Assembly (NCBI GenBank): GCA_004193555.1
Contig: RPGP01000040.1
Span: forward strand, 687,127 to 751,126
From: Desulfobacteraceae bacterium Eth-SRB1
Lineage (GTDB): Bacteria > Desulfobacterota > Desulfobacteria > Desulfobacterales > ETH-SRB1
Direction of reading: 5' to 3'
Length of the DNA: 64,000 bases
In this document: piece after piece, positions 1-64,000 of the stretch
How the letters are laid out: each line of letters opens with the position of its first letter
Position numbering within the stretch: position 1 is the first letter of the stretch
Made by a program: the position numbers and the translations under genes
The notes under the pieces: model-generated
Database searches by the model: none
Told to the model about the DNA's origin: nothing
Seen by the model: only the letters and a program-made list of their open reading frames with translations

Positions 1-3000
1 CTATCGGAGTTGAAGTATTCGGATCAATGTAATCCACGCTTACGTTCGCGCCGGCAATGGCGGTCTCATCCGAATCGCTCACTGTTACCGTAAAGGTATC
101 TACTGGAATGATGTTGAATGGTCCGAAAACCCTCTTGTTTAACCCGTTGTCCTCGGTCAAAGCAGCATCGCTTTCCACAGTAACCCGGACATAGAACTTC
201 TTGACGGCATCCACATCTGCCGGAGTAAAGATTTCAATCGCGGTACCTGAAGCACTCCATGTACCGTAGTCCGCAGGCGCATCAACTTCAGATGTCGCTG
301 TTTCCGAATCCAGGATTTCCCATGTATAATCACCATCGGCCCCGGACAACGTCAAGGTCTGCGGATTAGCGCTGCCGTCCAGTTTAGTCTCGGTAAATGC
401 CTTGCTGTCCGGTGTTAACTTAATCGGTACATTTACCTCAAAGGAATCCGTAAATCCCGCATTATCGGTCACTGTAATCGTGTACACACCGGCAAATGCC
501 CCTGTAGATGGTGCAACAAAAGCGTAGGATGCGCCGGTACCACCAGTTACAGCAACAGGACCGGTCACAGACCAGGTATAAAGTGTGTCGTCACCGCCTT
601 CCACGGTATAGGTAGTCGAGGTTGCACCTGATTCAATAGTCGGGGTTTCTGTTGGTTTGTTCGTAATTTCCACCGTAGCATAGACGGTAACAGTCGCCGT
701 ACCCTCAATATCGTATCCATCCGTCGCTGTAATGGTGGCTGTCTGTGTAGCAGTCACAGCCGCCGCTGTAAATACACCTGTCTCCGCATCAATAGCGCCG
801 GCATCGGCGTTATCGCAAGTCCAGGTATAACCGCCAGCCTTACCACCCGTTGCGGCAAAGGTCTGGGTGCCTGAGGCCTCCAAGCTCTTCGTAGCCGGGG
901 TGACGCTAATCGGATCGACAATCTCAATCTGAGGACTTACTGCATAGAAACCGTTCTCTGTACCAAAAACGCCGTATGTCGCGTCTCTTACCTGAATATT
1001 ACAAGTCCCGACCGCAACCGGAGTTACACCGCCGCCGTCAGCGTCGACAGTAGCCACAGCAGTATCGTTGCTCTGGAACTTATATGTGCCAGTGCCACCG
1101 GTTACGGTAACACCTTTAGTCGTATCACCAATAGCGATACCTGCCTCAGATGTCGGCCAGGTAACGGCAAGAGGATTGTAGATATAAATATCAATTGTAT
1201 CGGTCAAATTGTCAGGATCATTTAAGTCAGTGAGCGTCAGCGTATCCTTCTTAAAGGTTTCGCCTTCGCCAAGACTAATGCTTGCCGGGGCTGTATAATT
1301 AACAGTATCGGCGGTTGTGCTGTCGATTGCACCCACACTTGCCAGGTTCCAACGATAATTTCCGTCGGTGCCACCCACGCCACTGAAGGCTGCCGTAGTC
1401 GGTGTCGAACCGCTGGTCACAAGATGAACACCGGTTCCGTCAACAAAAAGAGCTGCGGGCGAATCCACATTAATTGAAAAGTTGACCAGAGTGAACAAAA
1501 TGTCACCAGAGTTTGTCAACCCTGTAGATTCCGCATGGACGTTAGTATACTGTGGTGGATCAGTGACATCTCCCGTTTTGGTTGTAATCGTTGCCGTGGC
1601 CACACCTTGAGCATTAGTAGTAGGCGAGGCATCATCAATGACTACATAAGTATTGCTGCTTATAATCAGGTTGATAGTAGTGCCCGCATTAGCCACCTGA
1701 TTGTCAAACTCGTCATAAAGCGTTGCAGTCAAAGTTGCACTGCCTTTTTGATCACTTGCCAGAGTCGTCTTAGTAGCGATAAGTCCTACTTTAGAAACAT
1801 TTGCAGCATTAACCGTGATCGCTGACTGAGTACCGGTGATCGTGCCTGTTGTAGCATCCGTAGCGGTTACGGTCTGTTCACCGGCGGTCTTGAGGGTCAC
1901 GCCACTTGCAAAGGTTTTTGTGCCTGAATCGCCGCCAACAAAGGGATAATTACCAGGCAACGTAGCATTGGTATCACCGGATGTGAAGGCAACTGTCCCG
2001 GTATAACCGGTTGCCGTATTCCCAAACTCATCCTTGGCCGTTACTATTACATCACTGGCAACTCCCGCAACCACAGGATCAGTAATGCCTGTTACCGTCA
2101 ATGTACTCGCCGCGGCCGGATTTACCGTAATCGCAGACTGGGTTCCGGTGATCGTGCCTGTTGTCGTATCCGTCGCTGTTACCGTCTGCTCACCTACAGT
2201 CTTTAGAGTAACACCACCGGCAAAGGTCTTGGCGCCGTTGTCACCTGTCAGGAACGTATAGTCCGCGGGAACTACCTTCTGATCATCTGAAGATGTGAAA
2301 GCAACAGTACCGGTATAGCCGGTTGCCACGTTGTTAAACTCATCATAGGCCGTTACCTTCACATCACTGGCGGTACCGGCCGTTATCGGATCAGAAATAT
2401 TCTCTACCAGCAGCGTATTGGCCGCAGCCGGGTTTACCGTAATATCTGTCTGAGACCCCGTGATACCGGCGTTCGCAGTATCTGTTGCCGTTACGGCTTG
2501 CTCCCCGGCCGTCTTTAGGGTGACACCACCGACAAAGGTCTTGGTGCCGTTGTCACCTGCCTGGAAGGTGTAATCAGCATGAAGAACAGGCTGAGGATCT
2601 CCTGGTGCGGTGAAGGCAATTGTTCCCACATAGCCTGTGGCAATGTTATCGTACTGGTCGTAGGCCGTAACTATTACATCACTGGCAACTCCTGCCGTCA
2701 CCGGGTCGGTGATACCGGTTACAGCCAATCGTGTTGCATCACCCTGCGTGTAGGTTACAGCTTCTGTATCAGTTATTGCTGTTCCGCCACCTGCTGCGGA
2801 TATGATCTTGCCCTCTGCCTTGGTTGACCTGATAAAGCCTGTTGCCACACCGGATGCATTGGTCGAACCAATTGAGGTAGGTCCGTTGCCTTCAGTGGCG
2901 CCGTTGATATAATTACCAGATCCGGTTATGGAAAGGGTGACATCAGTATTTGCAACCGGATTGTCATTGGCGTCTTTCAGGGTTACGGTAACAGTGATAC

Positions 3001-3874
3001 CTTCCCCATCACCGACGCCAACCGGTGTGGTCGCCTTGTCAACTTCCACGGTAGAATTCGCTGCGCTTACGACGCCGGCAGTAAAATCAACCGTCGTATT
3101 TCCCGTTGCATCACCGGCAACGCTTGCAGCCGTTACCGTCGCGGTACCCGCTGTTGTGGCGGATTGGAGCGTAAAGGTAATCACACCGCTGGAGGTCTCC
3201 ACCTGAGTACCGGCTGTCCCGGAAGGATCCGCATCGGCAGTTGTAATTGTTCCCAGATTTGTGGCAACCGTGATTTTGGTGCCGTCGGGAACATTATCAC
3301 TCGCGGCATCCTTAATCGCCGCACTGGTTATCGTCGAGGTTGACGTGCCATCTGCTGTTATAGATGCAGGGCTGGGGGTAAGGGTAATTGTACCGGTGGG
3401 AAGACCACTTAATGAGAAAGTAGCATCGGTGGTCTGGGCAGCGGCAATATCATCGACAAAAGCCTGTAAGGCAATGGGTGAATTGGAAGCGGCATCAGCG
3501 TTAACTGTAAAGTTGACTTTAATTAAGACGCCTCCCGATGTAGTCGTAACACCTCCCGAGAAATCCGAACCGCCGATTCTCACATAAGCAACTGGCCCTG
3601 TAGCTTTAACCGAGCCATTGACAAGGGAAAAATTTTCACAGATAGTGTCTGTCTTGTCAACTGACGCATAAGTCAATACATCTCCATTGTAATAGAGGTC
3701 AAACCCCCATGCGTCTAGATTGGTTACTGCCGAATCGATATTAATATTGAGCGTTATTGCATCGTTAGGAGCACCCGTAGCGTTATCTGAACTCACATTA
3801 AGGGCCAAGGCACTGGTCGGTAATAAAAATACAATGACAATCGATATTAGCATCCTAAGGTTTGTACGATTCAC
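1..3874 (-). CDS. Giant exported cohesin-like / Ig-repeat protein (N-terminal 1291 codons, C-terminus off window)
   Basis: I translated the minus strand by hand: it stays open from a GTG at 3874 to the window edge. A GGGAGGAA ribosome site (3881-3888) sits 6 bases upstream. Residues 1-23 are a signal peptide ending at ALA. Residues about 24-155 resemble a cohesin fold (start LNVSSDNATG, with the WGFDLYYNGDVLTY strand and a VLIKVNFTV strand), the module that binds dockerins. Invasin-like (Big_1) Ig domains follow, then three near-identical repeats of about 104 residues (TAGxASDVxVTAYDxxxN), then further Ig/PKD-like segments. It lies 27 bp downstream of the dockerin protein at 3901-7158 and is probably co-transcribed. 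The role is likely a surface scaffold or adhesin. The family is inferred from sequence pattern, and the C-terminus (anchor or more repeats) cannot be seen. Confidence 0.8.
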   Translation of the reverse strand, partial: MNRTNLRMLISIVIVFLLPTSALALNVSSDNATGAPNDAITLNINIDSAVTNLDAWGFDLYYNGDVLTYASVDKTDTICENFSLVNGSVKATGPVAYVRIGGSDFSGGVTTTSGGVLIKVNFTVNADAASNSPIALQAFVDDIAAAQTTDATFSLSGLPTGTITLTPSPASITADGTSTSTITSAAIKDAASDNVPDGTKITVATNLGTITTADADPSGTAGTQVETSSGVITFTLQSATTAGTATVTAASVAGDATGNTTVDFTAGVVSAANSTVEVDKATTPVGVGDGEGITVTVTLKDANDNPVANTDVTLSITGSGNYINGATEGNGPTSIGSTNASGVATGFIRSTKAEGKIISAAGGGTAITDTEAVTYTQGDATRLAVTGITDPVTAGVASDVIVTAYDQYDNIATGYVGTIAFTAPGDPQPVLHADYTFQAGDNGTKTFVGGVTLKTAGEQAVTATDTANAGITGSQTDITVNPAAANTLLVENISDPITAGTASDVKVTAYDEFNNVATGYTGTVAFTSSDDQKVVPADYTFLTGDNGAKTFAGGVTLKTVGEQTVTATDTTTGTITGTQSAITVNPAAASTLTVTGITDPVVAGVASDVIVTAKDEFGNTATGYTGTVAFTSGDTNATLPGNYPFVGGDSGTKTFASGVTLKTAGEQTVTATDATTGTITGTQSAITVNAANVSKVGLIATKTTLASDQKGSATLTATLYDEFDNQVANAGTTINLIISSNTYVVIDDASPTTNAQGVATATITTKTGDVTDPPQYTNVHAESTGLTNSGDILFTLVNFSINVDSPAALFVDGTGVHLVTSGSTPTTAAFSGVGGTDGNYRWNLASVGAIDSTTADTVNYTAPASISLGEGETFKKDTLTLTDLNDPDNLTDTIDIYIYNPLAVTWPTSEAGIAIGDTTKGVTVTGGTGTYKFQSNDTAVATVDADGGGVTPVAVGTCNIQVRDATYGVFGTENGFYAVSPQIEIVDPISVTPATKSLEASGTQTFAATGGKAGGYTWTCDNADAGAIDAETGVFTAAAVTATQTATITATDGYDIEGTATVTVYATVEITNKPTETPTIESGATSTTYTVEGGDDTLYTWSVTGPVAVTGGTGASYAFVAPSTGAFAGVYTITVTDNAGFTDSFEVNVPIKLTPDSKAFTETKLDGSANPQTLTLSGADGDYTWEILDSETATSEVDAPADYGTWSASGTAIEIFTPADVDAVKKFYVRVTVESDAALTEDNGLNKRVFGPFNIIPVDTFTVTVSDSDETAIAGANVSVDYIDPNTSTPI
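1799..2745 (-). repeat. Three tandem ~312-bp coding repeats in the left-edge giant protein
   Basis: Three consecutive units (about 2425-2745, 2113-2424, 1799-2112) encode near-identical Ig-like domains. Each has TAGxASDV, then ATGYxGTxAFT, then KTFxxGVTLKT, and ends with xSxITVN. The high similarity at the DNA level indicates recent duplication and makes the region prone to recombination and to assembly collapse. Confidence 0.85.
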
Positions 3875-3900
3875 TTTTTATTCCTCCCTAACCCAAAAAA

Positions 3901-6900
3901 TTATTGTGAAAGATATTCATTAAAAATATCAACTGCATCTTGAGGCGTAACATTATTATCTCCATTGAAATCGGCCCTAAATCTCTGTTCCGCTGACAAA
4001 CTTTCCCATCCAACCAGATACAGGTTAAAAGCATCTACGGCATCCTGAGGGGTAATACTGCCATCACCACTTACATCCCCCTTGACCCCTGTTACATACT
4101 CCGCTGATTTATGATCCCCATCAAGGGTGTTGCCGGCGACATCGGTAATCGTTGTGGACACCACCACGGTGTAGGTCTGGCCTGCCGTCATCTCGGTCGT
4201 CGTCAGGCGGTAGGTATTGCTACCATGGTCGGCCGCCGCCGAGATGGTTAATCCGGAAATGGAATATTTAGAGGTGGTCGTGCCACCGATTATCGCCTCG
4301 CTGAATATCACGTCCACATGTGTTGTGTCAACGTAGGACGCGGAGCTGACCTGCGGGGCTGTGCTGTCATAAGTCCAGTTGAACTGGTCAGAGGCAGTGT
4401 TGCCGTTGCCCGCTGCGTCAGTAAACGCATCTGCTGCTACATCAATGGTGCAGGCACCATCTGAGGTTGGTGTAAACGTGGCGGTGTAAGTTGTGCCGGT
4501 ACCGGAAAAACTGCTCAGTGAGCCATTTGTCACCGTGATATCGGTCACAGCAAAATTGGTTGTCGCCTCGCTTGATGTAAAAGTAAGCGAGAGAGTAGCA
4601 TTGTTGGATGTAGAGCCGTCAGACACCTCTGAAGCTCCGATGGTCATGGTGGGGGCTGTGGTATCTATGGTGAATGTATTATTTGTCGCGGCTTCATTTG
4701 AATTGCTTGCCGAATCACCGCCATTTGAGATGGTAACTGTGGCCAAGCCATCGATATAGGTGCCGCCCGTAGCGGCAACGATAGTGTATGGATATGTCCA
4801 GACTCTTCCTGAATCTGCTGCCGTCATATCGGTTGCAGATATATCGGTGTCTCCCTGTTGAGTTAGGGCAATCTGCGGCGTTGATACCGGGGTTTCGCTG
4901 AAAGTTGCCGTAATGGTCAGACCGCCTGCCTTGAACGGACTGGTTGTATTGGATCCCTGGGTGTATGTCAGAGCTACCGTGGGTGGCGTGGTATCTATCG
5001 TGAATGTTCCGCCGCTACCGATGGAGATACCGGCATCTGCAGATGTTTTTAAAGTAACCGTCGCTGTTCCATCCTTATAGGCGGTGCCATCCTTGGTCGT
5101 GACGGTATAATCGTAAGTCCAGCTCGTACCTGAACCTGTCATATTTTCATCTGTTTTATCGGTGGTTCCCTGCTGGTTTATTGAAATCTTCGGGGCACTT
5201 TCCTGCGAGGCGCTCAAAGCGGCAGTGATTGTAAGAACGCCAGCCTTGAATGGGCTGGACGTATTAGACCCCTGGGCGTATGTAATTGTGGCGCTCAAAG
5301 ATTCTGTATCTATCGTAAATGTGGAGCCACTTGTGATGCTGATTGCGGTTCCGGTAGAGCTCTTAATTGTTACAGTGGCCACTCCATCATCGTATCCCTC
5401 TTCTGTGGCCGCATGAACCGTATAGGGATAAATCCAGATTTTGTCATCGTCCGATGGTGTCATATCGGCTTCAGCAATATCCGTGGTTCCAGACTGATTA
5501 ATGGAAATCGTAGGGGCCGCCGACTGAGATTGTGTGAAGGTCGCGGTAATCGTCAAGCTCCCCGCCGGGACATGATCCGTATCCGAAGCGCTGTAGGTCA
5601 GCCCTGCGGTTGTCGTCGCCGAGTTTACCGTAAATCCGTCTGAGAGCGTTCCGGGATCGGTCCCAACATTGTTCACATTCACATCATAGGTATTTGGAGT
5701 AATGCTTGCAGGAACAACACAGGTCAACTTTGTTGACGGGGTGTCCCCATCAAGAGTTACTCCGGTACACGAAGTAGTCCCAATTTTTACCGTCGCGCCG
5801 GATCGAAATTTTGTCCCCTCAATTGTCACAGATTGTGTGCCGTCATTGGTCATGCTTGCGGGTGAGATACTTGCAACTGTGGGAACAGGGTAACTGACCG
5901 TAAATGCCTCAGGTTCAATGTCATATTGAGAATCAGGATTGGTTACCTTGACGTCATAGAGGCCTGTAACCTTATCTGCGGGAACAACAGCGGATATTTC
6001 AGTCGCACTCTTCACGTTTACGCTGGTGCATGAAATAGCATCTTTTCCTGATACCTCAAGGGTTACCAGGGTTGTGCCTGTTGTCTGGAAGTTTGCGCCT
6101 GCAATGGTGATTGTTGTAGTACTGTCATTCGTTCCGGATGAGGGAGAAACCGATGTAATAGCAGGCGCCGGAAGCTTTATCTGGAACCCTCCGGCTGTTG
6201 CCAGGAAAGTCCCGGACTGGCTGTCCGTGTTTGTCACTACCACATTATAGGTGTCAACCGTCTTCCCTGCCGGAACGGTAGCCGTAATGGATGTTTTTGA
6301 AGAAACGGCCACACTCGTTAAATCGATATTCGAGTTGACACCATCAGGGTCTCTCAACTGGACGGAGGCCCCGGTGAGAAAGCCGGTTCCCGTTATTATT
6401 ACGGATTTATCCGTTGCATTACTGGCTGAAGTTGGCGATATGGCGGTCACCGTGGGAGCGGGGTTTTTCACTGTGAAACCATCCGCCAGAGGTTCGCTGG
6501 TACCCCAGTCCGTGGTAACCGTGACATTATATGATCCGGCTGCCTTGTCCTTAATGGCATAGGTTGCGGTAAGGCTGGTAGAACTGACTACCGAGATATT
6601 GCTCAGCGCGGTTGTTCCGATCTTTGCCGATATGCTGTCAAATGCAGTCCCATCCAGTTTTTTAAAGTTGGTACCCGTGATGGTTACGGGAACAGTATCG
6701 CTGCTGTTCAGACCGTTGTCCGGTTCAATCTTTGTTACTGTCGGGGCGGGGGTTGTATCAATGATGATAGGGCCGAAATGCTCGGTGGTTGTCCAGTTGG
6801 CGCCGTCATCCACAGCCCGCATATGAAGATACCATGTACCATCTGCCAGGGTACGTGTCACGGCAAGGGCGCTGACAACACCCGAATAATCCTCATTTCG

Positions 6901-7158
6901 GGTCTTTGAGGCGCTTATCTCCGTATTGCTCGTATTATCCCATACATAAACATAAGAATCAGCCGCTGTCCCTTCAGTCGGCGTCATGGCAGACCAGCTT
7001 ACTGTAACCGAGGTGTTCGTAGAGGATGTAGACACCTCGTGGGTTGAAGAGCTGAAGTTTGGTGTCCAGGATATCGCGAAGGCATTTCCTGATCCCAGGA
7101 AAACTGCCAGAGAAATCAGGATGCTCATCAAAATCGATTTTTTAACGGCACTAAGCAT
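3901..7158 (-). CDS. Exported IPT/TIG and Ig-repeat protein with C-terminal type I dockerin
   Basis: The protein has 1085 residues. The start ATG at 7158 follows an AAAGGGG ribosome site. Residues 1-28 are a signal peptide (ends GNAFA). An FN3-like domain follows, then four IPT/TIG domains (each beginning APTVTxIxP or similar and containing TITGTNF-type strands). Next come four Ig-like repeats carrying SPFKAGxLTITA and xQQGTTD motifs, then Big-type domains. The last 60 residues are a classic dockerin: two calcium-loop/F-hand repeats, [17 protein letters not shown] and [17 protein letters not shown]. Dockerins bind cohesins, and cohesin-like domains occur in the genes on both sides. No catalytic domain is visible, so it is probably a structural or adhesive surface protein that docks onto a cohesin partner. 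It probably belongs to an operon running from 19295 leftward. Confidence 0.88.
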
Positions 7159-7189
7159 AATTAACCCCTTTCCGACTGAGACTTTTCTT

Positions 7190-7277
7190 TCCGGGTTCCC
7201 GGTCTCCGCCCACTCGTGGGCAGACTTTGCGGGAATCCAGTAAATTCAATTGGACTCCTCCCGGAGTGACGACTTTT
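7190..7277. repeat. Dispersed repeat copy (CCGGAGTGACGACTTTT family)
   Basis: The segment reads like the 37068-37168 and 63700-63830 repeats: it contains GGGAATCCAGTAA and ends GGACTCCTCCCGGAGTGACGAC. It lies between the 2682-residue protein gene and the dockerin gene at 3901. It is non-coding. Confidence 0.6.
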
Positions 7278-7279
7278 AT

Positions 7280-7310
7280 GGAAACAGGGCGGTTACCCCG
7301 CCCTGTTTCC
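7280..7310 (-). terminator. Perfect 13-bp hairpin after the 17-repeat protein gene
   Basis: GGAAACAGGGCGG (7280-7292), loop TTACC, then the exact complement CCGCCCTGTTTCC (7298-7310). It starts 14 bases past the stop of the gene at 7325. There is no strong U-tract on either strand, so it may be a partial terminator or a 3'-end stabiliser between two cotranscribed genes rather than a full terminator. Confidence 0.55.
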
Positions 7311-7324
7311 CATTACTGTCTTAC

Positions 7325-10300
7325 CTACTCCGCGACAAGTGAGAAATCTATATTCTCAACATCAGCATCCACATAAGCGATTTGACTTGCGTCGACATAT
7401 GTGGCTGCACCATCATGCCACATATCGGTGTAACCTGCCGCCTTGACCACAATCTTGAAAGATTTATCATTCGGCAGGTTGGTGAGTGTATAAGTTCCGT
7501 CGACAGCACTCGCCGTGGTACTGTTGTGGAAGGTTCCGTCCGAGGTGTCAAAGGCGGCCACTATCACTTCTACATCGTCAATGAACTGGGCATCACTCGC
7601 CTTCGTCACAGTTCCCGAGATCGAAAATCCCGTCTTAATATGAAGATCAACCCCTGCTACGCTGACAGCTCCTACAACCACATCCTTGGAAATAAACCCG
7701 TGGTTACCGGTGGCAGCGCTAACAGTATAAGTCGTATTTGGTTTCAGGCCGGTTATGATGAAGTCACCAATGTTACCGGTGCCGGAGGTCATGGCCCAGT
7801 TGCCCACACCTAAGTCACTGCTCCAGGCGTCAACCCAAACGCCTCCAAGACCTGCGTCGTCATCATTATGAAGGTTCCCGCTGATGGAAACACCAGCGCT
7901 CAGGATAAGATCAACCGTATCGCCGGTGCTGACACCGCTTTGAGAAGCATTCATGTATTCCCAGGACCAAGTTGAAACAACATAATCTGTTCCTGCCAGC
8001 AAACCGTTGATGGTAAAGTTGCCATCGGAATCAGTCTCAGCCCCGCCCCAGGTCCACGTAGTCGGCGACCAGGCATCGACCCAGATATTCGCCTTTCCAA
8101 CTCCACTTAGTTCAACCGTCCCGGTGATACTCAGACCGCTTCCCAGTGTGAGGTTCTTTTCGGTTGCGTTTCCGCTCGCGCTCGAGATATCAATCTCCGT
8201 GGCATTCGCCCAGTCGGTAGTAGAATTATTCGTTGCCCCGTCTTGATAAAAGACATGGACATACTCCTCAGACCAGACATCGAGCTTGTAACCGCCTCCT
8301 GGAATCAAACCGGCGATCTTATAGGTGCCGTCATATTTCACCGGACATCCATTTCCTGACATGGCAGTGTCCGACCAGGCATTTACCCAGACATTATAGT
8401 AGTCCGTGCTGCCTTCCGGAAGGGTTATTGTGCCGGAGATGTAATTTCCAGAACTCAGGTTGAAGTTGATGCCTGTAGCATCTCCTCCGGAAACATCCAC
8501 CCTTGTGGCATCCATCCAGTCGGTCTTGCCGTTGTAGAACTGATGAGCGTAAGTATCGGACCAGATATCCACCACATAGTCACTGGCAGGGGCCAAGCCT
8601 CCAATGGTGTACACACCACTGCTGTTCGTGCTTGCTCCACCCCAGCAGCCAGCCGTCTCGGACCAGGCATTTACCCAAATATCAGCAAGCGGGGTATCCC
8701 CTGTCTTTACCGTCCCGGTGATGGAATTGCCTGAACTAAGAACAAAATCGATATCCACCGCGGACCCTGAAGAAACATCTACCGTATTCGCGGCCCCCCA
8801 GTCGGTCACACCATCGTAGAACATATGGACGTAAGCTTCTGTCCATACATCGACTTTGTAGCTGTCCGATGAGGGAAGCCCCTTGATGACATAATTTCCA
8901 CTGGCATCTGTCTCGGCTCCGTTGCCGCCCGCATCACACCAGGCGTTAACCCAGGCATATTGAATCGGGTCTCCACTAACGTTTCTCACGTTTCCGTAGA
9001 TAGTGCAGCCTTCAGAAAGCTTCATATTGATGCCGGTCGCATTATCTGTTGTGACATCGATCGCGGTTGCCTGCATCCAGTCTCCGGTCGTGTTATTAGG
9101 TAGAGCATCTTTATATAATACATAACCGTATTCCTCTGACCAGACATCCAGCTTGTAATCGCTGAAGGCATCGATGCCCTTTATTATAAAATTGCCGTCC
9201 TGGTCAGTCGGTTCTCCTCTTCCGCACCGGCCGCTATCAGACCAGACATTGACCCAGGCATTTGCAATACCATTATCGTTTGTATCCGTAATCCTTCCGC
9301 TGATCAACTTTCCGGCGGTAAGAGTGAAGTTGATATCGCCAATATTGCCTCCAGCCGTGGAAACGCGATCGGCGTCTTCCCAATTCCTCTTTCCATTGTA
9401 CACCTGGTAGCCAAACTCCTCGGACCAGATATCCACTACAAAGTCAGAGGCATCGGCAAGACCGGTAATTTCATATGTCCCGTCCCCTGCAACCACACTG
9501 CCACCCCAGGATCCTGCCGTATCCGACCAGGCATTTACCCAAAGGTTGCTCAGGTTGCCACCTTCAGGAACCGTCACAGTTCCTGATATGGTTTTGCCGG
9601 CGCTGAGGACGAAGTTTATTCCTTCCGTGTCCCCACTTTCAACAACGATGACTTCGGTTGCCAGCATCCAGTCGGAAACTCCGTTATAGAAGACGTGCTG
9701 GTAATCCGGTGACCATATATCCACCTTGTAATCAGTCGCAGGAACCAGACCTGTGATCTCGTAAGTTCCTACATCCCCGTTCCAGTTGTTAACAGGTGCA
9801 CCCATGCCGCCCGCCGTATCAGACCAGGCATTGACCCAGAGGTCGTTCTTATTGCCGCCTGAAGGAACGGTGACAGTGCCCTTTATGCTGCTCCCCGCAG
9901 AAAGGCTGAAATCGATGCCTTCTTGTGAAGCACCCTTTATATCCACAAGGGTGGCCTGATCCCACATGGTGACGCCATCGTAGAACTGGCTTGCGTAGTC
10001 TTCTACCCAGACATCAACACGGTAATCATCAGCAGGAGCAAGGCCCTTGATGACATAATTGCCGCTGGCATCTGTGGGCTCGCTACGCCCGGTCATCTCG
10101 CTGTCGGACCAGGCATTTACCCAGGCATTCTGGACGGGAGTTACGCCAACCGTAACCGTACCCGATATACTGTAGCCGGAGCCAAGCGTAAAGCTTACTT
10201 CAACGGCCGCAGAGCCAGACGTTTCTGTTGTAACAGTAGCACTCTGGTTGGCATAGTCGGGATGCCAGATATTGACGTTATAGATGGTATTAGCCTTCAG

Positions 10301-13300
10301 ACCGCCTATTGTGAAATTACCATCAGAATCGGTGTTTGCGCCGCCCCATGAACCTGTCTCGGACCAGGCGTCAATCCAGATATACGCAACTCCCTGCCCG
10401 TCAATCGTAACGGTTCCGGAAATTGTTACACCTGCAGAAAGGGTGAAATTGATCTCAGTTGCAGGTGTATCAGCGGTCACAACAACAGGATCGGCATAAA
10501 ACTGGTTCTCGTATTTATCGGAATTGATATCAACCTTGTAGTCTGCGGCCGGTTCAAGCCCTCTGATGGTATATGTAACGTCACCTCCGCCTGCAATACC
10601 GTTTATTTCCGTGCCGTTGCCGCACATATTCAATTCAGACCAGGCATTTACCCAGACCCAATCGCCTTCGGCAAGTCCTGAAATCGTTCCGGAAATAGAT
10701 GACCCACCGGAAAGGGTGATATTTATGGTGTCATCTGCGGTTCCATCAGTAACATCCACCGGAGTAGCCTGCATCCAATCGGAGGTGCCGTTCGGGTTTG
10801 TATCACTGTAAAATTTCTGGCCGTATTCATACGACCAGACATCTATCTTGTAGTCTGATGCCGAAGCAAGGCCGGCAATGACATAGGTCCCATCTGTGTT
10901 GACGGGAGCGCCGCACCCAAATCCCGTGGACTCTGACCAGGCACTGACCCAGCAGTCACGATAATCTGTCTCGGTAGCGTCGTCAGGCAGCGTTATTGTC
11001 CCTGAAATGGAAACACCGGCAGACAGCGTAAAGTTGATGTTTCCTACGCTTCCACCGGTAACATCTACCAGATCCGCCTGCATCCAGTCATTTTGTCCGT
11101 CATAGAATTGGCTGGGCCATCCTTCCTTCCAGACATCCACACGATAATCAGACGCAGCAGCCAACCCGGAAATGGTATATTCTCCATTAGCATTCGTGGA
11201 TTCTCCCCTGCCGAACCAGGTCGAATCGGAATAAGCGTTGACCCAGACTCCTGCAATCCCCGTTCCGGTTTCGTCCGTTACGCGGCCGGAGATTGAATTG
11301 CCTGCCGAGAGATTGAGGTTGATGCTTACGGCATCATTAATAGTAATATCCACAAAATCGGCATTCATCCAGTCGGTCTTTCCGTCATAAACCTGATATG
11401 TATAACTTTCGTGCCACATATCAACCCGGTAATCAAAGGCAGGCACAAGACCGTGTATCGTATATTCTCCATTCTGGTCAGTCTGTGCGCCGTTTCCTGT
11501 CATGGCTGAATCGGACCAGGCATTGACCCATACATTGGAAACAGGTGTGCCACCAGCCAGAACCAAGCCGGAAATCGACTTTCCTTCCGCTACGATAAAA
11601 TTAACACCCGTGGCCGCTGCCCCGTCTGATGTTGCCACCAGCGTCGCCTGATCCCATATAGTTGTGCCAACGGCGGTCAGCGCCGAGTAATCATTGCCGG
11701 CAGGAGCCGCATCACCAGGAGCGTAACCAGTATACATATAGAACTGGTGCGCGTATTGATCATCCTGGATTTCCACACGGTAGTCGGTTGCCACAACAAG
11801 ACCGGGGATCGTGTAGTTTCCATTAACGTCGGTTTCCGTCCCGCCGCAGCCACCACTCGATTCTGACCATGCATTGACCCACACACGGCCAATACCGTTT
11901 TCCGCATCGTCTTTGACTGAACCCGAGATAGACACACCGGCGCTCATTACAAAGTTTACACCGGAGGCGCTGTTTGCAAATAAATCCACCTGTGTCGCCT
12001 GCATCCAGTCGGAAGTTCCTACCGGCGGAATTCCGCAAGCAGAATAATCTACTACACCGTCAACGGGTGCAGATAATGTACAATCATCAGCCTTCTTGAA
12101 GTGCTGGTGCGCATAATTCTCAGACCATACATCAACCTTGTAATCCGACGCGGCTACGAGGTTAGAGATGGTATAATTTCCGTCGACATCGGTCTGGGCG
12201 CCAAAGCCGAACATGGCCGAATCCGACCACGCGTTGACCCAGATATTGGGTATCGGAGTTGTCCCATCCGGTTCATATACTGTTCCGGAGATGGTCTTAT
12301 CGCCGCCTTCCGGGCCGAAGGTCACCGTAAAGGTAAAGAATTCGGACACGGATACGTTTTCGTTGGCATCAAAAGACAGAACCTTCCACTGGTATTCCTT
12401 TCCTGCAAAGAGAGGTGGTCCCATGTATTCAACAAAAGGAGTTGGGATGCCCCACATCTCCCACACCATCGCACCGTACTCGTCAAATAACTGAACGGCA
12501 TAGAAAACCGCCCCTGTTGAAGCGTCCCAGGAAGCAATCGGCGGCATCTGTTCGCTGACCGTGCCATTGGAAGCAAAACTGCTCATGATACCGCTCACCA
12601 CGGCAGTAACCTGAACCGGGTCACCGCCGGCAGCAAGGTTGATGTTAAAGGTATAGATATCGCCAACAGTCGGCGCCGAGGCGAGAGAAATGACATTTGC
12701 CCACTCACCGTCATTCGGCTGAAAGTCATGATGCATTCCATCATCAAACAGCGAAACCGGATCGCCGGTAATCGCCGGCCCGGTGACTGTTACCGAAGAA
12801 ACTTCATCTGGATCAACCTCCAGACCAAACTCAAGCTTATAGCTGGTAGTGGTTTCGTCAGCACTTGCGATAGTCTCGACCCAGACATCGTATTCTTTCT
12901 GGTTTCCATAAATTTTCCAGGTATCTCCCTCTTTTACCAGAAACATGGTGAAGGATTCGACGTCCGTGAAGGACTCACCCCACTGATTATAAATTTCAAC
13001 GACCTCAGTCTGGAAACAGCTCGCATTGGTTTCGTCGATCATCTGAATATTAGTGGCGTACAACGTAACGGAGATCGCCTCATTTAGATCCTGTTCCAAT
13101 TCGATCCTGAAGTCAGCCTTGTTCTCGCCGTCGTGCAGATAGACAGCCGAGAAGAACGCCATGATCGCATCCAAGTTGGCAGTGCTCGGACTGCCGATAT
13201 AGGTTTGCAGGGCCGCATTGAGATTTGCATACAGCGTCAAAATGGTATCTTCAGCCGTACCGGCCGCAACCACGGTTACGGTGACCGTATCCGGCGGACT

Positions 13301-15373
13301 ATCCTCAGTACCGTTGTTCACTATCAGTTGAAAGGTATATTCGCCCGTCGCTTCCGGAGTAAAGGTCGGGTTAACGGTATTTGCATCCGTCAGTGTCACC
13401 GTGGTTCCCACAGTCTGGGTCCAGCTATAGGTCGCCACGCCCTGGCTCGCTGATCCGTCAAGGGTAATCTCCGTATCTACAATCGCCGTAAAATCAGCGC
13501 CTGCCACGGCAAAGGGAGCCTCAGGTGGAGGACCGGCACGCTCAAACTTCACGTAATTAAAGGTTACGGAAGTATCATCTTTGGCAGTTACCTCAACTGC
13601 TGATAGCCAGTTGGGTGTCACAAGGGAATAGAACCCGCCCACCGCTACAGATATATGACCATCCGTCACGCCGGTATGGTCGATATTATCGGCAGTAACC
13701 TGACAGAGATCTGTAAAGGACTCGGCTTTAATCGTCTGGAAGGATTCCAGGCCCATCTCCACAGGCGGATTTCCCCAGCTCAGATCGACTGCCGAAATGT
13801 CGAAATCCTGTGGAGGCTGTGCCGACATGTCTACGAAAGCTTCGGTGGTAAAATTATATGCACCTGTAGCAGGGTCAAGAGAAAGAGTGACTGTCTTGTA
13901 GCAAGCCGAGAGACCGACGCTGGCATCTACCGCAGATGCAAAGGTATATGTGAACTGAGCAAGATTACCGGGCATTCCACCGAAGTTTGTGGTCCTCGTA
14001 ATAGATTCGCCGGGTTTCTCCGCATGAGTTGTGCCGGAGCCGACAAAAGCCTTTAATTCAGTTGGTTCTGTACCACTCGGAAATATTTCCGGAATGGCAC
14101 TGTCGGGGAAGAAAATTCTAATATTTCTCGCCTGTCCCGGTATCCCTGCTATGGTGGTTCCGCACTTGGCCGTGATGGTTCCCTTGGCTCCTCCACCAAC
14201 TGCCGCATTACTGTCCCAGCCTGGCAGAAGCGGGAATATATCCCCAACCCAGTGGTTTGTCTGAGCAATAATTCCAAGCGGTTCGCTACCGAAAGAGGAA
14301 TCGGTAAATATCGTAAACCCGAAAAGGGACGTAAATGATTCATTTGCATTATTCGTTGAATCAAAAGTGGTTGTAGTGATAGTCAGCGTGCCTGTTCCTG
14401 ATGAATCATAGTCCACTGTGGGAGCAGAGCCTCCCATAACAGCAACAAGATGAGGCACTTCGTTATTCATGTTTACTGTCAAAGTCGCAGTTGTGCCTGC
14501 AACAATACCGGTTCTGCTAAGTGAAATATAATCCTTGTTAATAGGACCCTGTGTGCCGCCGAATATGGATGTATTTGCATTCGTGGGCATATTCTGTGAG
14601 GGAAGAGAATTGTCTGCGACTATGGCCGTAAAATCGGCAGTACTAAAACCAACTAATAACCCACCCCAGCCGGATGAAACGCCATTTAAAGGCGCTGTTG
14701 CTGAAGAAAGACCCGTCGGCGGCGTGCTACTGTCACTACCCTGAGTTTGCCCCGGCATTACCCAAACAGTACCGTTTGAGAACATATCCTGATGAGCAGC
14801 AGCAATGAAATAGTCAGTGCTTACTGTGTTTCCCAGTTGTATTGCCGTTATCTCAGGCGCTGTGACAGCAGCCGGTGTATAGATTAGGGAGTAAAGTATC
14901 TCCCCAGATGCGGTTACATTCAGCGAAGTCGTTGTTTTCATATCGGCAACAACAACTGCTCCGGTTCCGTCGTGTCCTTCCCTGAGTTCAAAATCACCTG
15001 CACCGAACTCTGCCGGATTCCAACTCAGTGTTGCGGTGTAATTGATCGGTCCACCAACATTACCCTTTGGATTAACTCCGAGAATCCACACATATGAGGT
15101 CAGCCCGTCCTCACGCATATCTCTAAAGTACTTTTCCCAAGAGGGTGAGTAGAGTGCAATATCCACGGTCTGCTCCACAGCCATGCCAGGATGTGGAACA
15201 GTTTCAGCAGCTGCATCGACACCTATGTGTGATATCGCCTGTTTTACAGCTAAGGTGCCGTCATCCCTTTCAACCATAATTCCTGCAGTCCAGCTAGCCG
15301 ATGCCGGGCTTGCGAAAAACAAACCGAAAAAAACAAACAGACTAACAAGCATTAAAAAAGTTTTCTTTTTCAT
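7325..15373 (-). CDS. Giant exported protein: novel N-terminal module, PKD, NTF2-like, and 17 carboxypeptidase-regulatory-like repeats
   Basis: The protein has 2682 residues. The start is the ATG at 15373 (MKKKTFLML), because a GGAAGGTG site lies upstream; an ATG at 15394 would add 7 residues. It has a signal peptide (ends ASPASA). Residues about 27-165 form a module shared with the two genes upstream (motifs VNPKGNVG, TATLSW, DGTGAVVV). Later come a PKD-like domain (VDTEITLDGSASQG), an SnoaL/NTF2-like segment, and an FN3-like domain (KEYQWKVLSFD). From about residue 1025 to the end there are 17 tandem beta-sandwich repeats, each with SISGTV, WVNAWSD, GNYTIxGL and DYxVDVW. No dockerin, cohesin, protease or glycosidase motif is visible. 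It is a likely extracellular stalk or matrix protein; function unknown. Confidence 0.88.
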   Translation of the reverse strand: MKKKTFLMLVSLFVFFGLFFASPASASWTAGIMVERDDGTLAVKQAISHIGVDAAAETVPHPGMAVEQTVDIALYSPSWEKYFRDMREDGLTSYVWILGVNPKGNVGGPINYTATLSWNPAEFGAGDFELREGHDGTGAVVVADMKTTTSLNVTASGEILYSLIYTPAAVTAPEITAIQLGNTVSTDYFIAAAHQDMFSNGTVWVMPGQTQGSDSSTPPTGLSSATAPLNGVSSGWGGLLVGFSTADFTAIVADNSLPSQNMPTNANTSIFGGTQGPINKDYISLSRTGIVAGTTATLTVNMNNEVPHLVAVMGGSAPTVDYDSSGTGTLTITTTTFDSTNNANESFTSLFGFTIFTDSSFGSEPLGIIAQTNHWVGDIFPLLPGWDSNAAVGGGAKGTITAKCGTTIAGIPGQARNIRIFFPDSAIPEIFPSGTEPTELKAFVGSGTTHAEKPGESITRTTNFGGMPGNLAQFTYTFASAVDASVGLSACYKTVTLSLDPATGAYNFTTEAFVDMSAQPPQDFDISAVDLSWGNPPVEMGLESFQTIKAESFTDLCQVTADNIDHTGVTDGHISVAVGGFYSLVTPNWLSAVEVTAKDDTSVTFNYVKFERAGPPPEAPFAVAGADFTAIVDTEITLDGSASQGVATYSWTQTVGTTVTLTDANTVNPTFTPEATGEYTFQLIVNNGTEDSPPDTVTVTVVAAGTAEDTILTLYANLNAALQTYIGSPSTANLDAIMAFFSAVYLHDGENKADFRIELEQDLNEAISVTLYATNIQMIDETNASCFQTEVVEIYNQWGESFTDVESFTMFLVKEGDTWKIYGNQKEYDVWVETIASADETTTSYKLEFGLEVDPDEVSSVTVTGPAITGDPVSLFDDGMHHDFQPNDGEWANVISLASAPTVGDIYTFNINLAAGGDPVQVTAVVSGIMSSFASNGTVSEQMPPIASWDASTGAVFYAVQLFDEYGAMVWEMWGIPTPFVEYMGPPLFAGKEYQWKVLSFDANENVSVSEFFTFTVTFGPEGGDKTISGTVYEPDGTTPIPNIWVNAWSDSAMFGFGAQTDVDGNYTISNLVAASDYKVDVWSENYAHQHFKKADDCTLSAPVDGVVDYSACGIPPVGTSDWMQATQVDLFANSASGVNFVMSAGVSISGSVKDDAENGIGRVWVNAWSESSGGCGGTETDVNGNYTIPGLVVATDYRVEIQDDQYAHQFYMYTGYAPGDAAPAGNDYSALTAVGTTIWDQATLVATSDGAAATGVNFIVAEGKSISGLVLAGGTPVSNVWVNAWSDSAMTGNGAQTDQNGEYTIHGLVPAFDYRVDMWHESYTYQVYDGKTDWMNADFVDITINDAVSINLNLSAGNSISGRVTDETGTGIAGVWVNAYSDSTWFGRGESTNANGEYTISGLAAASDYRVDVWKEGWPSQFYDGQNDWMQADLVDVTGGSVGNINFTLSAGVSISGTITLPDDATETDYRDCWVSAWSESTGFGCGAPVNTDGTYVIAGLASASDYKIDVWSYEYGQKFYSDTNPNGTSDWMQATPVDVTDGTADDTINITLSGGSSISGTISGLAEGDWVWVNAWSELNMCGNGTEINGIAGGGDVTYTIRGLEPAADYKVDINSDKYENQFYADPVVVTADTPATEINFTLSAGVTISGTVTIDGQGVAYIWIDAWSETGSWGGANTDSDGNFTIGGLKANTIYNVNIWHPDYANQSATVTTETSGSAAVEVSFTLGSGYSISGTVTVGVTPVQNAWVNAWSDSEMTGRSEPTDASGNYVIKGLAPADDYRVDVWVEDYASQFYDGVTMWDQATLVDIKGASQEGIDFSLSAGSSIKGTVTVPSGGNKNDLWVNAWSDTAGGMGAPVNNWNGDVGTYEITGLVPATDYKVDIWSPDYQHVFYNGVSDWMLATEVIVVESGDTEGINFVLSAGKTISGTVTVPEGGNLSNLWVNAWSDTAGSWGGSVVAGDGTYEITGLADASDFVVDIWSEEFGYQVYNGKRNWEDADRVSTAGGNIGDINFTLTAGKLISGRITDTNDNGIANAWVNVWSDSGRCGRGEPTDQDGNFIIKGIDAFSDYKLDVWSEEYGYVLYKDALPNNTTGDWMQATAIDVTTDNATGINMKLSEGCTIYGNVRNVSGDPIQYAWVNAWCDAGGNGAETDASGNYVIKGLPSSDSYKVDVWTEAYVHMFYDGVTDWGAANTVDVSSGSAVDIDFVLSSGNSITGTVKTGDTPLADIWVNAWSETAGCWGGASTNSSGVYTIGGLAPASDYVVDIWSDTYAHQFYNGKTDWMDATRVDVSGGDATGINFNLSSGNYISGTITLPEGSTDYYNVWVNAWSDTAMSGNGCPVKYDGTYKIAGLIPGGGYKLDVWSEEYVHVFYQDGATNNSTTDWANATEIDISSASGNATEKNLTLGSGLSITGTVELSGVGKANIWVDAWSPTTWTWGGAETDSDGNFTINGLLAGTDYVVSTWSWEYMNASQSGVSTGDTVDLILSAGVSISGNLHNDDDAGLGGVWVDAWSSDLGVGNWAMTSGTGNIGDFIITGLKPNTTYTVSAATGNHGFISKDVVVGAVSVAGVDLHIKTGFSISGTVTKASDAQFIDDVEVIVAAFDTSDGTFHNSTTASAVDGTYTLTNLPNDKSFKIVVKAAGYTDMWHDGAATYVDASQIAYVDADVENIDFSLVAE
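7328..12305 (-). repeat. 17 tandem coding repeats (~97 aa each) with the WVNAWSD signature
   Basis: I counted 17 successive units beginning with SISG/SITG/SIKG-type strands, from DKTISGTVYEPDG near 12300 to GFSISGTVTKASD near 7620. Most contain WVNAWSD or WVDAWS, then GNYTI or similar, then DYKVDVW, then DGxTDWMQAT. They resemble the CarboxypepD_reg / Cna-B-like transthyretin fold. Repeats are diverged, so they are older than the duplication at 1799-2745. Confidence 0.88.
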
Positions 15374-15475
15374 TTTATCACCTTCCCGTGACAAGCCATT
15401 TTTAACCTATATTTCTTTATTATTTTTTTGACCAGATTATATATATATATATATTCAAGTTTGAAAACGTATGCC

Positions 15476-15979
15476 CTACGGTTCATAAACAATGGAAAAA
15501 TGTTTGATCCTTTTGCCGATTACATCGTAGAAAGACGTTGCTTTCATGTCTTCGACCACAGCCCTTCCTGCCCCGTCATATCCTTCTAAAAGCATAAATT
15601 TGCCGTCTCCAAAGGTTGCCGAATCCCAGGACAGCCGCGCAGTACGTTGAACAAACGGATCCCCCATATTCCCATGTGGATCGATTCCGATAATCCAGAG
15701 GTGCCTGGACATGCCCGTACTACGAATATCGCGGTACATGGATGACCAATTCGAATCAAACAACACCATATTGACACTGTATTCCGGCGGTGCCGGAGGT
15801 GACGGCAGAGTCGCAGCTTCCCTTTCAACGCCGATGATGACCTGGCTAGCTGTCACACCACCTATGTCCTGGCCGTCGGCACGGATGACGCTTTGCCATG
15901 AAAATGGTGTCTCTTCCGCATTCGCGGAAATTGACAAGCACACTGCCAATAACAAGATTATTATCCACGTTTTTTTCAT
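15476..15979 (-). CDS. Small exported protein made only of the island's shared ~145-residue module
   Basis: The protein has 167 residues with a signal peptide (ends ANA). The mature part aligns by eye to the N-terminal module of the 2682-residue protein and to the middle of the cohesin protein at 16105. Shared features are IGV near the start, then a central W, WIIGIDPHGNMG, TARLSW, LLEGYDGAGRAVV and EDMKAT, ending with an aromatic strand (FSIVYEP). It lacks the usual RxDDG...VKQA segment, which here reads DGQDIGG...VTAS. I do not recognise a named family. It lies between two genes that carry the same module, so it is probably an island component acting outside the cell. Confidence 0.8.
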   Translation of the reverse strand: MKKTWIIILLLAVCLSISANAEETPFSWQSVIRADGQDIGGVTASQVIIGVEREAATLPSPPAPPEYSVNMVLFDSNWSSMYRDIRSTGMSRHLWIIGIDPHGNMGDPFVQRTARLSWDSATFGDGKFMLLEGYDGAGRAVVEDMKATSFYDVIGKRIKHFSIVYEP

Positions 15980-16104
15980 TTTATCTCCGTATCAACTCGG
16001 TAGCATTATTTGCTATCAGAAGTGAGGGGGCCCCACTTTTGTCGTATTTCGCATATGAACCAGTAGGTTGCCGCCCTCTACTGCTGACATCACCCATCGT
16101 CCTT

Positions 16105-17850
16105 TTATTGGGTCTGCACAGTGAAGTCACACTCCTCACCGACTTTGACCCAGTAGCCCTTCCCTGTAGTAAACCCGGTAAGCACCTCCTGGAAAACACC
16201 ATCGAATCCGAATTCGGCCAAAATCACACCGCCCGGAACCGTCGTCGGAGACGCCGAACCGTTTACCGCGCCGATCAAGTGCCATCCGGGGGCCAGTAAA
16301 ATTGAATAACTATCGAAACTCGACCCTATAATGGTATATGTCGCACCGGCCGGCACCTTAACCCAGTATCCTGTTCCGGGTTCCACGGTTGTTGCTTCCT
16401 GAAAGGTCCCGTCGAATTTAAACACCGCCAGTGCATCAGGAAATAATGTCGCTACAGTTGTATCAACCGGTGTAACCGGCAGTGAAACCAGATTCCATCC
16501 GGCAGTCAGATTTAAATCCACACTGATGGAATACGAAAATTCGACGGTAAAGAGCTGATCGGTCTGGCCGGTGACAGCATATGAAGTCGTCGTTCTCATA
16601 TCGGAAACAACGATTTCGCCGGTTCCATCAAAACCGCTCCTCAATCGGTAGAAACCGTTGGGGTTGAACTCTGCAGTGGCCCAACTGAGGGTTGCAGTAT
16701 AATCAGTCGACGGTATACCGACATTACCCTTTGGATTAACATTGATAACCCAAGCATACGCCGTCTGACCGTTTTGCAACACATTTTTGTAAAGTTTTGT
16801 CCAGGAGACAGTGTCCTCATATACAGCGATATCCACCGTCTGCTCGACCGCCATGCCCGGATGCGGAGTTGTATCCGACACCGAGTCCACGCCGATATAG
16901 GCTACGGCCTGTTTCACATTCAGTGATCCGTCATCTCGTTCGGCCGTTAGAGTAGCCAGCCAGGCCACTTCCACACGGTTGTCCGTATCCGGATTGTAAC
17001 CGGTTCCATTCGGATCGTCCTGAACCTTCGGGTCATACGTTCCAGCATTGATATATTCCTGAAGGTCAGAATACCCATCCTTATCATAATCAGAGGTCGC
17101 ATCCGCAGTGGTCAAATTGCTAAAATGGGTATTTTCCCAATCATCAGCAATGCCATCACTATCCGAATCTACTGAATCTCCGCTAAACGTAACCGATCCG
17201 GAAGTTATTGACGTAACATCAATAACGGGGAAAGCGGCTGTTAAATCCGTCTCCTCGGCAATTGCGCCGATAAGATAGGGAATGGTTTCAGGAGCATCAT
17301 CTGCTGTCCCTGCAATGCCATCAACACCAAGACCATAGCCAGCATCGGTGTTATTCAAAGTGGTTGCGGTAACGCCGACATTGTAAGCTGTTGCTGATGC
17401 TCCAGAATTTAGTGTAAAAAATAGAGTAAACAGCGTTGTGTTAGAGGCGCTTGTCTCCGCAGTGCAACGCGCGGCAGCAATCATAGTCCCGGTGGAAACA
17501 TTATTTGCGATTAGAGGCTGGTAATAAATTATGCCGGAACCAGAAGGAACCTCGACACTCGTCAGCGGCAAAGGATCTGGTACAGGGTCTAGTGCGTTCC
17601 ACTGACTTGCGAATATATCAAAAAAAGTGCTTTGAATATCTGTCAGGGTAAGCGCCGTTGTATTATATGTCACGGTAAATGCGGCGCCCGCAATACCAAC
17701 GGGGTTATCCACCGTGACAGGCACCTGGAGCGTTGCATCTGATGCCCCGCTATTTGTACCCACGGTTAACGTCACAGCAAAAGCGCTTGAGGCTGTGAAT
17801 ATCATAAATGCCATAATAGACAATAGTGTGATCGTTCTTTTTGTATTCAT
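16105..17850 (-). CDS. Exported cohesin-like protein with calcium-binding segment and shared novel module
   Basis: The protein has 581 residues. The start ATG at 17850 has an AAAGGAGC site; an upstream start at 17886 would spoil the signal peptide. The signal peptide ends SSAFA. Residues about 26-175 look like a cohesin domain (VTLTVGTNSG start, GIAGAAFTVTYN strand, TLFTLFFTLNSG strand). A thrombospondin-3-like calcium segment follows (DSDSDGIADDWE, DYDKDGYSDLQEY). The island module comes next (nucleotides about 16521-16962; VNPKGNVG, TATLSW). The C-terminus has two copies of a domain with GWNLVSLPV / GWHLIGAV and GYWVKV motifs. It is probably a surface receptor for the neighbouring dockerin proteins. 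Cohesin assignment is by pattern only. Confidence 0.85.
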   Translation of the reverse strand: MNTKRTITLLSIMAFMIFTASSAFAVTLTVGTNSGASDATLQVPVTVDNPVGIAGAAFTVTYNTTALTLTDIQSTFFDIFASQWNALDPVPDPLPLTSVEVPSGSGIIYYQPLIANNVSTGTMIAAARCTAETSASNTTLFTLFFTLNSGASATAYNVGVTATTLNNTDAGYGLGVDGIAGTADDAPETIPYLIGAIAEETDLTAAFPVIDVTSITSGSVTFSGDSVDSDSDGIADDWENTHFSNLTTADATSDYDKDGYSDLQEYINAGTYDPKVQDDPNGTGYNPDTDNRVEVAWLATLTAERDDGSLNVKQAVAYIGVDSVSDTTPHPGMAVEQTVDIAVYEDTVSWTKLYKNVLQNGQTAYAWVINVNPKGNVGIPSTDYTATLSWATAEFNPNGFYRLRSGFDGTGEIVVSDMRTTTSYAVTGQTDQLFTVEFSYSISVDLNLTAGWNLVSLPVTPVDTTVATLFPDALAVFKFDGTFQEATTVEPGTGYWVKVPAGATYTIIGSSFDSYSILLAPGWHLIGAVNGSASPTTVPGGVILAEFGFDGVFQEVLTGFTTGKGYWVKVGEECDFTVQTQ

Positions 17851-17925
17851 CGATAGCTCCTTTGTTCCGAAATTTGCTAAAACCATGCAAATTTTTTTAC
17901 AAATAGTTTCGAGTCATATCTTCAC

Positions 17926-18807
17926 TCATTTTTGCGCGGAGACACTCCCGCCACTTTTGGCTAATGAGCCCTCCTGTGAAATGAGCATATGCCTTAGTTG
18001 ATCAACTTCTCTTTGAAGCCTTTTTAAACCATCGGCATTTCGTTTCTTCAAGTTCTTCAGTTCTGATGTCAGCATGGAAAGCTGTGATTGAATTCTCCCC
18101 GTCTCATTTTCAGATGCAGAACTTAATTCACTCCTCATCTGTTTGAGCTGACGGTTTTTCTGTTCTTCCTCGCTGCGTATCTTTTCCTTCAGCCGGCGAA
18201 GTTCGGCCATTTTGCCTGTTATTCTTGAGCGAAGAACTGAAGAGCTTATTTTTTTATTCAGCGCAGCCATTTTCGCCGTGTCTTTTCTCTCTTCCGGCAC
18301 AGGCCCAGCTGTTTTTGCTTGTTTTGTCATTTCCTGACCATCGCTTCGAACTTTGACAATTCGTCCGGCGCCTTTTTCATTCACAACTACATAGGAAACC
18401 TTTTTATTGCCTTTATCGAAAACCTTCAACTCGGATATATAAAATTCTTCTTGACCCTTGCTTGTAGTCTTCTTCGAAAAAATAACGGCAGAGCTGTATG
18501 GATTCACAAGCCTTTTTATACCATTTTCGACAGGAAGATTTTTAAATTTGACAGTAATATTTTTTGACTGGATTGTGCTGTCCACAAACGTGGTCATTCC
18601 GCATGCATCGGATAACTTTTTCAGAACCTGTACTAAAGGAGTCTCTGAAACATCCGCAGAAAGTTTGCCGGATTTGTATTCAATTGCCATCCCGGCAGCA
18701 TAAGAAACAGAAGAATCCACTGCTGTTAAAAGAAATACAGCCAAAAAACAGACTGCCACAGCGGATAAAACCAACCTGTTGCGGCTAATTAATAGTCCCT
18801 TCTTCAT
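17926..18807 (-). CDS. Exported STN (secretin/TonB N-terminal) domain protein with C-terminal coiled coil
   Basis: The protein has 293 residues. An N-terminal hydrophobic segment (residues 13-32) is a signal peptide or anchor. Residues about 45-105 match an STN fold (LSADVSETPLVQVLKKLSD, ITVKFKNLPVENGIKRLV), as found in the N0 domain of secretins such as GspD. From about residue 175 the chain is highly charged with long heptad-like stretches (KMAELRRLKEKIRSEEEQKN), indicating a coiled coil. There is no secretin barrel. It is encoded between a dockerin-like and a cohesin gene, so it may be a periplasmic adaptor between this island and an outer-membrane secretin (inference). Confidence 0.75.
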   Translation of the reverse strand: MKKGLLISRNRLVLSAVAVCFLAVFLLTAVDSSVSYAAGMAIEYKSGKLSADVSETPLVQVLKKLSDACGMTTFVDSTIQSKNITVKFKNLPVENGIKRLVNPYSSAVIFSKKTTSKGQEEFYISELKVFDKGNKKVSYVVVNEKGAGRIVKVRSDGQEMTKQAKTAGPVPEERKDTAKMAALNKKISSSVLRSRITGKMAELRRLKEKIRSEEEQKNRQLKQMRSELSSASENETGRIQSQLSMLTSELKNLKKRNADGLKRLQREVDQLRHMLISQEGSLAKSGGSVSAQK

Positions 18808-18875
18808 AATTTTACCCTCATTAACTCAAATTGATTTGGATTTAAGTGATTACTTTCTTGCCTTGCGAGACAAAA

Positions 18876-19295
18876 TTAACAAATCGAACTTGCTTGAGGA
18901 GGAGGTGAATCTGGCGAAAATAAAATAGATTGATAATAGAAAGATTGCCCGGCCGGTTTAGAATAGGTAGCCTGGGCAAATAAAAAATCAAATGAAGATA
19001 TGAGATAAGGTGAGTCAAGGGTGGGTGAAGCGGTTACGGATTTTGCATTATCAGCAGGTTTGATAACTGTCTTTAAACCTGCAAGCGCCTGCAAAGCAGA
19101 GACGGCATTTTCAAAGTTTGCCGCAAACGTCTCAGGGTTATCCGCTGTGCGCGCAAAATCCTGAATATGCAAAACCGCATCCTTAAGGTCCACCCTGCTG
19201 TCCCGGTTTGCGTCTTCAGGAATAAAAGAAGGAAGACCGGATACCAGCACCGCAAAAATAAGAATTGCGCTTAATATATGTCTAACTGTCTGCAT
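18876..19295 (-). CDS. Small exported dockerin-like protein
   Basis: The protein has 139 residues from the ATG at 19295 (MQTVRHIL); an ATG at 19313 would add 6 residues. It has a signal peptide. Residues about 26-75 contain a good calcium loop, DANRDSRVDLKDAVLHIQDF, and a second, degenerate helix (FENAVSALQALAGL) that lacks most calcium ligands, so it is a half-strength dockerin. The remaining C-terminal tail is low complexity and ends in SSIC. It appears to be the first gene of the operon that continues to the left edge, 35 nt downstream of a predicted promoter start. Confidence 0.65.
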   Translation of the reverse strand: MQTVRHILSAILIFAVLVSGLPSFIPEDANRDSRVDLKDAVLHIQDFARTADNPETFAANFENAVSALQALAGLKTVIKPADNAKSVTASPTLDSPYLISSFDFLFAQATYSKPAGQSFYYQSILFSPDSPPPQASSIC

Positions 19296-19335
19296 TATTG
19301 CCCCGCGAGACATTGTTGGTATTTATTATAACTTT

Positions 19336-19364
19336 ATTAACACAAGTTACTGGTTCAATGTCAA
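19336..19364 (-). promoter_or_regulatory. Sigma-70-like promoter for the cohesin/dockerin operon
   Basis: On the minus strand TTGACA (19364-19359), a 17-bp spacer and GTTAAT (19341-19336). The expected start near 19329 leaves a leader of about 35 nt before the ATG at 19295. The -35 is exact and the -10 matches 4 of 6. Confidence 0.5.
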
Positions 19365-19379
19365 GAAAAAACGTAACTG

Positions 19380-19752
19380 CTCAGGTTGTCAGGTTGTCAG
19401 GCTGAAGGCTGAAGGCTGAAGGATACTGATTAATCTGAGTAGTTACGATAACTTTCTTTACCCTATAGTTGCATAAATAACATGGCAAAATGGGTTTAAA
19501 AGTAATAATTACAAGTCATTCAACCTTTTTTAACTGTTCTGTTGGAATGAACTCCAGATGGCATCCTGAAATCACTAAAAAGTAACCATGTTATTTACCC
19601 TACGGGAAAGCCGATGGCACTGCATCTTCTGCGTTGTCAAGGGCTTGCGGTAAATTACTACAGCTGCACCCTTGACGCCTTGGATCTGCGGCACCCACGC
19701 CTTTTGCAACGTTAAGGTTTATTAATAAGCAAATTACTAAACATCAAACAGG
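19380..19752. other. Intergenic stretch with short tandem words, no gene seen
   Basis: Contains CAGGTTGTCAGGTTGTCAGG and GGCTGAAGGCTGAAGGCTGAAGG tandem words near 19381-19425, and a 100-bp GC-richer block (about 19605-19710). No convincing reading frame or RNA gene was seen. Confidence 0.5.
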
Positions 19753-19822
19753 ATTGCAATGAAATATTTCACTTCCATGGTGTGAAATGCTTCACAGTTC
19801 AGGGCATCGTAAAAAGTATAAT
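19753..19822. repeat. Palindromic repeat copy 1 (TGTGAAA...TTTCACA)
   Basis: The core GGTGTGAAATGCTTCACAG is close to an inverted repeat and is preceded by GAAATATTTCACTT. Almost the same 50 bases recur at 26273-26322. Both copies continue into a GGCRTCKTAAAAA word. Each lies upstream of a large surface-protein gene on the minus strand. It may be an operator or a dispersed repeat. Confidence 0.6.
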
Positions 19823-19887
19823 TTACCACAGAACGCAGAGGACGCAGAAACAACTATTTGTAATTTAAGCAAAAATTCCACTGGAAT

Positions 19888-20100
19888 TTATTCCCGGAAC
19901 TTCAAGATCTTTAACTGGAATTTCTTTGCTATTAAATCAAAATGCTTATCATTATGTAGAATTGATATATTATTTTCAATGCAGAGCAGTGCAATACAGG
20001 TATCAATCAGAGGAACAGTAACGCCTTTTCTGAATAATTTAAAAGAAAACACGGTGCCCGAGAGAAACTCCCTTAAATACTCAAATAACTCAATCGCTTA
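19888..20100 (-). pseudogene. PIN-domain (VapC-type) C-terminal remnant
   Basis: Read on the minus strand, about 70 codons up to a TAA at 19888-19890 give a typical PIN C-terminus: GVTVPLIDTCIALLCIENN, then ISILHNDKHFDLIA. The acidic residues in LIDT and NDKHF are kept. The reading frame begins right after a stop codon at about 20100 with no start and no N-terminal half, so it is a truncated toxin gene. Confidence 0.7.
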
Positions 20101-20188
20101 GATGACAACCTGCTTCTTTTACTATCTTCTCCCCTCTTTTTACTGCGCAGCTCATAGCAGCAAGCGGTTATGGTGCATGGGATGCACC

Positions 20189-20813
20189 TTACATGGCTTC
20201 AGGCCCTTTTATTCCAAAGACTTCCCAGAGAGGAATCTCTACGCCTTCCAGTGCAACCAGGTGCAAAACCTCCATGGATCCGAAGATGTCCCCCTTTCCA
20301 TAAAGAACATCTTCGCCTAACAGAAAACGCTCCACATATTGATCTGCCGGGTCAACAATAATATACTCCCCTATGCCGTACCTTTCGTACCGCGCTTTCT
20401 TTTCCCTTTTGTCCTTCACAACAGTACTGGGGGAAATGACCTCAATCACCAAATCTGGTGAACCCTGGATGTTGGCCTCTGTAATCTTCTTTTCATCGCA
20501 TACAACAAAAACATCGGGCTGGATTACATCATGTTCGGACAGGACAACATCGGTTGGGAGCAATGCCGGCAACGCATGGATTACCTTTGAGAGCATCCCT
20601 TAGAAGTGAAGCAAAGTTAAAAACAATTTTTTGGTGCTTAAAAGTAGGCGCAGGGCTCATATTATAAGTCTCACCATCAATCAATTCCCACCGCTCATCA
20701 TCCGGCAAAGCAATATAATCGGCATAGGGCTCGCTCAAAGTAAACTTTTTTCGGTTTTTTTGGCTAAAGGCATAGTTGCCGCCTCTTTTTGTTTTCGAGT
20801 CCCCAATTACCAT
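20189..20813 (-). pseudogene. Uma2-family (DUF820, restriction-endonuclease-like) gene broken by a frameshift
   Basis: Two overlapping minus-strand frames together give one Uma2 protein. The N-terminal part (20813 down to about 20560) has the YADYIALPDDERWELIDGE opening and a PAPTFKHQKI helix. The C-terminal part (about 20575 to 20189) has DVVLSEHDVIQPDVFVVC, then SPDLVIEVISPST and the Lys-Tyr-rich helix. The frame changes near 20550-20570 in the run that encodes IAPN/LLPT. A single-base indel, natural or a sequencing error, would explain it. The start overlaps the vapC stop by 7 bp. Confidence 0.75.
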
Positions 20814-21196
20814 GCTGTAATTAACAACCCATCGATTTCCTTGAAATGTTCGTCACGTGAAATCAGTGTTAACCCATGTTGTTTGGAGATAGCTGCAATC
20901 CAAATATCATTTTCTGGAATTGGCCGGCCCTTCACACGCAAACCGTTCTTTATCTTTCCATACTGCTGTGATGTAGCCGCGTTACAAGTAAGAACAGAAC
21001 TGCTGACTGCAAATTCATTTATACGCGCAATATTCGCCTCCATACGGCTTGATTTGTGAGCGCCGTAATAAAGCTCGCCCAAAGCAATACTTGGCACAAA
21101 AACCTCATTTGCATCAGTCAATGAATTTATCACTGCTGCATCGTTGGCAAAAATTGCAATTACTATATTGGTATCCAATAAAAATTTACCATTCAT
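20807..21196 (-). CDS. vapC: VapC-family PIN-domain ribonuclease toxin
   Basis: The protein has 129 residues, the usual VapC length. PIN motifs are intact: LLDTNIVI with the first catalytic Asp (residue 8), ALGELYYG with Glu near 43, IPENDIWIAA with Asp near 98, and SRDEHF with the last Asp. VapC toxins cleave RNA, often initiator tRNA, and are neutralised by the partner encoded just upstream. The ATG overlaps the antitoxin's 3' end by 11 bp, so the two are translationally coupled. The pair sits between the dockerin/toroid gene and the rest of the island. Confidence 0.85.
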   Translation of the reverse strand: MNGKFLLDTNIVIAIFANDAAVINSLTDANEVFVPSIALGELYYGAHKSSRMEANIARINEFAVSSSVLTCNAATSQQYGKIKNGLRVKGRPIPENDIWIAAISKQHGLTLISRDEHFKEIDGLLITAW

Positions 21197-21413
21197 CGGG
21201 AATTATCTTTTCGCACCCATCTTTAATAGCTCGTTCAATATCCATGAGATCCTCATAATCAATAGTACCCGCAAAATGCAATAAATTTTGCCCTGGCACA
21301 CCATGAACCTTTGCTGTGGTAAGTGCGCGAGCAAACTCAAGCACCTGTCGCCGTTGTTCGAGCGGCAATCGTGTCAGTTGTTCATGAATATCTTTCTCAA
21401 CTGTTGCACCTAT
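21186..21413 (-). CDS. Probable VapB-type antitoxin
   Basis: The protein has 75 residues from the ATG at 21413, which has a GAGG site 9 bases upstream (longer starts at 21455 or 21425 are possible). The chain begins MIGATVEKDIHEQLTRLPLE and is helical, with a C-terminal acidic stretch (DYEDLMDIERAIKDGCEKI) that could wrap the toxin. The N-terminus resembles DUF2281-like antitoxins of PIN toxins. Assignment rests mainly on the overlap with vapC. Confidence 0.7.
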   Translation of the reverse strand: MGATVEKDIHEQLTRLPLEQRRQVLEFARALTTAKVHGVPGQNLLHFAGTIDYEDLMDIERAIKDGCEKIIPDEW

Positions 21414-21529
21414 CATGATGACCATCCTCTTTTCATAAATTAATCTTGTTCTCAATATGACAAATTTCCAACCACATAACGTAACTTCTCAAAAAGTTCG
21501 GATAGGGACGGCTTTAAGCTCCATGTCCG

Positions 21530-24500
21530 CTATCTCAATCCAGCAACATCTTGCAAAATATAAATAACCTCGGCCAGGCCGATTTTGGCATCGCCGTTGA
21601 CATCCGCGCCGGATGTTGCATAATTGGATCGGATTCCCGCCGGGTTCATTCCAACCGTTACCTGCAGAGCAAGAATTGCATCGGTTAGGTTAACATTACC
21701 GTCGTCATTTACGTCACCAATTACAATCGGAGGCCAGTTATTGGCAGTGCAGTTGTTATCCTCGTTGAGTTCATCGATTTCACCGTTAATGTCGGCACAT
21801 ACCGTTACCTCATCTCTTTCGCCACTCAAGGTCACTGTCGTGAAAGAACTGGAATAGGTTTCACCGGGAGGCAGAGCTATCGGAACGGCTTTTTGCTCAA
21901 TAGCAACATTATCTACAGTCAGACCAACATCGTGCCCTGCCAGCGTCTCGATATTTCCCCTGTTCTTGACCGTATAAGACACTGTGTAGGTTCCAGCACC
22001 CTCATTTACCCATTCTTCGCTCACCTGGGTAACTTCCAGATCGGGCTTCTCTTCTGTCGGGGCAACCGCTTTCTGCAGAGTCAAAAGTGCCCAGTTTGTA
22101 GACAGCATCCTGTCCCCGCTATCGAAGGAAGAAACGGGCCACGGGCCATCGGCGTTTTGCTCCGATTTCAGGGCTTCGGAGAAGTCATAAAACCAGTCAA
22201 TGGAATCGATCTGGCTTATGCCGAGAGCCTCCAAACCCTTCATAGCTGTGTATGTAGTGTGATAGCATGAAGGATTCCAGTTCCACCCGGAGTTCCAGTG
22301 CCTTACAATGTAATCAATCGCATCCTGTACCCTCTCTGTCGTCTTCGTATCACCCACAAACGCCATCTGCTGGAGAAGGTTGCCGGTTCTGAGAATATTG
22401 GCGCCCATATCATTTGGATCAGTGATATCGGAATAATGAGAGCCTCCATCGGCATCATCGCCATCAACATCGTCCTGGCTATAATCGATCCAGTAATTGA
22501 GTTCTGTCCTGACAAAGCCCGGAATAGTCAATCCAAATCCATCTGGCGGATCTGCCTCGGCATAGGCCAGAGCAAGGGTCACCCATCCTGAGTTGGACTG
22601 GTCGCTTCTTGTATTGTCATTGTTTGTAGGCTGATAGTTCCACCCGCCCCTGCCGTAGCCCGAGTCTGTCTGTGCCCAGGCCAGATAATCGACCGCATCC
22701 TGCAGGACTTGCGTATAGGTCCGGCCGTGTACCGGGCTGCCAGGAACATTTACACTAATGCCCGGGGCATTGCTGGAGGCAATAGCCATCGCTACAATGC
22801 TTGTATAGTATATGCTGTGCCATTCATCGGGAGCAGTGAAATAAACGCCAATGCCATTGCCGTCTCCATCCGGATTGCCGGCCGGTTGGCTACCAATAGC
22901 AGTTGTATAGGCATTGGCGAAGATATAGTTAAGGCCGTTTTCGACAGCCGTGTGATATGTATAAGAGGTGTCAAGGGGTGACAAACCGCAACTTAAGGCA
23001 TGCTTTTCAAGGTTCAGGACAGCAAGGGCGGTTTTTGCCAGCGCGTACTGATCTCCCCATGAACCGTCCGGATTCTGGTTCTGAGACAGCCACTGCAAAC
23101 CATTGCCAATGGCCGCGGCAAGTTCATTTATAACTGTAATGTTAATGCCGGTGTTGCCGTTAGTCTGTACTAAAAGTGGATTCCCCGCGTAGCTTCCCGT
23201 GTAATCCGCTGGTGACGACGCGCCGCTACCGTCTTTATCCCAACTGGCAAAGAGGTACACATGGCCGTCTGCGGCAAGATTGGACAGGGTGTAAGTCGCG
23301 TTGATATCGGTGATGGTGGTGCTGTCGAGGAGCCTGTCCGAAGAGGGGTCGTCCCCATCATAGGCGGAGATATAGATATCACCGTGGCCTGATTCAAAAT
23401 CATCACAAAGGATATTTCCTGAAACCGAAGCCGCCTGCAGCTCAATGTTTAACTGAACATCAATATTCGTAAGGTTGGTCCCCTCTGCAAGGGTGATCGG
23501 ATTCACGCTATATGCGCCAACCCAGTCACCAGGAGTGCGACTTCCGCTTCCGTCTGAATCCGCATCCCATCGAGCATAGACATAAAGCTCGGCGCCAACG
23601 GGCAGATTATACAGCGCATACTGACCCGCATGGGAGAGAGGCCCCCCATAGGACACCAAACTTCCACCCGGGAATGGGCTGTCGTATGCAGCCACGTAAA
23701 TCGTTCCTCCTGATATATAACCGCTTGAGGCCGGCTCAATCTGGCCGGAGACGGATCCCACGGGGTTGTCTTTGGAAACGTAGAAGGGCCGTTTCGAGCT
23801 GGTGGAACGATTTTCCGGATCTGTCTCTTTATCAGACACATCAACACGCCACTTATACGGGTTGTTTACTTTGAGAATGTCGGCAGGCACGGTAGCAGTG
23901 GTGGCTGTTGATCGTTCTGATTTATAAATAAGCTTGCCGCTGTAATCAAAGATCAAAATTCTATAGTAAACAGGAACTGCTGTCTCATCTGTCACAGGCG
24001 ACCAGCTAAAGGTCGGGGTCGTGGTTTCCATATAACCATGATACCGCGGTGAAAATATATACTCAGGAATAGGCAGACGATTGAAAGTAAATGTTTTATC
24101 TACCGTTAGATTACTCCCATCTCTACCGTCCACAACCGTAAAGGTGTATGTCCCGTTAGGGAGGATGCCGCTCTCGCTGTGATAATAGGCGCCGTCTTGC
24201 CAGAGATCATAACCGGTAAAGGTAGATGAAAAACCCTCGGGACCTGTTACGGTCATTGACCCGACATCCCATGGCGCAGGCCCCTTTATCTTGATACGAA
24301 ACTGGGTTTTATCCTCATCAGGAAATATTCTACTCCTGACAAAGGCTCCCATGGCAAGAGGTTCAGCAGAAGCCCCTGTGGAAAAGCCCTTCCATGAGCT
24401 TGAAGATAAGTTGTTGGGACTAATGCCGCTCTGGCTGTCAAACACCTGAACCTGCCATTTGTAAGCGGTATCGGGCTCAAGAACGCCTTCCGGCACAGTC

Positions 24501-26134
24501 ACAGTAGCGTCAGGTAACCTGTCAGAGGTATAGATGGTAACCTCTTTGTTCCAATCCATTATATTAACGCGGTAATAAAGAGTACCGATTGTTTCGTCTG
24601 TAACAGAGGCCCAGCTCAAGGTGGGTGTGGTTGTGTTCACATAAGCGCTGCCTGCCGGAGAAATCCCCGTGGACATATCAACCACATCGATCAGATTGTG
24701 TGTAAAATGTTTATCCGCATGATAATCTTTCCCGTCCCTGTCCTTTAAAACAAAATCATACCACCCGCAGGGAAGGGTTTCCGATATACTGTATTTGTAC
24801 AATGTTCCGAATCGGTAATGGGCTCTTATATCCTGCTCAACATCAAAGTCATACCTTAAACCATCCGGGCCATAGACCGTGAGTGATTCTATATCCCACG
24901 GGGCCAAGCCGTTCACCCAGCAGAAAACGACCGAAAACGGTCCGCCGTCACTGTTTCCTCCCCAGATAGCAACCCTATCAATATAAGCATCATATTCCTC
25001 AGGTGGTAAGCCGTTAGGAAAGATGCCGGAAAATGTTCTATCCGGAAAGGAGCTCATGCCCTTTATCAATATCTCATCAATATAGGGATCGTGTATAAAT
25101 GCGGGCAGATAATCCCGGATAGAGATGGGATCGTCAAAAAATTCGCTGAAATCGACACGGACAACGTCTTCTTCATCATCCATATCCACGGGTTGCTGAT
25201 TGGTTATCGAATATTTGATGTCTGCCAGATAAGACCTAAAATCAGTCTCATCCGTTAAATCCTCAGGATCAATGGAAAACAGATCATCCGTCTGATCGTC
25301 TGCTTCATTCCTGATAAAGGTGGAGGCATCATTGTACCAGTCAGTTGCAGCAAGGACAGCAGGCTTTGCTTCGCCAATTTTGGTAGCGCCGACACCACCA
25401 GTTAAAAGAGTGAGAAGGTTTGGATATGCATCGAGGAGATCATTATTGACATTGAATATATCATCGTTGATTTTGGCAACTATTGCGTCTATATCCGCAT
25501 TGAGATCATACGAATCTATGATCAGGATTAGCGCCTTTGCCGCATAGAGGAGCGATTTGTAAAGAAGGACATCGCCATAGTCGACCTCGATGTCGTTTAA
25601 TTCCCCAGTCTCTGTAGTAAGTAATGTTATACCATTAATGAAGGTTTCACTCGTGATATTATTAAGATTTGCGATTGCGCCGTCAATCTCAGGTATGATA
25701 ACGGATTGCAAAAACGTCTGAACATCCGTGCCCGACGGGCTGTCCGATGGCAATATGATATTTCCATATATATCTTCAGGGATAGATGCCGTCCAGTTAA
25801 ACAGGTCTCTTCCTGCTGCATCCATACCAAAGCCGTCAAGAAGCTCCTTTACGTTTTCGATTGGAGCATCAGCGGTATAGGTCACATTATTATCCAAAAG
25901 AGCTGCAAGGCGTGTAACCGCATAGAAGAGATTGGCTTCCTGGTCTGAAGGATTTGCTGTAACTGCTGCCTCAAATTTTGCATTGGCCTCAAGCAGCTTC
26001 GAATAGGTCGGGTTACCGTCATTAAAGAGCAAGGCGCGACCCTCGGTAACAGAAGCATAAGCTGGAGTTGTTAAAGAAAAAAAGAATACGGATAGCCAAA
26101 AGATCGTGACAAACCTGCACATTTTTCTTTTCAT
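21530..26134 (-). CDS. Exported dockerin protein with FN3-like, alpha/alpha-toroid (prenyltransferase/squalene-cyclase-like) and CARDB domains
   Basis: The protein has 1534 residues. The ATG at 26134 has a GAGGGAG site. The signal peptide ends TPAYA. Residues about 28-290 are helical, TPR-like. Two FN3-like units follow (YYRVNIMDWN, YYRILIFDYS), then two carboxypeptidase-regulatory-like units. Residues about 1030-1350 form repeats of a toroid fold (GLQWLSQNQNPDGSWGD, WVTLALAYAEADPP, AMKGLEALG, ALKSEQNADGPWPV), as in prenyltransferase, squalene-cyclase and complement-type domains. The DxDD cyclase acid motif is not evident, so catalysis is doubtful. A CARDB-like domain precedes the C-terminal dockerin (DVNDDGNVNLTDAILALQ and DVNGDAKIGLAEVIYILQ). 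It is a candidate dockerin partner of the island cohesins. Confidence 0.86.
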   Translation of the reverse strand: MKRKMCRFVTIFWLSVFFFSLTTPAYASVTEGRALLFNDGNPTYSKLLEANAKFEAAVTANPSDQEANLFYAVTRLAALLDNNVTYTADAPIENVKELLDGFGMDAAGRDLFNWTASIPEDIYGNIILPSDSPSGTDVQTFLQSVIIPEIDGAIANLNNITSETFINGITLLTTETGELNDIEVDYGDVLLYKSLLYAAKALILIIDSYDLNADIDAIVAKINDDIFNVNNDLLDAYPNLLTLLTGGVGATKIGEAKPAVLAATDWYNDASTFIRNEADDQTDDLFSIDPEDLTDETDFRSYLADIKYSITNQQPVDMDDEEDVVRVDFSEFFDDPISIRDYLPAFIHDPYIDEILIKGMSSFPDRTFSGIFPNGLPPEEYDAYIDRVAIWGGNSDGGPFSVVFCWVNGLAPWDIESLTVYGPDGLRYDFDVEQDIRAHYRFGTLYKYSISETLPCGWYDFVLKDRDGKDYHADKHFTHNLIDVVDMSTGISPAGSAYVNTTTPTLSWASVTDETIGTLYYRVNIMDWNKEVTIYTSDRLPDATVTVPEGVLEPDTAYKWQVQVFDSQSGISPNNLSSSSWKGFSTGASAEPLAMGAFVRSRIFPDEDKTQFRIKIKGPAPWDVGSMTVTGPEGFSSTFTGYDLWQDGAYYHSESGILPNGTYTFTVVDGRDGSNLTVDKTFTFNRLPIPEYIFSPRYHGYMETTTPTFSWSPVTDETAVPVYYRILIFDYSGKLIYKSERSTATTATVPADILKVNNPYKWRVDVSDKETDPENRSTSSKRPFYVSKDNPVGSVSGQIEPASSGYISGGTIYVAAYDSPFPGGSLVSYGGPLSHAGQYALYNLPVGAELYVYARWDADSDGSGSRTPGDWVGAYSVNPITLAEGTNLTNIDVQLNIELQAASVSGNILCDDFESGHGDIYISAYDGDDPSSDRLLDSTTITDINATYTLSNLAADGHVYLFASWDKDGSGASSPADYTGSYAGNPLLVQTNGNTGINITVINELAAAIGNGLQWLSQNQNPDGSWGDQYALAKTALAVLNLEKHALSCGLSPLDTSYTYHTAVENGLNYIFANAYTTAIGSQPAGNPDGDGNGIGVYFTAPDEWHSIYYTSIVAMAIASSNAPGISVNVPGSPVHGRTYTQVLQDAVDYLAWAQTDSGYGRGGWNYQPTNNDNTRSDQSNSGWVTLALAYAEADPPDGFGLTIPGFVRTELNYWIDYSQDDVDGDDADGGSHYSDITDPNDMGANILRTGNLLQQMAFVGDTKTTERVQDAIDYIVRHWNSGWNWNPSCYHTTYTAMKGLEALGISQIDSIDWFYDFSEALKSEQNADGPWPVSSFDSGDRMLSTNWALLTLQKAVAPTEEKPDLEVTQVSEEWVNEGAGTYTVSYTVKNRGNIETLAGHDVGLTVDNVAIEQKAVPIALPPGETYSSSFTTVTLSGERDEVTVCADINGEIDELNEDNNCTANNWPPIVIGDVNDDGNVNLTDAILALQVTVGMNPAGIRSNYATSGADVNGDAKIGLAEVIYILQDVAGLR

Positions 26135-26491
26135 GATCGTGTCTCCCTCACTTTAGCATTTATGCAAATAAATTACAGGTCCTGCAGAAGCGATAAGGTG
26201 TGCGAGAAAGTGGACCCATCAGGGGTTCTGTTGAATACAATTTTTTTGTAAAAATAACAAATATAGAACAGCTTTGCAATGAAATACTTCACTTTTATGG
26301 TGTGAAATGTTTCACAGTTAATGGCGTCTTAAAAAAATCCCATCTACTGCGTTGCAGTAATTTTTCAGACTCTCAACATACTACATGTATGCCTTCGATC
26401 CTGAAAAATCACTATGCCTTGTATATGAAACTTTTTACCGTAGCCATCCGCAGTTAAATTCGTGACTTTTTACAAATTCATCAGGTAATGG
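26135..26491. other. Intergenic region upstream of the dockerin/toroid gene
   Basis: Holds the palindromic repeat (26273-26340) and a second repeat-like block (about 26340-26450) with CTACTGCGTTGCAG and CATACTACATGTATGCC words. It ends with a GACTTTTTACAAATTCATCAGG word. No gene was seen. Confidence 0.55.
26273..26340. repeat. Palindromic repeat copy 2 (TGTGAAA...TTTCACA)
   Basis: Matches the copy at 19753-19806 over about 50 bases: TTGCAATGAAATAYTTCACT, ATGGTGTGAAATG, then TTCACAGTT. It lies about 140-190 bp upstream of the ATG at 26134. Confidence 0.6.
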
Positions 26492-27175
26492 TTAAGAATG
26501 AATGCGCCGCTTGAGCCGTTCCATGTTGTAAATTTGAATCTTGTGCCCTGTAGTGCTGATCAGGCCTTTTTCACGCAATAATCTCAGTTCCTTATTAATA
26601 CTTTCTCTCGTAGCTCCAATCATACTCGCAAGATCACTTTGAGTCAGGTCTAAGTCTATCAATATACAGTTTTCTTCCTGCCGTCCGTGTGTTTCGGCCA
26701 ATTTTACAAGTTTTTTAGCAAACCTGGCGGAAATGTTGAGAGCACAGGTATCTTCCAGAAAATCATCAGTCTTGCGCAGGCGCATTGAAAGGGAATAAAG
26801 GACATGCTGAATCGCATTTTCGTTGTTTTTCAGAAATGCAAGAAAATTTGCCCTGCTCAGAACCAGCAGCTCGCATGATTCAAGCGCCACTGCATCAGCC
26901 GAACGGGGCAACCCGTCCAAAATGGCCATTTCGCCAAAAAAGTCTCTCTCAGAAAAGATGGCAAGAACGACCTCATCTCCACGTCTGGAAGGAAGGACTA
27001 TCTTGACGCTTCCCTCCTTAATGATATAAAGTGCGCCTCCCTGGTCTCCCCGCTGAAAAAGCCTCTCACCTTTTTTAACAGACTGGGCCCTGACCGAGGC
27101 AGAAAGAAGCTTCATGTCTTCAGGCCGAAATGACTGGAACAATGGAACCTGTTTTAAAAAATCTTCCGAGTTCAT
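26492..27175 (-). CDS. Crp/Fnr-family transcriptional regulator
   Basis: The protein has 227 residues from the ATG at 27175 (MNSEDFLKQVPLFQ), the typical opening of the family; a TTG at 27244 would add 23 residues but has a badly spaced ribosome site. Residues about 10-125 are a cyclic-nucleotide-binding beta-roll (GGALYIIKEGSVKIVL, FGEMAILDGLPRSADA). The C-terminus is a winged HTH (LTQSDLASMIGATRESINKE, GLIS). There are no Fnr-type N-terminal cysteines, so it probably senses a small ligand rather than oxygen. It is transcribed toward the surface island and divergent from the gsp genes, so it could control either one (inference). Confidence 0.88.
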   Translation of the reverse strand: MNSEDFLKQVPLFQSFRPEDMKLLSASVRAQSVKKGERLFQRGDQGGALYIIKEGSVKIVLPSRRGDEVVLAIFSERDFFGEMAILDGLPRSADAVALESCELLVLSRANFLAFLKNNENAIQHVLYSLSMRLRKTDDFLEDTCALNISARFAKKLVKLAETHGRQEENCILIDLDLTQSDLASMIGATRESINKELRLLREKGLISTTGHKIQIYNMERLKRRIHS

Positions 27176-27244
27176 GAACTGCTCTTTTGAAACCTTCACA
27201 GAATTCTCTTTTTGGTCATTGCGAAGTACTGAGTCCTGCAACAA

Positions 27245-27698
27245 TCTCCTGAATTATCAAATCCTTGTTAGATTGCTTCGCTACGCTCGCAATGACAGCG
27301 CAAATTTCTTAAATTTTCTTCATATTATGATAAATATCGAATGGAATTGCAACAAAATATTTGGAAATTTCCTTTGTTGAAAAACCGTCTGCCCTGTGGT
27401 AAAATAGTTTGTAATTGCTCAGGTTATTAGACTGTAGGTTATTAGACTGTAGGTTATTAGACTGTAGGCTGTTAGACTGTAGACTGTAGACTGTTAGGGT
27501 GTTAGGGTTAGAAGGTTAGAAGGCAGGAGTCGGAAGCCAGAAGTCGGAGGTCAGGAGTCGGAAGGTTAGAAGGTTAGAGAAAAAATTAAGGGCTGGCTCA
27601 CGCTAAGGCGCTGAGAGAAAAGAGATGTTTAAAATTTTTGCGTCTTTGCGGCTTTGCGCGAGACATTTTGGAACAGGATTAGAAGGTTAGAGGGATTT
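27245..27698. repeat. Intergenic block of simple tandem words upstream of gspI
   Basis: Contains TTGCTTCGCTACGCTCGCAA (about 27273), four imperfect copies of GGTTATTAGACTGTA (27421-27490), GTTAGAAGG words (27500-27570) and the dispersed word TTTGCGTCTTTGCGGCTTTG (about 27637). No gene was seen. Confidence 0.7.
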
Positions 27699-28061
27699 AT
27701 GTTTAGCCGTTTACATGAAAAAGGTTTTACACTTCTTGAGGTCATGATCGCCATGTCTATCCTCGCCATAACGCTCGTTGTGGTTTTTCAATCCCAGTCC
27801 CAGAGCATATCCATGGCAGGCAGGGCAAGATTTGAAACCACGGCATCTTTTTTAGCTCAGAGCAAAATGGCCGAAATCGAGGCAGCGGATCCGGAAAATG
27901 TTGTCTCCGACAGCGGGGATTTCGGCGATGATTTCCCCGACTATTCATGGCATGTAGATGTAACGGAAACAGAGATCGAGCTCCTGAAAAAGATCGAAGT
28001 CAAGGTTGTAAATGAGAGAATGACATCGAATAATTCGTTTCGGCTGGTGCTTTATAGATAG
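27699..28061 (+). CDS. gspI: Type II secretion minor pseudopilin GspI
   Basis: The protein has 120 residues from ATG 27699, with a GAGGGA site; a 15-residue longer start is possible but unlikely. The prepilin cleavage motif is KGFTLLEVMIAMSI, cut after Gly, with Glu at mature position 5. The hydrophobic helix continues to ITLVVVF, and a small C-terminal beta domain follows. In type II systems GspI, J and K form the tip of the pseudopilus that pushes folded substrate through the GspD secretin. It is the first gene of the gsp run here. Its length fits GspI. Confidence 0.88.
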   Translation: MFSRLHEKGFTLLEVMIAMSILAITLVVVFQSQSQSISMAGRARFETTASFLAQSKMAEIEAADPENVVSDSGDFGDDFPDYSWHVDVTETEIELLKKIEVKVVNERMTSNNSFRLVLYR

Positions 28062-28137
28062 GCTGAAGGCTGTTAGGCTGAAGGTTGGAAGGTTAGTTAA
28101 AGGAATAGAGGATTAGAAGGTTGCTGGTTTATTTTTG

Positions 28138-28238
28138 GAGCAAGGCAACCATGTTGCCGTACGTTACGCAAACACGGTTTGCTTGATCCATAATACGCCG
28201 ACACGGTCGGCTCGATCCATATTTGTTGCTCGTTGCTC
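28138..28238. repeat. Hairpin repeat, copy 1 of 2
   Basis: About 100 bp that recur at 35077-35180. It holds small hairpins with ACG-type loops: GCAAC-CAT-GTTGC, GCAAAC-ACG-GTTTGC and GCCGAC-ACG-GTCGGC. The last two are followed by CTTGATCCATA and CTCGATCCATA, so the block is itself a tandem of about 32-bp units. Confidence 0.75.
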
Positions 28239-28282
28239 TCATAAAAAATGGGTTTCTCTGTGTGCTCCGTGGTGAAAGTAGA

Positions 28283-28960
28283 ATGTTACAAAATATGCGA
28301 ATATTAAAGAAAAACGGCTTCACACTGATTGAGATACTTATCGCCATATTCATACTGACGACGGTACTGACGACGGTATATGCCGCATATACCGGAACTT
28401 TCAGGCTAATGAAGGACACCCGGCGCGGAGATAACATTTACAGTATGGCCAGGACGGCAATGAACAGGATGGCAAAAGACATAGGGTCTGTCTGCAGTCG
28501 TAAGGGGTCCTTCAGATTTGTCTCCGGAGAGATTGAAAAGGAAAGTTTCATGGAACTATCATTTCTGTCGTCCGACCATCTGAACTTTAATGACGAGAGG
28601 TCTTCGGGTATTGCCGCTATAAGCTACTTCGTTGTGGAAGATGATGAGAAAAAGAGCTGCATCCTGAAACGGAAGGATGATCTGTACCGGGACAAAACAG
28701 AAGAGACAGAAGAGGAGATCTCGAGAGAGGGTGGATACATCCTCTGTGAAGGACTGCAGTCCCTGACATATAAGTTTTATGACGACAAAGGGGAGGAGTA
28801 TGATTCCTGGGATTCGGGTTCTGACTTGAAAACACAGAAAGACAGCGCCCCTTCTGTCGTATCCATACTGATGAATTTTATAAATCCCGATGACAAAGAC
28901 AGGCCATACAGGTTTATGACAAAGGTGTTTCTGCCAATGGCGGAAAAGTTAGGAGATTAG
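28283..28960 (+). CDS. gspJ: Type II secretion minor pseudopilin GspJ
   Basis: The protein has 225 residues from ATG 28283 (alternatives at 28223 or 28295). The prepilin motif is KKNGFTLIEILIAIFILTTV, with Glu at +5. The long periplasmic part (DTRRGDNIYSMARTAMNRMA onward) fits GspJ. Its stop lies in a GATTAGAAGGTTAGAAGG repeat that fills the downstream gap. It acts with GspI and GspK at the pseudopilus tip. Confidence 0.87.
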   Translation: MLQNMRILKKNGFTLIEILIAIFILTTVLTTVYAAYTGTFRLMKDTRRGDNIYSMARTAMNRMAKDIGSVCSRKGSFRFVSGEIEKESFMELSFLSSDHLNFNDERSSGIAAISYFVVEDDEKKSCILKRKDDLYRDKTEETEEEISREGGYILCEGLQSLTYKFYDDKGEEYDSWDSGSDLKTQKDSAPSVVSILMNFINPDDKDRPYRFMTKVFLPMAEKLGD

Positions 28961-29392
28961 AAGGTTAGAAGGTTAGTGGGTTAGAAGACAGAGGACAGAA
29001 GGGATGAACGTCGAACGTCCAATGATGAATGTGGTTGTCGCTTCGCTTCGCAAATATGGTATGCATTCCCACGCTGGAGCATGGGAACGAGCAAGAGGAC
29101 AGAAGAAAAAAAGATGAACGTCCAACATCGAACGTCGAATGAAAAACAAAAGAAACAGAAGGTGGAGCAGTGAGCTGTAAGTGGTGAGGAACGAGAAAAT
29201 AAACATCGAACGTTGAACATTGTTGGAAGTACAAAAATCACAAATATCAAATCACAAATTCCAATGACCGAAATTCGAAAATCCAAACCACGCCATAGCG
29301 TAGTTCTGGATGGTTTTGGTCATTGAATATTGGAATTTGTGATTTATTTGTAATTTGATGCTTGGAATTTGTGATTTTGCCTGAGTAGTTAT
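28961..29392. repeat. Repeat-filled gap between gspJ and gspK
   Basis: Contains GGTTAGAAGGTTAG words, several CGAACGTCCAAC/AACATCGAACGT words (28999-29025 and 29113-29220), the palindrome-like word TCCCACGCTGGAGCATGGGA (about 29068) and the small inverted-repeat element at 29232-29378. No gene was seen. Confidence 0.75.
29232..29378. mobile_element. Gene-less inverted-repeat element, deletion derivative of the 33695-34194 IVS-type element
   Basis: The left arm holds ATCACAAATTCCAATGACC. The right arm holds GGTCATTGAATATTGGAATT, then ATTTATTTGTAATTTGATGC. The arms are imperfect complements of each other, and the right arm is nearly identical to the right arm of the element at 33695-34194. Only about 30 bp separate the arms, so the four-helix-bundle gene is missing. 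Confidence 0.75.
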
Positions 29393-30367
29393 ATGAGAAA
29401 AATCCTTCTAAATGAGAGGGGTGTGGCGTTAGTGCTGGTGATTCTTATGATCAGCGTCATTATTGCTGTCACGCTCAAGTTGAATATTTCCTCAAGGTCT
29501 GAGATATACGAGGCTGCTAACCTTGGCGACGGCATCAGGGCTGCCTGCGCTGCCAAGTCCGGATTTTACATGGGGGAAGCGCTTCTAATCGAAGACATCA
29601 CAGACCTGGATTCCATGAACGAGGACTGGGCAAATCTGGAATCGGTTTCCGCGGGCTCAGAAACCCTTTTTAATGGTGAATATTTCCGGTTGAATATTGA
29701 GGATGAATCCGGTAAGATTTCAATTAACAGCCTTGTGGACGGCAATGAATACAGCAAGAAAATTGAAGGCCTCCTGATGAGATTTCTGAGTCTGCCGGAA
29801 TTTAATCTGGATGAGCAGCAGGCCCGCGATATTGTGGATGCAGTCAAAGACTGGATTGATGAAGATGACGAGATAACCGAGTTTGGCGCTGAAAACATGC
29901 ACTACAGCGGGCTGCAAAACCCGTATGCATGTAAAAATGCCCCTCTGGATTGCATTGAAGAGCTTTTAATGATAAAGGGAATCACTGAAGATTTGTTTTA
30001 CGGCACTGGCGAAACAGCCGGCATTGCAAAATATCTCACGCTTCACGGCAAAGGAAGGATAAACATCAATACGGCTCCGAACTTGATATTAAAAGCGCTT
30101 TCGGCTGACATCACCGATGAAATGATCTCTGATATGAATGAATTCCGAAGAGATGAAGAAAACAACCTTTCCGACTCATTATGGTACAAGAACGTATATG
30201 GAATGGCCGGCATCACCATAGCCCAATCATTGATAACCACGGAAAGCGACATATTCAGGATCACATCCACAGGTTATATGAATGATATGAGCAAAAGGGT
30301 AAGTGGAGTAATCGAAAGGCACACCAACGATAAAGCAATAAAAATACTCTCCTGGAAGGTAAACTGA
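29393..30367 (+). CDS. gspK: Type II secretion minor pseudopilin GspK
   Basis: The protein has 324 residues. A short basic leader, then RGVALVLVILMISVIIAVT; like most GspK it lacks Glu at +5. The large periplasmic domain contains the GspK core (DESGKISINSLVD, AVKDWIDEDDEITEFGAENM, GRININTAPNLILKALS with its helix-hairpin-helix-like stretch). It caps the pseudopilus tip. The TGA shares its last base with the ATG of gspL, indicating coupling. Confidence 0.9.
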   Translation: MRKILLNERGVALVLVILMISVIIAVTLKLNISSRSEIYEAANLGDGIRAACAAKSGFYMGEALLIEDITDLDSMNEDWANLESVSAGSETLFNGEYFRLNIEDESGKISINSLVDGNEYSKKIEGLLMRFLSLPEFNLDEQQARDIVDAVKDWIDEDDEITEFGAENMHYSGLQNPYACKNAPLDCIEELLMIKGITEDLFYGTGETAGIAKYLTLHGKGRININTAPNLILKALSADITDEMISDMNEFRRDEENNLSDSLWYKNVYGMAGITIAQSLITTESDIFRITSTGYMNDMSKRVSGVIERHTNDKAIKILSWKVN

Positions 30368-31914
30368 TGCCGGAAAAAATTCTTGGTCTTGATATCGGCA
30401 AAAGCAGTATAAAGGCGGTCCGGGTTACTGCCGGCCTCAGGGGATATGAAGTTGCTGATCTAAATCTGGTGAATATTGATAAGGAAGGCGGAACAAAAGA
30501 GGCCCTGAAAAAACTGTTCGAAAGCGGCATATTCACAGACAGTATATGTATAACCGCCCTTCCCTCAAAAGACTTTTTCTTCCGCAATATAAAGCTTCCC
30601 TTCAATGATAAAAAGAAAATCAGCCAGACCATTGCATACGAACTTGAACCGCTCATCCCCTGCCCCGCAGATGAGGTCCTGACAGATTACGTTATTACAT
30701 ACCAGACAGACCAGACGGATATATTCTCGGCCGCGGTTACCAAATCCGCCGCAGGCGATCTAATCAAATATCTCAAGAAATGCAACGTAGAAGCATCGAT
30801 AATTGACATAGATACCGTTTCCGTGGCCTCAAGGCTTCTAACCAGCCATACTGACACGGGGTGCGGGCTTCTTTTAGATATCGGCGACAGAGATACCACA
30901 GGCGTAATTTTTGGGAAAAGCGGAATCCTTCACATCAGGCGCTTTTCCTTTGGAGGAGAAAAGATCACAAAAGCCATTGCAAAGGCTTTTAAAATTGAGT
31001 TTTCGGAGGCTGAAAAGAAAAAGAGAACAGGCGTTACAGGTGAAGCCGAAAAAGAAATTTCGGTGCTGTGCCGGAAATTCTTTTCTGAAGTCAAAAACAC
31101 GCTGCAATCCCTCAGCTTAAAAGGTCATCTCAAAGAAGATCCCGAAAAGATCTTCCTTACAGGAGGCGGAGGGTTTTACCCGCCTCTTCAGAAAGAGATG
31201 GAAACTTTTTTTTCTCTTCCAATAGAAATAGTCGATATCTCAGCAGCAGACGATATCACAATGGGAAAAGAGGCCGGAAAAAACTGGAAACCCATGCTGA
31301 CGAACCAGGCTCTCGCCCTTGCAATCAGAGAAACAAAGAAGAACGCTGGATTTAATTTTGCCCGGGGAGAATTCGGGCCGAAAAAAAAATATGAGAAGTT
31401 CCAAAAGGATTTTAAGTGGGCCGCGGCGATTGTTTTCATAATACTCTGCGCGTTTGGAGTTGATCTGTACATAGACTACCATTATGACAGGGCATACCTG
31501 AACAGACTTAAACACGAAATAACAGCCGTCTTTAAAAAGACCTGCCCTGAAGTTACAAGGATAGTTGATCCCGTACAGCAGTTGAAGGTCAGGATTGCAG
31601 AGGCTGGAAATTCTTCCTCAGGGCTGAATAGAGCCGGGTCAGGGATAGGGACGCTGGATATCATGAAGGATATTTCCCGGCTTATTCCGGAATCTACAGA
31701 GTTTCTTATCACGAGCTTCACGTTCGATGGCGCTGCGGTGAAGATTAAAGGTGAAACCGACAACTTTAACAGCGTTGATAATATAAAAAACTGTCTCAGT
31801 AAATCGAACTATTTTAAAAATGTTACGATAAGTTCGGCCAGCCTCATCAAAAAGGGAACCAGGGTCGGAGTTGATTTGAGAATGGGGATAAGAGAAGAGA
31901 GATTAGAAGGTTAG
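30367..31914 (+). CDS. gspL: Type II secretion inner-membrane protein GspL (PilM-like)
   Basis: The protein has 515 residues. The N-terminal cytoplasmic half has the actin-like/PilM fold (ILGLDIGKSSIKAV, LLLDIGDRDTTGVIF, IFLTGGGG), which binds the GspE ATPase. A single membrane helix lies near 355-375 (WAAAIVFIILCAFGVDLYI), followed by a periplasmic ferredoxin-like domain. The last codons (RLEG stop) are encoded by a GATTAGAAGGTTAG word, so the repeat array at 31903-31976 supplies the C-terminus and the stop. Confidence 0.88.
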   Translation: MPEKILGLDIGKSSIKAVRVTAGLRGYEVADLNLVNIDKEGGTKEALKKLFESGIFTDSICITALPSKDFFFRNIKLPFNDKKKISQTIAYELEPLIPCPADEVLTDYVITYQTDQTDIFSAAVTKSAAGDLIKYLKKCNVEASIIDIDTVSVASRLLTSHTDTGCGLLLDIGDRDTTGVIFGKSGILHIRRFSFGGEKITKAIAKAFKIEFSEAEKKKRTGVTGEAEKEISVLCRKFFSEVKNTLQSLSLKGHLKEDPEKIFLTGGGGFYPPLQKEMETFFSLPIEIVDISAADDITMGKEAGKNWKPMLTNQALALAIRETKKNAGFNFARGEFGPKKKYEKFQKDFKWAAAIVFIILCAFGVDLYIDYHYDRAYLNRLKHEITAVFKKTCPEVTRIVDPVQQLKVRIAEAGNSSSGLNRAGSGIGTLDIMKDISRLIPESTEFLITSFTFDGAAVKIKGETDNFNSVDNIKNCLSKSNYFKNVTISSASLIKKGTRVGVDLRMGIREERLEG

Positions 31915-31976
31915 AGGGTTAGAAGGTTAGAGGGTTAGAGGGTTAGAGGGTTAGAGGGTTAGAGGGTTAGAGGGTT
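31903..31976 (+). repeat. 8-bp tandem repeat GGTTAGAG with G-quadruplex potential
   Basis: About nine units of GGTTAGAG/GGTTAGAA in a row after and across the gspL stop. The sense strand reads GGGTTAGAGGGTTAGAGGG several times, that is four or more G3 runs separated by 5-nt loops, so the mRNA between gspL and gspM could fold a G-quadruplex. No mechanism is shown by sequence alone. Confidence 0.85.
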
Positions 31977-32100
31977 GGACCGATTATTTTTCTAATCTTC
32001 TTATGTTCTCACCTTCTGATTTTCTTGCATTACTCGGAGGTTAGAGGTTTAAAATTTTTGCGTCTTTGCGTCTTTGCGTGAGGCATTTTAGGATAGAATT

Positions 32101-32646
32101 ATGGATTTTTGGACAAAATTTAAGTTTAAGCTGACAAAGCGAGAGAGGTATTACGTATCTGCGGGAGTTGCCCTGGTTGCCCTTTTTATCATCTTCCAGT
32201 TTATCCTGTCTCCTTTTTTAGCGGCAAAGGAGAAGACCAAACGTTCTATTCAGGCAAAGGAAAAGACCCTGAAAGAGCTTGTCTCTCTCAGTTCGAAATA
32301 CAGATCGCTAAAAGAGGGTTCGTCGGACATCAAAAAGGTGCTTGCCCTCAGGCCCGGGGATTTTACCCTGTTTTCCTTTCTGGAAAAACAGGCAGGCCGA
32401 AGCGGGGTAAAACCAAACATAAAATATATGAAACCTTCCACCTCAAAGGACAAAGGCCCCTACAATGAATCGTCCGTGGAGATGAAGCTGGAAAATATCA
32501 TACTAAAGCAGCTTGTCGAGTATCTTCATCTTGTAGAATCGCCTGAAAATCTGGTCAGGATCAAGAGAATTTCGATAAAGCAGAGCAAGGGGAGTTCGGA
32601 ATACCTGACAGCGCTGATCCATCTGGTTACATACTTAGAAGGTTAG
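32101..32646 (+). CDS. gspM: Type II secretion inner-membrane protein GspM
   Basis: The protein has 181 residues. One N-terminal membrane helix (YVSAGVALVALFIIFQFIL) follows a basic cytoplasmic start (FKFKLTKRERY). A coiled-coil stretch then a ferredoxin-like periplasmic domain fit GspM, the partner of GspL. Sequence is only weakly conserved in this family, so the call rests on topology and position after gspL. The final codons YLEG and the stop come from the same TTAGAAGGTTAG word that ends gspL. Confidence 0.8.
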   Translation: MDFWTKFKFKLTKRERYYVSAGVALVALFIIFQFILSPFLAAKEKTKRSIQAKEKTLKELVSLSSKYRSLKEGSSDIKKVLALRPGDFTLFSFLEKQAGRSGVKPNIKYMKPSTSKDKGPYNESSVEMKLENIILKQLVEYLHLVESPENLVRIKRISIKQSKGSSEYLTALIHLVTYLEG

Positions 32647-32804
32647 AAGATTAGAAGGTGATATGATGAGAAAGTGAGAAGATTAAGGGATTAAAAGATG
32701 AACATCGAACATCGAACGTCCAACATCGAATGATGAATAATGATGTCGCTTCGCTCAACAATTTGGAAAAAACAACCGTGAACTTTTGAACTGTGAACCG
32801 TGAC
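32647..32804. repeat. Repeat words between gspM and gspN
   Basis: GGTTAGAAGATTAGAAGG, then GAACATCGAACATCGAACG and CCAACATCGAATG words, then GAACTGTGAACCGTGA. Same word families as at 28961-29392 and 39355-39517. Confidence 0.7.
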
Positions 32805-33626
32805 ATGAAAACAAAAAAATGGATTACATATACGATATATGGCATACTGATTACTGTTTTTTTTCTGTATGTTCGCTTCCCTTCGGACAGCGCTGGAAGG
32901 TATATCAGATCAATTGTCGAGCGCGGCAATCCGAACATCTTTCTTCTTGTTGATTCTGTGAAACTCTGTTTACCGCCCGGCATAAAACTAAGCAACATTG
33001 AAGTCAGCTTCAGGGACAAGCCGGATTTAATTCTCATGGCGAACACCTTAAAACTGCGGCCGGCCATTACAAGCCTTCTCTCAGGCAAACTGTCATTCCT
33101 CCTCTATGCGGACGCATACGAGGGAAACATGCGGATAGATATAAATTTCACGAACCGCTTTTCGACCAAAGGCCCCGTCAGGATAACGACCGGATTTAAC
33201 GACATTAACCTCGGAAAGTGTTCTTGCATAAAAACGGCAGCGGGCCGCCATGTTGACGGCAGGCTCAGTGGATCTATATTATATAATGGAAAATGGGACG
33301 GGGTTATCAACGGCGCAGGCAGCGCAAACATCACACTTCTTGACGGAAACATACAACTCCTGAAGAACATGTTAGGCTTTGACGGGCTGGCCTTTGATAA
33401 AGCAGAGGCAGAATTAACGCTTAAAAACCGCACCGTTAAAATAACCGGATTAGACATAACAGGAAAACAGCTCAGCGGGTCCTTTGCGGGCAACATATTT
33501 CTTGACAGGGATATTATGCAAAGCAGGCTTGCCATAAAGGGCGATCTAAAAATTCCAGCGCTGGACAAAAAGGTTTCAACTACTTTGAAGGGAACTGTGG
33601 CCAGACCGATCCCGGGGTTTAAATAA
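32805..33626 (+). CDS. gspN: GspN-like type II secretion protein
   Basis: The protein has 273 residues from ATG 32805 (a GTG at 32793 lies in the GTGAACCGTGA repeat word). One N-terminal membrane helix (WITYTIYGILITVFFLYV), then a beta-rich periplasmic region of AsmA-like character (LSNIEVSFRDKPDLILMANT, LDITGKQLSGSFAGNIFLD). It matches the variant GspN of Leptospira and deltaproteobacteria by pattern and position. GspN is optional in these systems and its role is uncertain. Confidence 0.75.
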   Translation: MKTKKWITYTIYGILITVFFLYVRFPSDSAGRYIRSIVERGNPNIFLLVDSVKLCLPPGIKLSNIEVSFRDKPDLILMANTLKLRPAITSLLSGKLSFLLYADAYEGNMRIDINFTNRFSTKGPVRITTGFNDINLGKCSCIKTAAGRHVDGRLSGSILYNGKWDGVINGAGSANITLLDGNIQLLKNMLGFDGLAFDKAEAELTLKNRTVKITGLDITGKQLSGSFAGNIFLDRDIMQSRLAIKGDLKIPALDKKVSTTLKGTVARPIPGFK

Positions 33627-33694
33627 TTTGAACGTCTCGGAATTTCTGCAACTTATTGAAATTCCTGTGATCTTAGTTCCACCGGAGGCGGATT

Positions 33695-34194
33695 AAATAA
33701 CAAATCATAAATAACAAATATCAAATAAATTACAATGACCAAAATTCAAAATCCCAAACCCGTATATGATCTTGAAGAAAGAACATTTCAATTTGCTAAA
33801 GCTGTTAGGCTTTTTGTTAAAACATTGCCGAAAACAATTGCAAATATCGAGGATGGCAAACAATTGATAAGAGCCTCCGGTTCAGTAGGCGCTAATTATA
33901 GAGAAGCTAACGAATCATTAAGTAAAAAAGACTTTCTGATGAGAATCAAAATAAGCCGTAAGGAAGCAAAAGAAAGTGCTTATTGGCTCAGGTTAATTCA
34001 TGAAACGAATAGTCTAAAGAATGCTGATGAAGCCAAAAGTTTGATTCAGGAGGCAAATGAATTGAAAAAGATTCTTTCATCAATACTTGAAAGATCAAAA
34101 TGACCTAAATCCGCCAAAGCGCTCTGGCGGACATGTTTTGGTCATTGAATATTGGGATTTATTTGTAATTTGATACTTGGGATTTGGAATTTTA
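33695..34194 (+). mobile_element. IVS-type mobile element carrying a four-helix-bundle protein gene
   Basis: The left arm (ATATCAAATAAATTACAATG then ACCAAAATTC) is an imperfect complement of the right arm (TTTTGGTCATTGAATATTGG then GATTTATTTGTAATTTGATA). The start codon of the enclosed gene lies in the left arm. After the stop there is a small hairpin (TCCGCC...GGCGGA). The element is inserted between gspN and gspC. Genes of this protein family are known as intervening sequences in 23S rRNA; this copy is outside rRNA. Confidence 0.8.
33735..34103 (+). CDS. Four-helix-bundle protein (23S rRNA intervening-sequence protein family)
   Basis: The protein has 122 residues, the usual size. The family motifs are visible: DLEERTFQFAKAVRLFV, QLIRASGSVGANYREA, SLSKKDFLMRIKISRKEAKE and SAYWLRLI. 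It is all helical and forms pentameric bundles in relatives; some relatives act in diversity-generating retroelements. The first codons (MTKIQNPK) lie inside the left inverted-repeat arm. It is unrelated to secretion and interrupts the gsp run. Confidence 0.9.
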   Translation: MTKIQNPKPVYDLEERTFQFAKAVRLFVKTLPKTIANIEDGKQLIRASGSVGANYREANESLSKKDFLMRIKISRKEAKESAYWLRLIHETNSLKNADEAKSLIQEANELKKILSSILERSK

Positions 34195-34220
34195 TAGCAA
34201 TGGCATAGGGAAACTCTGTC

Positions 34221-35036
34221 ATGATGATTAGATACCGTATAATATTTATACTTGCAGCAATAACAGCCATGTCTTACCTGTGTGTAGATATCTTTTACAA
34301 GACGGTCGAGGCAAAACTTTCCGGATTTCGAGCTGAAGAGACATCCAGCCAAAAAACTGTCAGGCGCAAGGCTGCAAGAAAACCGTCTCTGAATACCTAC
34401 AGGGTGATTTCAGACAGGAACCTGTTCGGTTCAATTGATAAAGCAGGCGAAAAAATAAAGATCGATATTGAGGGACTGGAAGACACAAAGCTGGGGCTGT
34501 CCCTTCTTGGAACCGTTTCCGGGGCCGGAGAGTTTGACTTCGCAGTTATCAAGGAAAAAAATGAAAAAAAGCATGGGCTTTTCAGAGAGGGAGACGCAGT
34601 CGCTTCGGCCACCATCATCAGGATCATGAGGGGCATGGTTGTCTTGAGAGTGGATGGCAGGGATGAAATACTGAAGATGGAGGAAGGCGATCAGAGGGCA
34701 GAGGGCAGAGGATTTAAAAACGTAATAAAGGTAAACAAAAGAGATATTAACAGCGCTTTTAAAAACATGGAAAAAATACTTGCCCAGGTTCGTATAAGAC
34801 CATACTTTTCTTCAGGAAAGCCGGACGGATTCATGGTAAGTAGAATAAAGCCTGAAAGCATCTTTCAGAAAATGGGCATGCAAAACGGTGATATTATACA
34901 GGGCGTTGACAATCAGCCCATTAAAAGCCCGGATGAAATGCTGAAACTGTACAACGGGCTAAAATCCGGAGCTGCAATAACCCTCAATATTAAAAGAAAA
35001 GGAAGAACGCAGAACCTGAAATACGTTTTCCAGTAG
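34221..35036 (+). CDS. gspC: Type II secretion protein GspC (PDZ form)
   Basis: The protein has 271 residues. One N-terminal membrane helix (IIFILAAITAMSYLCVDIF), then a homology-region segment (YRVISDRNLFGS, KLGLSLLGTVSG, AVIKEKNEKKHGLFREGDAV) that contacts GspD. The C-terminal PDZ domain spans about residues 175-270 (FMVSRIKPESIFQKMGMQNG, INGV-like QGVDNQPIKS). A short insertion, DQRAEGRGFK, is encoded by a CAGAGGGCAGAGGGCAGAGG word like those in the gene gaps. Confidence 0.9.
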   Translation: MMIRYRIIFILAAITAMSYLCVDIFYKTVEAKLSGFRAEETSSQKTVRRKAARKPSLNTYRVISDRNLFGSIDKAGEKIKIDIEGLEDTKLGLSLLGTVSGAGEFDFAVIKEKNEKKHGLFREGDAVASATIIRIMRGMVVLRVDGRDEILKMEEGDQRAEGRGFKNVIKVNKRDINSAFKNMEKILAQVRIRPYFSSGKPDGFMVSRIKPESIFQKMGMQNGDIIQGVDNQPIKSPDEMLKLYNGLKSGAAITLNIKRKGRTQNLKYVFQ

Positions 35037-35076
35037 TTACTCGTCGCTGGTTACTCGTTGCTCGTTAAAACACTTT

Positions 35077-35180
35077 GAGCAAGGCATCCGTGATGCCGTA
35101 CGTTACGCAAATCCGGCGGCAGCGGACTCGATCTATAGTACGCCGACACGGTCGGCTTGATCCATATTTGTTACTCGTTA
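35077..35180. repeat. Hairpin repeat, copy 2 of 2
   Basis: Matches 28138-28238. The first hairpin reads GCATC-CGT-GATGC here and GCAAC-CAT-GTTGC in copy 1, so the stem keeps pairing through paired changes. The second is changed in this copy; the third (GCCGAC-ACG-GTCGGC) is identical. Confidence 0.75.
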
Positions 35181-35234
35181 AAACCCTTAGCCCTGAACTG
35201 TGAACCGTAAACCGATAACCGTAAACCGTTACTC

Positions 35235-36161
35235 ATGTACACATCATATTTCGGCTTAAAAGAAAATCCCTTTAATCTGACCCCCGATCCCAGATATCTC
35301 TTTCTGAGTTACCAGCACAGGGAAGCGCTCAACCACCTGATCTACGGGATAAATGAAAGAAAGGGTTTTGTTCTGATTACAGGGGGAATCGGGACAGGCA
35401 AAACCACAATCTCCAGAGCGTTCCTGTCCGTTCTGGATAAATCGGTTGACAGCGCCCTGATTTTCAACTCCGCTGTCTCGGATATGGAGCTTCTACAGAC
35501 AATCAACCGGGAATTTGGAGTCAAGCCAGAAAGGGGGAGGCCCACTAAAAAACGTCTTATCAGCGCCCTGAATGCGTTTCTCCTGAAAGATTTTGCCGCG
35601 GGCAGGAATGCAGTCCTGCTGATAGATGAAGCACAGAACCTCCCCTTAAGCGTCCTCGAACAGATACGGATGCTTTCAAATCTCGAAACCAACAGGGAAA
35701 AGCTGCTTCAGATAGCACTTCTCGGTCAGCCGGAACTTCAAAAGCTCCTCGATCTGCCGTCTTTAAGGCAACTCAACGAAAGGATCACGGTAAGGTATGA
35801 CCTCAGGCCTCTCAACAGTGACCAGGTCAGTCAATACATAAAACACAGACTGATAATAGCGGCCGGAAATAATGGGATTTTACGATTTCCGGATGGTGTC
35901 TGCAAAATTATCCATAACTACGCAGAGGGTATTCCCAGGCGCATTAACGCAATCTGCGACAGAGCGCTCCTCATAGCCTATACCATGGGCATTTCATCTA
36001 TCGATAAAAATATAATAAGACAGGCAGTTGACGATATCGGCGGAAATTATCTGAAAGGCAGACACAGAAAAAGGGGCTTTCTTCTCGCAATCCTGCTTGC
36101 GCTTGCCATTCTGGTATCGGCGGGTATAATATTCAGAAATGACATACTGAATTTTCTGTAA
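35235..36161 (+). CDS. ExeA/GspA-type AAA ATPase
   Basis: The protein has 308 residues. The opening YTSYFGLKENPFNLTPDPRY is typical of ExeA. Walker A is GGIGTGKTT (about residue 50), Walker B LLIDEAQNL, with sensor 1 in IALLGQPEL and the IPRRINAICDRALL motif. A membrane helix ends the chain (LLAILLALAILVSAGIIF). There is no C-terminal peptidoglycan-binding domain, unlike ExeA of Aeromonas. ExeA with ExeB helps insert the GspD secretin through peptidoglycan. A GspB-like gene follows, which fits. Confidence 0.88.
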   Translation: MYTSYFGLKENPFNLTPDPRYLFLSYQHREALNHLIYGINERKGFVLITGGIGTGKTTISRAFLSVLDKSVDSALIFNSAVSDMELLQTINREFGVKPERGRPTKKRLISALNAFLLKDFAAGRNAVLLIDEAQNLPLSVLEQIRMLSNLETNREKLLQIALLGQPELQKLLDLPSLRQLNERITVRYDLRPLNSDQVSQYIKHRLIIAAGNNGILRFPDGVCKIIHNYAEGIPRRINAICDRALLIAYTMGISSIDKNIIRQAVDDIGGNYLKGRHRKRGFLLAILLALAILVSAGIIFRNDILNFL

Positions 36162-36257
36162 CTACTGAGGTGTTTTGCCACAAAAACAGAAGGCACCAAG
36201 AATCAGAAAAATTATAGAGGTAAAAACCCTGAACCTTGAACCCTGAACCCTGACAAA

Positions 36258-37025
36258 ATGAGCTATATTAATGATGCCCTGAAAAAGGTGCAGAAAGAAA
36301 AAGACAGCCTTTATAGACACTACGGCAACATTATATCCGACCCTGTCTATCGCCGAACCAGACATGGAAAAAAATGGATGATTACCGCCGGTGTGATTGT
36401 TTTAATTCTGCTTGCACTGCCGATCTTTATACTGCTAAGATACAATGCCTTTTCTGGTACAGGCAATAGCAGCATGGATGTTATTCAGGAAAAAGAAAAA
36501 GATGAACATCGAACATCGAACATCGAACGTCCAACACCGGCCGTGCTAGCGCCCGGTCGCGGCAGGTCGAACGTTCAACACTCGCCGTGCTCGCGCCCGG
36601 TTGCGGCGGGTCGAATTTTGAATGAAAAAGAGAAACTGGAAGATGTAAAAAATCTGTACAGCAAAGCGTTGAATTATCAGCAAAATGGGAATCCGGCTAT
36701 GGCGGAAAAAGTGTATAGAAAAATCCTCGTTAGAGACCCCGGATTTGTGATGGGGCTAAACAACCTCGGTGTAATCTGCATGGACCGGAAGAGAAACAAA
36801 GAGGCTGCAGATATGTTCAGTAAAGCGATAGACTTGAAGGCTGACTATGTCGATCCATACTACAACCTGGCATGCCTCTACTCCATGTCGGGGAATATTT
36901 CAAAGAGCCTTTACTACCTGAAGATGGCTGTCTCGATAAATAATAGTGTGAAAAACTGGGCAAAAAATGATAAGGATCTGGAAGGACTGAGAAGGTCGGA
37001 AACATACAAAAAGATTATGGAATGA
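36258..37025 (+). CDS. GspB-like inner-membrane TPR protein
   Basis: The protein has 255 residues. The opening MSYINDALKKVQKEKDS is typical of GspB/ExeB-like proteins. A membrane helix lies at about 37-57 (MITAGVIVLILLALPIFILL). TPR repeats occupy about 130-235 (ALNYQQNGNPAMAEKVYRKI, GLNNLGVICMDRKRNKEAAD). Between them, residues 82-121 are encoded by a GAACATCGAAC-type repeat block at 36501-36622 and look unlike protein sequence, though the frame stays open. It probably pairs with the ExeA-type ATPase upstream. Confidence 0.78.
   Translation: MSYINDALKKVQKEKDSLYRHYGNIISDPVYRRTRHGKKWMITAGVIVLILLALPIFILLRYNAFSGTGNSSMDVIQEKEKDEHRTSNIERPTPAVLAPGRGRSNVQHSPCSRPVAAGRILNEKEKLEDVKNLYSKALNYQQNGNPAMAEKVYRKILVRDPGFVMGLNNLGVICMDRKRNKEAADMFSKAIDLKADYVDPYYNLACLYSMSGNISKSLYYLKMAVSINNSVKNWAKNDKDLEGLRRSETYKKIME
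36501..36622 (+). repeat. Dispersed repeat inserted in frame in the GspB-like gene
   Basis: GATGAACATCGAACATCGAA, then CGAACGTCCAACAC, then two tandem copies of a GC-rich unit (GCCGTGCTAGCGCCCGGTCG / GCCGTGCTCGCGCCCGGTTG). The same words stand in non-coding gaps (28992-29220, 32697-32740). Confidence 0.8.
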
Positions 37026-37067
37026 TAAAATAATATATAGCCGCAAAAAGGCGCAAAATGCACACTT

Positions 37068-37168
37068 TTGTCATTCCGGCGAAAGCCGGAATCCAGTAAT
37101 TACAGGTAGTTACAGATCGCCTGGACTCCGATTTTCACCGAAGTGACGACTTTTTACGAGTGCATCAA
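37068..37168. repeat. Dispersed repeat copy (GTCATTCCGGCGAAAGCCGG family)
   Basis: Starts with a hairpin, ATTCCGGCGAAAGCCGGAAT, continues through CCTGGACTCCG and AAGTGACGACTTTTTACGAG, and ends with TGCATCAAATA. The 63700-63830 stretch has the same order, and 7190-7277 a partial copy. Confidence 0.75.
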
Positions 37169-37223
37169 ATAAGAATTCAAGTTAGTTAGCCTTTGCATCA
37201 AGTAATCGGAAGAAGAACCTGAT

Positions 37224-39272
37224 ATGAAAATATTATTGAAGAGAAATCTGTCACTGGCTGTTATATCAGCATGTATTATCCTGCTTTTGCTGTCTGGAAA
37301 TACAATGGGAGCGCGGGTCACTGGCGGTGAAAAGACAGTTTCAACCTCCAGTAAAAAAATTGTCAGTCCGAAAAGAAAATCTCCAAAAATTTCTCCCGTC
37401 AAGAAAATCGAAAAAAAGAAATCCGGGCCTCTAAAAGAAGAAGCCAGATACGTTACCATAGATTTTGACGATGTCGATATAAGGGTATTCATCAAATTTA
37501 TCAGCGAATTGACGGGCAGCAACTTCGTGATCGACAAGGGGGTTAAAGGAAAGGTTACTATAATCTCCCCGAAAAAAATCTCAGTCAAAGAAGCCTACAA
37601 GGTATTTGAATCGGTGCTGGAAGTGCATGGATTCAGCGTGGTTCCGGCAGGAAATATCATAAAGATAGTCCCTTCAAAAGACGCAAGGACAAAAAATATT
37701 GAGACTCGTCTGAAAATGGAGGCGATAGATCCCGAAGACAAGGTTGTAACACAAATCATTTCTCTGAGTTATGCAAACCCCAATGAGCTGAAGAAGGTTC
37801 TCGCGCCCCTGATATCCAAATCAAGCGTTATCCTGTCCTATCCCCCTACTGGAACGCTTATCGTAACCGACCTGCTCTCCAACATAAAAAGACTTCTTAA
37901 AATAGTAAGCGCCCTGGACATTGAGGGGATAGAGGAACAAATATCTGTTATACCGCTGGAGCGGGCTTCTTCTGCTGAAATTGCCAAATCGCTGAATCAG
38001 ATATTCCAGAAGACGGTTAGGCAAAAAAAAGGCACGATCGCGTCAACCATAAAGATTGTGGCTGACGAACGCACAAACACCATAATAACCCTGGCCAGCG
38101 AAAATGATACCTCTCGCATCAGGCAACTCATAAAACTTTTAGACAAGGATGTCCCTAAAGGAGAAGAAAGGCTGCGTGTTTACCGCCTTGAAAATGCGGA
38201 TGCCGAAGACCTGTCAAAGGTCTTGATGAATATTCCATCAAAGGACGCAAAAAACACCAAAAAAGGAAAAACACCCCTGCTCTCAAAAGACATAAGCATT
38301 GTGCCGGACAAGGCCACAAACACCCTCATCATCACGGCGGAAAGAGATGATTACAACGTCCTTGAGGGCATTATCAAGCAGTTAGATATTCCACGCCCTA
38401 TGGTCTACATCGAAGCGCTTATTATGGAAGTCAATGTTGACAAGGGATTCAAAATCGGCGCTGAATGGGTGGGTGGTGAAAAGTTCCACAGTGGCAGCAG
38501 CAAGGGATATGGTGGTGGATTTACCGGCGCCGGTATAATGCCTACCCCGGTTCCTATCACGGATACAACTGATAGTATCATTTCTTACCCAAGCGGATTT
38601 TCTCTCGGCGTGTTCGGCGATCTAATCCAAATCGGGAACATATATTTCCCAAACCTGGGCGCTGTCCTGCAAGCCTATCAGAAGGACCAGGATGTCCATA
38701 TCCTTTCCACACCCCAGATACTAACGCTGGACAATGAAGAGGCGGAGATATATGTCGGAGAGAATGTACCTTATCAGACCAGGCAAGAATCGTCTTCTGT
38801 AACTTCCAGTACAGATTACAGCAGCTATGAATACAAGGATGTGGGTGTAACCCTGAGAATTACCCCGCAAATCAGCCAGGAACGCTTTGTCCGCCTCAAC
38901 ATATTCCAGGAAGTCACTAAACTTGTCACGGAAGCAGGCCAGCAGACTGTACGACCCACCACGCTGAAACGCACAACCAAAACAACTGTAACAATCAAAG
39001 ACAAAAATACAATAGTTATAGGCGGCCTGATAGGAGATGACATAACAAATACTATGTATAAGACCCCATGCCTTGGAGATATACCTGGACTCGGCTGGTT
39101 TTTTAAGTATAAGAGCGAATCGCGTGAAAAGAGGAATCTTTTCATATTCATCACCCCCCGCATCGTAGAAAACCCCACAGAGGCGAAAGTAATATATGAT
39201 GAGAAACAGGAACACATCAATAAGGTCGAAGAGGGCGTGATCAAAACGTACGAGAAAAAGCGTAAGGAGTAA
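37224..39272 (+). CDS. gspD: Type II secretion outer-membrane secretin GspD
   Basis: The protein has 682 residues. The start of the chain has a signal peptide (AVISACIILLLLSGNTMGA), then a Lys-rich linker. The N0 domain (VTIDFDDVDIRVFIKFISEL) spans about 72-140, then N1-N3 ring domains (VTQIISLSYANPNELKKVLA, ISVIPLERASSAEIAKSLNQ, RVYRLENADAEDLSKVLM). The secretin beta-barrel core is at about 400-655 (VYIEALIMEVN, ILSTPQILTLDNEEAEIYVG, VPYQTR, GVTLRITPQIS, VIGGLI, PCLGDIPGLGWFFKYKSESR). It forms the outer-membrane channel. No S-domain motif for a pilotin was evident. Confidence 0.93.
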   Translation: MKILLKRNLSLAVISACIILLLLSGNTMGARVTGGEKTVSTSSKKIVSPKRKSPKISPVKKIEKKKSGPLKEEARYVTIDFDDVDIRVFIKFISELTGSNFVIDKGVKGKVTIISPKKISVKEAYKVFESVLEVHGFSVVPAGNIIKIVPSKDARTKNIETRLKMEAIDPEDKVVTQIISLSYANPNELKKVLAPLISKSSVILSYPPTGTLIVTDLLSNIKRLLKIVSALDIEGIEEQISVIPLERASSAEIAKSLNQIFQKTVRQKKGTIASTIKIVADERTNTIITLASENDTSRIRQLIKLLDKDVPKGEERLRVYRLENADAEDLSKVLMNIPSKDAKNTKKGKTPLLSKDISIVPDKATNTLIITAERDDYNVLEGIIKQLDIPRPMVYIEALIMEVNVDKGFKIGAEWVGGEKFHSGSSKGYGGGFTGAGIMPTPVPITDTTDSIISYPSGFSLGVFGDLIQIGNIYFPNLGAVLQAYQKDQDVHILSTPQILTLDNEEAEIYVGENVPYQTRQESSSVTSSTDYSSYEYKDVGVTLRITPQISQERFVRLNIFQEVTKLVTEAGQQTVRPTTLKRTTKTTVTIKDKNTIVIGGLIGDDITNTMYKTPCLGDIPGLGWFFKYKSESREKRNLFIFITPRIVENPTEAKVIYDEKQEHINKVEEGVIKTYEKKRKE

Positions 39273-39517
39273 GGAAGGCAGAAGACAGAGGTCAGAGGTC
39301 AGAGGTCAGGGGTCAGGGGTCAGAAGGTTAGAAGATGAGAAAACCGCAGAACCTTTGAACTTTGAACTTTGAACTTTGAACTCTGAACCCTGAACCCTGA
39401 ACCCTGAACTCTGAACCCTGAACCCTGAACCCTGAACCCTGAACCCTGAACCCTGAACCCTGAACCCTGAACCCTGAACCCTGAACCCTGAACCCTGAAC
39501 CCTGAACCCTGAACCAG
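39273..39517. repeat. Tandem repeats in front of gspE, ending in a 7-bp CTGAACC array
   Basis: GGTCAGAGGTCAGAGGTCAG words (about 39289-39325), then about 23 units of a 7-bp repeat from 39355 to 39517. The first units read TTTGAAC and the rest CTGAACC. The array ends directly at the AGGA ribosome site of gspE (39515-39518). Changes in unit number would alter the leader length but not the reading frame of gspE. Confidence 0.9.
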
Positions 39518-39526
39518 GATAAAAAC

Positions 39527-41107
39527 TTGACACCACCAACCAATACCACTGAAACAGATCTCCTCCGGGAGATGAGCATCCGATTGCATATCCCATTCCG
39601 GCCCGAACTTCCTGCAAAGGATGTCAGAACTGATTTTACAAAGAAAATCCCGATTCAATTCCTGAAAAAATACAAGCTGGCGCCCATGGAAACAACGGAC
39701 GGCACATTCATAGCGGTAAACGATCCGTCTGATTTTCCACCCATTGATGACCTTCGCCGCATTCTCAACTGGGAAGATGCTAAAATTATCCTTTCCACTA
39801 ATTCGGCCATCCTTTCCGCCATAAATCTGGCTTATGATCAGAGCAGCGGTTCTGCCGAGGAGTTTATTCAGGATATGGCAGAAGAATCTCCTGATAGCAT
39901 TATCTCCGAAATCGAGGAAACAGCCGATCTTTTAGACGATACCAGTGATGCACCGGTAATAAAACTGGTCAACCTAATACTGTCCCGTGCTGTCAAGGAC
40001 CGCGCCAGCGACATCCACATAGAACCCTATCAGCGCTCACTCACCGTCAGATACCGGATTGACGGAGTACTGTACAATGCCCTGAACCTGCCGAAAAAAA
40101 TTCAGTCTCCCCTTGCTTCACGTATAAAGATCATGGCAAAGCTCAATATTGCCGAAAAGAGACTTCCACAGGATGGGAGAATCAACATCAAAATCGGGGA
40201 CAGAAATGTCGATATTCGCGTATCAGCAATTCCCATCGCCTTTGGTGAAAGGATTGTCCTGAGACTTCTTGATAAAACAGATACTGCTTTCAAGCTGATA
40301 GATCTGGGAATCGACAAAGAGCGTTTCAATATCCTTGACAATCTTATCAGGTCGCCATACGGAATTGTTCTGGTGACAGGGCCGACAGGAAGCGGCAAGA
40401 CAACGACACTCTATGCGGCCATTTCCACCATAAACCATCCGGAAATAAATATCATTACCATAGAAGATCCCATAGAGTATCAGATTGAAGGCATAGGACA
40501 GATTCAGGTAAATCCCAAAATTGATCTTACCTTTGCCAAGGGGTTGCGGTCGATTGTAAGGCAGGACCCGGATGTAATCCTGGTAGGAGAAATCCGGGAT
40601 ATGGAAACCGCTGAAATTGCCATCCAGTCCTCGCTGACAGGACACCTTGTATTTTCCACCCTCCACACCAACGATGCGGCCAGCGCCGTCACCCGTCTCA
40701 TAGATATGGGAATAGAACCGTTTCTGATAACATCTTCCGTTATAGCCATCATAGCTCAGAGACTGGTAAGGGTCCTCTGCCCTGAATGCAGGGAAGCATA
40801 TATCCCGGATGACCAATCGCTGGTAAAAATCGGCTTGAATAAAGGCATACCGGATGGCTGTAAAATTTACAGGAGAAAAGGATGCCCTGCCTGCATGAAT
40901 ACCGGCTACAGGGGAAGGACAGCCATCTTTGAAATGATGGTACTTAATGACAAACTGAAAAAGCTGATCTTAAAGACATCGGATACAAATCAAATAGGAA
41001 AGGAAGCGGTCAAACTCGGAATGATCACTCTGCTCCAGGACGGCGCGCGCAAGGTTATGGAAGGGATTACCACCATCGAAGAAGTATTCAGGGTGACGAG
41101 GATTTAA
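39527..41107 (+). CDS. gspE: Type II secretion ATPase GspE
   Basis: The protein has 526 residues from a TTG at 39527, with AGGA 8 bases upstream at the end of the repeat array. After an N-terminal MshEN-like domain (IQFLKKYKLAPMETTDGTFI) comes the core: RASDIHIEPYQRSLTVRYRI, Walker A TGPTGSGKTTTLYAA (about residue 283), the Asp box (ITIEDPIEYQ), Walker B DPDVILVGEIRD and the His box HLVFSTLHTNDAA. A four-Cys zinc knuckle follows (CPEC, then CPAC). It powers pseudopilus assembly at the inner membrane through GspL. No gspF follows; the next gene is convergent. Confidence 0.94.
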   Translation: MTPPTNTTETDLLREMSIRLHIPFRPELPAKDVRTDFTKKIPIQFLKKYKLAPMETTDGTFIAVNDPSDFPPIDDLRRILNWEDAKIILSTNSAILSAINLAYDQSSGSAEEFIQDMAEESPDSIISEIEETADLLDDTSDAPVIKLVNLILSRAVKDRASDIHIEPYQRSLTVRYRIDGVLYNALNLPKKIQSPLASRIKIMAKLNIAEKRLPQDGRINIKIGDRNVDIRVSAIPIAFGERIVLRLLDKTDTAFKLIDLGIDKERFNILDNLIRSPYGIVLVTGPTGSGKTTTLYAAISTINHPEINIITIEDPIEYQIEGIGQIQVNPKIDLTFAKGLRSIVRQDPDVILVGEIRDMETAEIAIQSSLTGHLVFSTLHTNDAASAVTRLIDMGIEPFLITSSVIAIIAQRLVRVLCPECREAYIPDDQSLVKIGLNKGIPDGCKIYRRKGCPACMNTGYRGRTAIFEMMVLNDKLKKLILKTSDTNQIGKEAVKLGMITLLQDGARKVMEGITTIEEVFRVTRI

Positions 41108-41111
41108 AAAA

Positions 41112-41516
41112 TTACCACCAGAAATCATTGTTGCTGATTGGATCGTAGAATTTGTATTTATTTCCTGCTTTGACAAGTGGCGCATAGTCCATTTCGCTGC
41201 CTTCGTGGATGAGCCTGTCCGCAGTCATCATGAATCCAATGAAAAAACCGTGCTTTTTGATTACCTGAAGGCTGTATGCGGAACATGTGGGGTGCATGGG
41301 ACAGCGATCACCATCGACCGAAGATATGTGTCTCCATAGTATTTCAATGCCTTGCAACAAACGTCCGGGGGGAGAGGAAGATGGTCCAACTTTTTCTTCC
41401 GGCCCTGAATTATTAAACTCCCATGGCGCAAATGAATCGTTAGCCCCTCCATAACAGGGAACATTCAAACTTATAACTACAATCAAGATTATGAGAGACT
41501 TGATAGTTTTTTTCAA
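41112..41516 (-). CDS. YidD-domain protein with N-terminal signal peptide
   Basis: The protein has 134 residues, longer than the usual 70-90. Residues 1-24 are a signal peptide (SLIILIVVISLNVPCYG). The YidD core is at about 50-105: GIEILWRHISSVDGDRCPMH, PTCSAYSLQVIKKHGFF and MMTADRLIHEG, with the conserved CxxxPTCS pair. Normal YidD is a cytoplasmic-membrane insertion factor next to yidC; an exported variant beside a TPR gene suggests a different role. The stop is 5 bp from gspE's end on the opposite strand. Confidence 0.75.
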   Translation of the reverse strand: MKKTIKSLIILIVVISLNVPCYGGANDSFAPWEFNNSGPEEKVGPSSSPPGRLLQGIEILWRHISSVDGDRCPMHPTCSAYSLQVIKKHGFFIGFMMTADRLIHEGSEMDYAPLVKAGNKYKFYDPISNNDFWW

Positions 41517-41568
41517 AATTTGGCATCCTTCATTTCCTCACGCAAAGGCGCTAAGACGCAAAGAAAAG

Positions 41569-42492
41569 TCAAAATTTCATACTTAATATCAGACAATTGG
41601 AGGAACTTTTATTGTCATGGTAATAGGACAGAAAACACCTGTCCCTGAGATTTTTGAGAAATTTTTCTTTTACTCTCCTGTTATATTTATGAGCGCTGCT
41701 GACAGCACTGTAAATATTGCCGGAGTACCAGCCAAGTTCGAAAAAAGTAACAACGCCGCCTGCGGCATAGTTTTCATCATTAAAAAGCTCAACTGCCGCC
41801 CAGATAAAGGCTCCATTTAACAAAAAGGCTACAAGGGCATCACGTGGTCTTTCCGTGTATAAGTGGCCTGCGCCCGGTATTATAGCAGCAACAGCGCCTG
41901 CTGTGACAGGAGATTTCCTTGGAAGATTGTCAAGATTTACGAGCCCTGATGAGAAGGTTTTTGCCGCAGGAGATAGAACGCTTTCGTCCGGAATCTTCAA
42001 AAAGGTCTCACTTGCCCTTTTCCAGTCTTCCATATCAACAAGAACAAGAGCTCTCTGATAGATCGCCTTATTCCTGTATTCCCCGGAACTCGTTTTTATT
42101 ATCTTCTCAAAAGTTGAAAGGGCATCATCATATTTCTTGAGATTTTTTTCCGCCGACCCCTTGAGATAAAGGGCATCATTTAACATTGAACTGTGTGGGA
42201 ACCTGGCAATAAAGACTTTCAGGGCATCAACAGCTTCCGCCCATTTTTTTGCCTTGAAATAGCTCTTGCCTGTCATGAAATAACACTTTTCTGTCCTTTC
42301 TTCTTTTGGGAAGAAAAAGATAAATCTCTTGTATTCGGTTATAGCCCTGTAAAAATCGCCTTCTTTGAAGAGACTTTCTGCATATTCAAATTGTCTTTTA
42401 ATATTATCCTCTTCTCCTCTCACCTCACAGGGGCATATAATGAGAAGGAATATAATACAAAAAACTATAATATTAGCAGGCGCTTTACGCAT
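41569..42492 (-). CDS. Exported TPR / BamD-like protein with C-terminal membrane segments
   Basis: The protein has 307 residues. A signal peptide (IIVFCIIFLLIICPCEVRG) precedes TPR repeats at about 30-180 (AESLFKEGDFYRAITEYKRF, YFKAKKWAEAVDALKVFIA, LKKYDDALSTFEKIIKTSS), similar to BamD/YbgF. The C-terminal part resembles DUF5683: GAVAAIIPGAGHLYTERPRD then two hydrophobic segments (ALVAFLLNGAFIWAAVELF, GGVVTFFELGWYSGNIYSA). It is followed by the YidD-like gene 53 bp downstream, so the two are probably an operon. Function unknown. Confidence 0.78.
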   Translation of the reverse strand: MRKAPANIIVFCIIFLLIICPCEVRGEEDNIKRQFEYAESLFKEGDFYRAITEYKRFIFFFPKEERTEKCYFMTGKSYFKAKKWAEAVDALKVFIARFPHSSMLNDALYLKGSAEKNLKKYDDALSTFEKIIKTSSGEYRNKAIYQRALVLVDMEDWKRASETFLKIPDESVLSPAAKTFSSGLVNLDNLPRKSPVTAGAVAAIIPGAGHLYTERPRDALVAFLLNGAFIWAAVELFNDENYAAGGVVTFFELGWYSGNIYSAVSSAHKYNRRVKEKFLKNLRDRCFLSYYHDNKSSSNCLILSMKF

Positions 42493-42898
42493 CTTTAATC
42501 TTTTTCCAAAACTGCTTAATATCGTTCACATATGACTTTTTACGACGCCATCATATTTAACATAAAATAATTAATGGCTTAGATCAAGATCAATAAGTAA
42601 GTGTTAAAGAGAAGAGAAAACCTGTTTCCCTGTCTGCCTTGATGGCCTCGTAAAAAGTCCAAAAACCACTTTTTACGAACAGTGTTAAGTGTTAAGAGCT
42701 TGATATGACAGTTAAATGTTTTATCTTAGCCCCTAACACTTAACACCTGATGAATTCGACTTTTTACGAGTTCATCATATTTAATGCTGTTATCAATGAG
42801 TTTTGGCCTGTTCGGGGAACGGCCCTACAGCCAGACGCCCGATATCAATCGGGAACGTATATAACACCCATGCAAATATGTGTTTCATAACATATTGG
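42493..42898. repeat. Gap filled by palindromic repeats
   Basis: Holds GACTTTTTACGACGCCATCA (42533), TGATGGCCTCGTAAAAAGTC (42640), and a 105-bp block (42681-42785) with AAGTGTTAAG inverted against CTTAACACC, then TTGATATGACAGTTAAATG and a TGATGAATTCGACTTTTTAC palindrome. The block recurs at 63833-63932. No gene was seen. Confidence 0.75.
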
Positions 42899-44395
42899 CT
42901 AACTTAAGTTGCGAGGGCGTCTTTTTTTCGCCAGTCGGCTGTGTGGTTTTTCTCTTTGGAATGATTGGGAGACCTTCTTCCTGCGGCCAATCAAGCTCTT
43001 TTTCTTTGAAAAAATCGGTTTAGGCATGGTAAGCCATTCTTCTTCCGGCTCGATGCAACTCAGCTTGCAGCCAATGAACTTCTCGATGGCTGGAATGTAG
43101 AAAGAATCATCCTCATCAGCAAAGCTGATCGAAGTGCCGGTAGCGCCGGCCCGGCCGGTTCGCCCGATCCGGTGTACGTAATCTTCAGGATCATGCGGCA
43201 GCGTAAAGTTGATAACATGATCCATGCCTTCGATGTGAATGCCGCGTCCGGCTACATCCGTTGCTACCAGTACCCGTATCTTTCCGGCCTTGAATTTATC
43301 AAGACGTTGAATACGTTTTTTCTGTGGAACATCACCGGAAAGCTCGGAGCAGTTTATTCCATAGCGGGTCAGCATCTCCGCTAAACGTGTCACCTCGTCG
43401 CGCCTGTTGCAGAAAACCAGAACCCGTTTAATGTTCTGTTTGTCGATGATGTTAAAAAGGAGTGCAAATTTTTCGCTGGATGTTACGATGTAAACGATCT
43501 GTTCCACGGTTTCCACAGCGACCTGTTCCGGTTCGATCTCTATGGTTACTGGATTTCGGGTCCATTGAGAGGCGAGACGGGTAATCTGCCCTGTAAGCGT
43601 TGCGCTGAAAAACATCGTCTGGCGCTTATCTTTTCCCGGTGTGCTGTTGATGATCTTTCGAACGTCCGGGATAAAACCCATATCTAACATCCTGTCAGCC
43701 TCGTCGATGATCAGCACCTCGATCTTGTTAAGGGTTATGTCACGGTTGTGCTTAAAATCGAGCAGTCTGCCTGGTGTTGCCACAATGATATCCACAGGAC
43801 CGGCGGCCAGCTCCTTTTTTTGCTTTACATAGTTCATACCACCGAACACTGATACTGCTTTCAGGCCACAGTACCTGGAAAGCCGGCGAGCTTCATCGGA
43901 GATCTGGAGTACCAGCTCCCGGGTAGGGGCAAGGACCAATATTCGGGGTGTGCCTGGTTTTCGTTTTATCTGGAGAGGATTTTTCAGTATCCGGCTGACT
44001 ACAGTAACCAGAAACGCAGCAGTCTTTCCAGTGCCGGTTTGAGCCCTGCCGCTGGCATCCTTGCCGGACAGGGTGCTGGGAAGAATTTCAGCCTGTATAG
44101 GTGTACAGTACTCGAAGCCCAGATCGAATATGGCATGAAGCAGAGAATTGGGAAGATCGAAATCGTGAAATCGGGACCTGCCTTCTACTTGTGGAACCCT
44201 GAACTGGGAAACGTCCCACCTGTCATCCAATGCAGAACCACCGACTGCTGCCGGTGCATCCTCGCTCCGGAGGTTTTTCTTCTCTTTTTTCCATGGGGAC
44301 CGCCTGTGAAATGAACGGCTTTCCCGATCAGGACGCAACGACCTGGATTTTGGTTTAGCGGTGGAGTTGTTCCCTTTCGGGAGTTTCTTTTTCAT
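42899..44395 (-). CDS. DEAD-box ATP-dependent RNA helicase (RhlB/RhlE type)
   Basis: The protein has 498 residues from ATG 44395 (a TTG at 44422 is less likely). A basic N-terminus (about 75 residues) precedes the Q motif (FEYCTPIQAEILP), motif I AQTGTGKTAA, Ia APTRELVLQ, Ib TPGRLLD, II DEADRMLD, III SAT, then VLVFCNRRDEVTRLAEML, VATDVAGRGI and VI HRIGRTGRAG. The YCTPIQA word favours RhlB-like. The C-terminus is Arg/Lys-rich. Such helicases remodel RNA and aid cold growth, ribosome assembly or mRNA decay. Confidence 0.9.
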   Translation of the reverse strand: MKKKLPKGNNSTAKPKSRSLRPDRESRSFHRRSPWKKEKKNLRSEDAPAAVGGSALDDRWDVSQFRVPQVEGRSRFHDFDLPNSLLHAIFDLGFEYCTPIQAEILPSTLSGKDASGRAQTGTGKTAAFLVTVVSRILKNPLQIKRKPGTPRILVLAPTRELVLQISDEARRLSRYCGLKAVSVFGGMNYVKQKKELAAGPVDIIVATPGRLLDFKHNRDITLNKIEVLIIDEADRMLDMGFIPDVRKIINSTPGKDKRQTMFFSATLTGQITRLASQWTRNPVTIEIEPEQVAVETVEQIVYIVTSSEKFALLFNIIDKQNIKRVLVFCNRRDEVTRLAEMLTRYGINCSELSGDVPQKKRIQRLDKFKAGKIRVLVATDVAGRGIHIEGMDHVINFTLPHDPEDYVHRIGRTGRAGATGTSISFADEDDSFYIPAIEKFIGCKLSCIEPEEEWLTMPKPIFSKKKSLIGRRKKVSQSFQREKPHSRLAKKRRPRNLS

Positions 44396-44422
44396 CAGAG
44401 TTGATATAGCACACAATATCAA

Positions 44423-44740
44423 TCATGGTAAACAATTAATACGACGGATGCAGAATGTATGAATAGGATTTCATGGACTCATATTATAACCTTGTAGATA
44501 TCACCGGCCTTATTATTTTTTGGAGAAGGAAAAGGCAGTTCAGTGGCAAGGGGATACCCATGAAATTATGCGGCAGGGTCATTCATTCAAGGCTGAAGTT
44601 ATTGAAAATTAGGAACTTGAAGTGGAAATATACGCTTCCATAATCGACCTGGCTTTTTCTGTTTTAACCAGGCTGATTTTCGGAAAAAGAGTTCTGCAGT
44701 CATCAAACGAGAGATTTCCGGTCTAAGTTGTTTTATTTGG
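44423..44740. other. Intergenic region with no recognisable gene
   Basis: Both strands were read; short frames exist but all are interrupted and none matches a family I know. No repeat-word block is evident, unlike neighbouring gaps. It could be an old gene remnant. Confidence 0.4.
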
Positions 44741-45859
44741 TCAACGCGGTGCCTGATACCCGCCAGGAACACCCTCTGGAGAAAGAACTATCTGCCATAC
44801 CTGATTCATCCTTGCACGAAAGGATCCGGCACAGGCCAAAAGATAAAATTTCCACATCCTGTAAAAACGTTCATCATAACTTTTTTTCAGAACATTCCAG
44901 TTCTCATGGAAATTTTTAAACCAGCACATAAGTGTCTTGTCGTAGTCAGCGCCAAAACTATGCCAGTCTTCAAGTACAAACAATCCATTGAAAGCATCGC
45001 ACAACTGTTTTGCAGACGGCAGCATTGAATCAGGAAAAATGTAACGATCAATCCATGGATCGGTGCTTGTAACCGAGCGGTTTCCACCTATAGTATGCAA
45101 CAGGAAGAGTCCATCTTTCTTAAGGCGTTTTTTAACTACACGCATAAATTCAGCGTAATTCTTGTAACCGACATGTTCGATCATGCCGACTGAAAGGACG
45201 CGGTCAAAGACTCCATCGAGGCTGCGGTAGTCTTGCAAGCGGATTTCAACCGGAAAGCCGTTGCAAAGCTCCTTCCCGAGCCGATACTGGTTGTCGGAAA
45301 CCGTTATGCCGACAACTTCAACCTTGTAGCGCCGTGCGGCAAACTTTGCGGTTCTGCTCCATCCGCAGCCGATATCCAGCACCCGCATGCCTGGTTTTAA
45401 ATCCAGTTTGCGGCAAATCAGATCCAGCTTGGCCTTCTGGGCTTCGTCGAGATTTGAAGCTTTTTCCCAGTAAGCGCAACTATAAATCATGCGCTTGTCT
45501 AACATGCAGCGGTACAGGTCGTTACCCATATCATAGTGGTGCCGCCCTATCCTGAAAGCACGGGAACGCCTTTGCATGTTGACTATTTTAGCCTTTACGG
45601 CTTCGAATAAATATGAAAGCGGTTTGATCTTTGCATCCAGCCCAGCCATAAAAACTTTATAAAAAAACTGGTCAAGACTGTAACAATCCCACCAGCCGTC
45701 CATATAGGATTCGCCGACACCCATCGAACCCTCGGCTAAAATTCTTGCATACAGCTTATCATCATGAACCTGGATATCCCAGGGACGGTCGCCATTGATT
45801 GTAACATCAGCAAAAGACAATAGCTCTTCAACTTTTGGGCGGAACTTATTTTGAGGCAT
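44741..45859 (-). CDS. cfa: Cyclopropane-fatty-acyl-phospholipid synthase
   Basis: The protein has 372 residues starting at ATG 45859 (MPQNKFRPKVEELLS). GGAGG inside the upstream ATGGAGG gives correct spacing for this ATG but not for the one at 45871. Motifs: GVGESYMDGWWDCYSLDQFF near residue 55, HYDMGNDLYRCMLDKRMIYS, SCAYWEKASNLDEAQ, SAM-binding VLDIGCGWS, and EHVGYKNYAEFM. The enzyme adds a methylene bridge to unsaturated acyl chains using S-adenosylmethionine, modifying membrane lipids under stress. Length fits E. coli Cfa. Confidence 0.93.
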   Translation of the reverse strand: MPQNKFRPKVEELLSFADVTINGDRPWDIQVHDDKLYARILAEGSMGVGESYMDGWWDCYSLDQFFYKVFMAGLDAKIKPLSYLFEAVKAKIVNMQRRSRAFRIGRHHYDMGNDLYRCMLDKRMIYSCAYWEKASNLDEAQKAKLDLICRKLDLKPGMRVLDIGCGWSRTAKFAARRYKVEVVGITVSDNQYRLGKELCNGFPVEIRLQDYRSLDGVFDRVLSVGMIEHVGYKNYAEFMRVVKKRLKKDGLFLLHTIGGNRSVTSTDPWIDRYIFPDSMLPSAKQLCDAFNGLFVLEDWHSFGADYDKTLMCWFKNFHENWNVLKKSYDERFYRMWKFYLLACAGSFRARMNQVWQIVLSPEGVPGGYQAPR

Positions 45860-45876
45860 GCCAACCTCCATGTAAC

Positions 45877-46104
45877 TTATTCTATGATCTTAAAATCCCA
45901 TATTTCATCCTTGTAAATATCTCGGAGTTTCCTTGAAGCCTGTTCCCGCGTTTTAGTCCTCCATATTAAAGGCAAATCATCGCCGGTCATAGTCATATTT
46001 CCTACTTCATATGTCCAGCCATCCTCTTTTTTTACAAGGGTCAATGAAATAATGCCGCTGTAATTTTTCCCTTTTGTTCTGACTTCAACTTTATTAATAA
46101 TCAT
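45877..46104 (-). CDS. Small protein of unknown function
   Basis: The protein has 75 residues, begins MIINKVEVRTKGKNYSGIIS and ends IWDFKIIE. Soluble, mixed charge, predicted beta then helix. It stands 18 bp upstream of the cfa start on the same strand, so it is likely co-transcribed. No family recognised. Confidence 0.6.
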   Translation of the reverse strand: MIINKVEVRTKGKNYSGIISLTLVKKEDGWTYEVGNMTMTGDDLPLIWRTKTREQASRKLRDIYKDEIWDFKIIE

Positions 46105-46188
46105 ATATTTCCCCTAAAGAAAAGACAACGTTAATCATTAAATCATCCATGCCACAGGAAGAAAGTTTTGAAAAACATCCCCTTGCGC

Positions 46189-46824
46189 TTAAATTGTAAT
46201 GACCTTCCCGGCGCCTCCTTCAATATATTTATCAGGATAAGATGTCTTGATTTTCTCTATGAATTGAGTGCAGTGGGTTGGGCAAATCTTTTTTAGATCA
46301 TCTATTAGATCAAACTCTTTGAATCCGTGCAATCCTCCAATGAGCATGCTGACCCTTCCATGCTTTGAAGCTGCTTTAAGTATTTCCCCAACACCCGGAT
46401 GGGAACATCCGGCAACCACGATAACATCCTTATCATGTTTTATGATAATAGACTGCTCAGCATTTTTCAGTTCGCCGGTAGAAAATATATTTTCATGAAG
46501 CATAAGAGGTTCTTTTACCTTTACCACCTCTTTTGCTTTCCCCGGTTCAGGGCAGGAATAAGGGATATAAACCCTTGCTTTGTTGATTTCAAGAAAAGCG
46601 GGAAGTCCGCCGATATGATCCCAGTGCTCATGTGAAATAAAAATTTCATCAATAATTAAAGGATCTATATTGAGTTTATTCATATTTTCAAGCAGAATAT
46701 CGCCTTTTGCGCCTGTATCAAAAAGAATTTTCCTGTCAAACACCTCTATCAGGCAGGAAAATCCCCAGTCACCTGCAAGTTTTTTATTAAATGCTTCATT
46801 ATCATATATAATGGTTATCTTCAT
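46189..46824 (-). CDS. MBL-fold metallohydrolase
   Basis: The protein has 211 residues from ATG 46824 (MKITIIYDNEAF), whose GGAGG site contains the stop of gpmI; a start at 46836 is less well spaced. Metal motif HEHWDHIGGLP (about residue 68) and a late VAGCSHPGVGEIL give the binuclear zinc site, with GGLHGF and CTQF near the end. This pattern is common in 7,8-dihydropterin-6-methyl-4-(beta-D-ribofuranosyl)-aminobenzene 5'-phosphate synthase-like proteins of methanogens and sulfate reducers. The substrate is unknown. Confidence 0.88.
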   Translation of the reverse strand: MKITIIYDNEAFNKKLAGDWGFSCLIEVFDRKILFDTGAKGDILLENMNKLNIDPLIIDEIFISHEHWDHIGGLPAFLEINKARVYIPYSCPEPGKAKEVVKVKEPLMLHENIFSTGELKNAEQSIIIKHDKDVIVVAGCSHPGVGEILKAASKHGRVSMLIGGLHGFKEFDLIDDLKKICPTHCTQFIEKIKTSYPDKYIEGGAGKVITI

Positions 46825-46825
46825 C

Positions 46826-48373
46826 TTATCCTCCAAGCAAAGATTTTCCGGTCATTCCTTCTGATTTATCTATGCCCATAATATGAAGAATGGTCGGCGC
46901 AATATCTGCTAAAATACCTGTTTTTAAGCTAACATGCTTTTGCTTTTCATCAATTAGAATAAAGGGAACAGGATTAAGTGAGTGGGCTGTATGAATATGC
47001 CCATGTTCATCTATCATCTCTTCGGCATTTCCGTGATCTGCTGTAATCAAAACAACGCCGCCCATGGCCTGAATTTCCGCAACAATTTTTTCTACACACC
47101 CGTCAACCACTTCGCACGCCCTGATTGCAGCATCAATAATCCCTGTATGGCCTACCATGTCCAGGTTCGCGAAATTTAAAACCATCAGATCATAAACATT
47201 TGATTGAAGCCTTGAAAGTACCTCCTCTGTCACCAGAAAAGCGCTCATTTCCGGCTTCAGGTCATAAGTCGGAACCTCGCGTGGCGACGGGATAAGGCAT
47301 CGATCTTCAAGGGGGAAAGGCTTTTCTTCCCCACCGTTAAAAAAGTAAGTTACATGGGCGTATTTTTCTGTCTCTGCTATTCTAAGCTGTCTTAACCCTT
47401 TTTTGCTTATTACCTCGCCGAGGATGTCATCTATATGAACAGGGGGGAAAGCCAGAGGCAGGGTAAAAACTTCATCATACAGAGTCATGCAGACAAATTC
47501 ACACAGTTTTGGGAAGCCATTCCTTTCAAAGGAATCAAAAACCGGGTCGGTAAAAACATGCGTTATCTCCCTTGCGCGATCAGCTCGAAAATTAAAAAAA
47601 ATAATCCCATCTCCATCTTTAACAACCCCTGTGGCTTTTTCATCTTTTCCTGTTATTACTGTCGGGAGAATGAATTCATCTGTTTCATCCCGTATATATG
47701 CTTTTTTTACCGCTTCTACAGGATTCTTCTCCCTTATCCCTTCACCCAGCGCATACAGACGAAAAGCCTTTTCTACACGTTCCCATCTGTTATCTCGATC
47801 CATTGCATAGAACCGACCGCAAACAGTTGCAATAGCGCCCAGGCCGATCTTATCGATATATTCCTGCAAGTCCTGCAGGTATCCTGCGCCGCTGTCGGAG
47901 AGTGTGTCACGGCCATCTGTTATCGCATGCACATAAACCCTGGTAAGTCCTTTATTCTTAGCAAGATCAAGAAGGGCAAACAGATGATTTATATGGCTGT
48001 GCACACCGCCGTCCGACAAAAGCCCAATTAGATGGAGCGCCGAATTATTATCCCCTACTTTGGATATTACCGAATTCAGCGCATTATTTTCAGCAAATGA
48101 ACCATCACGGATAGCCATATTTATTCTAAGCAAATCCTGATAGACTATCCTGCCTGCGCCTATGTTAAGATGCCCCACCTCGGAATTGCCCATGAACCCT
48201 TTTGGAAGCCCGACTGCTTCACCGGAACACAGAAGCCTTGTGCTGGAATATTCTTTCTTGAGCCTGTCAAGGCAGGGAGTCCTGGCAAGATAAACAGCAT
48301 TACCATCACCATCAGGGCCGATCCCCCATCCATCCAGAATCATCAACATGCACGGTCTGTTATTCTTTATCAT
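46826..48373 (-). CDS. gpmI: 2,3-bisphosphoglycerate-independent phosphoglycerate mutase
   Basis: The protein has 515 residues, standard length. Motifs: LMILDGWGIGPDGDGNAVYL near the start with the first metal Asp, catalytic Ser in FMGNSEVGHLNIGAGR (about residue 62), HAITDGRDTLSDSG, GRFYAMDRDNRWER, NFRADRAREIT, and metal motif ITADHGNAEEM with HTAHSLNPVPFI. It interconverts 3- and 2-phosphoglycerate using manganese. It follows rsfS by 53 bp and overlaps the start of the MBL gene by its stop region. Confidence 0.96.
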   Translation of the reverse strand: MIKNNRPCMLMILDGWGIGPDGDGNAVYLARTPCLDRLKKEYSSTRLLCSGEAVGLPKGFMGNSEVGHLNIGAGRIVYQDLLRINMAIRDGSFAENNALNSVISKVGDNNSALHLIGLLSDGGVHSHINHLFALLDLAKNKGLTRVYVHAITDGRDTLSDSGAGYLQDLQEYIDKIGLGAIATVCGRFYAMDRDNRWERVEKAFRLYALGEGIREKNPVEAVKKAYIRDETDEFILPTVITGKDEKATGVVKDGDGIIFFNFRADRAREITHVFTDPVFDSFERNGFPKLCEFVCMTLYDEVFTLPLAFPPVHIDDILGEVISKKGLRQLRIAETEKYAHVTYFFNGGEEKPFPLEDRCLIPSPREVPTYDLKPEMSAFLVTEEVLSRLQSNVYDLMVLNFANLDMVGHTGIIDAAIRACEVVDGCVEKIVAEIQAMGGVVLITADHGNAEEMIDEHGHIHTAHSLNPVPFILIDEKQKHVSLKTGILADIAPTILHIMGIDKSEGMTGKSLLGG

Positions 48374-48425
48374 ATGGCTTTGCTTCCAATCCTCTTATTA
48401 ATCGGAACTTCACAAACTCATTTTA

Positions 48426-48800
48426 CTACGGAGCAAATGAATTCACCATGCTCTTGGTTGTTATCCGTTTTGCATCAACCCAAAGCCCCTCAAGATTATA
48501 GAAATTACGAACAGGTTCATAAAATACATGTATAATAACATGACCATAGTCTAACAAAACCCAGTGCCCTTCCTTGAGCCCCTCTACACTTAACGGTCTT
48601 ATTCCATGCTCTTTTTTAAGATCCAGCTGAATATATTCCGCAATTGCGGTAACCTGCCGGTTTGAACGCCCGCTGCAAATGATAAAAACATCCGCTACTG
48701 AGGTTAATCCCCGGACATCAAGTATAACAGGATTGATTGCTTTTTTGCTCAGGACTGCCTGGACATATAAATCAAGAGATGGATCAAGATCGTCGGTCAT
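48426..48800 (-). CDS. rsfS: Ribosomal silencing factor RsfS
   Basis: The protein has 124 residues. Motifs: NPVILDVRGLTSVADVFIIC, SGRSNRQVTAIAEYIQ, and DYGHVIIHVFYEPVRNFYNL. RsfS binds ribosomal protein L14 and blocks subunit joining when nutrients are scarce. It overlaps nadD by 4 bp, a near-universal bacterial pairing. Confidence 0.93.
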   Translation of the reverse strand: MTDDLDPSLDLYVQAVLSKKAINPVILDVRGLTSVADVFIICSGRSNRQVTAIAEYIQLDLKKEHGIRPLSVEGLKEGHWVLLDYGHVIIHVFYEPVRNFYNLEGLWVDAKRITTKSMVNSFAP

Positions 48801-49474
48801 AGATAAAGCCCTTTGGTTTTTATTAAATCATCTACCTTTTCAGGCACAAACAAACGGATTGACCTGCCCTGGCTGATAAGTCTGCGGATCCTGGTTGATG
48901 AAATATTTAGCGGATTTACATCAAAGAAAAAAACCGGTTTTCTTTCGTTATTTACATAACATGATTCTGAATCGGAATATTTATAATTTAATGATATCCT
49001 GTTTTGAAGATAATTTTCAAGGGATTTCCGCATTATTGATATATCATTTTGTTTTGCAGGGAAACGGGTAATCACGATAAAGGAAGTAAGCAGGAAAAGA
49101 TCCATATAAGATTTCCATGTATCTATTTCAAGGAAAGCATCAAGCCCCAGGATAAAATAGATCCGGCTGTCTTCCGGCAATATGGACTTAAAATGAAGAA
49201 CAGTATCAATAGTATATGAAGGCCCTGAACGTTTCAGCTCAACATCGGAAATAACAACCGATTCCATAATGTCCGGACTGTTTAAAACAGCAAGACGTAT
49301 CATTTCAATACGGTCTTTTGCATCAACAACACCGTCTTGCTTTTTGTGAGGTGGAATAGCAGAAGGGATAATATAGCTTTTATCCAGGGCAAACCTTTTT
49401 TGCACCTCATAAACAGCCTTAAGGTGTCCGTTGTGAACCGGATTAAAAGTGCCGCCAAACAGTCCTATACGCAT
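48797..49474 (-). CDS. nadD: Nicotinate-nucleotide adenylyltransferase
   Basis: The protein has 225 residues. The nucleotidyltransferase motif GLFGGTFNPVHNGHLKAV at the N-terminus and ISSTRIRRLISQGRSI near the end are diagnostic. IYFILGLDAFLEIDTW is also typical. It makes nicotinic acid adenine dinucleotide from NaMN and ATP in NAD synthesis. A MITE (49501-49796) ends 27 bp upstream of its ATG and separates it from proA. Confidence 0.94.
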   Translation of the reverse strand: MRIGLFGGTFNPVHNGHLKAVYEVQKRFALDKSYIIPSAIPPHKKQDGVVDAKDRIEMIRLAVLNSPDIMESVVISDVELKRSGPSYTIDTVLHFKSILPEDSRIYFILGLDAFLEIDTWKSYMDLFLLTSFIVITRFPAKQNDISIMRKSLENYLQNRISLNYKYSDSESCYVNNERKPVFFFDVNPLNISSTRIRRLISQGRSIRLFVPEKVDDLIKTKGLYL

Positions 49475-49500
49475 TGCCCATCGCCTGTTTCAATATAATC

Positions 49501-49796
49501 ACTCAAGTTTCGCACCCTTGATTTCTATCAATATCAAGACGGTAAGGGTTGAAAATAACATTTTTACAGCGAAATCATTTGCTTATATTTTGTAAACAAC
49601 ATCCTGTGCAACATAAATTACGATCAGGCGCAAAGGAGATATAACTTATTGAATTTAATAAAGCGCCAGGCATCAATTTTATATTTATTGATTGGCGCCG
49701 TTGTAAAAACCACAGGCAGTATATTTCGCTCTAAAATTTATTTTTAGCCCTTACCGTCTAACGCTTTGGCTAAATTAAAGGGTGCGAAACTTGAGT
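49501..49796. mobile_element. 296-bp MITE with 19-bp perfect terminal inverted repeats and 4-bp target duplication
   Basis: The left end is ACTCAAGTTTCGCACCCTT (49501-49519); its exact complement ends the element (49778-49796). AATC flanks both sides (49497-49500 and 49797-49800). Sub-terminal arms (49538-49575 and 49722-49758) pair again: GACGGTAAGGGTTGAAAATA against the complement GACGGTAAGGGCTAAAAATA. There is no transposase gene inside; the longest frame is about 32 codons. A partial second end, ACTCAAGTTTCGTACC, starts at 49802. Confidence 0.9.
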
Positions 49797-49863
49797 AATC
49801 AACTCAAGTTTCGTACCATTCCTTAACCCAGAACCTTGAACCTCTGAACCCATGAACCTTTAC

Positions 49864-51120
49864 TTATGGCCTTATCTGCCCATCCCCGAACACCACAAAC
49901 TTGGTGGTTGTGAGCTCCTCTAATCCCATTGGCCCGAAAGCATGCAATTTAGAAGTGCTTATGCCGATTTCGGCTCCCAAGCCAAGCTCCCCGCCATCAT
50001 TAAACCGTGTTGAAGCATTAACCAGCACAACCGAAGAATCGACTTCGCGTATAAAACGCCTGGCCCTCTCATAGTCTGATGTAACGATGACTTCCGTATG
50101 GCTGGAACCGTACCTTGCCATGTGTGCGATGGCCTGTTCCATATCCTCCACTACCTTTACAGCAATAACAAGATCCAGATATTCGGCCGGCCAGTCCTCT
50201 TCCGCCGCCTTTATTGCTTCCGGCAGAATACGGCATGTTTCAGGGCAGCCCCTGATTTCAACCCCCGCCTTAACAAATCGTTTTTCCATGACCGGCAAAA
50301 ACTCCCGGGCCACTGATTTGTGAACAAGCATTGTCTCCATGGCATTGCATACACCGGGACGCTGAACCTTTGCATTAAAACAGATCTCTTCAGCCATAAA
50401 CAGATCCGCGCTATCATCAACATACACATGGCATACGCCCTTATAATGTTTTAATACAGGTATTTTTGAATTTTCCACTACAAAACGGATCAAACCCTCG
50501 CCGCCCCGCGGTATAATAAGATCAATAAATTCTTCCTGCTCTAAAAGCGCTTTGACAGCCGCCCTGTCCCTGACCGGCACAACATTGACCGCAGCCACCG
50601 GAAGACCGCTTTCAACAAGCGCATGGCCTATAATTCCGGCTAATGCCTGATTAGAATGGAGCGACTCGGAACCGCCGCGAAGTATAACCGCATTTCCTGC
50701 TTTCAGGCAAAGGCCGGCGGCATCTACGGTAACGTTTGGCCTTGATTCATAAATTATGCCGATAACGCCAAGAGGTATGCGCATACGCGCCACCTGCAAG
50801 CCGTTGGGCCTTATCCATGTTTTGCTCATAGAGCCGACAGGGTCGTCAAGCTGCGCCACTTCCCTCAGACCATCAGCCATAGATTTTATAGTCGAATCAG
50901 ATACAGTGAGCCGGTCAATCATTGCATTTGAAAGCCCCATCTCCTTTGCGCGTAAAAGATCCTTATTGTTTTCTTCTTTTATATATGAAGCCTGTTTTTC
51001 AATTTTACCGGCAAGCCCGATAAGAACTCCGTTTTTTATAACCGACGGGCATTTTGCCATCTCTATTGAAGCGGATCGTGCGGCTTTTGCCATTTCCAGA
51101 ATCGTTGATTCAACAGACAT
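49864..51120 (-). CDS. proA: Glutamate-5-semialdehyde dehydrogenase (gamma-glutamyl phosphate reductase)
   Basis: The protein has 418 residues, standard. The ATG has an AAGGAGG site. Motifs: [52 protein letters not shown], catalytic Cys in [15 protein letters not shown], and [40 protein letters not shown]. It reduces gamma-glutamyl phosphate with NADPH in proline synthesis. It follows proB by 143 bp; the gap has a CACGAAGAACACGAAG repeat word. Confidence 0.96.
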
Positions 51121-51263
51121 TTTTCCTCCTTAAAATATCTTTTTTTACCACGAAGAACACGAAGAAATTATAAAAATATTAATTCTGGTGAACTCATAAA
51201 AAGTTTAAAAAGCACTTTTCCCTAACAGTCTTCAGCCTTCAGCCTATCCACCTGAGTAGTTTA

Positions 51264-52400
51264 TCAATCATAATATGTAATAGCGAGGTTGTCTCTATGT
51301 ATAACTTCATCATAAGGCTTATATCCAAGACACCCCTTAATTTTGCCTGATCTGAGCCCCATAATCTTACGTATATCGGCCGCGCTGTAGTTGACAAGGC
51401 CTGTCCCCAGTGTCCTGCTATCATCCTTTTTAAATTCTACAGGCGCTCCGACACTAAATTCACCTTCCACACCAATAATACCGCCTGGAAGAAGACTTTT
51501 GCCTTTTTTAAGTATTGCGGATGCTGCGCCGCTATCAATTTTTATAACACCCCTGGATTTTAAACTATAAGCGATCCAGCATTTACGTCCTGCAAGCTTT
51601 TTCTTTTTCGGAACAAAAAAGGTTCCATTCTCTTTTCCGGAAAAAATTTTTTTCAAAATATCAGGTTTTGCACCACCGGCAATTACCATGGGTATCCCTG
51701 CTGCAGTGAGCTTTTTGGCAGCATTTATCTTTGTAATCATTCCCCCGGTTCCGAGGGCGCCTGGAATATCGCTCGCGAGCTTTTCAATGCTCTTTTTTAT
51801 TATTGATACAACCGGAATCAGCTCTGCATCAGGATTGCTGCGAGGATCTCTATTATAAAGCCCGTCAATATCGGTAAGATTGATTAAAATATCGGCATCC
51901 ATCAGCATTGTAATCATGGCGGCAAGATTGTCATTATCACCGAATTTAATCTCCTCCACCGCTATGGTATCGTTTTCGTTAATAATCGGAACAATCTGCC
52001 ATGACAACAATGTGCTTAAAGTGTTTCGAGCATTTAAGTATCTTTTTCGGCTGCTGAGATCTTCGCTGGTCAGCAAAATCTGAGCCACCTTTTTCCCATA
52101 TCCGGCAAATGCCTTTTCATACTCCATGATAAGTCCAGCCTGACCAACAGCGGCAATTGCCTGCCTTTTGGGAATTTCATCCGGCCTTTTGGAAAGGCCG
52201 ACTTTTCCTATCCCTGATGCCATAGCTCCGGATGAAACAAGGATAACCTCCATTCCTCCATCAATAAGACAACAAATCTGCCTGCTGATAGACCTGACAA
52301 CTTTCAGGTTCAACCTGTTATCTTCGGTGAGAACTCCGCTGCCGATTTTAACTACAACACGTCTTGCGCAATCAAAACATGATTTTCTGATTTTATTCAT
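51264..52400 (-). CDS. proB: Glutamate 5-kinase
   Basis: The protein has 378 residues. The amino-acid kinase domain shows VVKIGSGVLTED, VSSGAMASGIGKVGLSKRP, QILLTSEDL, NENDTIAVEEIKFGDNDNLA, LTDIDGLYNRDPR, and GTGGMITKINAAKKLTAAG. The C-terminal PUA domain (about 280-365) is present, as in E. coli ProB. It makes gamma-glutamyl phosphate, the first step of proline synthesis, and is usually feedback-inhibited by proline. The start overlaps obgE by 8 bp. Confidence 0.95.
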   Translation of the reverse strand: MNKIRKSCFDCARRVVVKIGSGVLTEDNRLNLKVVRSISRQICCLIDGGMEVILVSSGAMASGIGKVGLSKRPDEIPKRQAIAAVGQAGLIMEYEKAFAGYGKKVAQILLTSEDLSSRKRYLNARNTLSTLLSWQIVPIINENDTIAVEEIKFGDNDNLAAMITMLMDADILINLTDIDGLYNRDPRSNPDAELIPVVSIIKKSIEKLASDIPGALGTGGMITKINAAKKLTAAGIPMVIAGGAKPDILKKIFSGKENGTFFVPKKKKLAGRKCWIAYSLKSRGVIKIDSGAASAILKKGKSLLPGGIIGVEGEFSVGAPVEFKKDDSRTLGTGLVNYSAADIRKIMGLRSGKIKGCLGYKPYDEVIHRDNLAITYYD

Positions 52401-53409
52401 AGGTTTTATCTAATATTTCAAGTATCCGTAATATTAAATGGTCAACCCCTTTTCCGGTAATGGCGGAAATTAACTCTATCTTCTTTCCCTTTGCAGCGGA
52501 TTGAAAAACATCTGCCGCTTCTTTGGCGCCTGGAATATCAAGCTTATTTAATACAACAATCTGAGGCTTTTTTGCAAGATTCTTGCTGTATAGCGCCAGT
52601 TCCATGTTTATAGTATTATAAACATCAAGGGGATGGTTGGTGTCAATAGATGATATATCGATAAGATGAATAAGGATTCGGGTTCGCTCTATATGTTTTA
52701 GAAATCTTATACCAAGCCCGGCTCCTTTATGCGCCCCGGATATCAATCCTGGTATATCAGCGACTACAAAAGGTTCTCCCCGAAAAGGCTCTTTAAGCCC
52801 TGTTTGAACTACGCCTAAGTTGGGTGTAAGTGTTGTAAAGGGGTACCCGGCTATTTTGGGTCGCGCTGAAGAAATTACGCTGATAAGGGTGGATTTTCCT
52901 GCGTTTGGAAGGCCGATAATGCCTGCATCCGCAAGGAGTTTAAGTTCTATTTTCAGAGTCAGTGTTTCGCCAGGTTCACCCGGCTGGGCAAACCGTGGAC
53001 TGCGGTTTTTTGACGATTTAAAACGTGTATTTCCCTGGCCGCCTCTGCCGCCTTTTGCTGTTATAAAGGTTTCGCCGGGTTTAACAAAATCTTTTATCAG
53101 ATAACCGGTTCCGGCATTAAAGACCAGGGTACCAATGGGAATTTCTATTCTAAGTTCTTCACCGTTCTTACCCGCTTTTTTTTTGCCCTGTCCGCCGGCG
53201 CCGTTTTTAGCTTTCAGAATATTCTTGTATCGAAACTGATACAGAGTGCGTCTTCGTGATGTTGCAACAAAAACAACATCACCGCCTTTGCCCCCGTCTC
53301 CTCCATCCGGTCCTCCGCGGGGTATAAATTTCTCACGTCTGAAACTTACACATCCGCGACCTCCATCCCCGGACTGAACAGTGATAATCGCTTCGTCAAT
53401 GAATTTCAC
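52393..53409 (-). CDS. obgE: GTPase ObgE/CgtA
   Basis: The protein has 338 residues. The glycine-rich Obg fold is at 1-158 ([30 protein letters not shown]). G-domain motifs: G1 GLPNAGKST (about 166), G3 DIPGLI, G4 NKLDIP, G5 SAITGKG. It has no long C-terminal extension. Obg acts in 50S assembly and stress control. The rplU-rpmA-obgE order is conserved in most bacteria. Its start overlaps the stop of rpmA by 4 bp. Confidence 0.96.
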
Positions 53410-53660
53410 TCTGCATAAACACTTACTTTCTTGCGCGAACGGCCCATTCGTTCATAAGCAACAATCCCGTCAACAGTGGCAAACAATGTATAATCCCGAC
53501 CCATTCCAACATTATCCCCTGGATGAATCTTTGTCCCGAGCTGGCGAACCAGTATATTGCCGGACCTTACCTTTTCTCCGCCATATCGTTTAACACCACG
53601 CCTTTGCCCGTTGCTGTCGCGACCGTTTTTTGAGCTGCCGCCGGCTTTTTTATGTGCCAT
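53406..53660 (-). CDS. rpmA: 50S ribosomal protein L27
   Basis: The protein has 84 residues from ATG 53660 ([20 protein letters not shown]), preceded by GGAAGTGG; a start at 53678 would add 6 residues outside the family pattern. [20 protein letters not shown] is typical. The N-terminal AHKKAGGS tail reaches the peptidyl transferase centre. There is no Firmicutes-type N-terminal prosequence. Confidence 0.97.
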
Positions 53661-53702
53661 TATTCCACTTCCTTGCAAATAAAAATATATTTAAAAATTA
53701 TA

Positions 53703-53841
53703 CCTGATAAACTCCTAAAAAGTCGATTTTTCACCACAGAGTCCACGGAGAACACAGAGGCTGTCCTGCCATTTTAAATAATTATCTCCGTGTTCTCAGT
53801 GCGCTCTGTGGTAAATTCATTTTTTTATGACGCCATCAGGT
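53703..53841. repeat. Inverted-repeat element between rplU and rpmA
   Basis: The ends CTGATAAACTCCTAAAAA and TTTTTATGACGCCATCAG are imperfect complements. Inside, ACCACAGAGTCCACGGAGAA (53733) pairs with TTCTCAGTGCGCTCTGTGGT (ending 53812). The right end includes the last codon and TGA stop of rplU (53836-53838). The transcript can form a long hairpin between the two ribosomal genes. Confidence 0.75.
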
Positions 53842-54147
53842 TTCAATACTGTCGATTTTGATTGCGGTAAACTGCTGACGATGCCCCTGCTTCCGTCGGT
53901 ATCCCTTCCGTTTTTTGTACTTGAAAACAATGATTTTTTTAGCTTTGCCCTGCTCAACTATGTGCCCTCGAACAACAATATTATCCAGAACAGGCCTGCC
54001 GATACTTACATTCTCACCATCTGAAAACATGAGCACCCTGTCAAAAGAAACAGGGGCTCCAGGCTCTCCTGAAATTTTTTCTACTCTTAAAATTTCCCCT
54101 TCCTGAATTTTATATTGTTTCCCGCCAGAAGCAATTATAGCGTACAT
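53836..54147 (-). CDS. rplU: 50S ribosomal protein L21
   Basis: The protein has 103 residues. YAIIASGGKQYKIQEGEILR opens the chain and KYKKRKGYRRKQGHRQQFTA is the conserved C-terminal RNA-binding motif. It is the first gene of the rplU-rpmA-obgE-proB-proA run. The stop lies in the end of an inverted-repeat element. Confidence 0.97.
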   Translation of the reverse strand: MYAIIASGGKQYKIQEGEILRVEKISGEPGAPVSFDRVLMFSDGENVSIGRPVLDNIVVRGHIVEQGKAKKIIVFKYKKRKGYRRKQGHRQQFTAIKIDSIET

Positions 54148-54234
54148 TTTATTTAACTCTCCGTTTTTTATACAAAATTTAACCTTTTTGAGGCCATCCA
54201 GATAATTATCAAATCTGCTGTTTTAAAAAGAATT

Positions 54235-54262
54235 ATGTTAATATATATTCATTATTTGTCAA
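54235..54262 (-). promoter_or_regulatory. Sigma-70-like promoter for rplU
   Basis: TTGACA (54262-54257), 16-bp spacer, TAACAT (54240-54235). The start would be near 54228, about 80 nt before the rplU ATG. Exact -35, weaker -10. Confidence 0.5.
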
Positions 54263-54287
54263 GCTAAATTTGTATTTATGTTTTAAT

Positions 54288-54316
54288 TTGACATAAAAGC
54301 ACAAATCATATTTTAT
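54288..54316 (+). promoter_or_regulatory. Sigma-70-like promoter for fdhD
   Basis: TTGACA (54288-54293), 17-bp spacer, TTTTAT (54311-54316). Start near 54323, about 33 nt before the TTG start at 54356. It diverges from the rplU promoter. Confidence 0.5.
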
Positions 54317-54355
54317 TGTGATGATTACGAAAAATAAAGAAAAAAGGAGGTCTAA

Positions 54356-55195
54356 TTGAATATCTTTTCAAACCGTCAGGTAATATTTATAGATGATAAA
54401 ACCAGTATGTCTTTAAACCACAAACTTGTTGGCGAAGAACCTCTATCAATATATGTTCAAGAAAACCTGTATTCAATTACAATGCGCACTCCGGGTGATG
54501 AGTTACCGCATGCGGCCGGTTTCTGCCTTGGTGAGGGAATCATTGAAAAACCTGATGATTTTACTTCACTGTCATTTTGTGACGAAACCGATACCAGCGG
54601 GGTAATCATTACCCTGACCGAATCAAGAGCAACTAAAATATCTCATCTCCTTGACAAACAAAGAGATAGGCCGGATCACTGCCTTTCCGGCAGGGAGATG
54701 GTGAACAATCTTTATCAAAAAGTTCATCCTTTTAAGGATGAAACCGAAATAGATATAAAAATGGCGTTCGACTGTCTTGAAAAACTTTCAGACCATCAAC
54801 CATTACGCCACCATACACATGCATCTCATGCTGCAGCGCTGTTTGGTTCGGATTACAGCCTGTTGTCTGTAGCTGAGGATGTCGGCCGCCATAATGCCGT
54901 TGATAAAGCAATAGGAAAATTATTTCTTGATCGCACTCTTAACGAAGCTTCCTTTTTAATACTTTCTTCCCGTATCAGTTATGAGCTTGTCCAGAAAGCT
55001 GCAAGAGCTCATATTCCTGTCATTCTTGCAATATCGCGCCCCACATCCCTGGCGGTTGAGCTTGCATCGCAACTGAATATGACACTGGCATGTCTTGCGA
55101 AAAACTCAGGATTATATATTTTCTGCGGTGAGCAGCGGTTACAAATAAGAAAAGGGTTCAAACCGTCACAGTCTGAACCCTTTAAACTTTTATAA
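54356..55195 (+). CDS. fdhD: FdhD-family protein (formate dehydrogenase accessory sulfurtransferase-like), cysteine loop altered
   Basis: The protein has 279 residues from a TTG with an AAAGGAGG site. Family motifs: LVGEEPLSIYVQENLYSITM, RTPGDELPHAAGFCLGEGII, HTHASHAAALFGSDYSLLSV, AEDVGRHNAVDKAIGKLFLD, SRISYELVQKAARAHIPVIL and RPTSLAVELASQL. FdhD normally carries sulfur from IscS to the molybdenum/tungsten cofactor of formate dehydrogenase through a CxxC loop. Here that position reads DRPDHCLSGREM, with one Cys only. It may be a diverged paralogue or use a single Cys. It converges on dsrP. Confidence 0.85.
   Translation: MNIFSNRQVIFIDDKTSMSLNHKLVGEEPLSIYVQENLYSITMRTPGDELPHAAGFCLGEGIIEKPDDFTSLSFCDETDTSGVIITLTESRATKISHLLDKQRDRPDHCLSGREMVNNLYQKVHPFKDETEIDIKMAFDCLEKLSDHQPLRHHTHASHAAALFGSDYSLLSVAEDVGRHNAVDKAIGKLFLDRTLNEASFLILSSRISYELVQKAARAHIPVILAISRPTSLAVELASQLNMTLACLAKNSGLYIFCGEQRLQIRKGFKPSQSEPFKLL
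55151..55183. terminator. Candidate bidirectional terminator hairpin between fdhD and dsrP
   Basis: AAAGGGTTCA (55151-55160) pairs with TGAACCCTTT (55174-55183) around a 13-nt loop, inside the last codons of fdhD. T-rich stretches flank it on the fdhD-sense strand (AAACTTTTATAA). It stands between the ends of two convergent genes. Confidence 0.45.
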
Positions 55196-55210
55196 ACTGT
55201 TATATTTTGT

Positions 55211-56371
55211 TTACACGCCGGAAACTTCTTCTTTAACAGTAACGGCAATCTTGAAAAGAATAGTTAATATAAAAAATCCTGTTGCCCATATTCCAAGTGT
55301 AATTATTAGTTCCGGTATTGTAGGAACATACTCAACAACATGATGAAGCGGGTTGGGCACAAAACCGCCTGAAATCATTCCCATCCCTTTGTCAATCCAT
55401 GTTCCAATGAACAGTATCACGCATGCAAAAGCCAGAACAGCTTCATTTTTGCGGGTTGCAGGAATAACAAGGAGAATAATTGATGTCACCATAAACAATA
55501 TTGATGTCCACATCCATGGAACCAATGCACTATGGCCGTGAAGTCCTACAAAAAGGTATTTTATATGATCCATATGACTCGGTATTCTGCTGTAAAATAC
55601 TACAAAAACTTCACAGAGAAAGAAGAAAACATTAATTATTATCGCATATGTGACGATTTTGGCAAGAGATTGAATCTGCTCCCTGCCAGGATCAAATTTT
55701 GTTACCCGCCTTATTATCAGGCTCAAAAGGATTAATAGTGCAGGACCTGCGGCAAAAGCGGAAGCAAGAAATCTCGGAGCAAGGATAGCGGTTAACCAGA
55801 ACCCCCTGCCCGGCAAACCGCAGTAAAGATATGCCGTAACAGTATGAATAAGAGGAGCCCATACAATCGAAAAAATTGCCAGCGCTTTTACCCAGCCTGG
55901 GTACTTTATATTATTCCGTTCCGCCTCAAGCACATTCCAGCCAACAATGATATTAAGCAAAAGATACCCGTTTAAAACGATCATATCCCAGAAAAGAATG
56001 GAACCCGGCGTTGGATAGAATATAACATTAATAGCGCGCATCGGCTGTCCAAGATCTGCGATAATAAACATAAGACACATGATAACAGCGGCGATAGCCA
56101 GGAACTCCCCTAAAATGGTAATTCTGCCGAAAGCTTTATAGTCATGAAGGTAGTATGGAAGAACCACCATAACGCCTCCTGCCGCAACACCGACAAGGAA
56201 TGTAAACTGGGCAATATAAAAACCCCATGAAACATCCCTGCTCATGCCTGTAATTCCAAGGCCGAAACTAAGCTGCCACAGCCAGAAACCAAAAGCAATG
56301 CCCATAAGAACGAGCAACCCTATAATCAATCCCCAGTATTTTTTGCCACCTTTAAAAGCTAATTCAAGCAT
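55211..56371 (-). CDS. dsrP: DsrP, NrfD-like integral membrane subunit of the DsrMKJOP complex
   Basis: The protein has 386 residues with about ten membrane segments (YWGLIIGLLVLMGIAFGFWL, GVAAGGVMVVLPYYL, FLVGVAAGG, MWTSILFMVTSIILLVIP). The family pattern matches NrfD/PsrC quinone-interacting subunits. With DsrO it forms the quinol/quinone-active half of the complex that feeds sulfite reduction. It is the last gene of the operon, 8 bp after dsrO. Confidence 0.93.
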   Translation of the reverse strand: MLELAFKGGKKYWGLIIGLLVLMGIAFGFWLWQLSFGLGITGMSRDVSWGFYIAQFTFLVGVAAGGVMVVLPYYLHDYKAFGRITILGEFLAIAAVIMCLMFIIADLGQPMRAINVIFYPTPGSILFWDMIVLNGYLLLNIIVGWNVLEAERNNIKYPGWVKALAIFSIVWAPLIHTVTAYLYCGLPGRGFWLTAILAPRFLASAFAAGPALLILLSLIIRRVTKFDPGREQIQSLAKIVTYAIIINVFFFLCEVFVVFYSRIPSHMDHIKYLFVGLHGHSALVPWMWTSILFMVTSIILLVIPATRKNEAVLAFACVILFIGTWIDKGMGMISGGFVPNPLHHVVEYVPTIPELIITLGIWATGFFILTILFKIAVTVKEEVSGV

Positions 56372-56378
56372 AATAACC

Positions 56379-57167
56379 TCATACTATGTAGTAGATGGCC
56401 GGTCCTGCGCCAAGGTGCGTTTTGCGACGAATTGTATAATTATTTTTCAATAACTCTCTTACTTCAGAGTCGGGATCGTGAAGATCCCCAACAACGATTG
56501 CTCCATTTGACGCTTCCACGCAGGCGGGCATTTTTCCAACAGCCAGCCTTTCAGCGCAAAAATTGCATTTTTCAACAACCCCTTTCATTCTTGTGGGAAA
56601 TGCCTTATTTTCTTCCTTGATAAAAGGACGCGGGTCTCTGAAATTGAAACTTCTTGACCCATAAGGACATGCAGCCATACAGAATCTGCATCCAATACAC
56701 CTGTGAAAGTCCATAAGAACAATTCCGTCTTCCCGCTGAAAGGTTGCCTTGGTCGGACAGGCTCTTACACACGCAGGATTTTCACAATGGTTACAAAGAA
56801 CAAGAAATGGTAAATGCTTTAGCCTGTCATCAACAAATTCATGTTCCAAATCTGTAAAGACATGTTTAAACTCGTCAACCCATATCCAGTCGATTTCGTG
56901 CCTTTTCTCTTTAAACTTTGGAACATTGTGGATCTTGTTACAGGCCTCAATAATCGGATCGAGGTCCGCTTCCGACTCGAACTTTCTGGTGTCTATGACC
57001 ATGGCCCATCTTTTTGCTGTCAGCGCCTCCTGATTCGGAAATATTTCAGGTCCGTGTTTTTCGCCATGAGCTTCAGATGAAGCAAATGCGTCCAGAACCG
57101 GCTTTGTCCCTAAACCAATGGCTGAAATACCAGCTAATTTCAAGAAGCTTCTTCTGCTGTTTTCCAT
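56379..57167 (-). CDS. dsrO: DsrO, periplasmic iron-sulfur subunit of the DsrMKJOP complex
   Basis: The protein has 262 residues from the ATG at 57167, chosen because it gives a twin-arginine signal (NSRRSFLKLAGISAIGLG) and its A is shared with the TGA of dsrJ; a start at 57239 would run inside dsrJ. Ferredoxin-type clusters: CNHCENPACVRACPTKA, CIGCRFCMAACPYGSRS, CNFCAERLAVGKMPACVEA. It is exported folded by Tat and passes electrons between DsrP and DsrJ (established for the complex family). Confidence 0.94.
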   Translation of the reverse strand: MENSRRSFLKLAGISAIGLGTKPVLDAFASSEAHGEKHGPEIFPNQEALTAKRWAMVIDTRKFESEADLDPIIEACNKIHNVPKFKEKRHEIDWIWVDEFKHVFTDLEHEFVDDRLKHLPFLVLCNHCENPACVRACPTKATFQREDGIVLMDFHRCIGCRFCMAACPYGSRSFNFRDPRPFIKEENKAFPTRMKGVVEKCNFCAERLAVGKMPACVEASNGAIVVGDLHDPDSEVRELLKNNYTIRRKTHLGAGPAIYYIV

Positions 57168-57565
57168 CACTTCTTCTCCTTTGGCGGCTCTATGTGGCAA
57201 TCCCAGCAATAAGGTGTTACCGATGTATAATCGTGGCATTTATCACAAAACTCGGCCTTGTTGGAATGGCATCCCATACATGAATCGTCTCCCGTGGAAA
57301 GACTCATGTTAAACCTCTTGCCTTTTTTGCTTATATAAACCCTGTTGGCTTCTCTAACGACACCATCTCTCCAGATATCGAGTATCTGCATGTGTTCAAC
57401 CTTCATATACTCTTTCGGCTCAACACATTCTTTTGCAGCCTTTGCCTTGTCTGTCAGTTTTGGCTCAGGCACAGGAGATGCTTTTCCCAAGTTATACCAA
57501 AAAGGAAATGTCAAGAATACAAAAAAAATGATCAAACCGGTGATGATTATGTTTTTATCATTCAT
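57167..57565 (-). CDS. dsrJ: DsrJ, triheme cytochrome c of the DsrMKJOP complex
   Basis: The protein has 132 residues from ATG 57565 (MNDKNIIITGLIIFF), with GGAGG 9 bases upstream; the ATG at 57574 is too close to that site. An uncleaved N-terminal anchor (residues 5-27) precedes three CxxCH heme sites: CMGCH, CDKCH, CWDCH. KECVEPKEYM carries the Cys thought to ligate one heme in DsrJ. It is a periplasmic electron carrier. Confidence 0.95.
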   Translation of the reverse strand: MNDKNIIITGLIIFFVFLTFPFWYNLGKASPVPEPKLTDKAKAAKECVEPKEYMKVEHMQILDIWRDGVVREANRVYISKKGKRFNMSLSTGDDSCMGCHSNKAEFCDKCHDYTSVTPYCWDCHIEPPKEKK

Positions 57566-57593
57566 CCGTTCCATCCTCCATTACTGAAAATCA

Positions 57594-59252
57594 TCATTCT
57601 TCTCGGCCCGGAAAATCGGGTCGTGTATACCACTCATCGGGCTCAACATCTTTTCGCAATATTGGTTCACCGCGCAGGTTTTCTGTTTTTTCTTTTTCTC
57701 CCGGTATAATTAATGCATTTGCTACCAGCTCAGAAATACCGCAAACATCCACTTCAGGAGCCCAATAGCCCATAAGTGTGGGAAGTACTGCCCTGTCAAT
57801 AGCGCATATACAGGCAAGTGTGTTTACGCCGTGTAGTTCATTAACATATCTTACTGCATTGCCTCTCGGCATACCGCCGGTCATCCTAAGTTCCATATCT
57901 TCTCCGGCGTTCAGCCCAGACCCGCAGCCACAGCAAAAGGTTTGCTCCCTTATACAGTTTCTGGGCATCTCATAAAAATGATTGCAAACGTTTTTGATGA
58001 CATGCCGGGGTTCTTCAAGTATGCCGGCGCCCCTCGCTGGATTGCAGGAATCGTGAAAAGTAACCTTTAAACGATCATTCCGGCTTGGATCGAGATCAAG
58101 CTTTTTGTGTTGGATAAGGTCTGAGAGGAATTCAGTGATATGAACCATCTTGGTGGCTTTTGCATTTTCAAACTTGGTGCCGGTTAATGGATTGACCGGT
58201 TCCTCAAGAAAATCGGCAGGGCCGTTCATAGTAACCATGTACTGGTTTATAACCCGCCACATATGCCCGCATTCTGCTCCAAGAATCCATTTTACCTTAA
58301 GCCTTTCAGCCTCAGCATACATTTTTGCGTTAAGCCTTTTCATGGTTTCATGAGAAGTAAACAGGCCAAAGTTTCCTCCTTCTGAAGCATATGTGCTCCA
58401 TGTACAATCAAGCCCGTGAACCTCCCTTAAATAATGCATGAGTATCATGTATCCCATACATGTAAATGTCCCCGGATCGCCAAACACATCACCTGATGGG
58501 CAGATAAAAAGCAGATCCGCCCCTTTTTTATTGAAAGTCTGCTCCATTCTTACGCCTGTGACATTTTCTATTTCATCTGTGAAAAAATCGAGCATATCAA
58601 CAAATGCATGAGGCTGAATTCCCATATGATTGCCGGTTCTAAAGCAAAAAGCCACCGGCGCAGCGATCCAGTCTATATTAAGGCCGAGAAGATTAAGAAG
58701 CTCTCTTCCTATTATAGTGATTTCTGCTGTATCGATTCCATAAGGACAAAATACCGAGCAACGCCTGCATTCAGTGCATTGAAAGAAATAATACCACCAC
58801 TCTTTCAAAACATCTATGGTAAGCTCCCTTGCGCCGCCAATTCTTCCCAGAATCTTGCCCGCTTTTGTGAAATTATTTCTATATACCGAACGTAAAAGCT
58901 CAGCCCTTAAAACAGGCATATTTTTGGGATCGCCTGTCCCGATAAAGAAATGGCATTTATCAGCACATGCTCCGCACCTCACACAGATATCCATGAAGAT
59001 CTTAAAGGTTCTATATTTTTCAAGCCGTTCCTTCATCCCTTCAAGAATAATCTCTTTCCAGTTTTCCGGCAACTGCCAGTCTTCATCCATGCAACTCCAA
59101 TCTTTCGGATAGGGAGCATCCATATATTCGAGTCTGCTCGGTTTAGCAGCATAGCAATACATCCCCTCTTTATATACGGTAGGGGTATCCATCCAGTCGG
59201 TTTTTGGAGGCAGATAACTTAGTTTTGATGCTCTTTCTTTTGAATCTATCAT
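57594..59252 (-). CDS. dsrK: DsrK, HdrD-like iron-sulfur catalytic subunit
   Basis: The protein has 552 residues. Two 4Fe-4S motifs: CVRCGACADKCHFF and CTECRRCSVFCPYG. CCG domains follow (CPSGDVFGDPGTF region and CCGCGSGLNAGEDMELRMTG), like heterodisulfide reductase HdrD, which binds the special catalytic cluster. DsrK is cytoplasmic and reduces the DsrC trisulfide (established knowledge of the pathway). It starts 8 bp after the dsrM stop. Confidence 0.95.
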   Translation of the reverse strand: MIDSKERASKLSYLPPKTDWMDTPTVYKEGMYCYAAKPSRLEYMDAPYPKDWSCMDEDWQLPENWKEIILEGMKERLEKYRTFKIFMDICVRCGACADKCHFFIGTGDPKNMPVLRAELLRSVYRNNFTKAGKILGRIGGARELTIDVLKEWWYYFFQCTECRRCSVFCPYGIDTAEITIIGRELLNLLGLNIDWIAAPVAFCFRTGNHMGIQPHAFVDMLDFFTDEIENVTGVRMEQTFNKKGADLLFICPSGDVFGDPGTFTCMGYMILMHYLREVHGLDCTWSTYASEGGNFGLFTSHETMKRLNAKMYAEAERLKVKWILGAECGHMWRVINQYMVTMNGPADFLEEPVNPLTGTKFENAKATKMVHITEFLSDLIQHKKLDLDPSRNDRLKVTFHDSCNPARGAGILEEPRHVIKNVCNHFYEMPRNCIREQTFCCGCGSGLNAGEDMELRMTGGMPRGNAVRYVNELHGVNTLACICAIDRAVLPTLMGYWAPEVDVCGISELVANALIIPGEKEKTENLRGEPILRKDVEPDEWYTRPDFPGREE

Positions 59253-59259
59253 TTCTGAC

Positions 59260-60258
59260 TTACTCCTTTTCCAGTGGAAGTCCGGCTTCTTTCATTTTTT
59301 CCCTGAATTCATCTTCATATTCATCATATGTGTGAACCTTAACAGGGTAATTCCACGGGTTGATATGCATTTTAGCGCGGGTATTGTTTGGCAGGTTTCT
59401 GGTGGGGCTCATAAATACCCCTGGCATATGCATGAGCTTGCTAAAAGGGAAATATATGAAAAGAATACTAACAAGAAACAGGTGGATATAAAAAAGCGCT
59501 CCTATACCATCCGGAATTGCAGGATGGAAACTTGCCAAACCCATTGCGAGTTCTTTAATACCCACAACATCCACCTTGGTAAAATAGCGCATGAGAATGC
59601 CTGTAATAGCTATACTGATAATGAGGAAAAGTGGAAGAAAATCGGCTGCAAGGGAAATATATCTTACCTGTGGAAGATAGATTCTTCTTAGGACCAGAAA
59701 GGTTACAGCAGCGAGAAGAACTGCGCCGGACATGTAAAGCCCAGGCAAACCTATCTGAAAAAATCCGTCAATTTTTTCCAGCCATTGTAACCATACGGGC
59801 ACGGGCTCAAGAAAAAACCGCAAATGCCTTATCAGCACAGTTAAGAAAGAATAGTGGAATGCCAATGCGACAATCCATAACCACTTTTCCCACACGTAGG
59901 AGATCTTAGGACCCTGATTCAACCCTATCGATGTATTCCTGAACAATGAACGGAAAAACAGAATCTCCAGGGCCATCCGGATAATAACAGCACCGGTGGT
60001 AAACGGGTTGTCTATTTTATTCTGTTTGATCCAGGGAAGTGATTTCTGCTGTCCGCATGTAGTGGGGATACGGAATGGAACCGGCGAACTGGCCCAGTCC
60101 ATTACACGATATATAAATCCAATAATGAAAATCAGCACGGCAAGATAAGGTATAATGATACCAAACAAAACCTGAAGCCCTGCCGCCTCGACGCCAACAT
60201 ATGGAAGCAGAATTAAAACAATAACCGCTAAGAGTGAATACATATACTTTTTATTCAT
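59260..60258 (-). CDS. dsrM: DsrM, cytochrome b membrane subunit
   Basis: The protein has 332 residues with six hydrophobic segments: YMYSLLAVIVLILLPYVGV, VLFGIIIPYLAVLIFIIGFI, WLWIVALAFHYSFLTVLIRH, LYMSGAVLLAAVTFLVL, ADFLPLFLIISIAITGILM and FYIHLFLVSILFIYFPFSKL. The pattern is NarI-like, with His ligands for two hemes b (HYSFLTVLIRH, IHLFLV). It donates electrons from menaquinol to DsrK. First gene of the dsrMKJOP set. Confidence 0.94.
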   Translation of the reverse strand: MNKKYMYSLLAVIVLILLPYVGVEAAGLQVLFGIIIPYLAVLIFIIGFIYRVMDWASSPVPFRIPTTCGQQKSLPWIKQNKIDNPFTTGAVIIRMALEILFFRSLFRNTSIGLNQGPKISYVWEKWLWIVALAFHYSFLTVLIRHLRFFLEPVPVWLQWLEKIDGFFQIGLPGLYMSGAVLLAAVTFLVLRRIYLPQVRYISLAADFLPLFLIISIAITGILMRYFTKVDVVGIKELAMGLASFHPAIPDGIGALFYIHLFLVSILFIYFPFSKLMHMPGVFMSPTRNLPNNTRAKMHINPWNYPVKVHTYDEYEDEFREKMKEAGLPLEKE

Positions 60259-60393
60259 TTAGCATTACCTCGCTACTTAGTTTCACAGCGACTTTAATAT
60301 GAATTCAGTTAAATATAAAAATAAACACGCCTGTAAATTGCAACATACTCAAACTCGGATTGAGAGCTTATTGAGCATTTTTCACTTAAAGCT

Positions 60394-60981
60394 TCAACTA
60401 CCTTTACTTAGAGGTTCAACCTCAACATTATCTGATTTTAAAAAATTTATCATGCCATCTGGTTTGCCGTCCGGAATCTCAGATACTAAACCCGCTCTTT
60501 TAAATGCCCTGTAAACCCTTTCCCTCTCACCAGTTGCCTTAAGTGCGTAAATCTTTTCCCTGCATTTTACAAAAATTTCAAATGCCATTAATCCGAGTTC
60601 GTCGATTTTTGACTCAAACAGTAATAATTCGTTTAAAATTTTATTATCGAGGAGCTCTTTTTTTAAATTTTTTCTAACCGCTTCTTTCAGGGAAAAAACA
60701 AAGCCAACAGCTTGTGAAGGAGAAAGTATTACCTGAACGGCTCTTATCCTGATGATAGGATCAAGGAGTTTTGTTATGTTATCAGGATCCATGTCCATAA
60801 CGAGCTCGTCAAAAAGAGGCCCCAAATTATACGAAATAGTGGTTCCCACGGGATTGGCAAAATGATCTTTCTGTTTTTTTAGAAATCGAGAGGTGTCGGG
60901 GGGATAGGTATCAACAACCAGGTTAAACCAATGTGTTATAATTGCGGATTTTCTTTTTTCTAATAGATCTTTCAGCTTCAT
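60394..60981 (-). CDS. RsbRD_N-domain protein upstream of dsrMKJOP
   Basis: The protein has 195 residues. The RsbRD N-terminal pattern spans most of it: LLEKRKSAIITHWFNLVVDT, FLKKQKDHFANPVGTTISYN, IRIRAVQVILSPSQAVGFVF, FESKIDELGLMAFEIFVKCR. The ends show no kinase or STAS domain, so it is a free sensor-type domain. Such a gene often precedes dsrM in sulfate reducers. The gap to dsrM is 135 bp and both probably share the promoter at 61073. Confidence 0.82.
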   Translation of the reverse strand: MKLKDLLEKRKSAIITHWFNLVVDTYPPDTSRFLKKQKDHFANPVGTTISYNLGPLFDELVMDMDPDNITKLLDPIIRIRAVQVILSPSQAVGFVFSLKEAVRKNLKKELLDNKILNELLLFESKIDELGLMAFEIFVKCREKIYALKATGERERVYRAFKRAGLVSEIPDGKPDGMINFLKSDNVEVEPLSKGS

Positions 60982-61072
60982 GCTCAGGACCGTTCCAAAA
61001 GTCTCAAATTATCAATTATATAAACACGCCAACTAATAACATAAAAATCATGCTTTATGCTTTAAGTTTGGC

Positions 61073-61101
61073 TTTATAAACAACTTGCAAAATCTTGTCA
61101 A
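61073..61101 (-). promoter_or_regulatory. Strong sigma-70-like promoter for the dsr operon
   Basis: TTGACA (61101-61096), 17-bp spacer, TATAAA (61078-61073). The start is expected near 61066, giving an 85-nt leader before the RsbRD_N gene. It is the best promoter match found in the window, consistent with high expression of the sulfate-respiration complex. Confidence 0.7.
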
Positions 61102-61174
61102 GAATAAAAGATAAAAAGTATGAAAACACGTCATTGCGAGCAAAGCGAAACAATGATGTATAAAAAATACCTGT

Positions 61175-61807
61175 TTAGCTCGATTTAGCTTTTTGCGACG
61201 CCATCATATTTAAGAGCTTCTTATAATAAATGTCAACTAATTCAATCAATTGTTCAACCGAACCATTATTTTGTAATACAAGGTCAGCGCGCCGGGCCTT
61301 TTCCTCATCAGGCATTTGAATGTCTAACAGATTCTTTGCATTATTACGGGATATATTGTCGCGATCCATTAATCTTTTTAGCCTTGATTCCAGCTTAGCA
61401 ATTACAACTATGGTCTTATCAAACCAGTTCTCCATTTCAAATTCGAAAAGGAGGGGCACCTCCACTACTACAACAGAATTACCATCCTTTTCCGCTGCTG
61501 TAATCTGCGCCTTCATAAGCTTAATTATTTCAGGGTGTATAAAATGCTCCAGAGCTTTCCTGGCAATATCATCATGTATGATCAAGCGGCGGAGCATCTG
61601 ACGATTTAACGTCGCATCATCGTTTAGAACCTTTTCGCCAAAATAATTAATTATCTTTTTATATGCAGTTGACCCAGGAAAAACCGCTTCCCTTGCAAGA
61701 GCATCGGAATTAATAACCCTTATGCCCAATTCTTGAAAGCGACTGCAAACAGTTGTTTTGCCGGAACCGGCGCTCCCGGTTACAGCTACTTTCTTGATTT
61801 TTGACAT
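61175..61807 (-). CDS. coaE: Dephospho-CoA kinase
   Basis: The protein has 210 residues from ATG 61807 (MSKIKKVAVTGSAGSGKTTV); an ATG at 61837 adds 10 residues. Walker A is GSAGSGKTT in place of the common GGIGSGKST. Other motifs: INSDALAREAVFPGS, VEVPLLFE, SRLKRLMDRD. It phosphorylates dephospho-CoA, the last step of CoA synthesis. The C-terminal tail (MMASQKAKSS) is encoded by a TGATGGCGTCGCAAAAAGC repeat word, so the repeat has entered the coding sequence. Confidence 0.92.
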   Translation of the reverse strand: MSKIKKVAVTGSAGSGKTTVCSRFQELGIRVINSDALAREAVFPGSTAYKKIINYFGEKVLNDDATLNRQMLRRLIIHDDIARKALEHFIHPEIIKLMKAQITAAEKDGNSVVVVEVPLLFEFEMENWFDKTIVVIAKLESRLKRLMDRDNISRNNAKNLLDIQMPDEEKARRADLVLQNNGSVEQLIELVDIYYKKLLNMMASQKAKSS

Positions 61808-61856
61808 TGCCCGTTTTTGCTTGTCTTTAAAAGACATATGAAAAAATCTATATTTA

Positions 61857-61865
61857 TGTTATAAT
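61857..61865 (+). promoter_or_regulatory. Extended -10 promoter candidate for the CCA-family gene
   Basis: TGTTATAAT matches an extended -10 (TGnTATAAT) with no clear -35. The leader to the ATG at 62054 would be about 180 nt and contains no gene. Confidence 0.4.
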
Positions 61866-62053
61866 TTTTAAATTATGAATAAAATTCTTAACTATGCTGT
61901 AATTTCTTTGCATTTAAGCTTGTCTGCGTTTATCTGTGCCTGCCCCGTAGCTCCAGCAGATGGTACTGGGGTAAATTTGCCTGCCCTGTTAAATTCCGTA
62001 GGACTTATTTAACCGGGGTGGCAAAATAATTATAAAAACACTAACGACCTGAA

Positions 62054-63487
62054 ATGATTCAAATAAATACAAATATTCTTCCTGAAACTAAGGGCGCATA
62101 TCTTGTCGGCGGTTCGATCAGAGATCTTCTTCTCGGCCGTTCTCCGGTTGATTATGACATTGCTGTTTTGGGAAATCCAGAAAAATTTGCCAAAAAAATT
62201 GCAGCAAAAATATCCGGCCATATTGTTAAGCTTGGAAAGCCGGGGCAGGCAATAATCCGGGTTGTCTCGGGTAATAACATTTTTGATATATCATCCGTAA
62301 TTGGCGCAACTATTGAAGATGACCTTGGCAAAAGGGATTTTACAATCAATGCTATTGCCTGCTCTCTGTCTTCAAAAAAAATTATCGACCGCCTGGGTGG
62401 AATGGATGACATTGTCGCAAAAAAAGTTCGCATGGTTTCAAGAAAAGTCTTCAAGAGGGATCCGATCCGCCTGATAAGGGCTTACAGGATGGGCGCATCT
62501 CTGGGTTTTGAAATCGAACCGCACACATCCTCCGCTATTAGAAATGATGCAGATCTTATACAGGATTCGGCCGGTGAAAGGATCAGGACTGAACTTTTTA
62601 AGATTTTCAACACTTCGAAATCACATTGTTATATTTCACAAATGGCTGATACCGGTCTTCTTTTTTCTATCTTTCCGGAACTTTGCGAATTAAAAGGATG
62701 CCTTCAAAACACATATCATTCATATGATGTCTTTGAGCATACGATGAAGGCCTTTTATCATCTTGAAGCGCTGCTGAATGATTACAGCAAGGCAATGCCG
62801 GCAATCCCTGACCCAAACATTTTAGATATCGGGCATAAAGCGGCCTGGTTGAAATGCGCGATACTTCTGCATGATATAGGTAAACCTTGCGTAAAAACCG
62901 TTGACAGCAAAGGCAACATTCATTTCTACGGTCATGGCCAAAAAAGCGCTGACATGGCAAAAGCAATAACTAAAAGACTGAAATTTTCAAACCGCGAAAT
63001 ACTCTATATTGATTTTATTGTCCGCAACCATATAAGGCCGCTTTTTCTCTTTACAGCCTATCAAAAAAAAACACTTACAGATAAAAGTATAACCAGTTTT
63101 TTTAATAAATGCGGAGACAATACACCTGCATTGCTGCTTCATACCATCGCAGATATTCAAGGCAAAGGAAACAAAGGTGACGCAAGGGATGAGGATTTCA
63201 TAAACTTTGCAGAAAAAATGATTCAGGATTATATATCTGTTTTTAAACCAGAGAAAAAACAGCCGCCCCTTTTAACAGGTTACGACCTTATAACTGAGTT
63301 CGGTTTAACACCTTCACCTTTATTTAAAATAATTTTAAATCATGTTGAAAAAGCAAGGCTTTGCAAAACTATCGGAAGTAAAGAAGATGCCTTAATTCTT
63401 GCGAAAAAAATTATAACTACTCAGGCATATAGACTGAAGGCTGTTAGGAAAAAGCATATTTTGAAGCCATGTTTGGTGCAAGATTAG
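62054..63487 (+). CDS. CCA tRNA nucleotidyltransferase / poly(A) polymerase family protein with HD domain
   Basis: The protein has 477 residues. The class II nucleotidyltransferase head: LVGGSIRDLLLGRSPVDYDI with catalytic DYDIAVLG, LGKRDFTINAIACSL, IDRLGGMDDI, RAYRMGASLGFEIEPHT. An HD domain follows from about residue 230 (VFEHTMKAF, AILLHDIGKP, HGQKSADMAKAI). It adds CCA to tRNA 3' ends or A residues to RNA; sequence alone cannot decide. The start has no strong ribosome site. The last 18 residues (AVRKKHILKP...) look weakly conserved and overlap the TGAAGGCTGTTAGG word. Confidence 0.86.
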   Translation: MIQINTNILPETKGAYLVGGSIRDLLLGRSPVDYDIAVLGNPEKFAKKIAAKISGHIVKLGKPGQAIIRVVSGNNIFDISSVIGATIEDDLGKRDFTINAIACSLSSKKIIDRLGGMDDIVAKKVRMVSRKVFKRDPIRLIRAYRMGASLGFEIEPHTSSAIRNDADLIQDSAGERIRTELFKIFNTSKSHCYISQMADTGLLFSIFPELCELKGCLQNTYHSYDVFEHTMKAFYHLEALLNDYSKAMPAIPDPNILDIGHKAAWLKCAILLHDIGKPCVKTVDSKGNIHFYGHGQKSADMAKAITKRLKFSNREILYIDFIVRNHIRPLFLFTAYQKKTLTDKSITSFFNKCGDNTPALLLHTIADIQGKGNKGDARDEDFINFAEKMIQDYISVFKPEKKQPPLLTGYDLITEFGLTPSPLFKIILNHVEKARLCKTIGSKEDALILAKKIITTQAYRLKAVRKKHILKPCLVQD

Positions 63488-63953
63488 AAATTTCCGCCAA
63501 AGTACGACAATCGTACTCTTCTGCCCCCTTCAGCCTAAACAGCCTCAGCCTGACTACTTAACACCTGATAAATTCAAATTCTTGACAAAACACTATCATT
63601 TTTATAGTAAAGCGGTTAAACGATTTAATCGCATTTTGCATTTCAAACACATATCATACTTGATGAATTCATAAAAAATTGGAAAATACCATTTACCGTC
63701 ATTCCGGCGAAAGCCGAGCACGTAGTGAAGCTTTAGCGCTATCCAGGCCTTTCAAACAGTTGCAGATCATCTGGACTCCTCCCGGACTCGATCCGGGATC
63801 TACCGGAGTGACGACTATTTACGAAATTTACCAAGTGTTAACTGTTTGATATGACAATTAAATGTTTTATCTTAACACCTAACACTTAACACCTAACACT
63901 TGATGAATTCGACTTTTTACGAATTCATCACATTTGAAAAAAGGAGAATTTTT
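63488..63953. repeat. Repeat-filled gap before adk
   Basis: Contains TCAGCCTAAACAGCCTCAGC words, TGATGAATTCATAAAAAAT (63661), a GTCATTCCGGCGAAAGCCG dispersed repeat (about 63700-63830), and the second copy of the 42681 block (63833-63932) ending with a TGATGAATTCGACTTTTTAC palindrome. No gene was seen. Confidence 0.75.
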
Positions 63954-64000
63954 ATGAACATTTTGTTTTTTGGGCCAAACGGCAGCGGCAAGGGAACTCA
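63954..64000 (+). CDS. adk: Adenylate kinase, N-terminal fragment
   Basis: The ATG at 63954 has an AAAAGGAGAA site. The first 15 codons read MNILFFGPNGSGKGT, the P-loop of adenylate kinase (GxxGSGKGT). The gene continues beyond the window. The enzyme equilibrates ATP, ADP and AMP. Confidence 0.8.
   Translation, partial: MNILFFGPNGSGKGT

Follow-up and report, generated by a model that had tools for sequence, protein, structure and literature searches.

What would a sulfate-reducing bacterium do with cohesins and dockerins if it builds no cellulosome? Non-cellulosomal cohesin-dockerin pairs are already known, sulfate reducers included, and the role of these modules outside cellulosomes is still largely open. 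In the accessible parts of three papers, cohesin and dockerin proteins of sulfate reducers are reported as putative adhesins (PMC10553843), while the other two treat ANME (PMC9012536) and Cloacimonadota (PMC8542988). The question is raised again by Desulfobacteraceae bacterium Eth-SRB1, in a stretch of 64,000 nucleotides called here the window (contig RPGP01000040.1, C40:687127-751126, from an assembly of 3.34 Mb that is 98% complete). DsrK and DsrP are both encoded within the window, which therefore comes from a sulfate reducer, as a sequence-only reading of it had held. That reading described five exported proteins on one strand, two with cohesin-like domains and three with dockerins, and saw in them a possible dedicated surface assembly linked to a type II secretion system (T2SS).

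The analysis reported here supports a non-cellulosomal, class-matched cohesin-dockerin system. The reading that we prefer, with a probability of roughly 60%, is that of a surface system with two specificities, in which the exported protein P2 would dock on the stalk protein P1 and the dockerins of a second class (LQ) on a stand-alone cohesin, B. What appears to be new is the split into classes, together with the link to secretion. Two classes that co-occur nearly one to one turn the vague label of "adhesin" into specific binding predictions.

The locus and its modules

The five proteins (P1, P2, P5, P7, and P8) are all present on the minus strand, each with a hydrophobic leader as judged by eye. 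The locus is not confined to the window: it begins near C40:657-658 kb, some 29 kb outside the window's first position. This outer part encodes, also on the minus strand, the rest of P1, a 223-aa protein with a C-terminal LQ-class dockerin (C40:662693-663364; PF00404 27.3 bits, cut-off 22.9), a 1215-aa protein with a CFI-box-CTERM C-terminus (C40:658945-662592; NF041770 97.0 bits, cut-off 40), the 159-aa stand-alone cohesin B (C40:658227-658706; PF00963 39.5 bits, cut-off 24.1), and a protein assigned by Pfam to Peptidase_MA_2. A scan for promoters and terminators returned about as many sites as in shuffled sequences.

P1 (positions 2-3874 of the window, minus strand) is an exported stalk with an N-terminal cohesin (about 3428-3799) followed by Invasin_D3/Big_1 Ig repeats. 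Its gene runs past the window to a total of 1800 aa and ends in a CFI box at C40:685715-685921 (NCBIfam NF041770, 94.2 bits, cut-off 40). Taken as a piece, the N-terminus matches PF00963 with 33.5 bits over profile positions 2-124 (cut-off 24.1), and no such cohesin is reported when P1 is scanned as a long protein. When modeled with AlphaFold2 from an alignment with 18 relatives, the domain reaches a pLDDT of 87, and its best match in the PDB has a VIA-align Z of 17.2, with an rmsd of 1.9 over 126 residues. Among the 50 VIA-align matches listed, all are cohesin-bearing (Z 17.2 to 11.5), and the best 50 Foldseek rows are cohesins or cohesin-bearing scaffoldin chains. The domain is thus, on its predicted structure, a type-I-like cohesin with a complete jelly-roll fold. 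A search of PDB sequences with a P1-type profile gave 30 distinct matches at E 1 or better, of which 24 are named cohesin, scaffoldin or anchoring protein. The other six carry enzyme names (two "endoglucanase", four NagJ), and within this group 5nrk, 5nrm, 2jh2, and 2w1n have titles that refer to cohesin modules. Relatives of the P1 cohesin were sought in plasmids, where none was found.

The second cohesin-like domain foreseen by the sequence-only reading lies at the N-terminus of the exported P5 (16105-17850, minus strand; domain about 17251-17775). PF00963 scores 26.8 bits on the whole protein (profile 1-122) and 38.2 bits on the piece, with its best stretch at 1-51. A three-row P5 profile found a single match among PDB sequences, an A. 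fulgidus cohesin at E 0.88. Relatives of P5 were sought in genome contigs and viral contigs, where none was found. By sequence comparison the domain may be a divergent cohesin, an assignment that is uncertain.

Turning to the dockerins, the gene of the exported P2 (3901-7158, minus strand) has its stop codon 26 nt ahead of the P1 start. The protein carries TIG/Ig repeats and a C-terminal dockerin (3904-4077) of the class called TP here. PF00404 gives this dockerin 29.6 bits as a piece and 21.7 bits in the whole protein (cut-off 22.9). The alignment bears out the claim of two complete calcium loops, and these repeat identical residues (TPQD twice). Repeated loop residues are expected of dockerins with two binding modes. 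The title of PDB entry 2vn5 speaks of such a dual binding mode. Predicted with AlphaFold2 from an alignment with 12 relatives, the P2 domain reaches a pLDDT of 94, and each of the 24 entries in the VIA-align list contains a dockerin (Z 9.6 to 5.8). Foldseek also gave 24 matches, with a weak best E of 0.085: 16 are dockerins (the first 15 and row 18), and the other eight are polcalcin and unrelated proteins. According to its model, the P2 domain has the dockerin fold. For P1 and P2, then, the models match PDB cohesins and PDB dockerins, and the match to unrelated Ig families that was to refute the earlier proposal did not appear for these two domains.

P8 (21530-26134, minus strand) is exported and combines Ig, terpenoid-cyclase-like, and CARDB domains with a C-terminal LQ-class dockerin (21533-21727), which keeps both calcium loops in the alignment and scores 28.3 bits with PF00404 as a piece and 20.2 bits in the whole protein (cut-off 22.9). 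Since the P1 cohesin is unreported and the P2 and P8 dockerins fall below cut-off in whole proteins, these calls depend on the use of pieces. Two of the three dockerins originally described are confirmed in full. The third, in the small exported P7 (18876-19295, minus strand), is only half of an LQ-class dockerin (about 19128-19217): its second calcium loop is absent, PF00404 gives it 12.5 bits in a six-frame search, and neither the whole protein nor the piece has a Pfam match.

Over the whole 3.34-Mb genome, PF00963 finds three places (E 1.5e-9 to 2.3e-7), which sit in three separate reading frames, and PF00404 finds three above its cut-off (E 2.3e-6 to 1.3e-5). All six lie on one strand within 51 kb of C40, so that the clustering first noted stands for these Pfam places, in a locus some 29 kb longer than was visible, but not for every dockerin: the LQ profile finds further LQ dockerins on contig C1 near 537, 556, and 696 kb. 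The statement that all dockerins of the genome belong to this locus accordingly holds for PF00404 above cut-off only. Five weak PF00404 matches on C1 had been taken for noise, with 9 of 14 control genomes matching PF00404 at E<1; this was rejected, four of the five being LQ-class dockerins. Decayed LQ dockerins, with short frames, internal stops or half domains, were also seen at C1:536860, 556227, and 1005143 and at C40:800880. By eye, decayed copies lie near PIN-type-toxin-like genes or mobile fragments, and they are probably decayed cargo genes.

A cellulosome was considered and rejected. The PF00963 search found no multi-cohesin scaffoldin in the genome, and no glycosidase catalytic or carbohydrate-binding module (CBM) family exceeds its Pfam cut-off in the 17 distinct locus proteins that were scanned. 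The absence of glycosidases and CBMs described from the letters alone therefore holds for these 17 proteins. One Ig domain of P8 belongs to a family named after a rhamnosidase.

Only two CFI-box C-termini occur in the genome, those of P1 and of the 1215-aa protein, both in the locus, and no paper on the "CFI-box" was found in the collection searched. The name of the family suggests that the box may serve P1 as a surface anchor. Among the loci examined, the arrangement was seen again once, in G073. There (G073:C237:14001-18000, L088, positions 1073-3550), a gene ending in a half dockerin with one loop is followed after 45 nt by a cohesin gene with a CFI-box end of 102.2 bits. This pair represents a third sequence class (NALDAALIIRYL).

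Two matched classes across genomes

Cohesin modules are not rare in the order, since PF00963 matches 57 of 291 genomes (E 0.01); PF00404 matches 91, and 47 have both. Class-specific profiles were therefore compared: A1, built from four rows of P1-like cohesins, and A2, from seven rows of P2-like TP dockerins. At E 0.001, A1 found 42 of 389 genomes, with 15 scoring at least 42 bits and the following one 40.6. For A2, at E 1e-4, the number was 20 of 389, with 15 at 41 bits or above and a drop to 36.8 after them. These thresholds, like the 145 bits of profile A7 used for B, were set after the score gaps had been seen. P1-type cohesins and TP dockerins, each in 15 of the 389 genomes, occur together in 14 (Fisher test, 1e-23). 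The exceptions are G144 and G015, in the latter of which a contig of 4463 bases ends inside the cohesin. When the looser E limits given above are used instead, A1 also matches 17 of the 20 TP genomes. The association remains at 3e-13 without the seven genomes that built the profiles, which make up half of the 14 shared ones.

The two modules are also close neighbors: for 22 of 24 TP dockerins, a P1-type cohesin is encoded on the same strand no more than 10 kb away. In other genomes the two often share one polypeptide, so that inheritance as a single cassette would give the same pattern. A broader pairing within 12 kb, among the places listed (150 cohesin and 152 dockerin), gave 44 pairs, 42 of them on one strand; two of the dockerin places, from the source genome and below the cut, were added by hand and account for two of the 44 pairs. 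A single reading frame holds both modules in five of the 14 pairs examined. Scanning genome contigs with A2 returned 10 loci, in records named as Desulfobacteraceae or Desulfococcaceae (five), a Desulfatirhabdium MAG, a Deltaproteobacteria MAG, a KSB1 bacterium, and two labeled only as "bacteria". Of the pairs compared, the closest comes from the MAG labeled Desulfatirhabdium (L166, which seems to be contig G047:C876), with identities of 32% for the cohesin and 56% for the dockerin. As a side observation made by eye, the P1-type clusters of two genomes (L169, L174) share further genes, for a protein that starts with ...IPS[ST]FNPVGSGA and for a lipoprotein-like protein.

The second class pairs B with the LQ dockerins, represented in the source locus by P8, the 223-aa protein at 662 kb, and the decayed P7. 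Of 291 genomes, 32 have B, each with a single copy that scores at least 145 bits. Below it come a fragment at a contig start (61 bits, G099) and then values of 36 or less. Its orthologues have 24 invariant columns over 12 genomes, and no relatives were found in viral contigs. With a limit of E 1e-6, LQ dockerins were found in 52 of the 291 genomes, including 31 of the 32 with B, the exception being G230 (Fisher test, 1e-26; 3e-16 without the 16 training genomes). Because B is missing from 21 of the genomes with LQ dockerins, and G230 has B without them, B is not their sole partner. At most 21 LQ candidates were scored per genome, so that a count of 21 means at least 21; the corresponding limits were 13 for PF00963, 21 for PF00404, 9 for A1, 15 for A2, and 11 for B. 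B is the single Pfam cohesin of G172, G099, G030, G245, and G228, whose LQ dockerins number 20, 14, 5, 2, and 3, respectively. G135 has one Pfam cohesin and 17 LQ dockerins. In G159, G053, and G128, where Pfam reports no cohesin, B is accompanied by 5, 6, and 4 LQ dockerins. The best-scoring LQ dockerins are usually terminal, 22 of 27 ending within 15 aa of the stop.

Does the matching reflect class, or simply the presence of any such module? Over all 291 genomes, even crossed classes are weakly associated (2e-5 for P1/LQ, 3e-5 for TP/B). When only the 106 genomes with a signal of either module are considered, the matched classes remain associated (2e-15 for P1/TP, 8e-12 for B/LQ), whereas the crossed ones hardly are (0.12 for P1/LQ, 0.04 for TP/B). 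Collapsed to genera, in tables counted by hand, the matched signals persist at 1e-17 and 7e-17, Fisher tests being blind to phylogeny and the genus collapse not being a tree-based test. Two matched cohesin-dockerin classes are thus supported by sequence comparison, and their class-matched distribution is the strongest new result. The proposed dedicated surface assembly is upheld in part, as a non-cellulosomal, class-matched system; it is not one assembly, because the dockerins form two classes and only P2 fits the class of P1.

The stand-alone cohesin and type II secretion

The T2SS cluster of the window (27654-41107, plus strand) is the divergent neighbor of P8, from which it is separated by a Crp/Fnr-type regulator (26492-27244, minus strand). 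GspI, N, C, D, and E exceed their NCBIfam cut-offs and J, K, and L fall under them, in a scan of 20 window ORFs that did not include F, G, and H. Genes for an ATPase and a TPR-like protein lie between C and D. The ATPase found between gspC and gspD, at 35235-36161, resembles the XrtA/PEP-CTERM-associated ATPase (287.8 bits, below the cut-off of 324.5). In the source genome, B is not beside T2SS genes; its neighborhood has pilQ at a distance of about 4 kb and pilM at about 8 kb. On its own, the window cluster is therefore weak evidence. The link to secretion that had been drawn from the window is thus merely one of divergent neighbors, but a better one runs through B, outside the window and in relatives.

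In eight of 31 loci, B has a T2SS gene no more than 7 kb away, versus none of 19 P1-type loci (Fisher test, 0.015), the control being 19 of the 20 P1-type loci, searched with the same queries and with G015 left out. The gene order in G056 is gspD-gspE-B-crp, and a homologue of the Crp/Fnr-type regulator adjoins the stand-alone cohesin in this genome and in G126. G005, from the window organism's own family, has B next to gspF and pseudopilins, and on its opposite flank B is joined by a homologue of the peptidase gene. B is flanked by gspC/gspN and gspF in G128, and lies near gspC in G030, near pseudopilins in G053, and near a GspE-type ATPase (T2SSE + MshEN) in G131, G180, and G159. The remaining 23 of 31 loci have no T2SS gene near B, over spans of 3.3-14 kb, some shortened by contig ends.

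These neighborhoods suggest, tentatively and with the balance against it, that B may be a T2SS accessory and the LQ dockerin a C-terminal sorting tag, B, as one small exported cohesin, capturing many tagged exoproteins for export or surface delivery. The disproportion in G172, where the only Pfam cohesin is B and the LQ dockerins number 20, has a bearing on this proposal. If B does capture LQ-tagged exoproteins, the plug would be a secretion adaptor rather than a scaffold; if it serves the T2SS, the plug would sort proteins as well, and exported proteins in many relatives of this sulfate reducer could be recognized by their LQ tag. Neither a T2SS-linked stand-alone cohesin nor two matched classes in sulfate reducers were found in the literature searched, which covered few subscription papers.

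A two-specificity model, its rivals, and known systems

In the two-specificity model, P2 would be exported without a visible anchor, and its TP-class dockerin would fold on calcium and plug into the P1 cohesin. The CFI-box C-terminus of P1 would hold the Ig stalk on the cell surface, with the cohesin as its distal tip. The LQ dockerins of P8, of the 223-aa protein (C40:662693), of the decayed P7, and of the other proteins encoded on C1 would not use P1. They would be C-terminal tags for B, encoded beside T2SS genes in some relatives, and B might act either as a T2SS adaptor ahead of export or on proteins already exported. Binding, the part played by calcium, anchoring by the CFI box, and T2SS export are the elements that we infer in this model.

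Could the partners instead sit on different cells, their modules holding consortia together? The accessible parts of two papers lend this some weight, with cohesin and dockerin proteins in syntrophic sulfate reducers and their ANME partners, which in one partnership are highly expressed by both members (PMC10553843, PMC9012536). However, the genes of P1 and P2 are adjacent, with 26 nt between them, and their classes match across the same genomes, as would suit partners of a single cell; pairing between cells appears unlikely. The class associations might also have arisen by horizontal transfer of cassettes among relatives with large genomes, without any class-specific binding. The patchy distribution of the P1-type/TP pair over many families, the tandem cohesin-dockerin polypeptides of several genomes, and the large size of many B and LQ genomes all speak for such transfer. 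Yet among the 106 signal-bearing genomes it is the matched classes that are strongly associated and the crossed ones hardly so, and smaller genomes (G245, G228, G005, G137) keep both B and LQ, which makes transfer alone an improbable account.

Vestigial domains, in which the Ig-like modules of the stalk and the degenerate EF-hand repeats have lost their binding, would fit the missing calcium loop of P7, the divergent cohesin of P5, and the LQ remnants with stops or half domains elsewhere in the genome. They would fit poorly with the calcium loops kept in both P2 and P8, the confident predictions for the P1 and P2 domains (pLDDT 87 and 94), and the 24 invariant columns of B over 12 genomes, and this explanation is very unlikely. 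The two-specificity model is retained here, and may be set beside known systems.

A. fulgidus reportedly has a dockerin in the gene next to that of its cohesin. This non-cellulosomal cohesin (PDB 2xdh) is close to the P1 fold (Z 16.5, 21% identity over 120 residues); by comparison, P1 is a long stalk with a CFI-box tail in a sulfate-reducing bacterium, and the source genome has two matched classes. In sulfate reducers partnered with ANME, adjacent cohesin and dockerin domains likewise occur with CARDB or Ig domains and are proposed to act in aggregation; the accessible part of that paper mentions no separation into classes, T2SS-tied stand-alone cohesin or CFI box, all three of which are reported here (PMC10553843).

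Type I complexes of clostridia and Acetivibrio (5nrm, 6kgc, 1ohz, 2ccl) resemble the P1-P2 pair in the fold of both partners and in having two calcium loops that repeat the same residues, as P2 does with TPQD. They differ in that PF00963 found no multi-cohesin scaffoldin in the source genome and the 17 locus proteins scanned have no CBM or glycosidase catalytic family over cut-off.

Stand-alone cohesins also exist in Ruminococcus flavefaciens, a cellulosome-forming species. Two of its PDB entries, 4n2o and 4wkz, are titled autonomous cohesins. Unlike these, B occurs once per genome and is linked to LQ dockerins and partly to T2SS genes.

Several other proteins of the locus attract attention. 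Three of those encoded on C40 (658945-662592, 662693-663364, and 663583-663987) share by eye a domain with the pattern GDxVAxFDxxGVLCG...GQYG...DD...DEGA, which is joined to an LQ dockerin in one of them and to a CFI box in another; no Pfam family was found for it in the two short ones at E 0.05. A second domain recognized by eye, around PHPGMAVEQTVDIA...NPKGNVG, appears in full or variant form in the proteins at 7325-15394 and 15476-15979 and in P5. The 167-aa one of the three has no Pfam match at E 0.1, and the 2689-aa one also contains 11 stretches of CarboxypepD_reg. Inside the locus, at C40:672094-679581, a 2495-aa protein combines a FecR domain with a long Glu/Ala-rich stretch.

Follow-up and report, generated by a model that had tools for sequence, protein, structure and literature searches.

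What recurs in three adjacent exported proteins of Desulfobacteraceae bacterium Eth-SRB1, and what it may do outside the cell, is the question raised by this locus. The first-pass annotation of the window, meaning the whole 64,000-nucleotide stretch of DNA analyzed here, had proposed that these proteins share a module of about 145 residues which belongs to no Pfam family and acts as a functional unit; a census of carriers and fusions and a structure prediction were put forward as ways of examining the proposal. The module lies in a minus-strand run encoding a cohesin protein, a small single-module (solo) protein and a 2682-residue protein, with dockerin-type proteins on both flanks:

3901..7158, minus strand: 1085-aa exported protein with TIG/Big domains and a C-terminal dockerin-like repeat (PF00404, E 2.3e-4, 21.7 bits, below the cut-off of 22.9)
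14879..15295, minus strand: module copy A (profile limits), at the N-terminus of an exported protein of 2682 residues (7325-15373)
15476..15979, minus strand: solo copy B, a 167-aa protein (profile limits, sequence)
16108..16518, minus strand: C-terminal domain of the cohesin protein, a second uncatalogued domain termed GWNLxSLP
16540..16965, minus strand: module copy C (profile limits) in the cohesin protein (16105-17886, 593 residues)
17344..17775, minus strand: cohesin domain of the 593-residue protein (PF00963, E 6.7e-6, 26.8 bits against a cut-off of 24.1)
21530..26134, minus strand: 1534-aa exported protein with CARDB and a C-terminal dockerin-like repeat (PF00404, E 7e-4, 20.2 bits, below the cut-off of 22.9)

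Module copies in the window

The three copies proved to be homologous and to lie on the minus strand in neighboring exported proteins where the annotation had placed them, at about 140 residues each and 40-56% identity. In a whole-genome search, copy A picked up copy C (E 2.6e-47, 56% identity) and copy B (E 9.7e-29, 40% identity), with no fourth copy in the window's own genome. The tree unites copies A and C as fully supported sister sequences and sets copy B apart from both. Copy A directly follows the signal peptide of the 2682-residue protein and is itself followed by a PKD domain and then about 15 CarboxypepD_reg (CnaB-like) repeats recognized by Pfam; the open reading frame opens with TTG to give 2689 aa, and the ATG at 15373, with its signal peptide, gives 2682 aa. 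Copy C lies between the cohesin/TSP3-like part of the 593-residue protein and its C-terminus. Copy B had been taken as an entire mature secreted chain, and this holds: after a signal peptide (15917-15979), the mature chain of the 167-residue protein (15479-15916) is a single module (15485-15901).

An uncatalogued domain family

The three window copies and 26 relatives were scanned singly against Pfam and NCBIfam, and no family exceeded its cut-off on the module; the best E-value was about 0.02, for one member in each case, and the scattered matches at E 0.02-1 were taken as chance. Among PDB sequences, the best match to a 26-row module profile had an E-value of 0.11. There was no fn3 or Ig Pfam match on the module. 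Cohesin PF00963 does not match it either, as the cohesin match covers residues 38-181 of the 593-aa protein and the solo has no match, and dockerin PF00404 (a pair of calcium-binding segments, each about 22 residues long) matches no module copy; dockerin-type tails are separate C-terminal parts lying outside the module. The earlier statement that Pfam holds no such family is borne out, and no known domain significantly matches the entire segment in Pfam, NCBIfam or PDB sequences. As far as these three resources go, the module is a real, uncatalogued secreted domain family; what is new is the domain family, while the secretome containing it is of an already known kind.

The motifs picked out by eye are each present in all three window copies, but across the 26 relatives they are near-invariant at some positions only. 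These are the G of IGV and the W of LSW (26/26 each), the P and G of NPxGN and the M of DM (25/26 each), G103 and G115 (24/26 each) and a W near the N-terminus (23/26). The conserved residues are W, G, P, N, D and M, which are structural, and among the 26 relatives neither a conserved His, Cys or Ser nor any conserved catalytic residue set was seen; for this reason the module is unlikely to be an enzyme, and it is probably non-catalytic.

AlphaFold2 was run twice with alignments of four sequences each, giving models of moderate confidence (mean pLDDT 71.5 and 68.3; pTM 0.73 and 0.70) that have the same order of about nine strands; both predictions point to an all-beta sandwich as the likely fold. 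Foldseek found no PDB match to the first model at E <= 0.001. With a second structural aligner (VIA), the top match of both models was the C-terminal beta-sandwich of a GH27 galactosidase (Z 4.9 and 5.7; 6-11% identity to the module), and an agarase CBM appeared lower down the list. Structural Z-scores below 8 fall in the range where common beta arrangements score alike, and kinship with the GH27 domain is too weakly indicated at Z 4.9-5.7 to be claimed.

Distribution of the module

A census of carriers and fusions, made as a class-level profile search of 389 genomes, returned recurrent fusions and five carriers, each from a different family within one order: the window's genome (G000), G122, G132, G269 and G386. 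Together these hold 30 module copies, and an enlarged module profile recovered the same five carriers. Wherever the start of a module protein is included, the protein is of the exported type. Within the window's own family, neither the same-genus genome G100 nor the other genomes sampled yielded the module; this patchy occurrence suggests that it probably moved horizontally. A phylum-wide profile scan of 395 genomes gave no further relative at E <= 0.02; thirteen weak matches fell at E 0.03-1, and of five that were read, two were fn3-like proteins with an LSWDPN...GY pattern and three looked unrelated, none being a convincing member. No module match was obtained in plasmids, phages or viral contigs, and a contig scan with two strict module peptides returned one locus.

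Fusion partners and the GWNLxSLP domain

In the other carriers the module is C-terminal to secreted S8 subtilases (loci L035, L039 and L004) and to a secreted C25 gingipain-type protease (L037), with Flg_new_2 repeats preceding it in several of these protease fusions; the module protein of L045 has a sub-threshold Peptidase_C13 match (22.3 against a cut-off of 22.8 bits). The module-bearing proteases have N-terminal pro-domains of their own, Fervidolysin_NPro-like and Propeptide_C25, and no glycosidases were seen among the module carriers examined. The module is N-terminal in L046, where a PKD domain and a dockerin follow, and in L036, where TSP3 and Ig domains follow. A dockerin-like tail comes after the module in L035 and L039.

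GWNLxSLP is about 135 residues long and looks duplicated, with two similar halves by eye, and it has no Pfam family. In some ten proteins the module is immediately succeeded by this domain; the window's cohesin protein and proteins of L035, L037, L039, L041-L044 and L046 are among them. The carrier genomes have GWNLxSLP without the module too, G269 with many copies of the domain, which makes the module and GWNLxSLP distinct units. The CFI-box, a putative sorting motif (NF041763), was recognized at the end of one module protein (20.4 bits against a cut-off of 15.9), and another falls just under that cut-off at 14.3 bits. CFI-box-like C-termini, rich in G/D and followed by CF[IVM] and a hydrophobic stretch, are seen at L035:2-877, L036:1287-2798, L037:5654-7243, L039:6599-7981 and L040:4242-4940, one of them over the cut-off.

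A free copy beside a fused gene

Each of the five carrier genomes encodes one solo protein of 166-179 residues with a signal-peptide-like start, and in all five the solo follows a module-GWNLxSLP gene on the same strand, its start lying 84, 95, 98, 125 or 187 bp beyond that gene's stop. In the window this upstream product is the cohesin protein, with 125 bp between its stop and the solo's start codon. In G122 and G132 the solo follows a module-bearing S8 subtilase, and for the window, G386 and G269 no protease was recognized in the module protein encoded upstream. The open frame upstream of the G386 solo starts within the module, which may reflect a broken gene or a misassembly. G269 has a sixth small/fused pair, in which the small partner carries a degenerate dockerin-like tail. 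That five genomes, each from a different family, have a free, secreted single-module protein next to fused copies upholds the earlier view of the module as a functional unit, and the recurrence of this position across families suggests that the free copy and its fused neighbor have been under selection together.

In the best tree the solos fall into more than one clade, although their grouping as a single clade is not rejected (p-AU 0.203). Those of G122 and G132 are orthologous (95/95) and keep the same place, the G386 solo is closest to its own neighbor, and the window's solo is not sister to the neighboring fused copies. The charges of solo and neighboring copies showed no consistent complementarity, and promoter and terminator scans gave sites no more numerous than in shuffled sequences.

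Cohesin and dockerin setting

Cohesins are encoded in all five module genomes, compared to 55 of 389 in the order; by a hand calculation that ignores relatedness and genome size, the chance of drawing five cohesin-positive genomes is about 5e-5. In syntrophic sulfate reducers, cohesin/dockerin proteins have been discussed as adhesins that move between clades (PMC10553843). The 1534-aa dockerin-type protein is a possible partner of the window's cohesin.

The cohesin/dockerin/module cluster adjoins a type II secretion-type gene set (28223-41104, plus strand) that comprises an N-methylated pseudopilin, GspK, PilM/PilN-like proteins, a GspD secretin and GspE; type II secretion is a plausible export route for the cluster proteins. 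A 293-aa exported protein (17926-18807) has no convincing Pfam family; by eye, its N-terminal part resembles a secretin N0/STN domain, and it includes a coiled coil. Small Uma2-like and VapC-like (PIN) genes, also assigned by eye, lie at 20189-21455 and separate two blocks of exported proteins.

Two further neighbors were considered and set aside. A conserved operon for a TPR or Glucodextran_B-like protein, a sigma-70 region 4 protein, a zf-HC2-type protein and a CHAT protease lies beside the module clusters of G132, G269 and G122 (L038:10654-15918, L041:6577-11895 and L036:8788-14194, respectively); it was rejected as part of the system, since the window's genome has a single CHAT gene, which is on a different contig, and the other carriers have many. 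A FadL/TodX-like outer membrane protein is often near module clusters (L037:11761-13125, L047:16450-17799), but it was rejected as a dedicated partner as it belongs to a multi-copy family (4-12 per large genome) which occurs in module-free genomes and is absent from the window's genome.

Proposed role and alternatives

We tentatively propose that the module is a secreted, non-catalytic, all-beta interaction part of extracellular cohesin/dockerin-type complexes and that the solo is a co-expressed subunit docking on the fused copies, a reading which we hold to be somewhat short of probable. In large exported proteins the module would adjoin the part used for attachment (cohesin, dockerin, GWNLxSLP or CFI-box) or, alternatively, sit at the tip of a long repeat stalk; its repeated association with proteases, stalk repeats, cohesin and dockerin is in line with a role in binding, not catalysis, within such complexes. 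Judging from gene order, the solo would be expressed together with its fused neighbor and most likely dock by module-module contact, capping or cross-linking the fused copies outside the cell, and with a free copy at the fused gene this docking is the most economical role. The interaction reading draws on the homology of the copies, signal peptides in the sequences, recurrent fusions, the solo-next-to-fusion order and the co-occurrence with cohesins, all computed here, and on the window itself, where the module sits on the cohesin protein between two flanking dockerin-type proteins. Against it stand fold models built on four-sequence alignments with the pLDDT values given above, and against docking in particular stand the lack of consistent charge complementarity and the fact that tandem duplication alone could yield adjacent paralogues, the G386 solo being nearest its own neighbor. 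A bolder version, in which this is a new protein-protein interaction module working beside cohesin-dockerin pairs and the free solo made by the cluster docks on proteases, stalks and scaffolds to assemble a surface matrix, strikes us as rather doubtful.

One alternative is carbohydrate or matrix binding, in which a CBM-like module would anchor proteases, stalks and cohesin complexes on an exopolysaccharide or cell-surface glycan and the solo would be a free lectin-like protein. The module does adjoin catalytic domains and repeats, as accessory modules do, and accessory beta-sandwiches of glycosidases head its structural matches, weak as these are, with the agarase CBM further down; yet these matches lie under Z 8, no conserved set of exposed aromatics is recognizable from sequence, and in the proteins examined the module accompanies proteases rather than glycosidases, which leaves this account unlikely in our judgment. 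If the module served structurally, as a spacer or an aid to folding next to C-terminal attachment domains, and the solos were remnants of local duplication without a part as partners, this would suit the frequent GWNLxSLP and dockerin-type tails after it and the closeness of local paralogues in two genomes (window A and C; G386). This reading we regard as improbable, as five genomes from five families retain an intact gene for a secreted solo, with orthologues in the same place in G122 and G132, and the module is also found N-terminally or alone, where it spaces nothing. The pairing of solo and S8 subtilase in G122 and G132, together with the C25 fusion, would make sense if the module were a pro-domain or inhibitor regulating secreted proteases and the solo a trans-acting inhibitor; with no recognized protease upstream in the other three genomes, pro-domains already present on the proteases, and the module C-terminal to the catalytic domain, very little credence is given to it.

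A separate matter, compatible with any of these roles, is whether the module is a divergent branch of a known, widespread beta-sandwich domain, which we consider quite possible, if less than an even prospect. Secreted proteins of the FCB group have a domain with a similar motif order (xGV...A...PPxPP...DxR...W...LxW...DM...), and the fn3-like look-alikes of the phylum-wide scan, at E 0.03 at best, lean the same way. Against this are the results of the Pfam and NCBIfam scans of single members, the 26-row profile search of PDB sequences and the plasmid and phage searches, all without a match, and the 395 genomes of the phylum that yielded no further relative at E <= 0.02.

Returning to the proposed interaction module, the pairing of solo and fusion genes points to a real building block of extracellular protein complexes. 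Secreted proteases, stalk proteins and cohesin scaffolds are marked by one common uncatalogued domain with a free copy nearby, and if the free copy does bind the fused ones, bacteria would have in this a simple code for assembling complexes outside the cell. Even without such binding, the module and GWNLxSLP are two domain families new to the libraries searched and offer a handle for annotating surface proteins of the carrier bacteria.

Comparison with known systems

The CFI-box (NF041763) differs from the module in being a C-terminal tag and is absent from the window's three proteins. As for fibronectin type III and Ig-like repeats, the module's LSWxPxxF...YxLREG resembles the fn3 pattern LxWxP...YxLxxG, but the module is longer (about 140 residues), has invariant motifs of its own and gives no fn3/Ig Pfam match. 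Accessory beta-sandwiches of secreted enzymes, CBM-like or GH27 C-terminal, share the predicted all-beta sandwich, a similar size and a place beside catalytic domains; sequence similarity is lacking, and the structural matches reach a Z of 4.9-5.7 with 6-11% identity. In comparing the module to cohesin-dockerin complexes (PF00963/PF00404), it is itself neither cohesin nor dockerin, and the carriers examined have no glycosidases; however, the window has it in one protein with a cohesin, elsewhere it is joined to dockerin-type tails, and every genome that carries it encodes cohesins.
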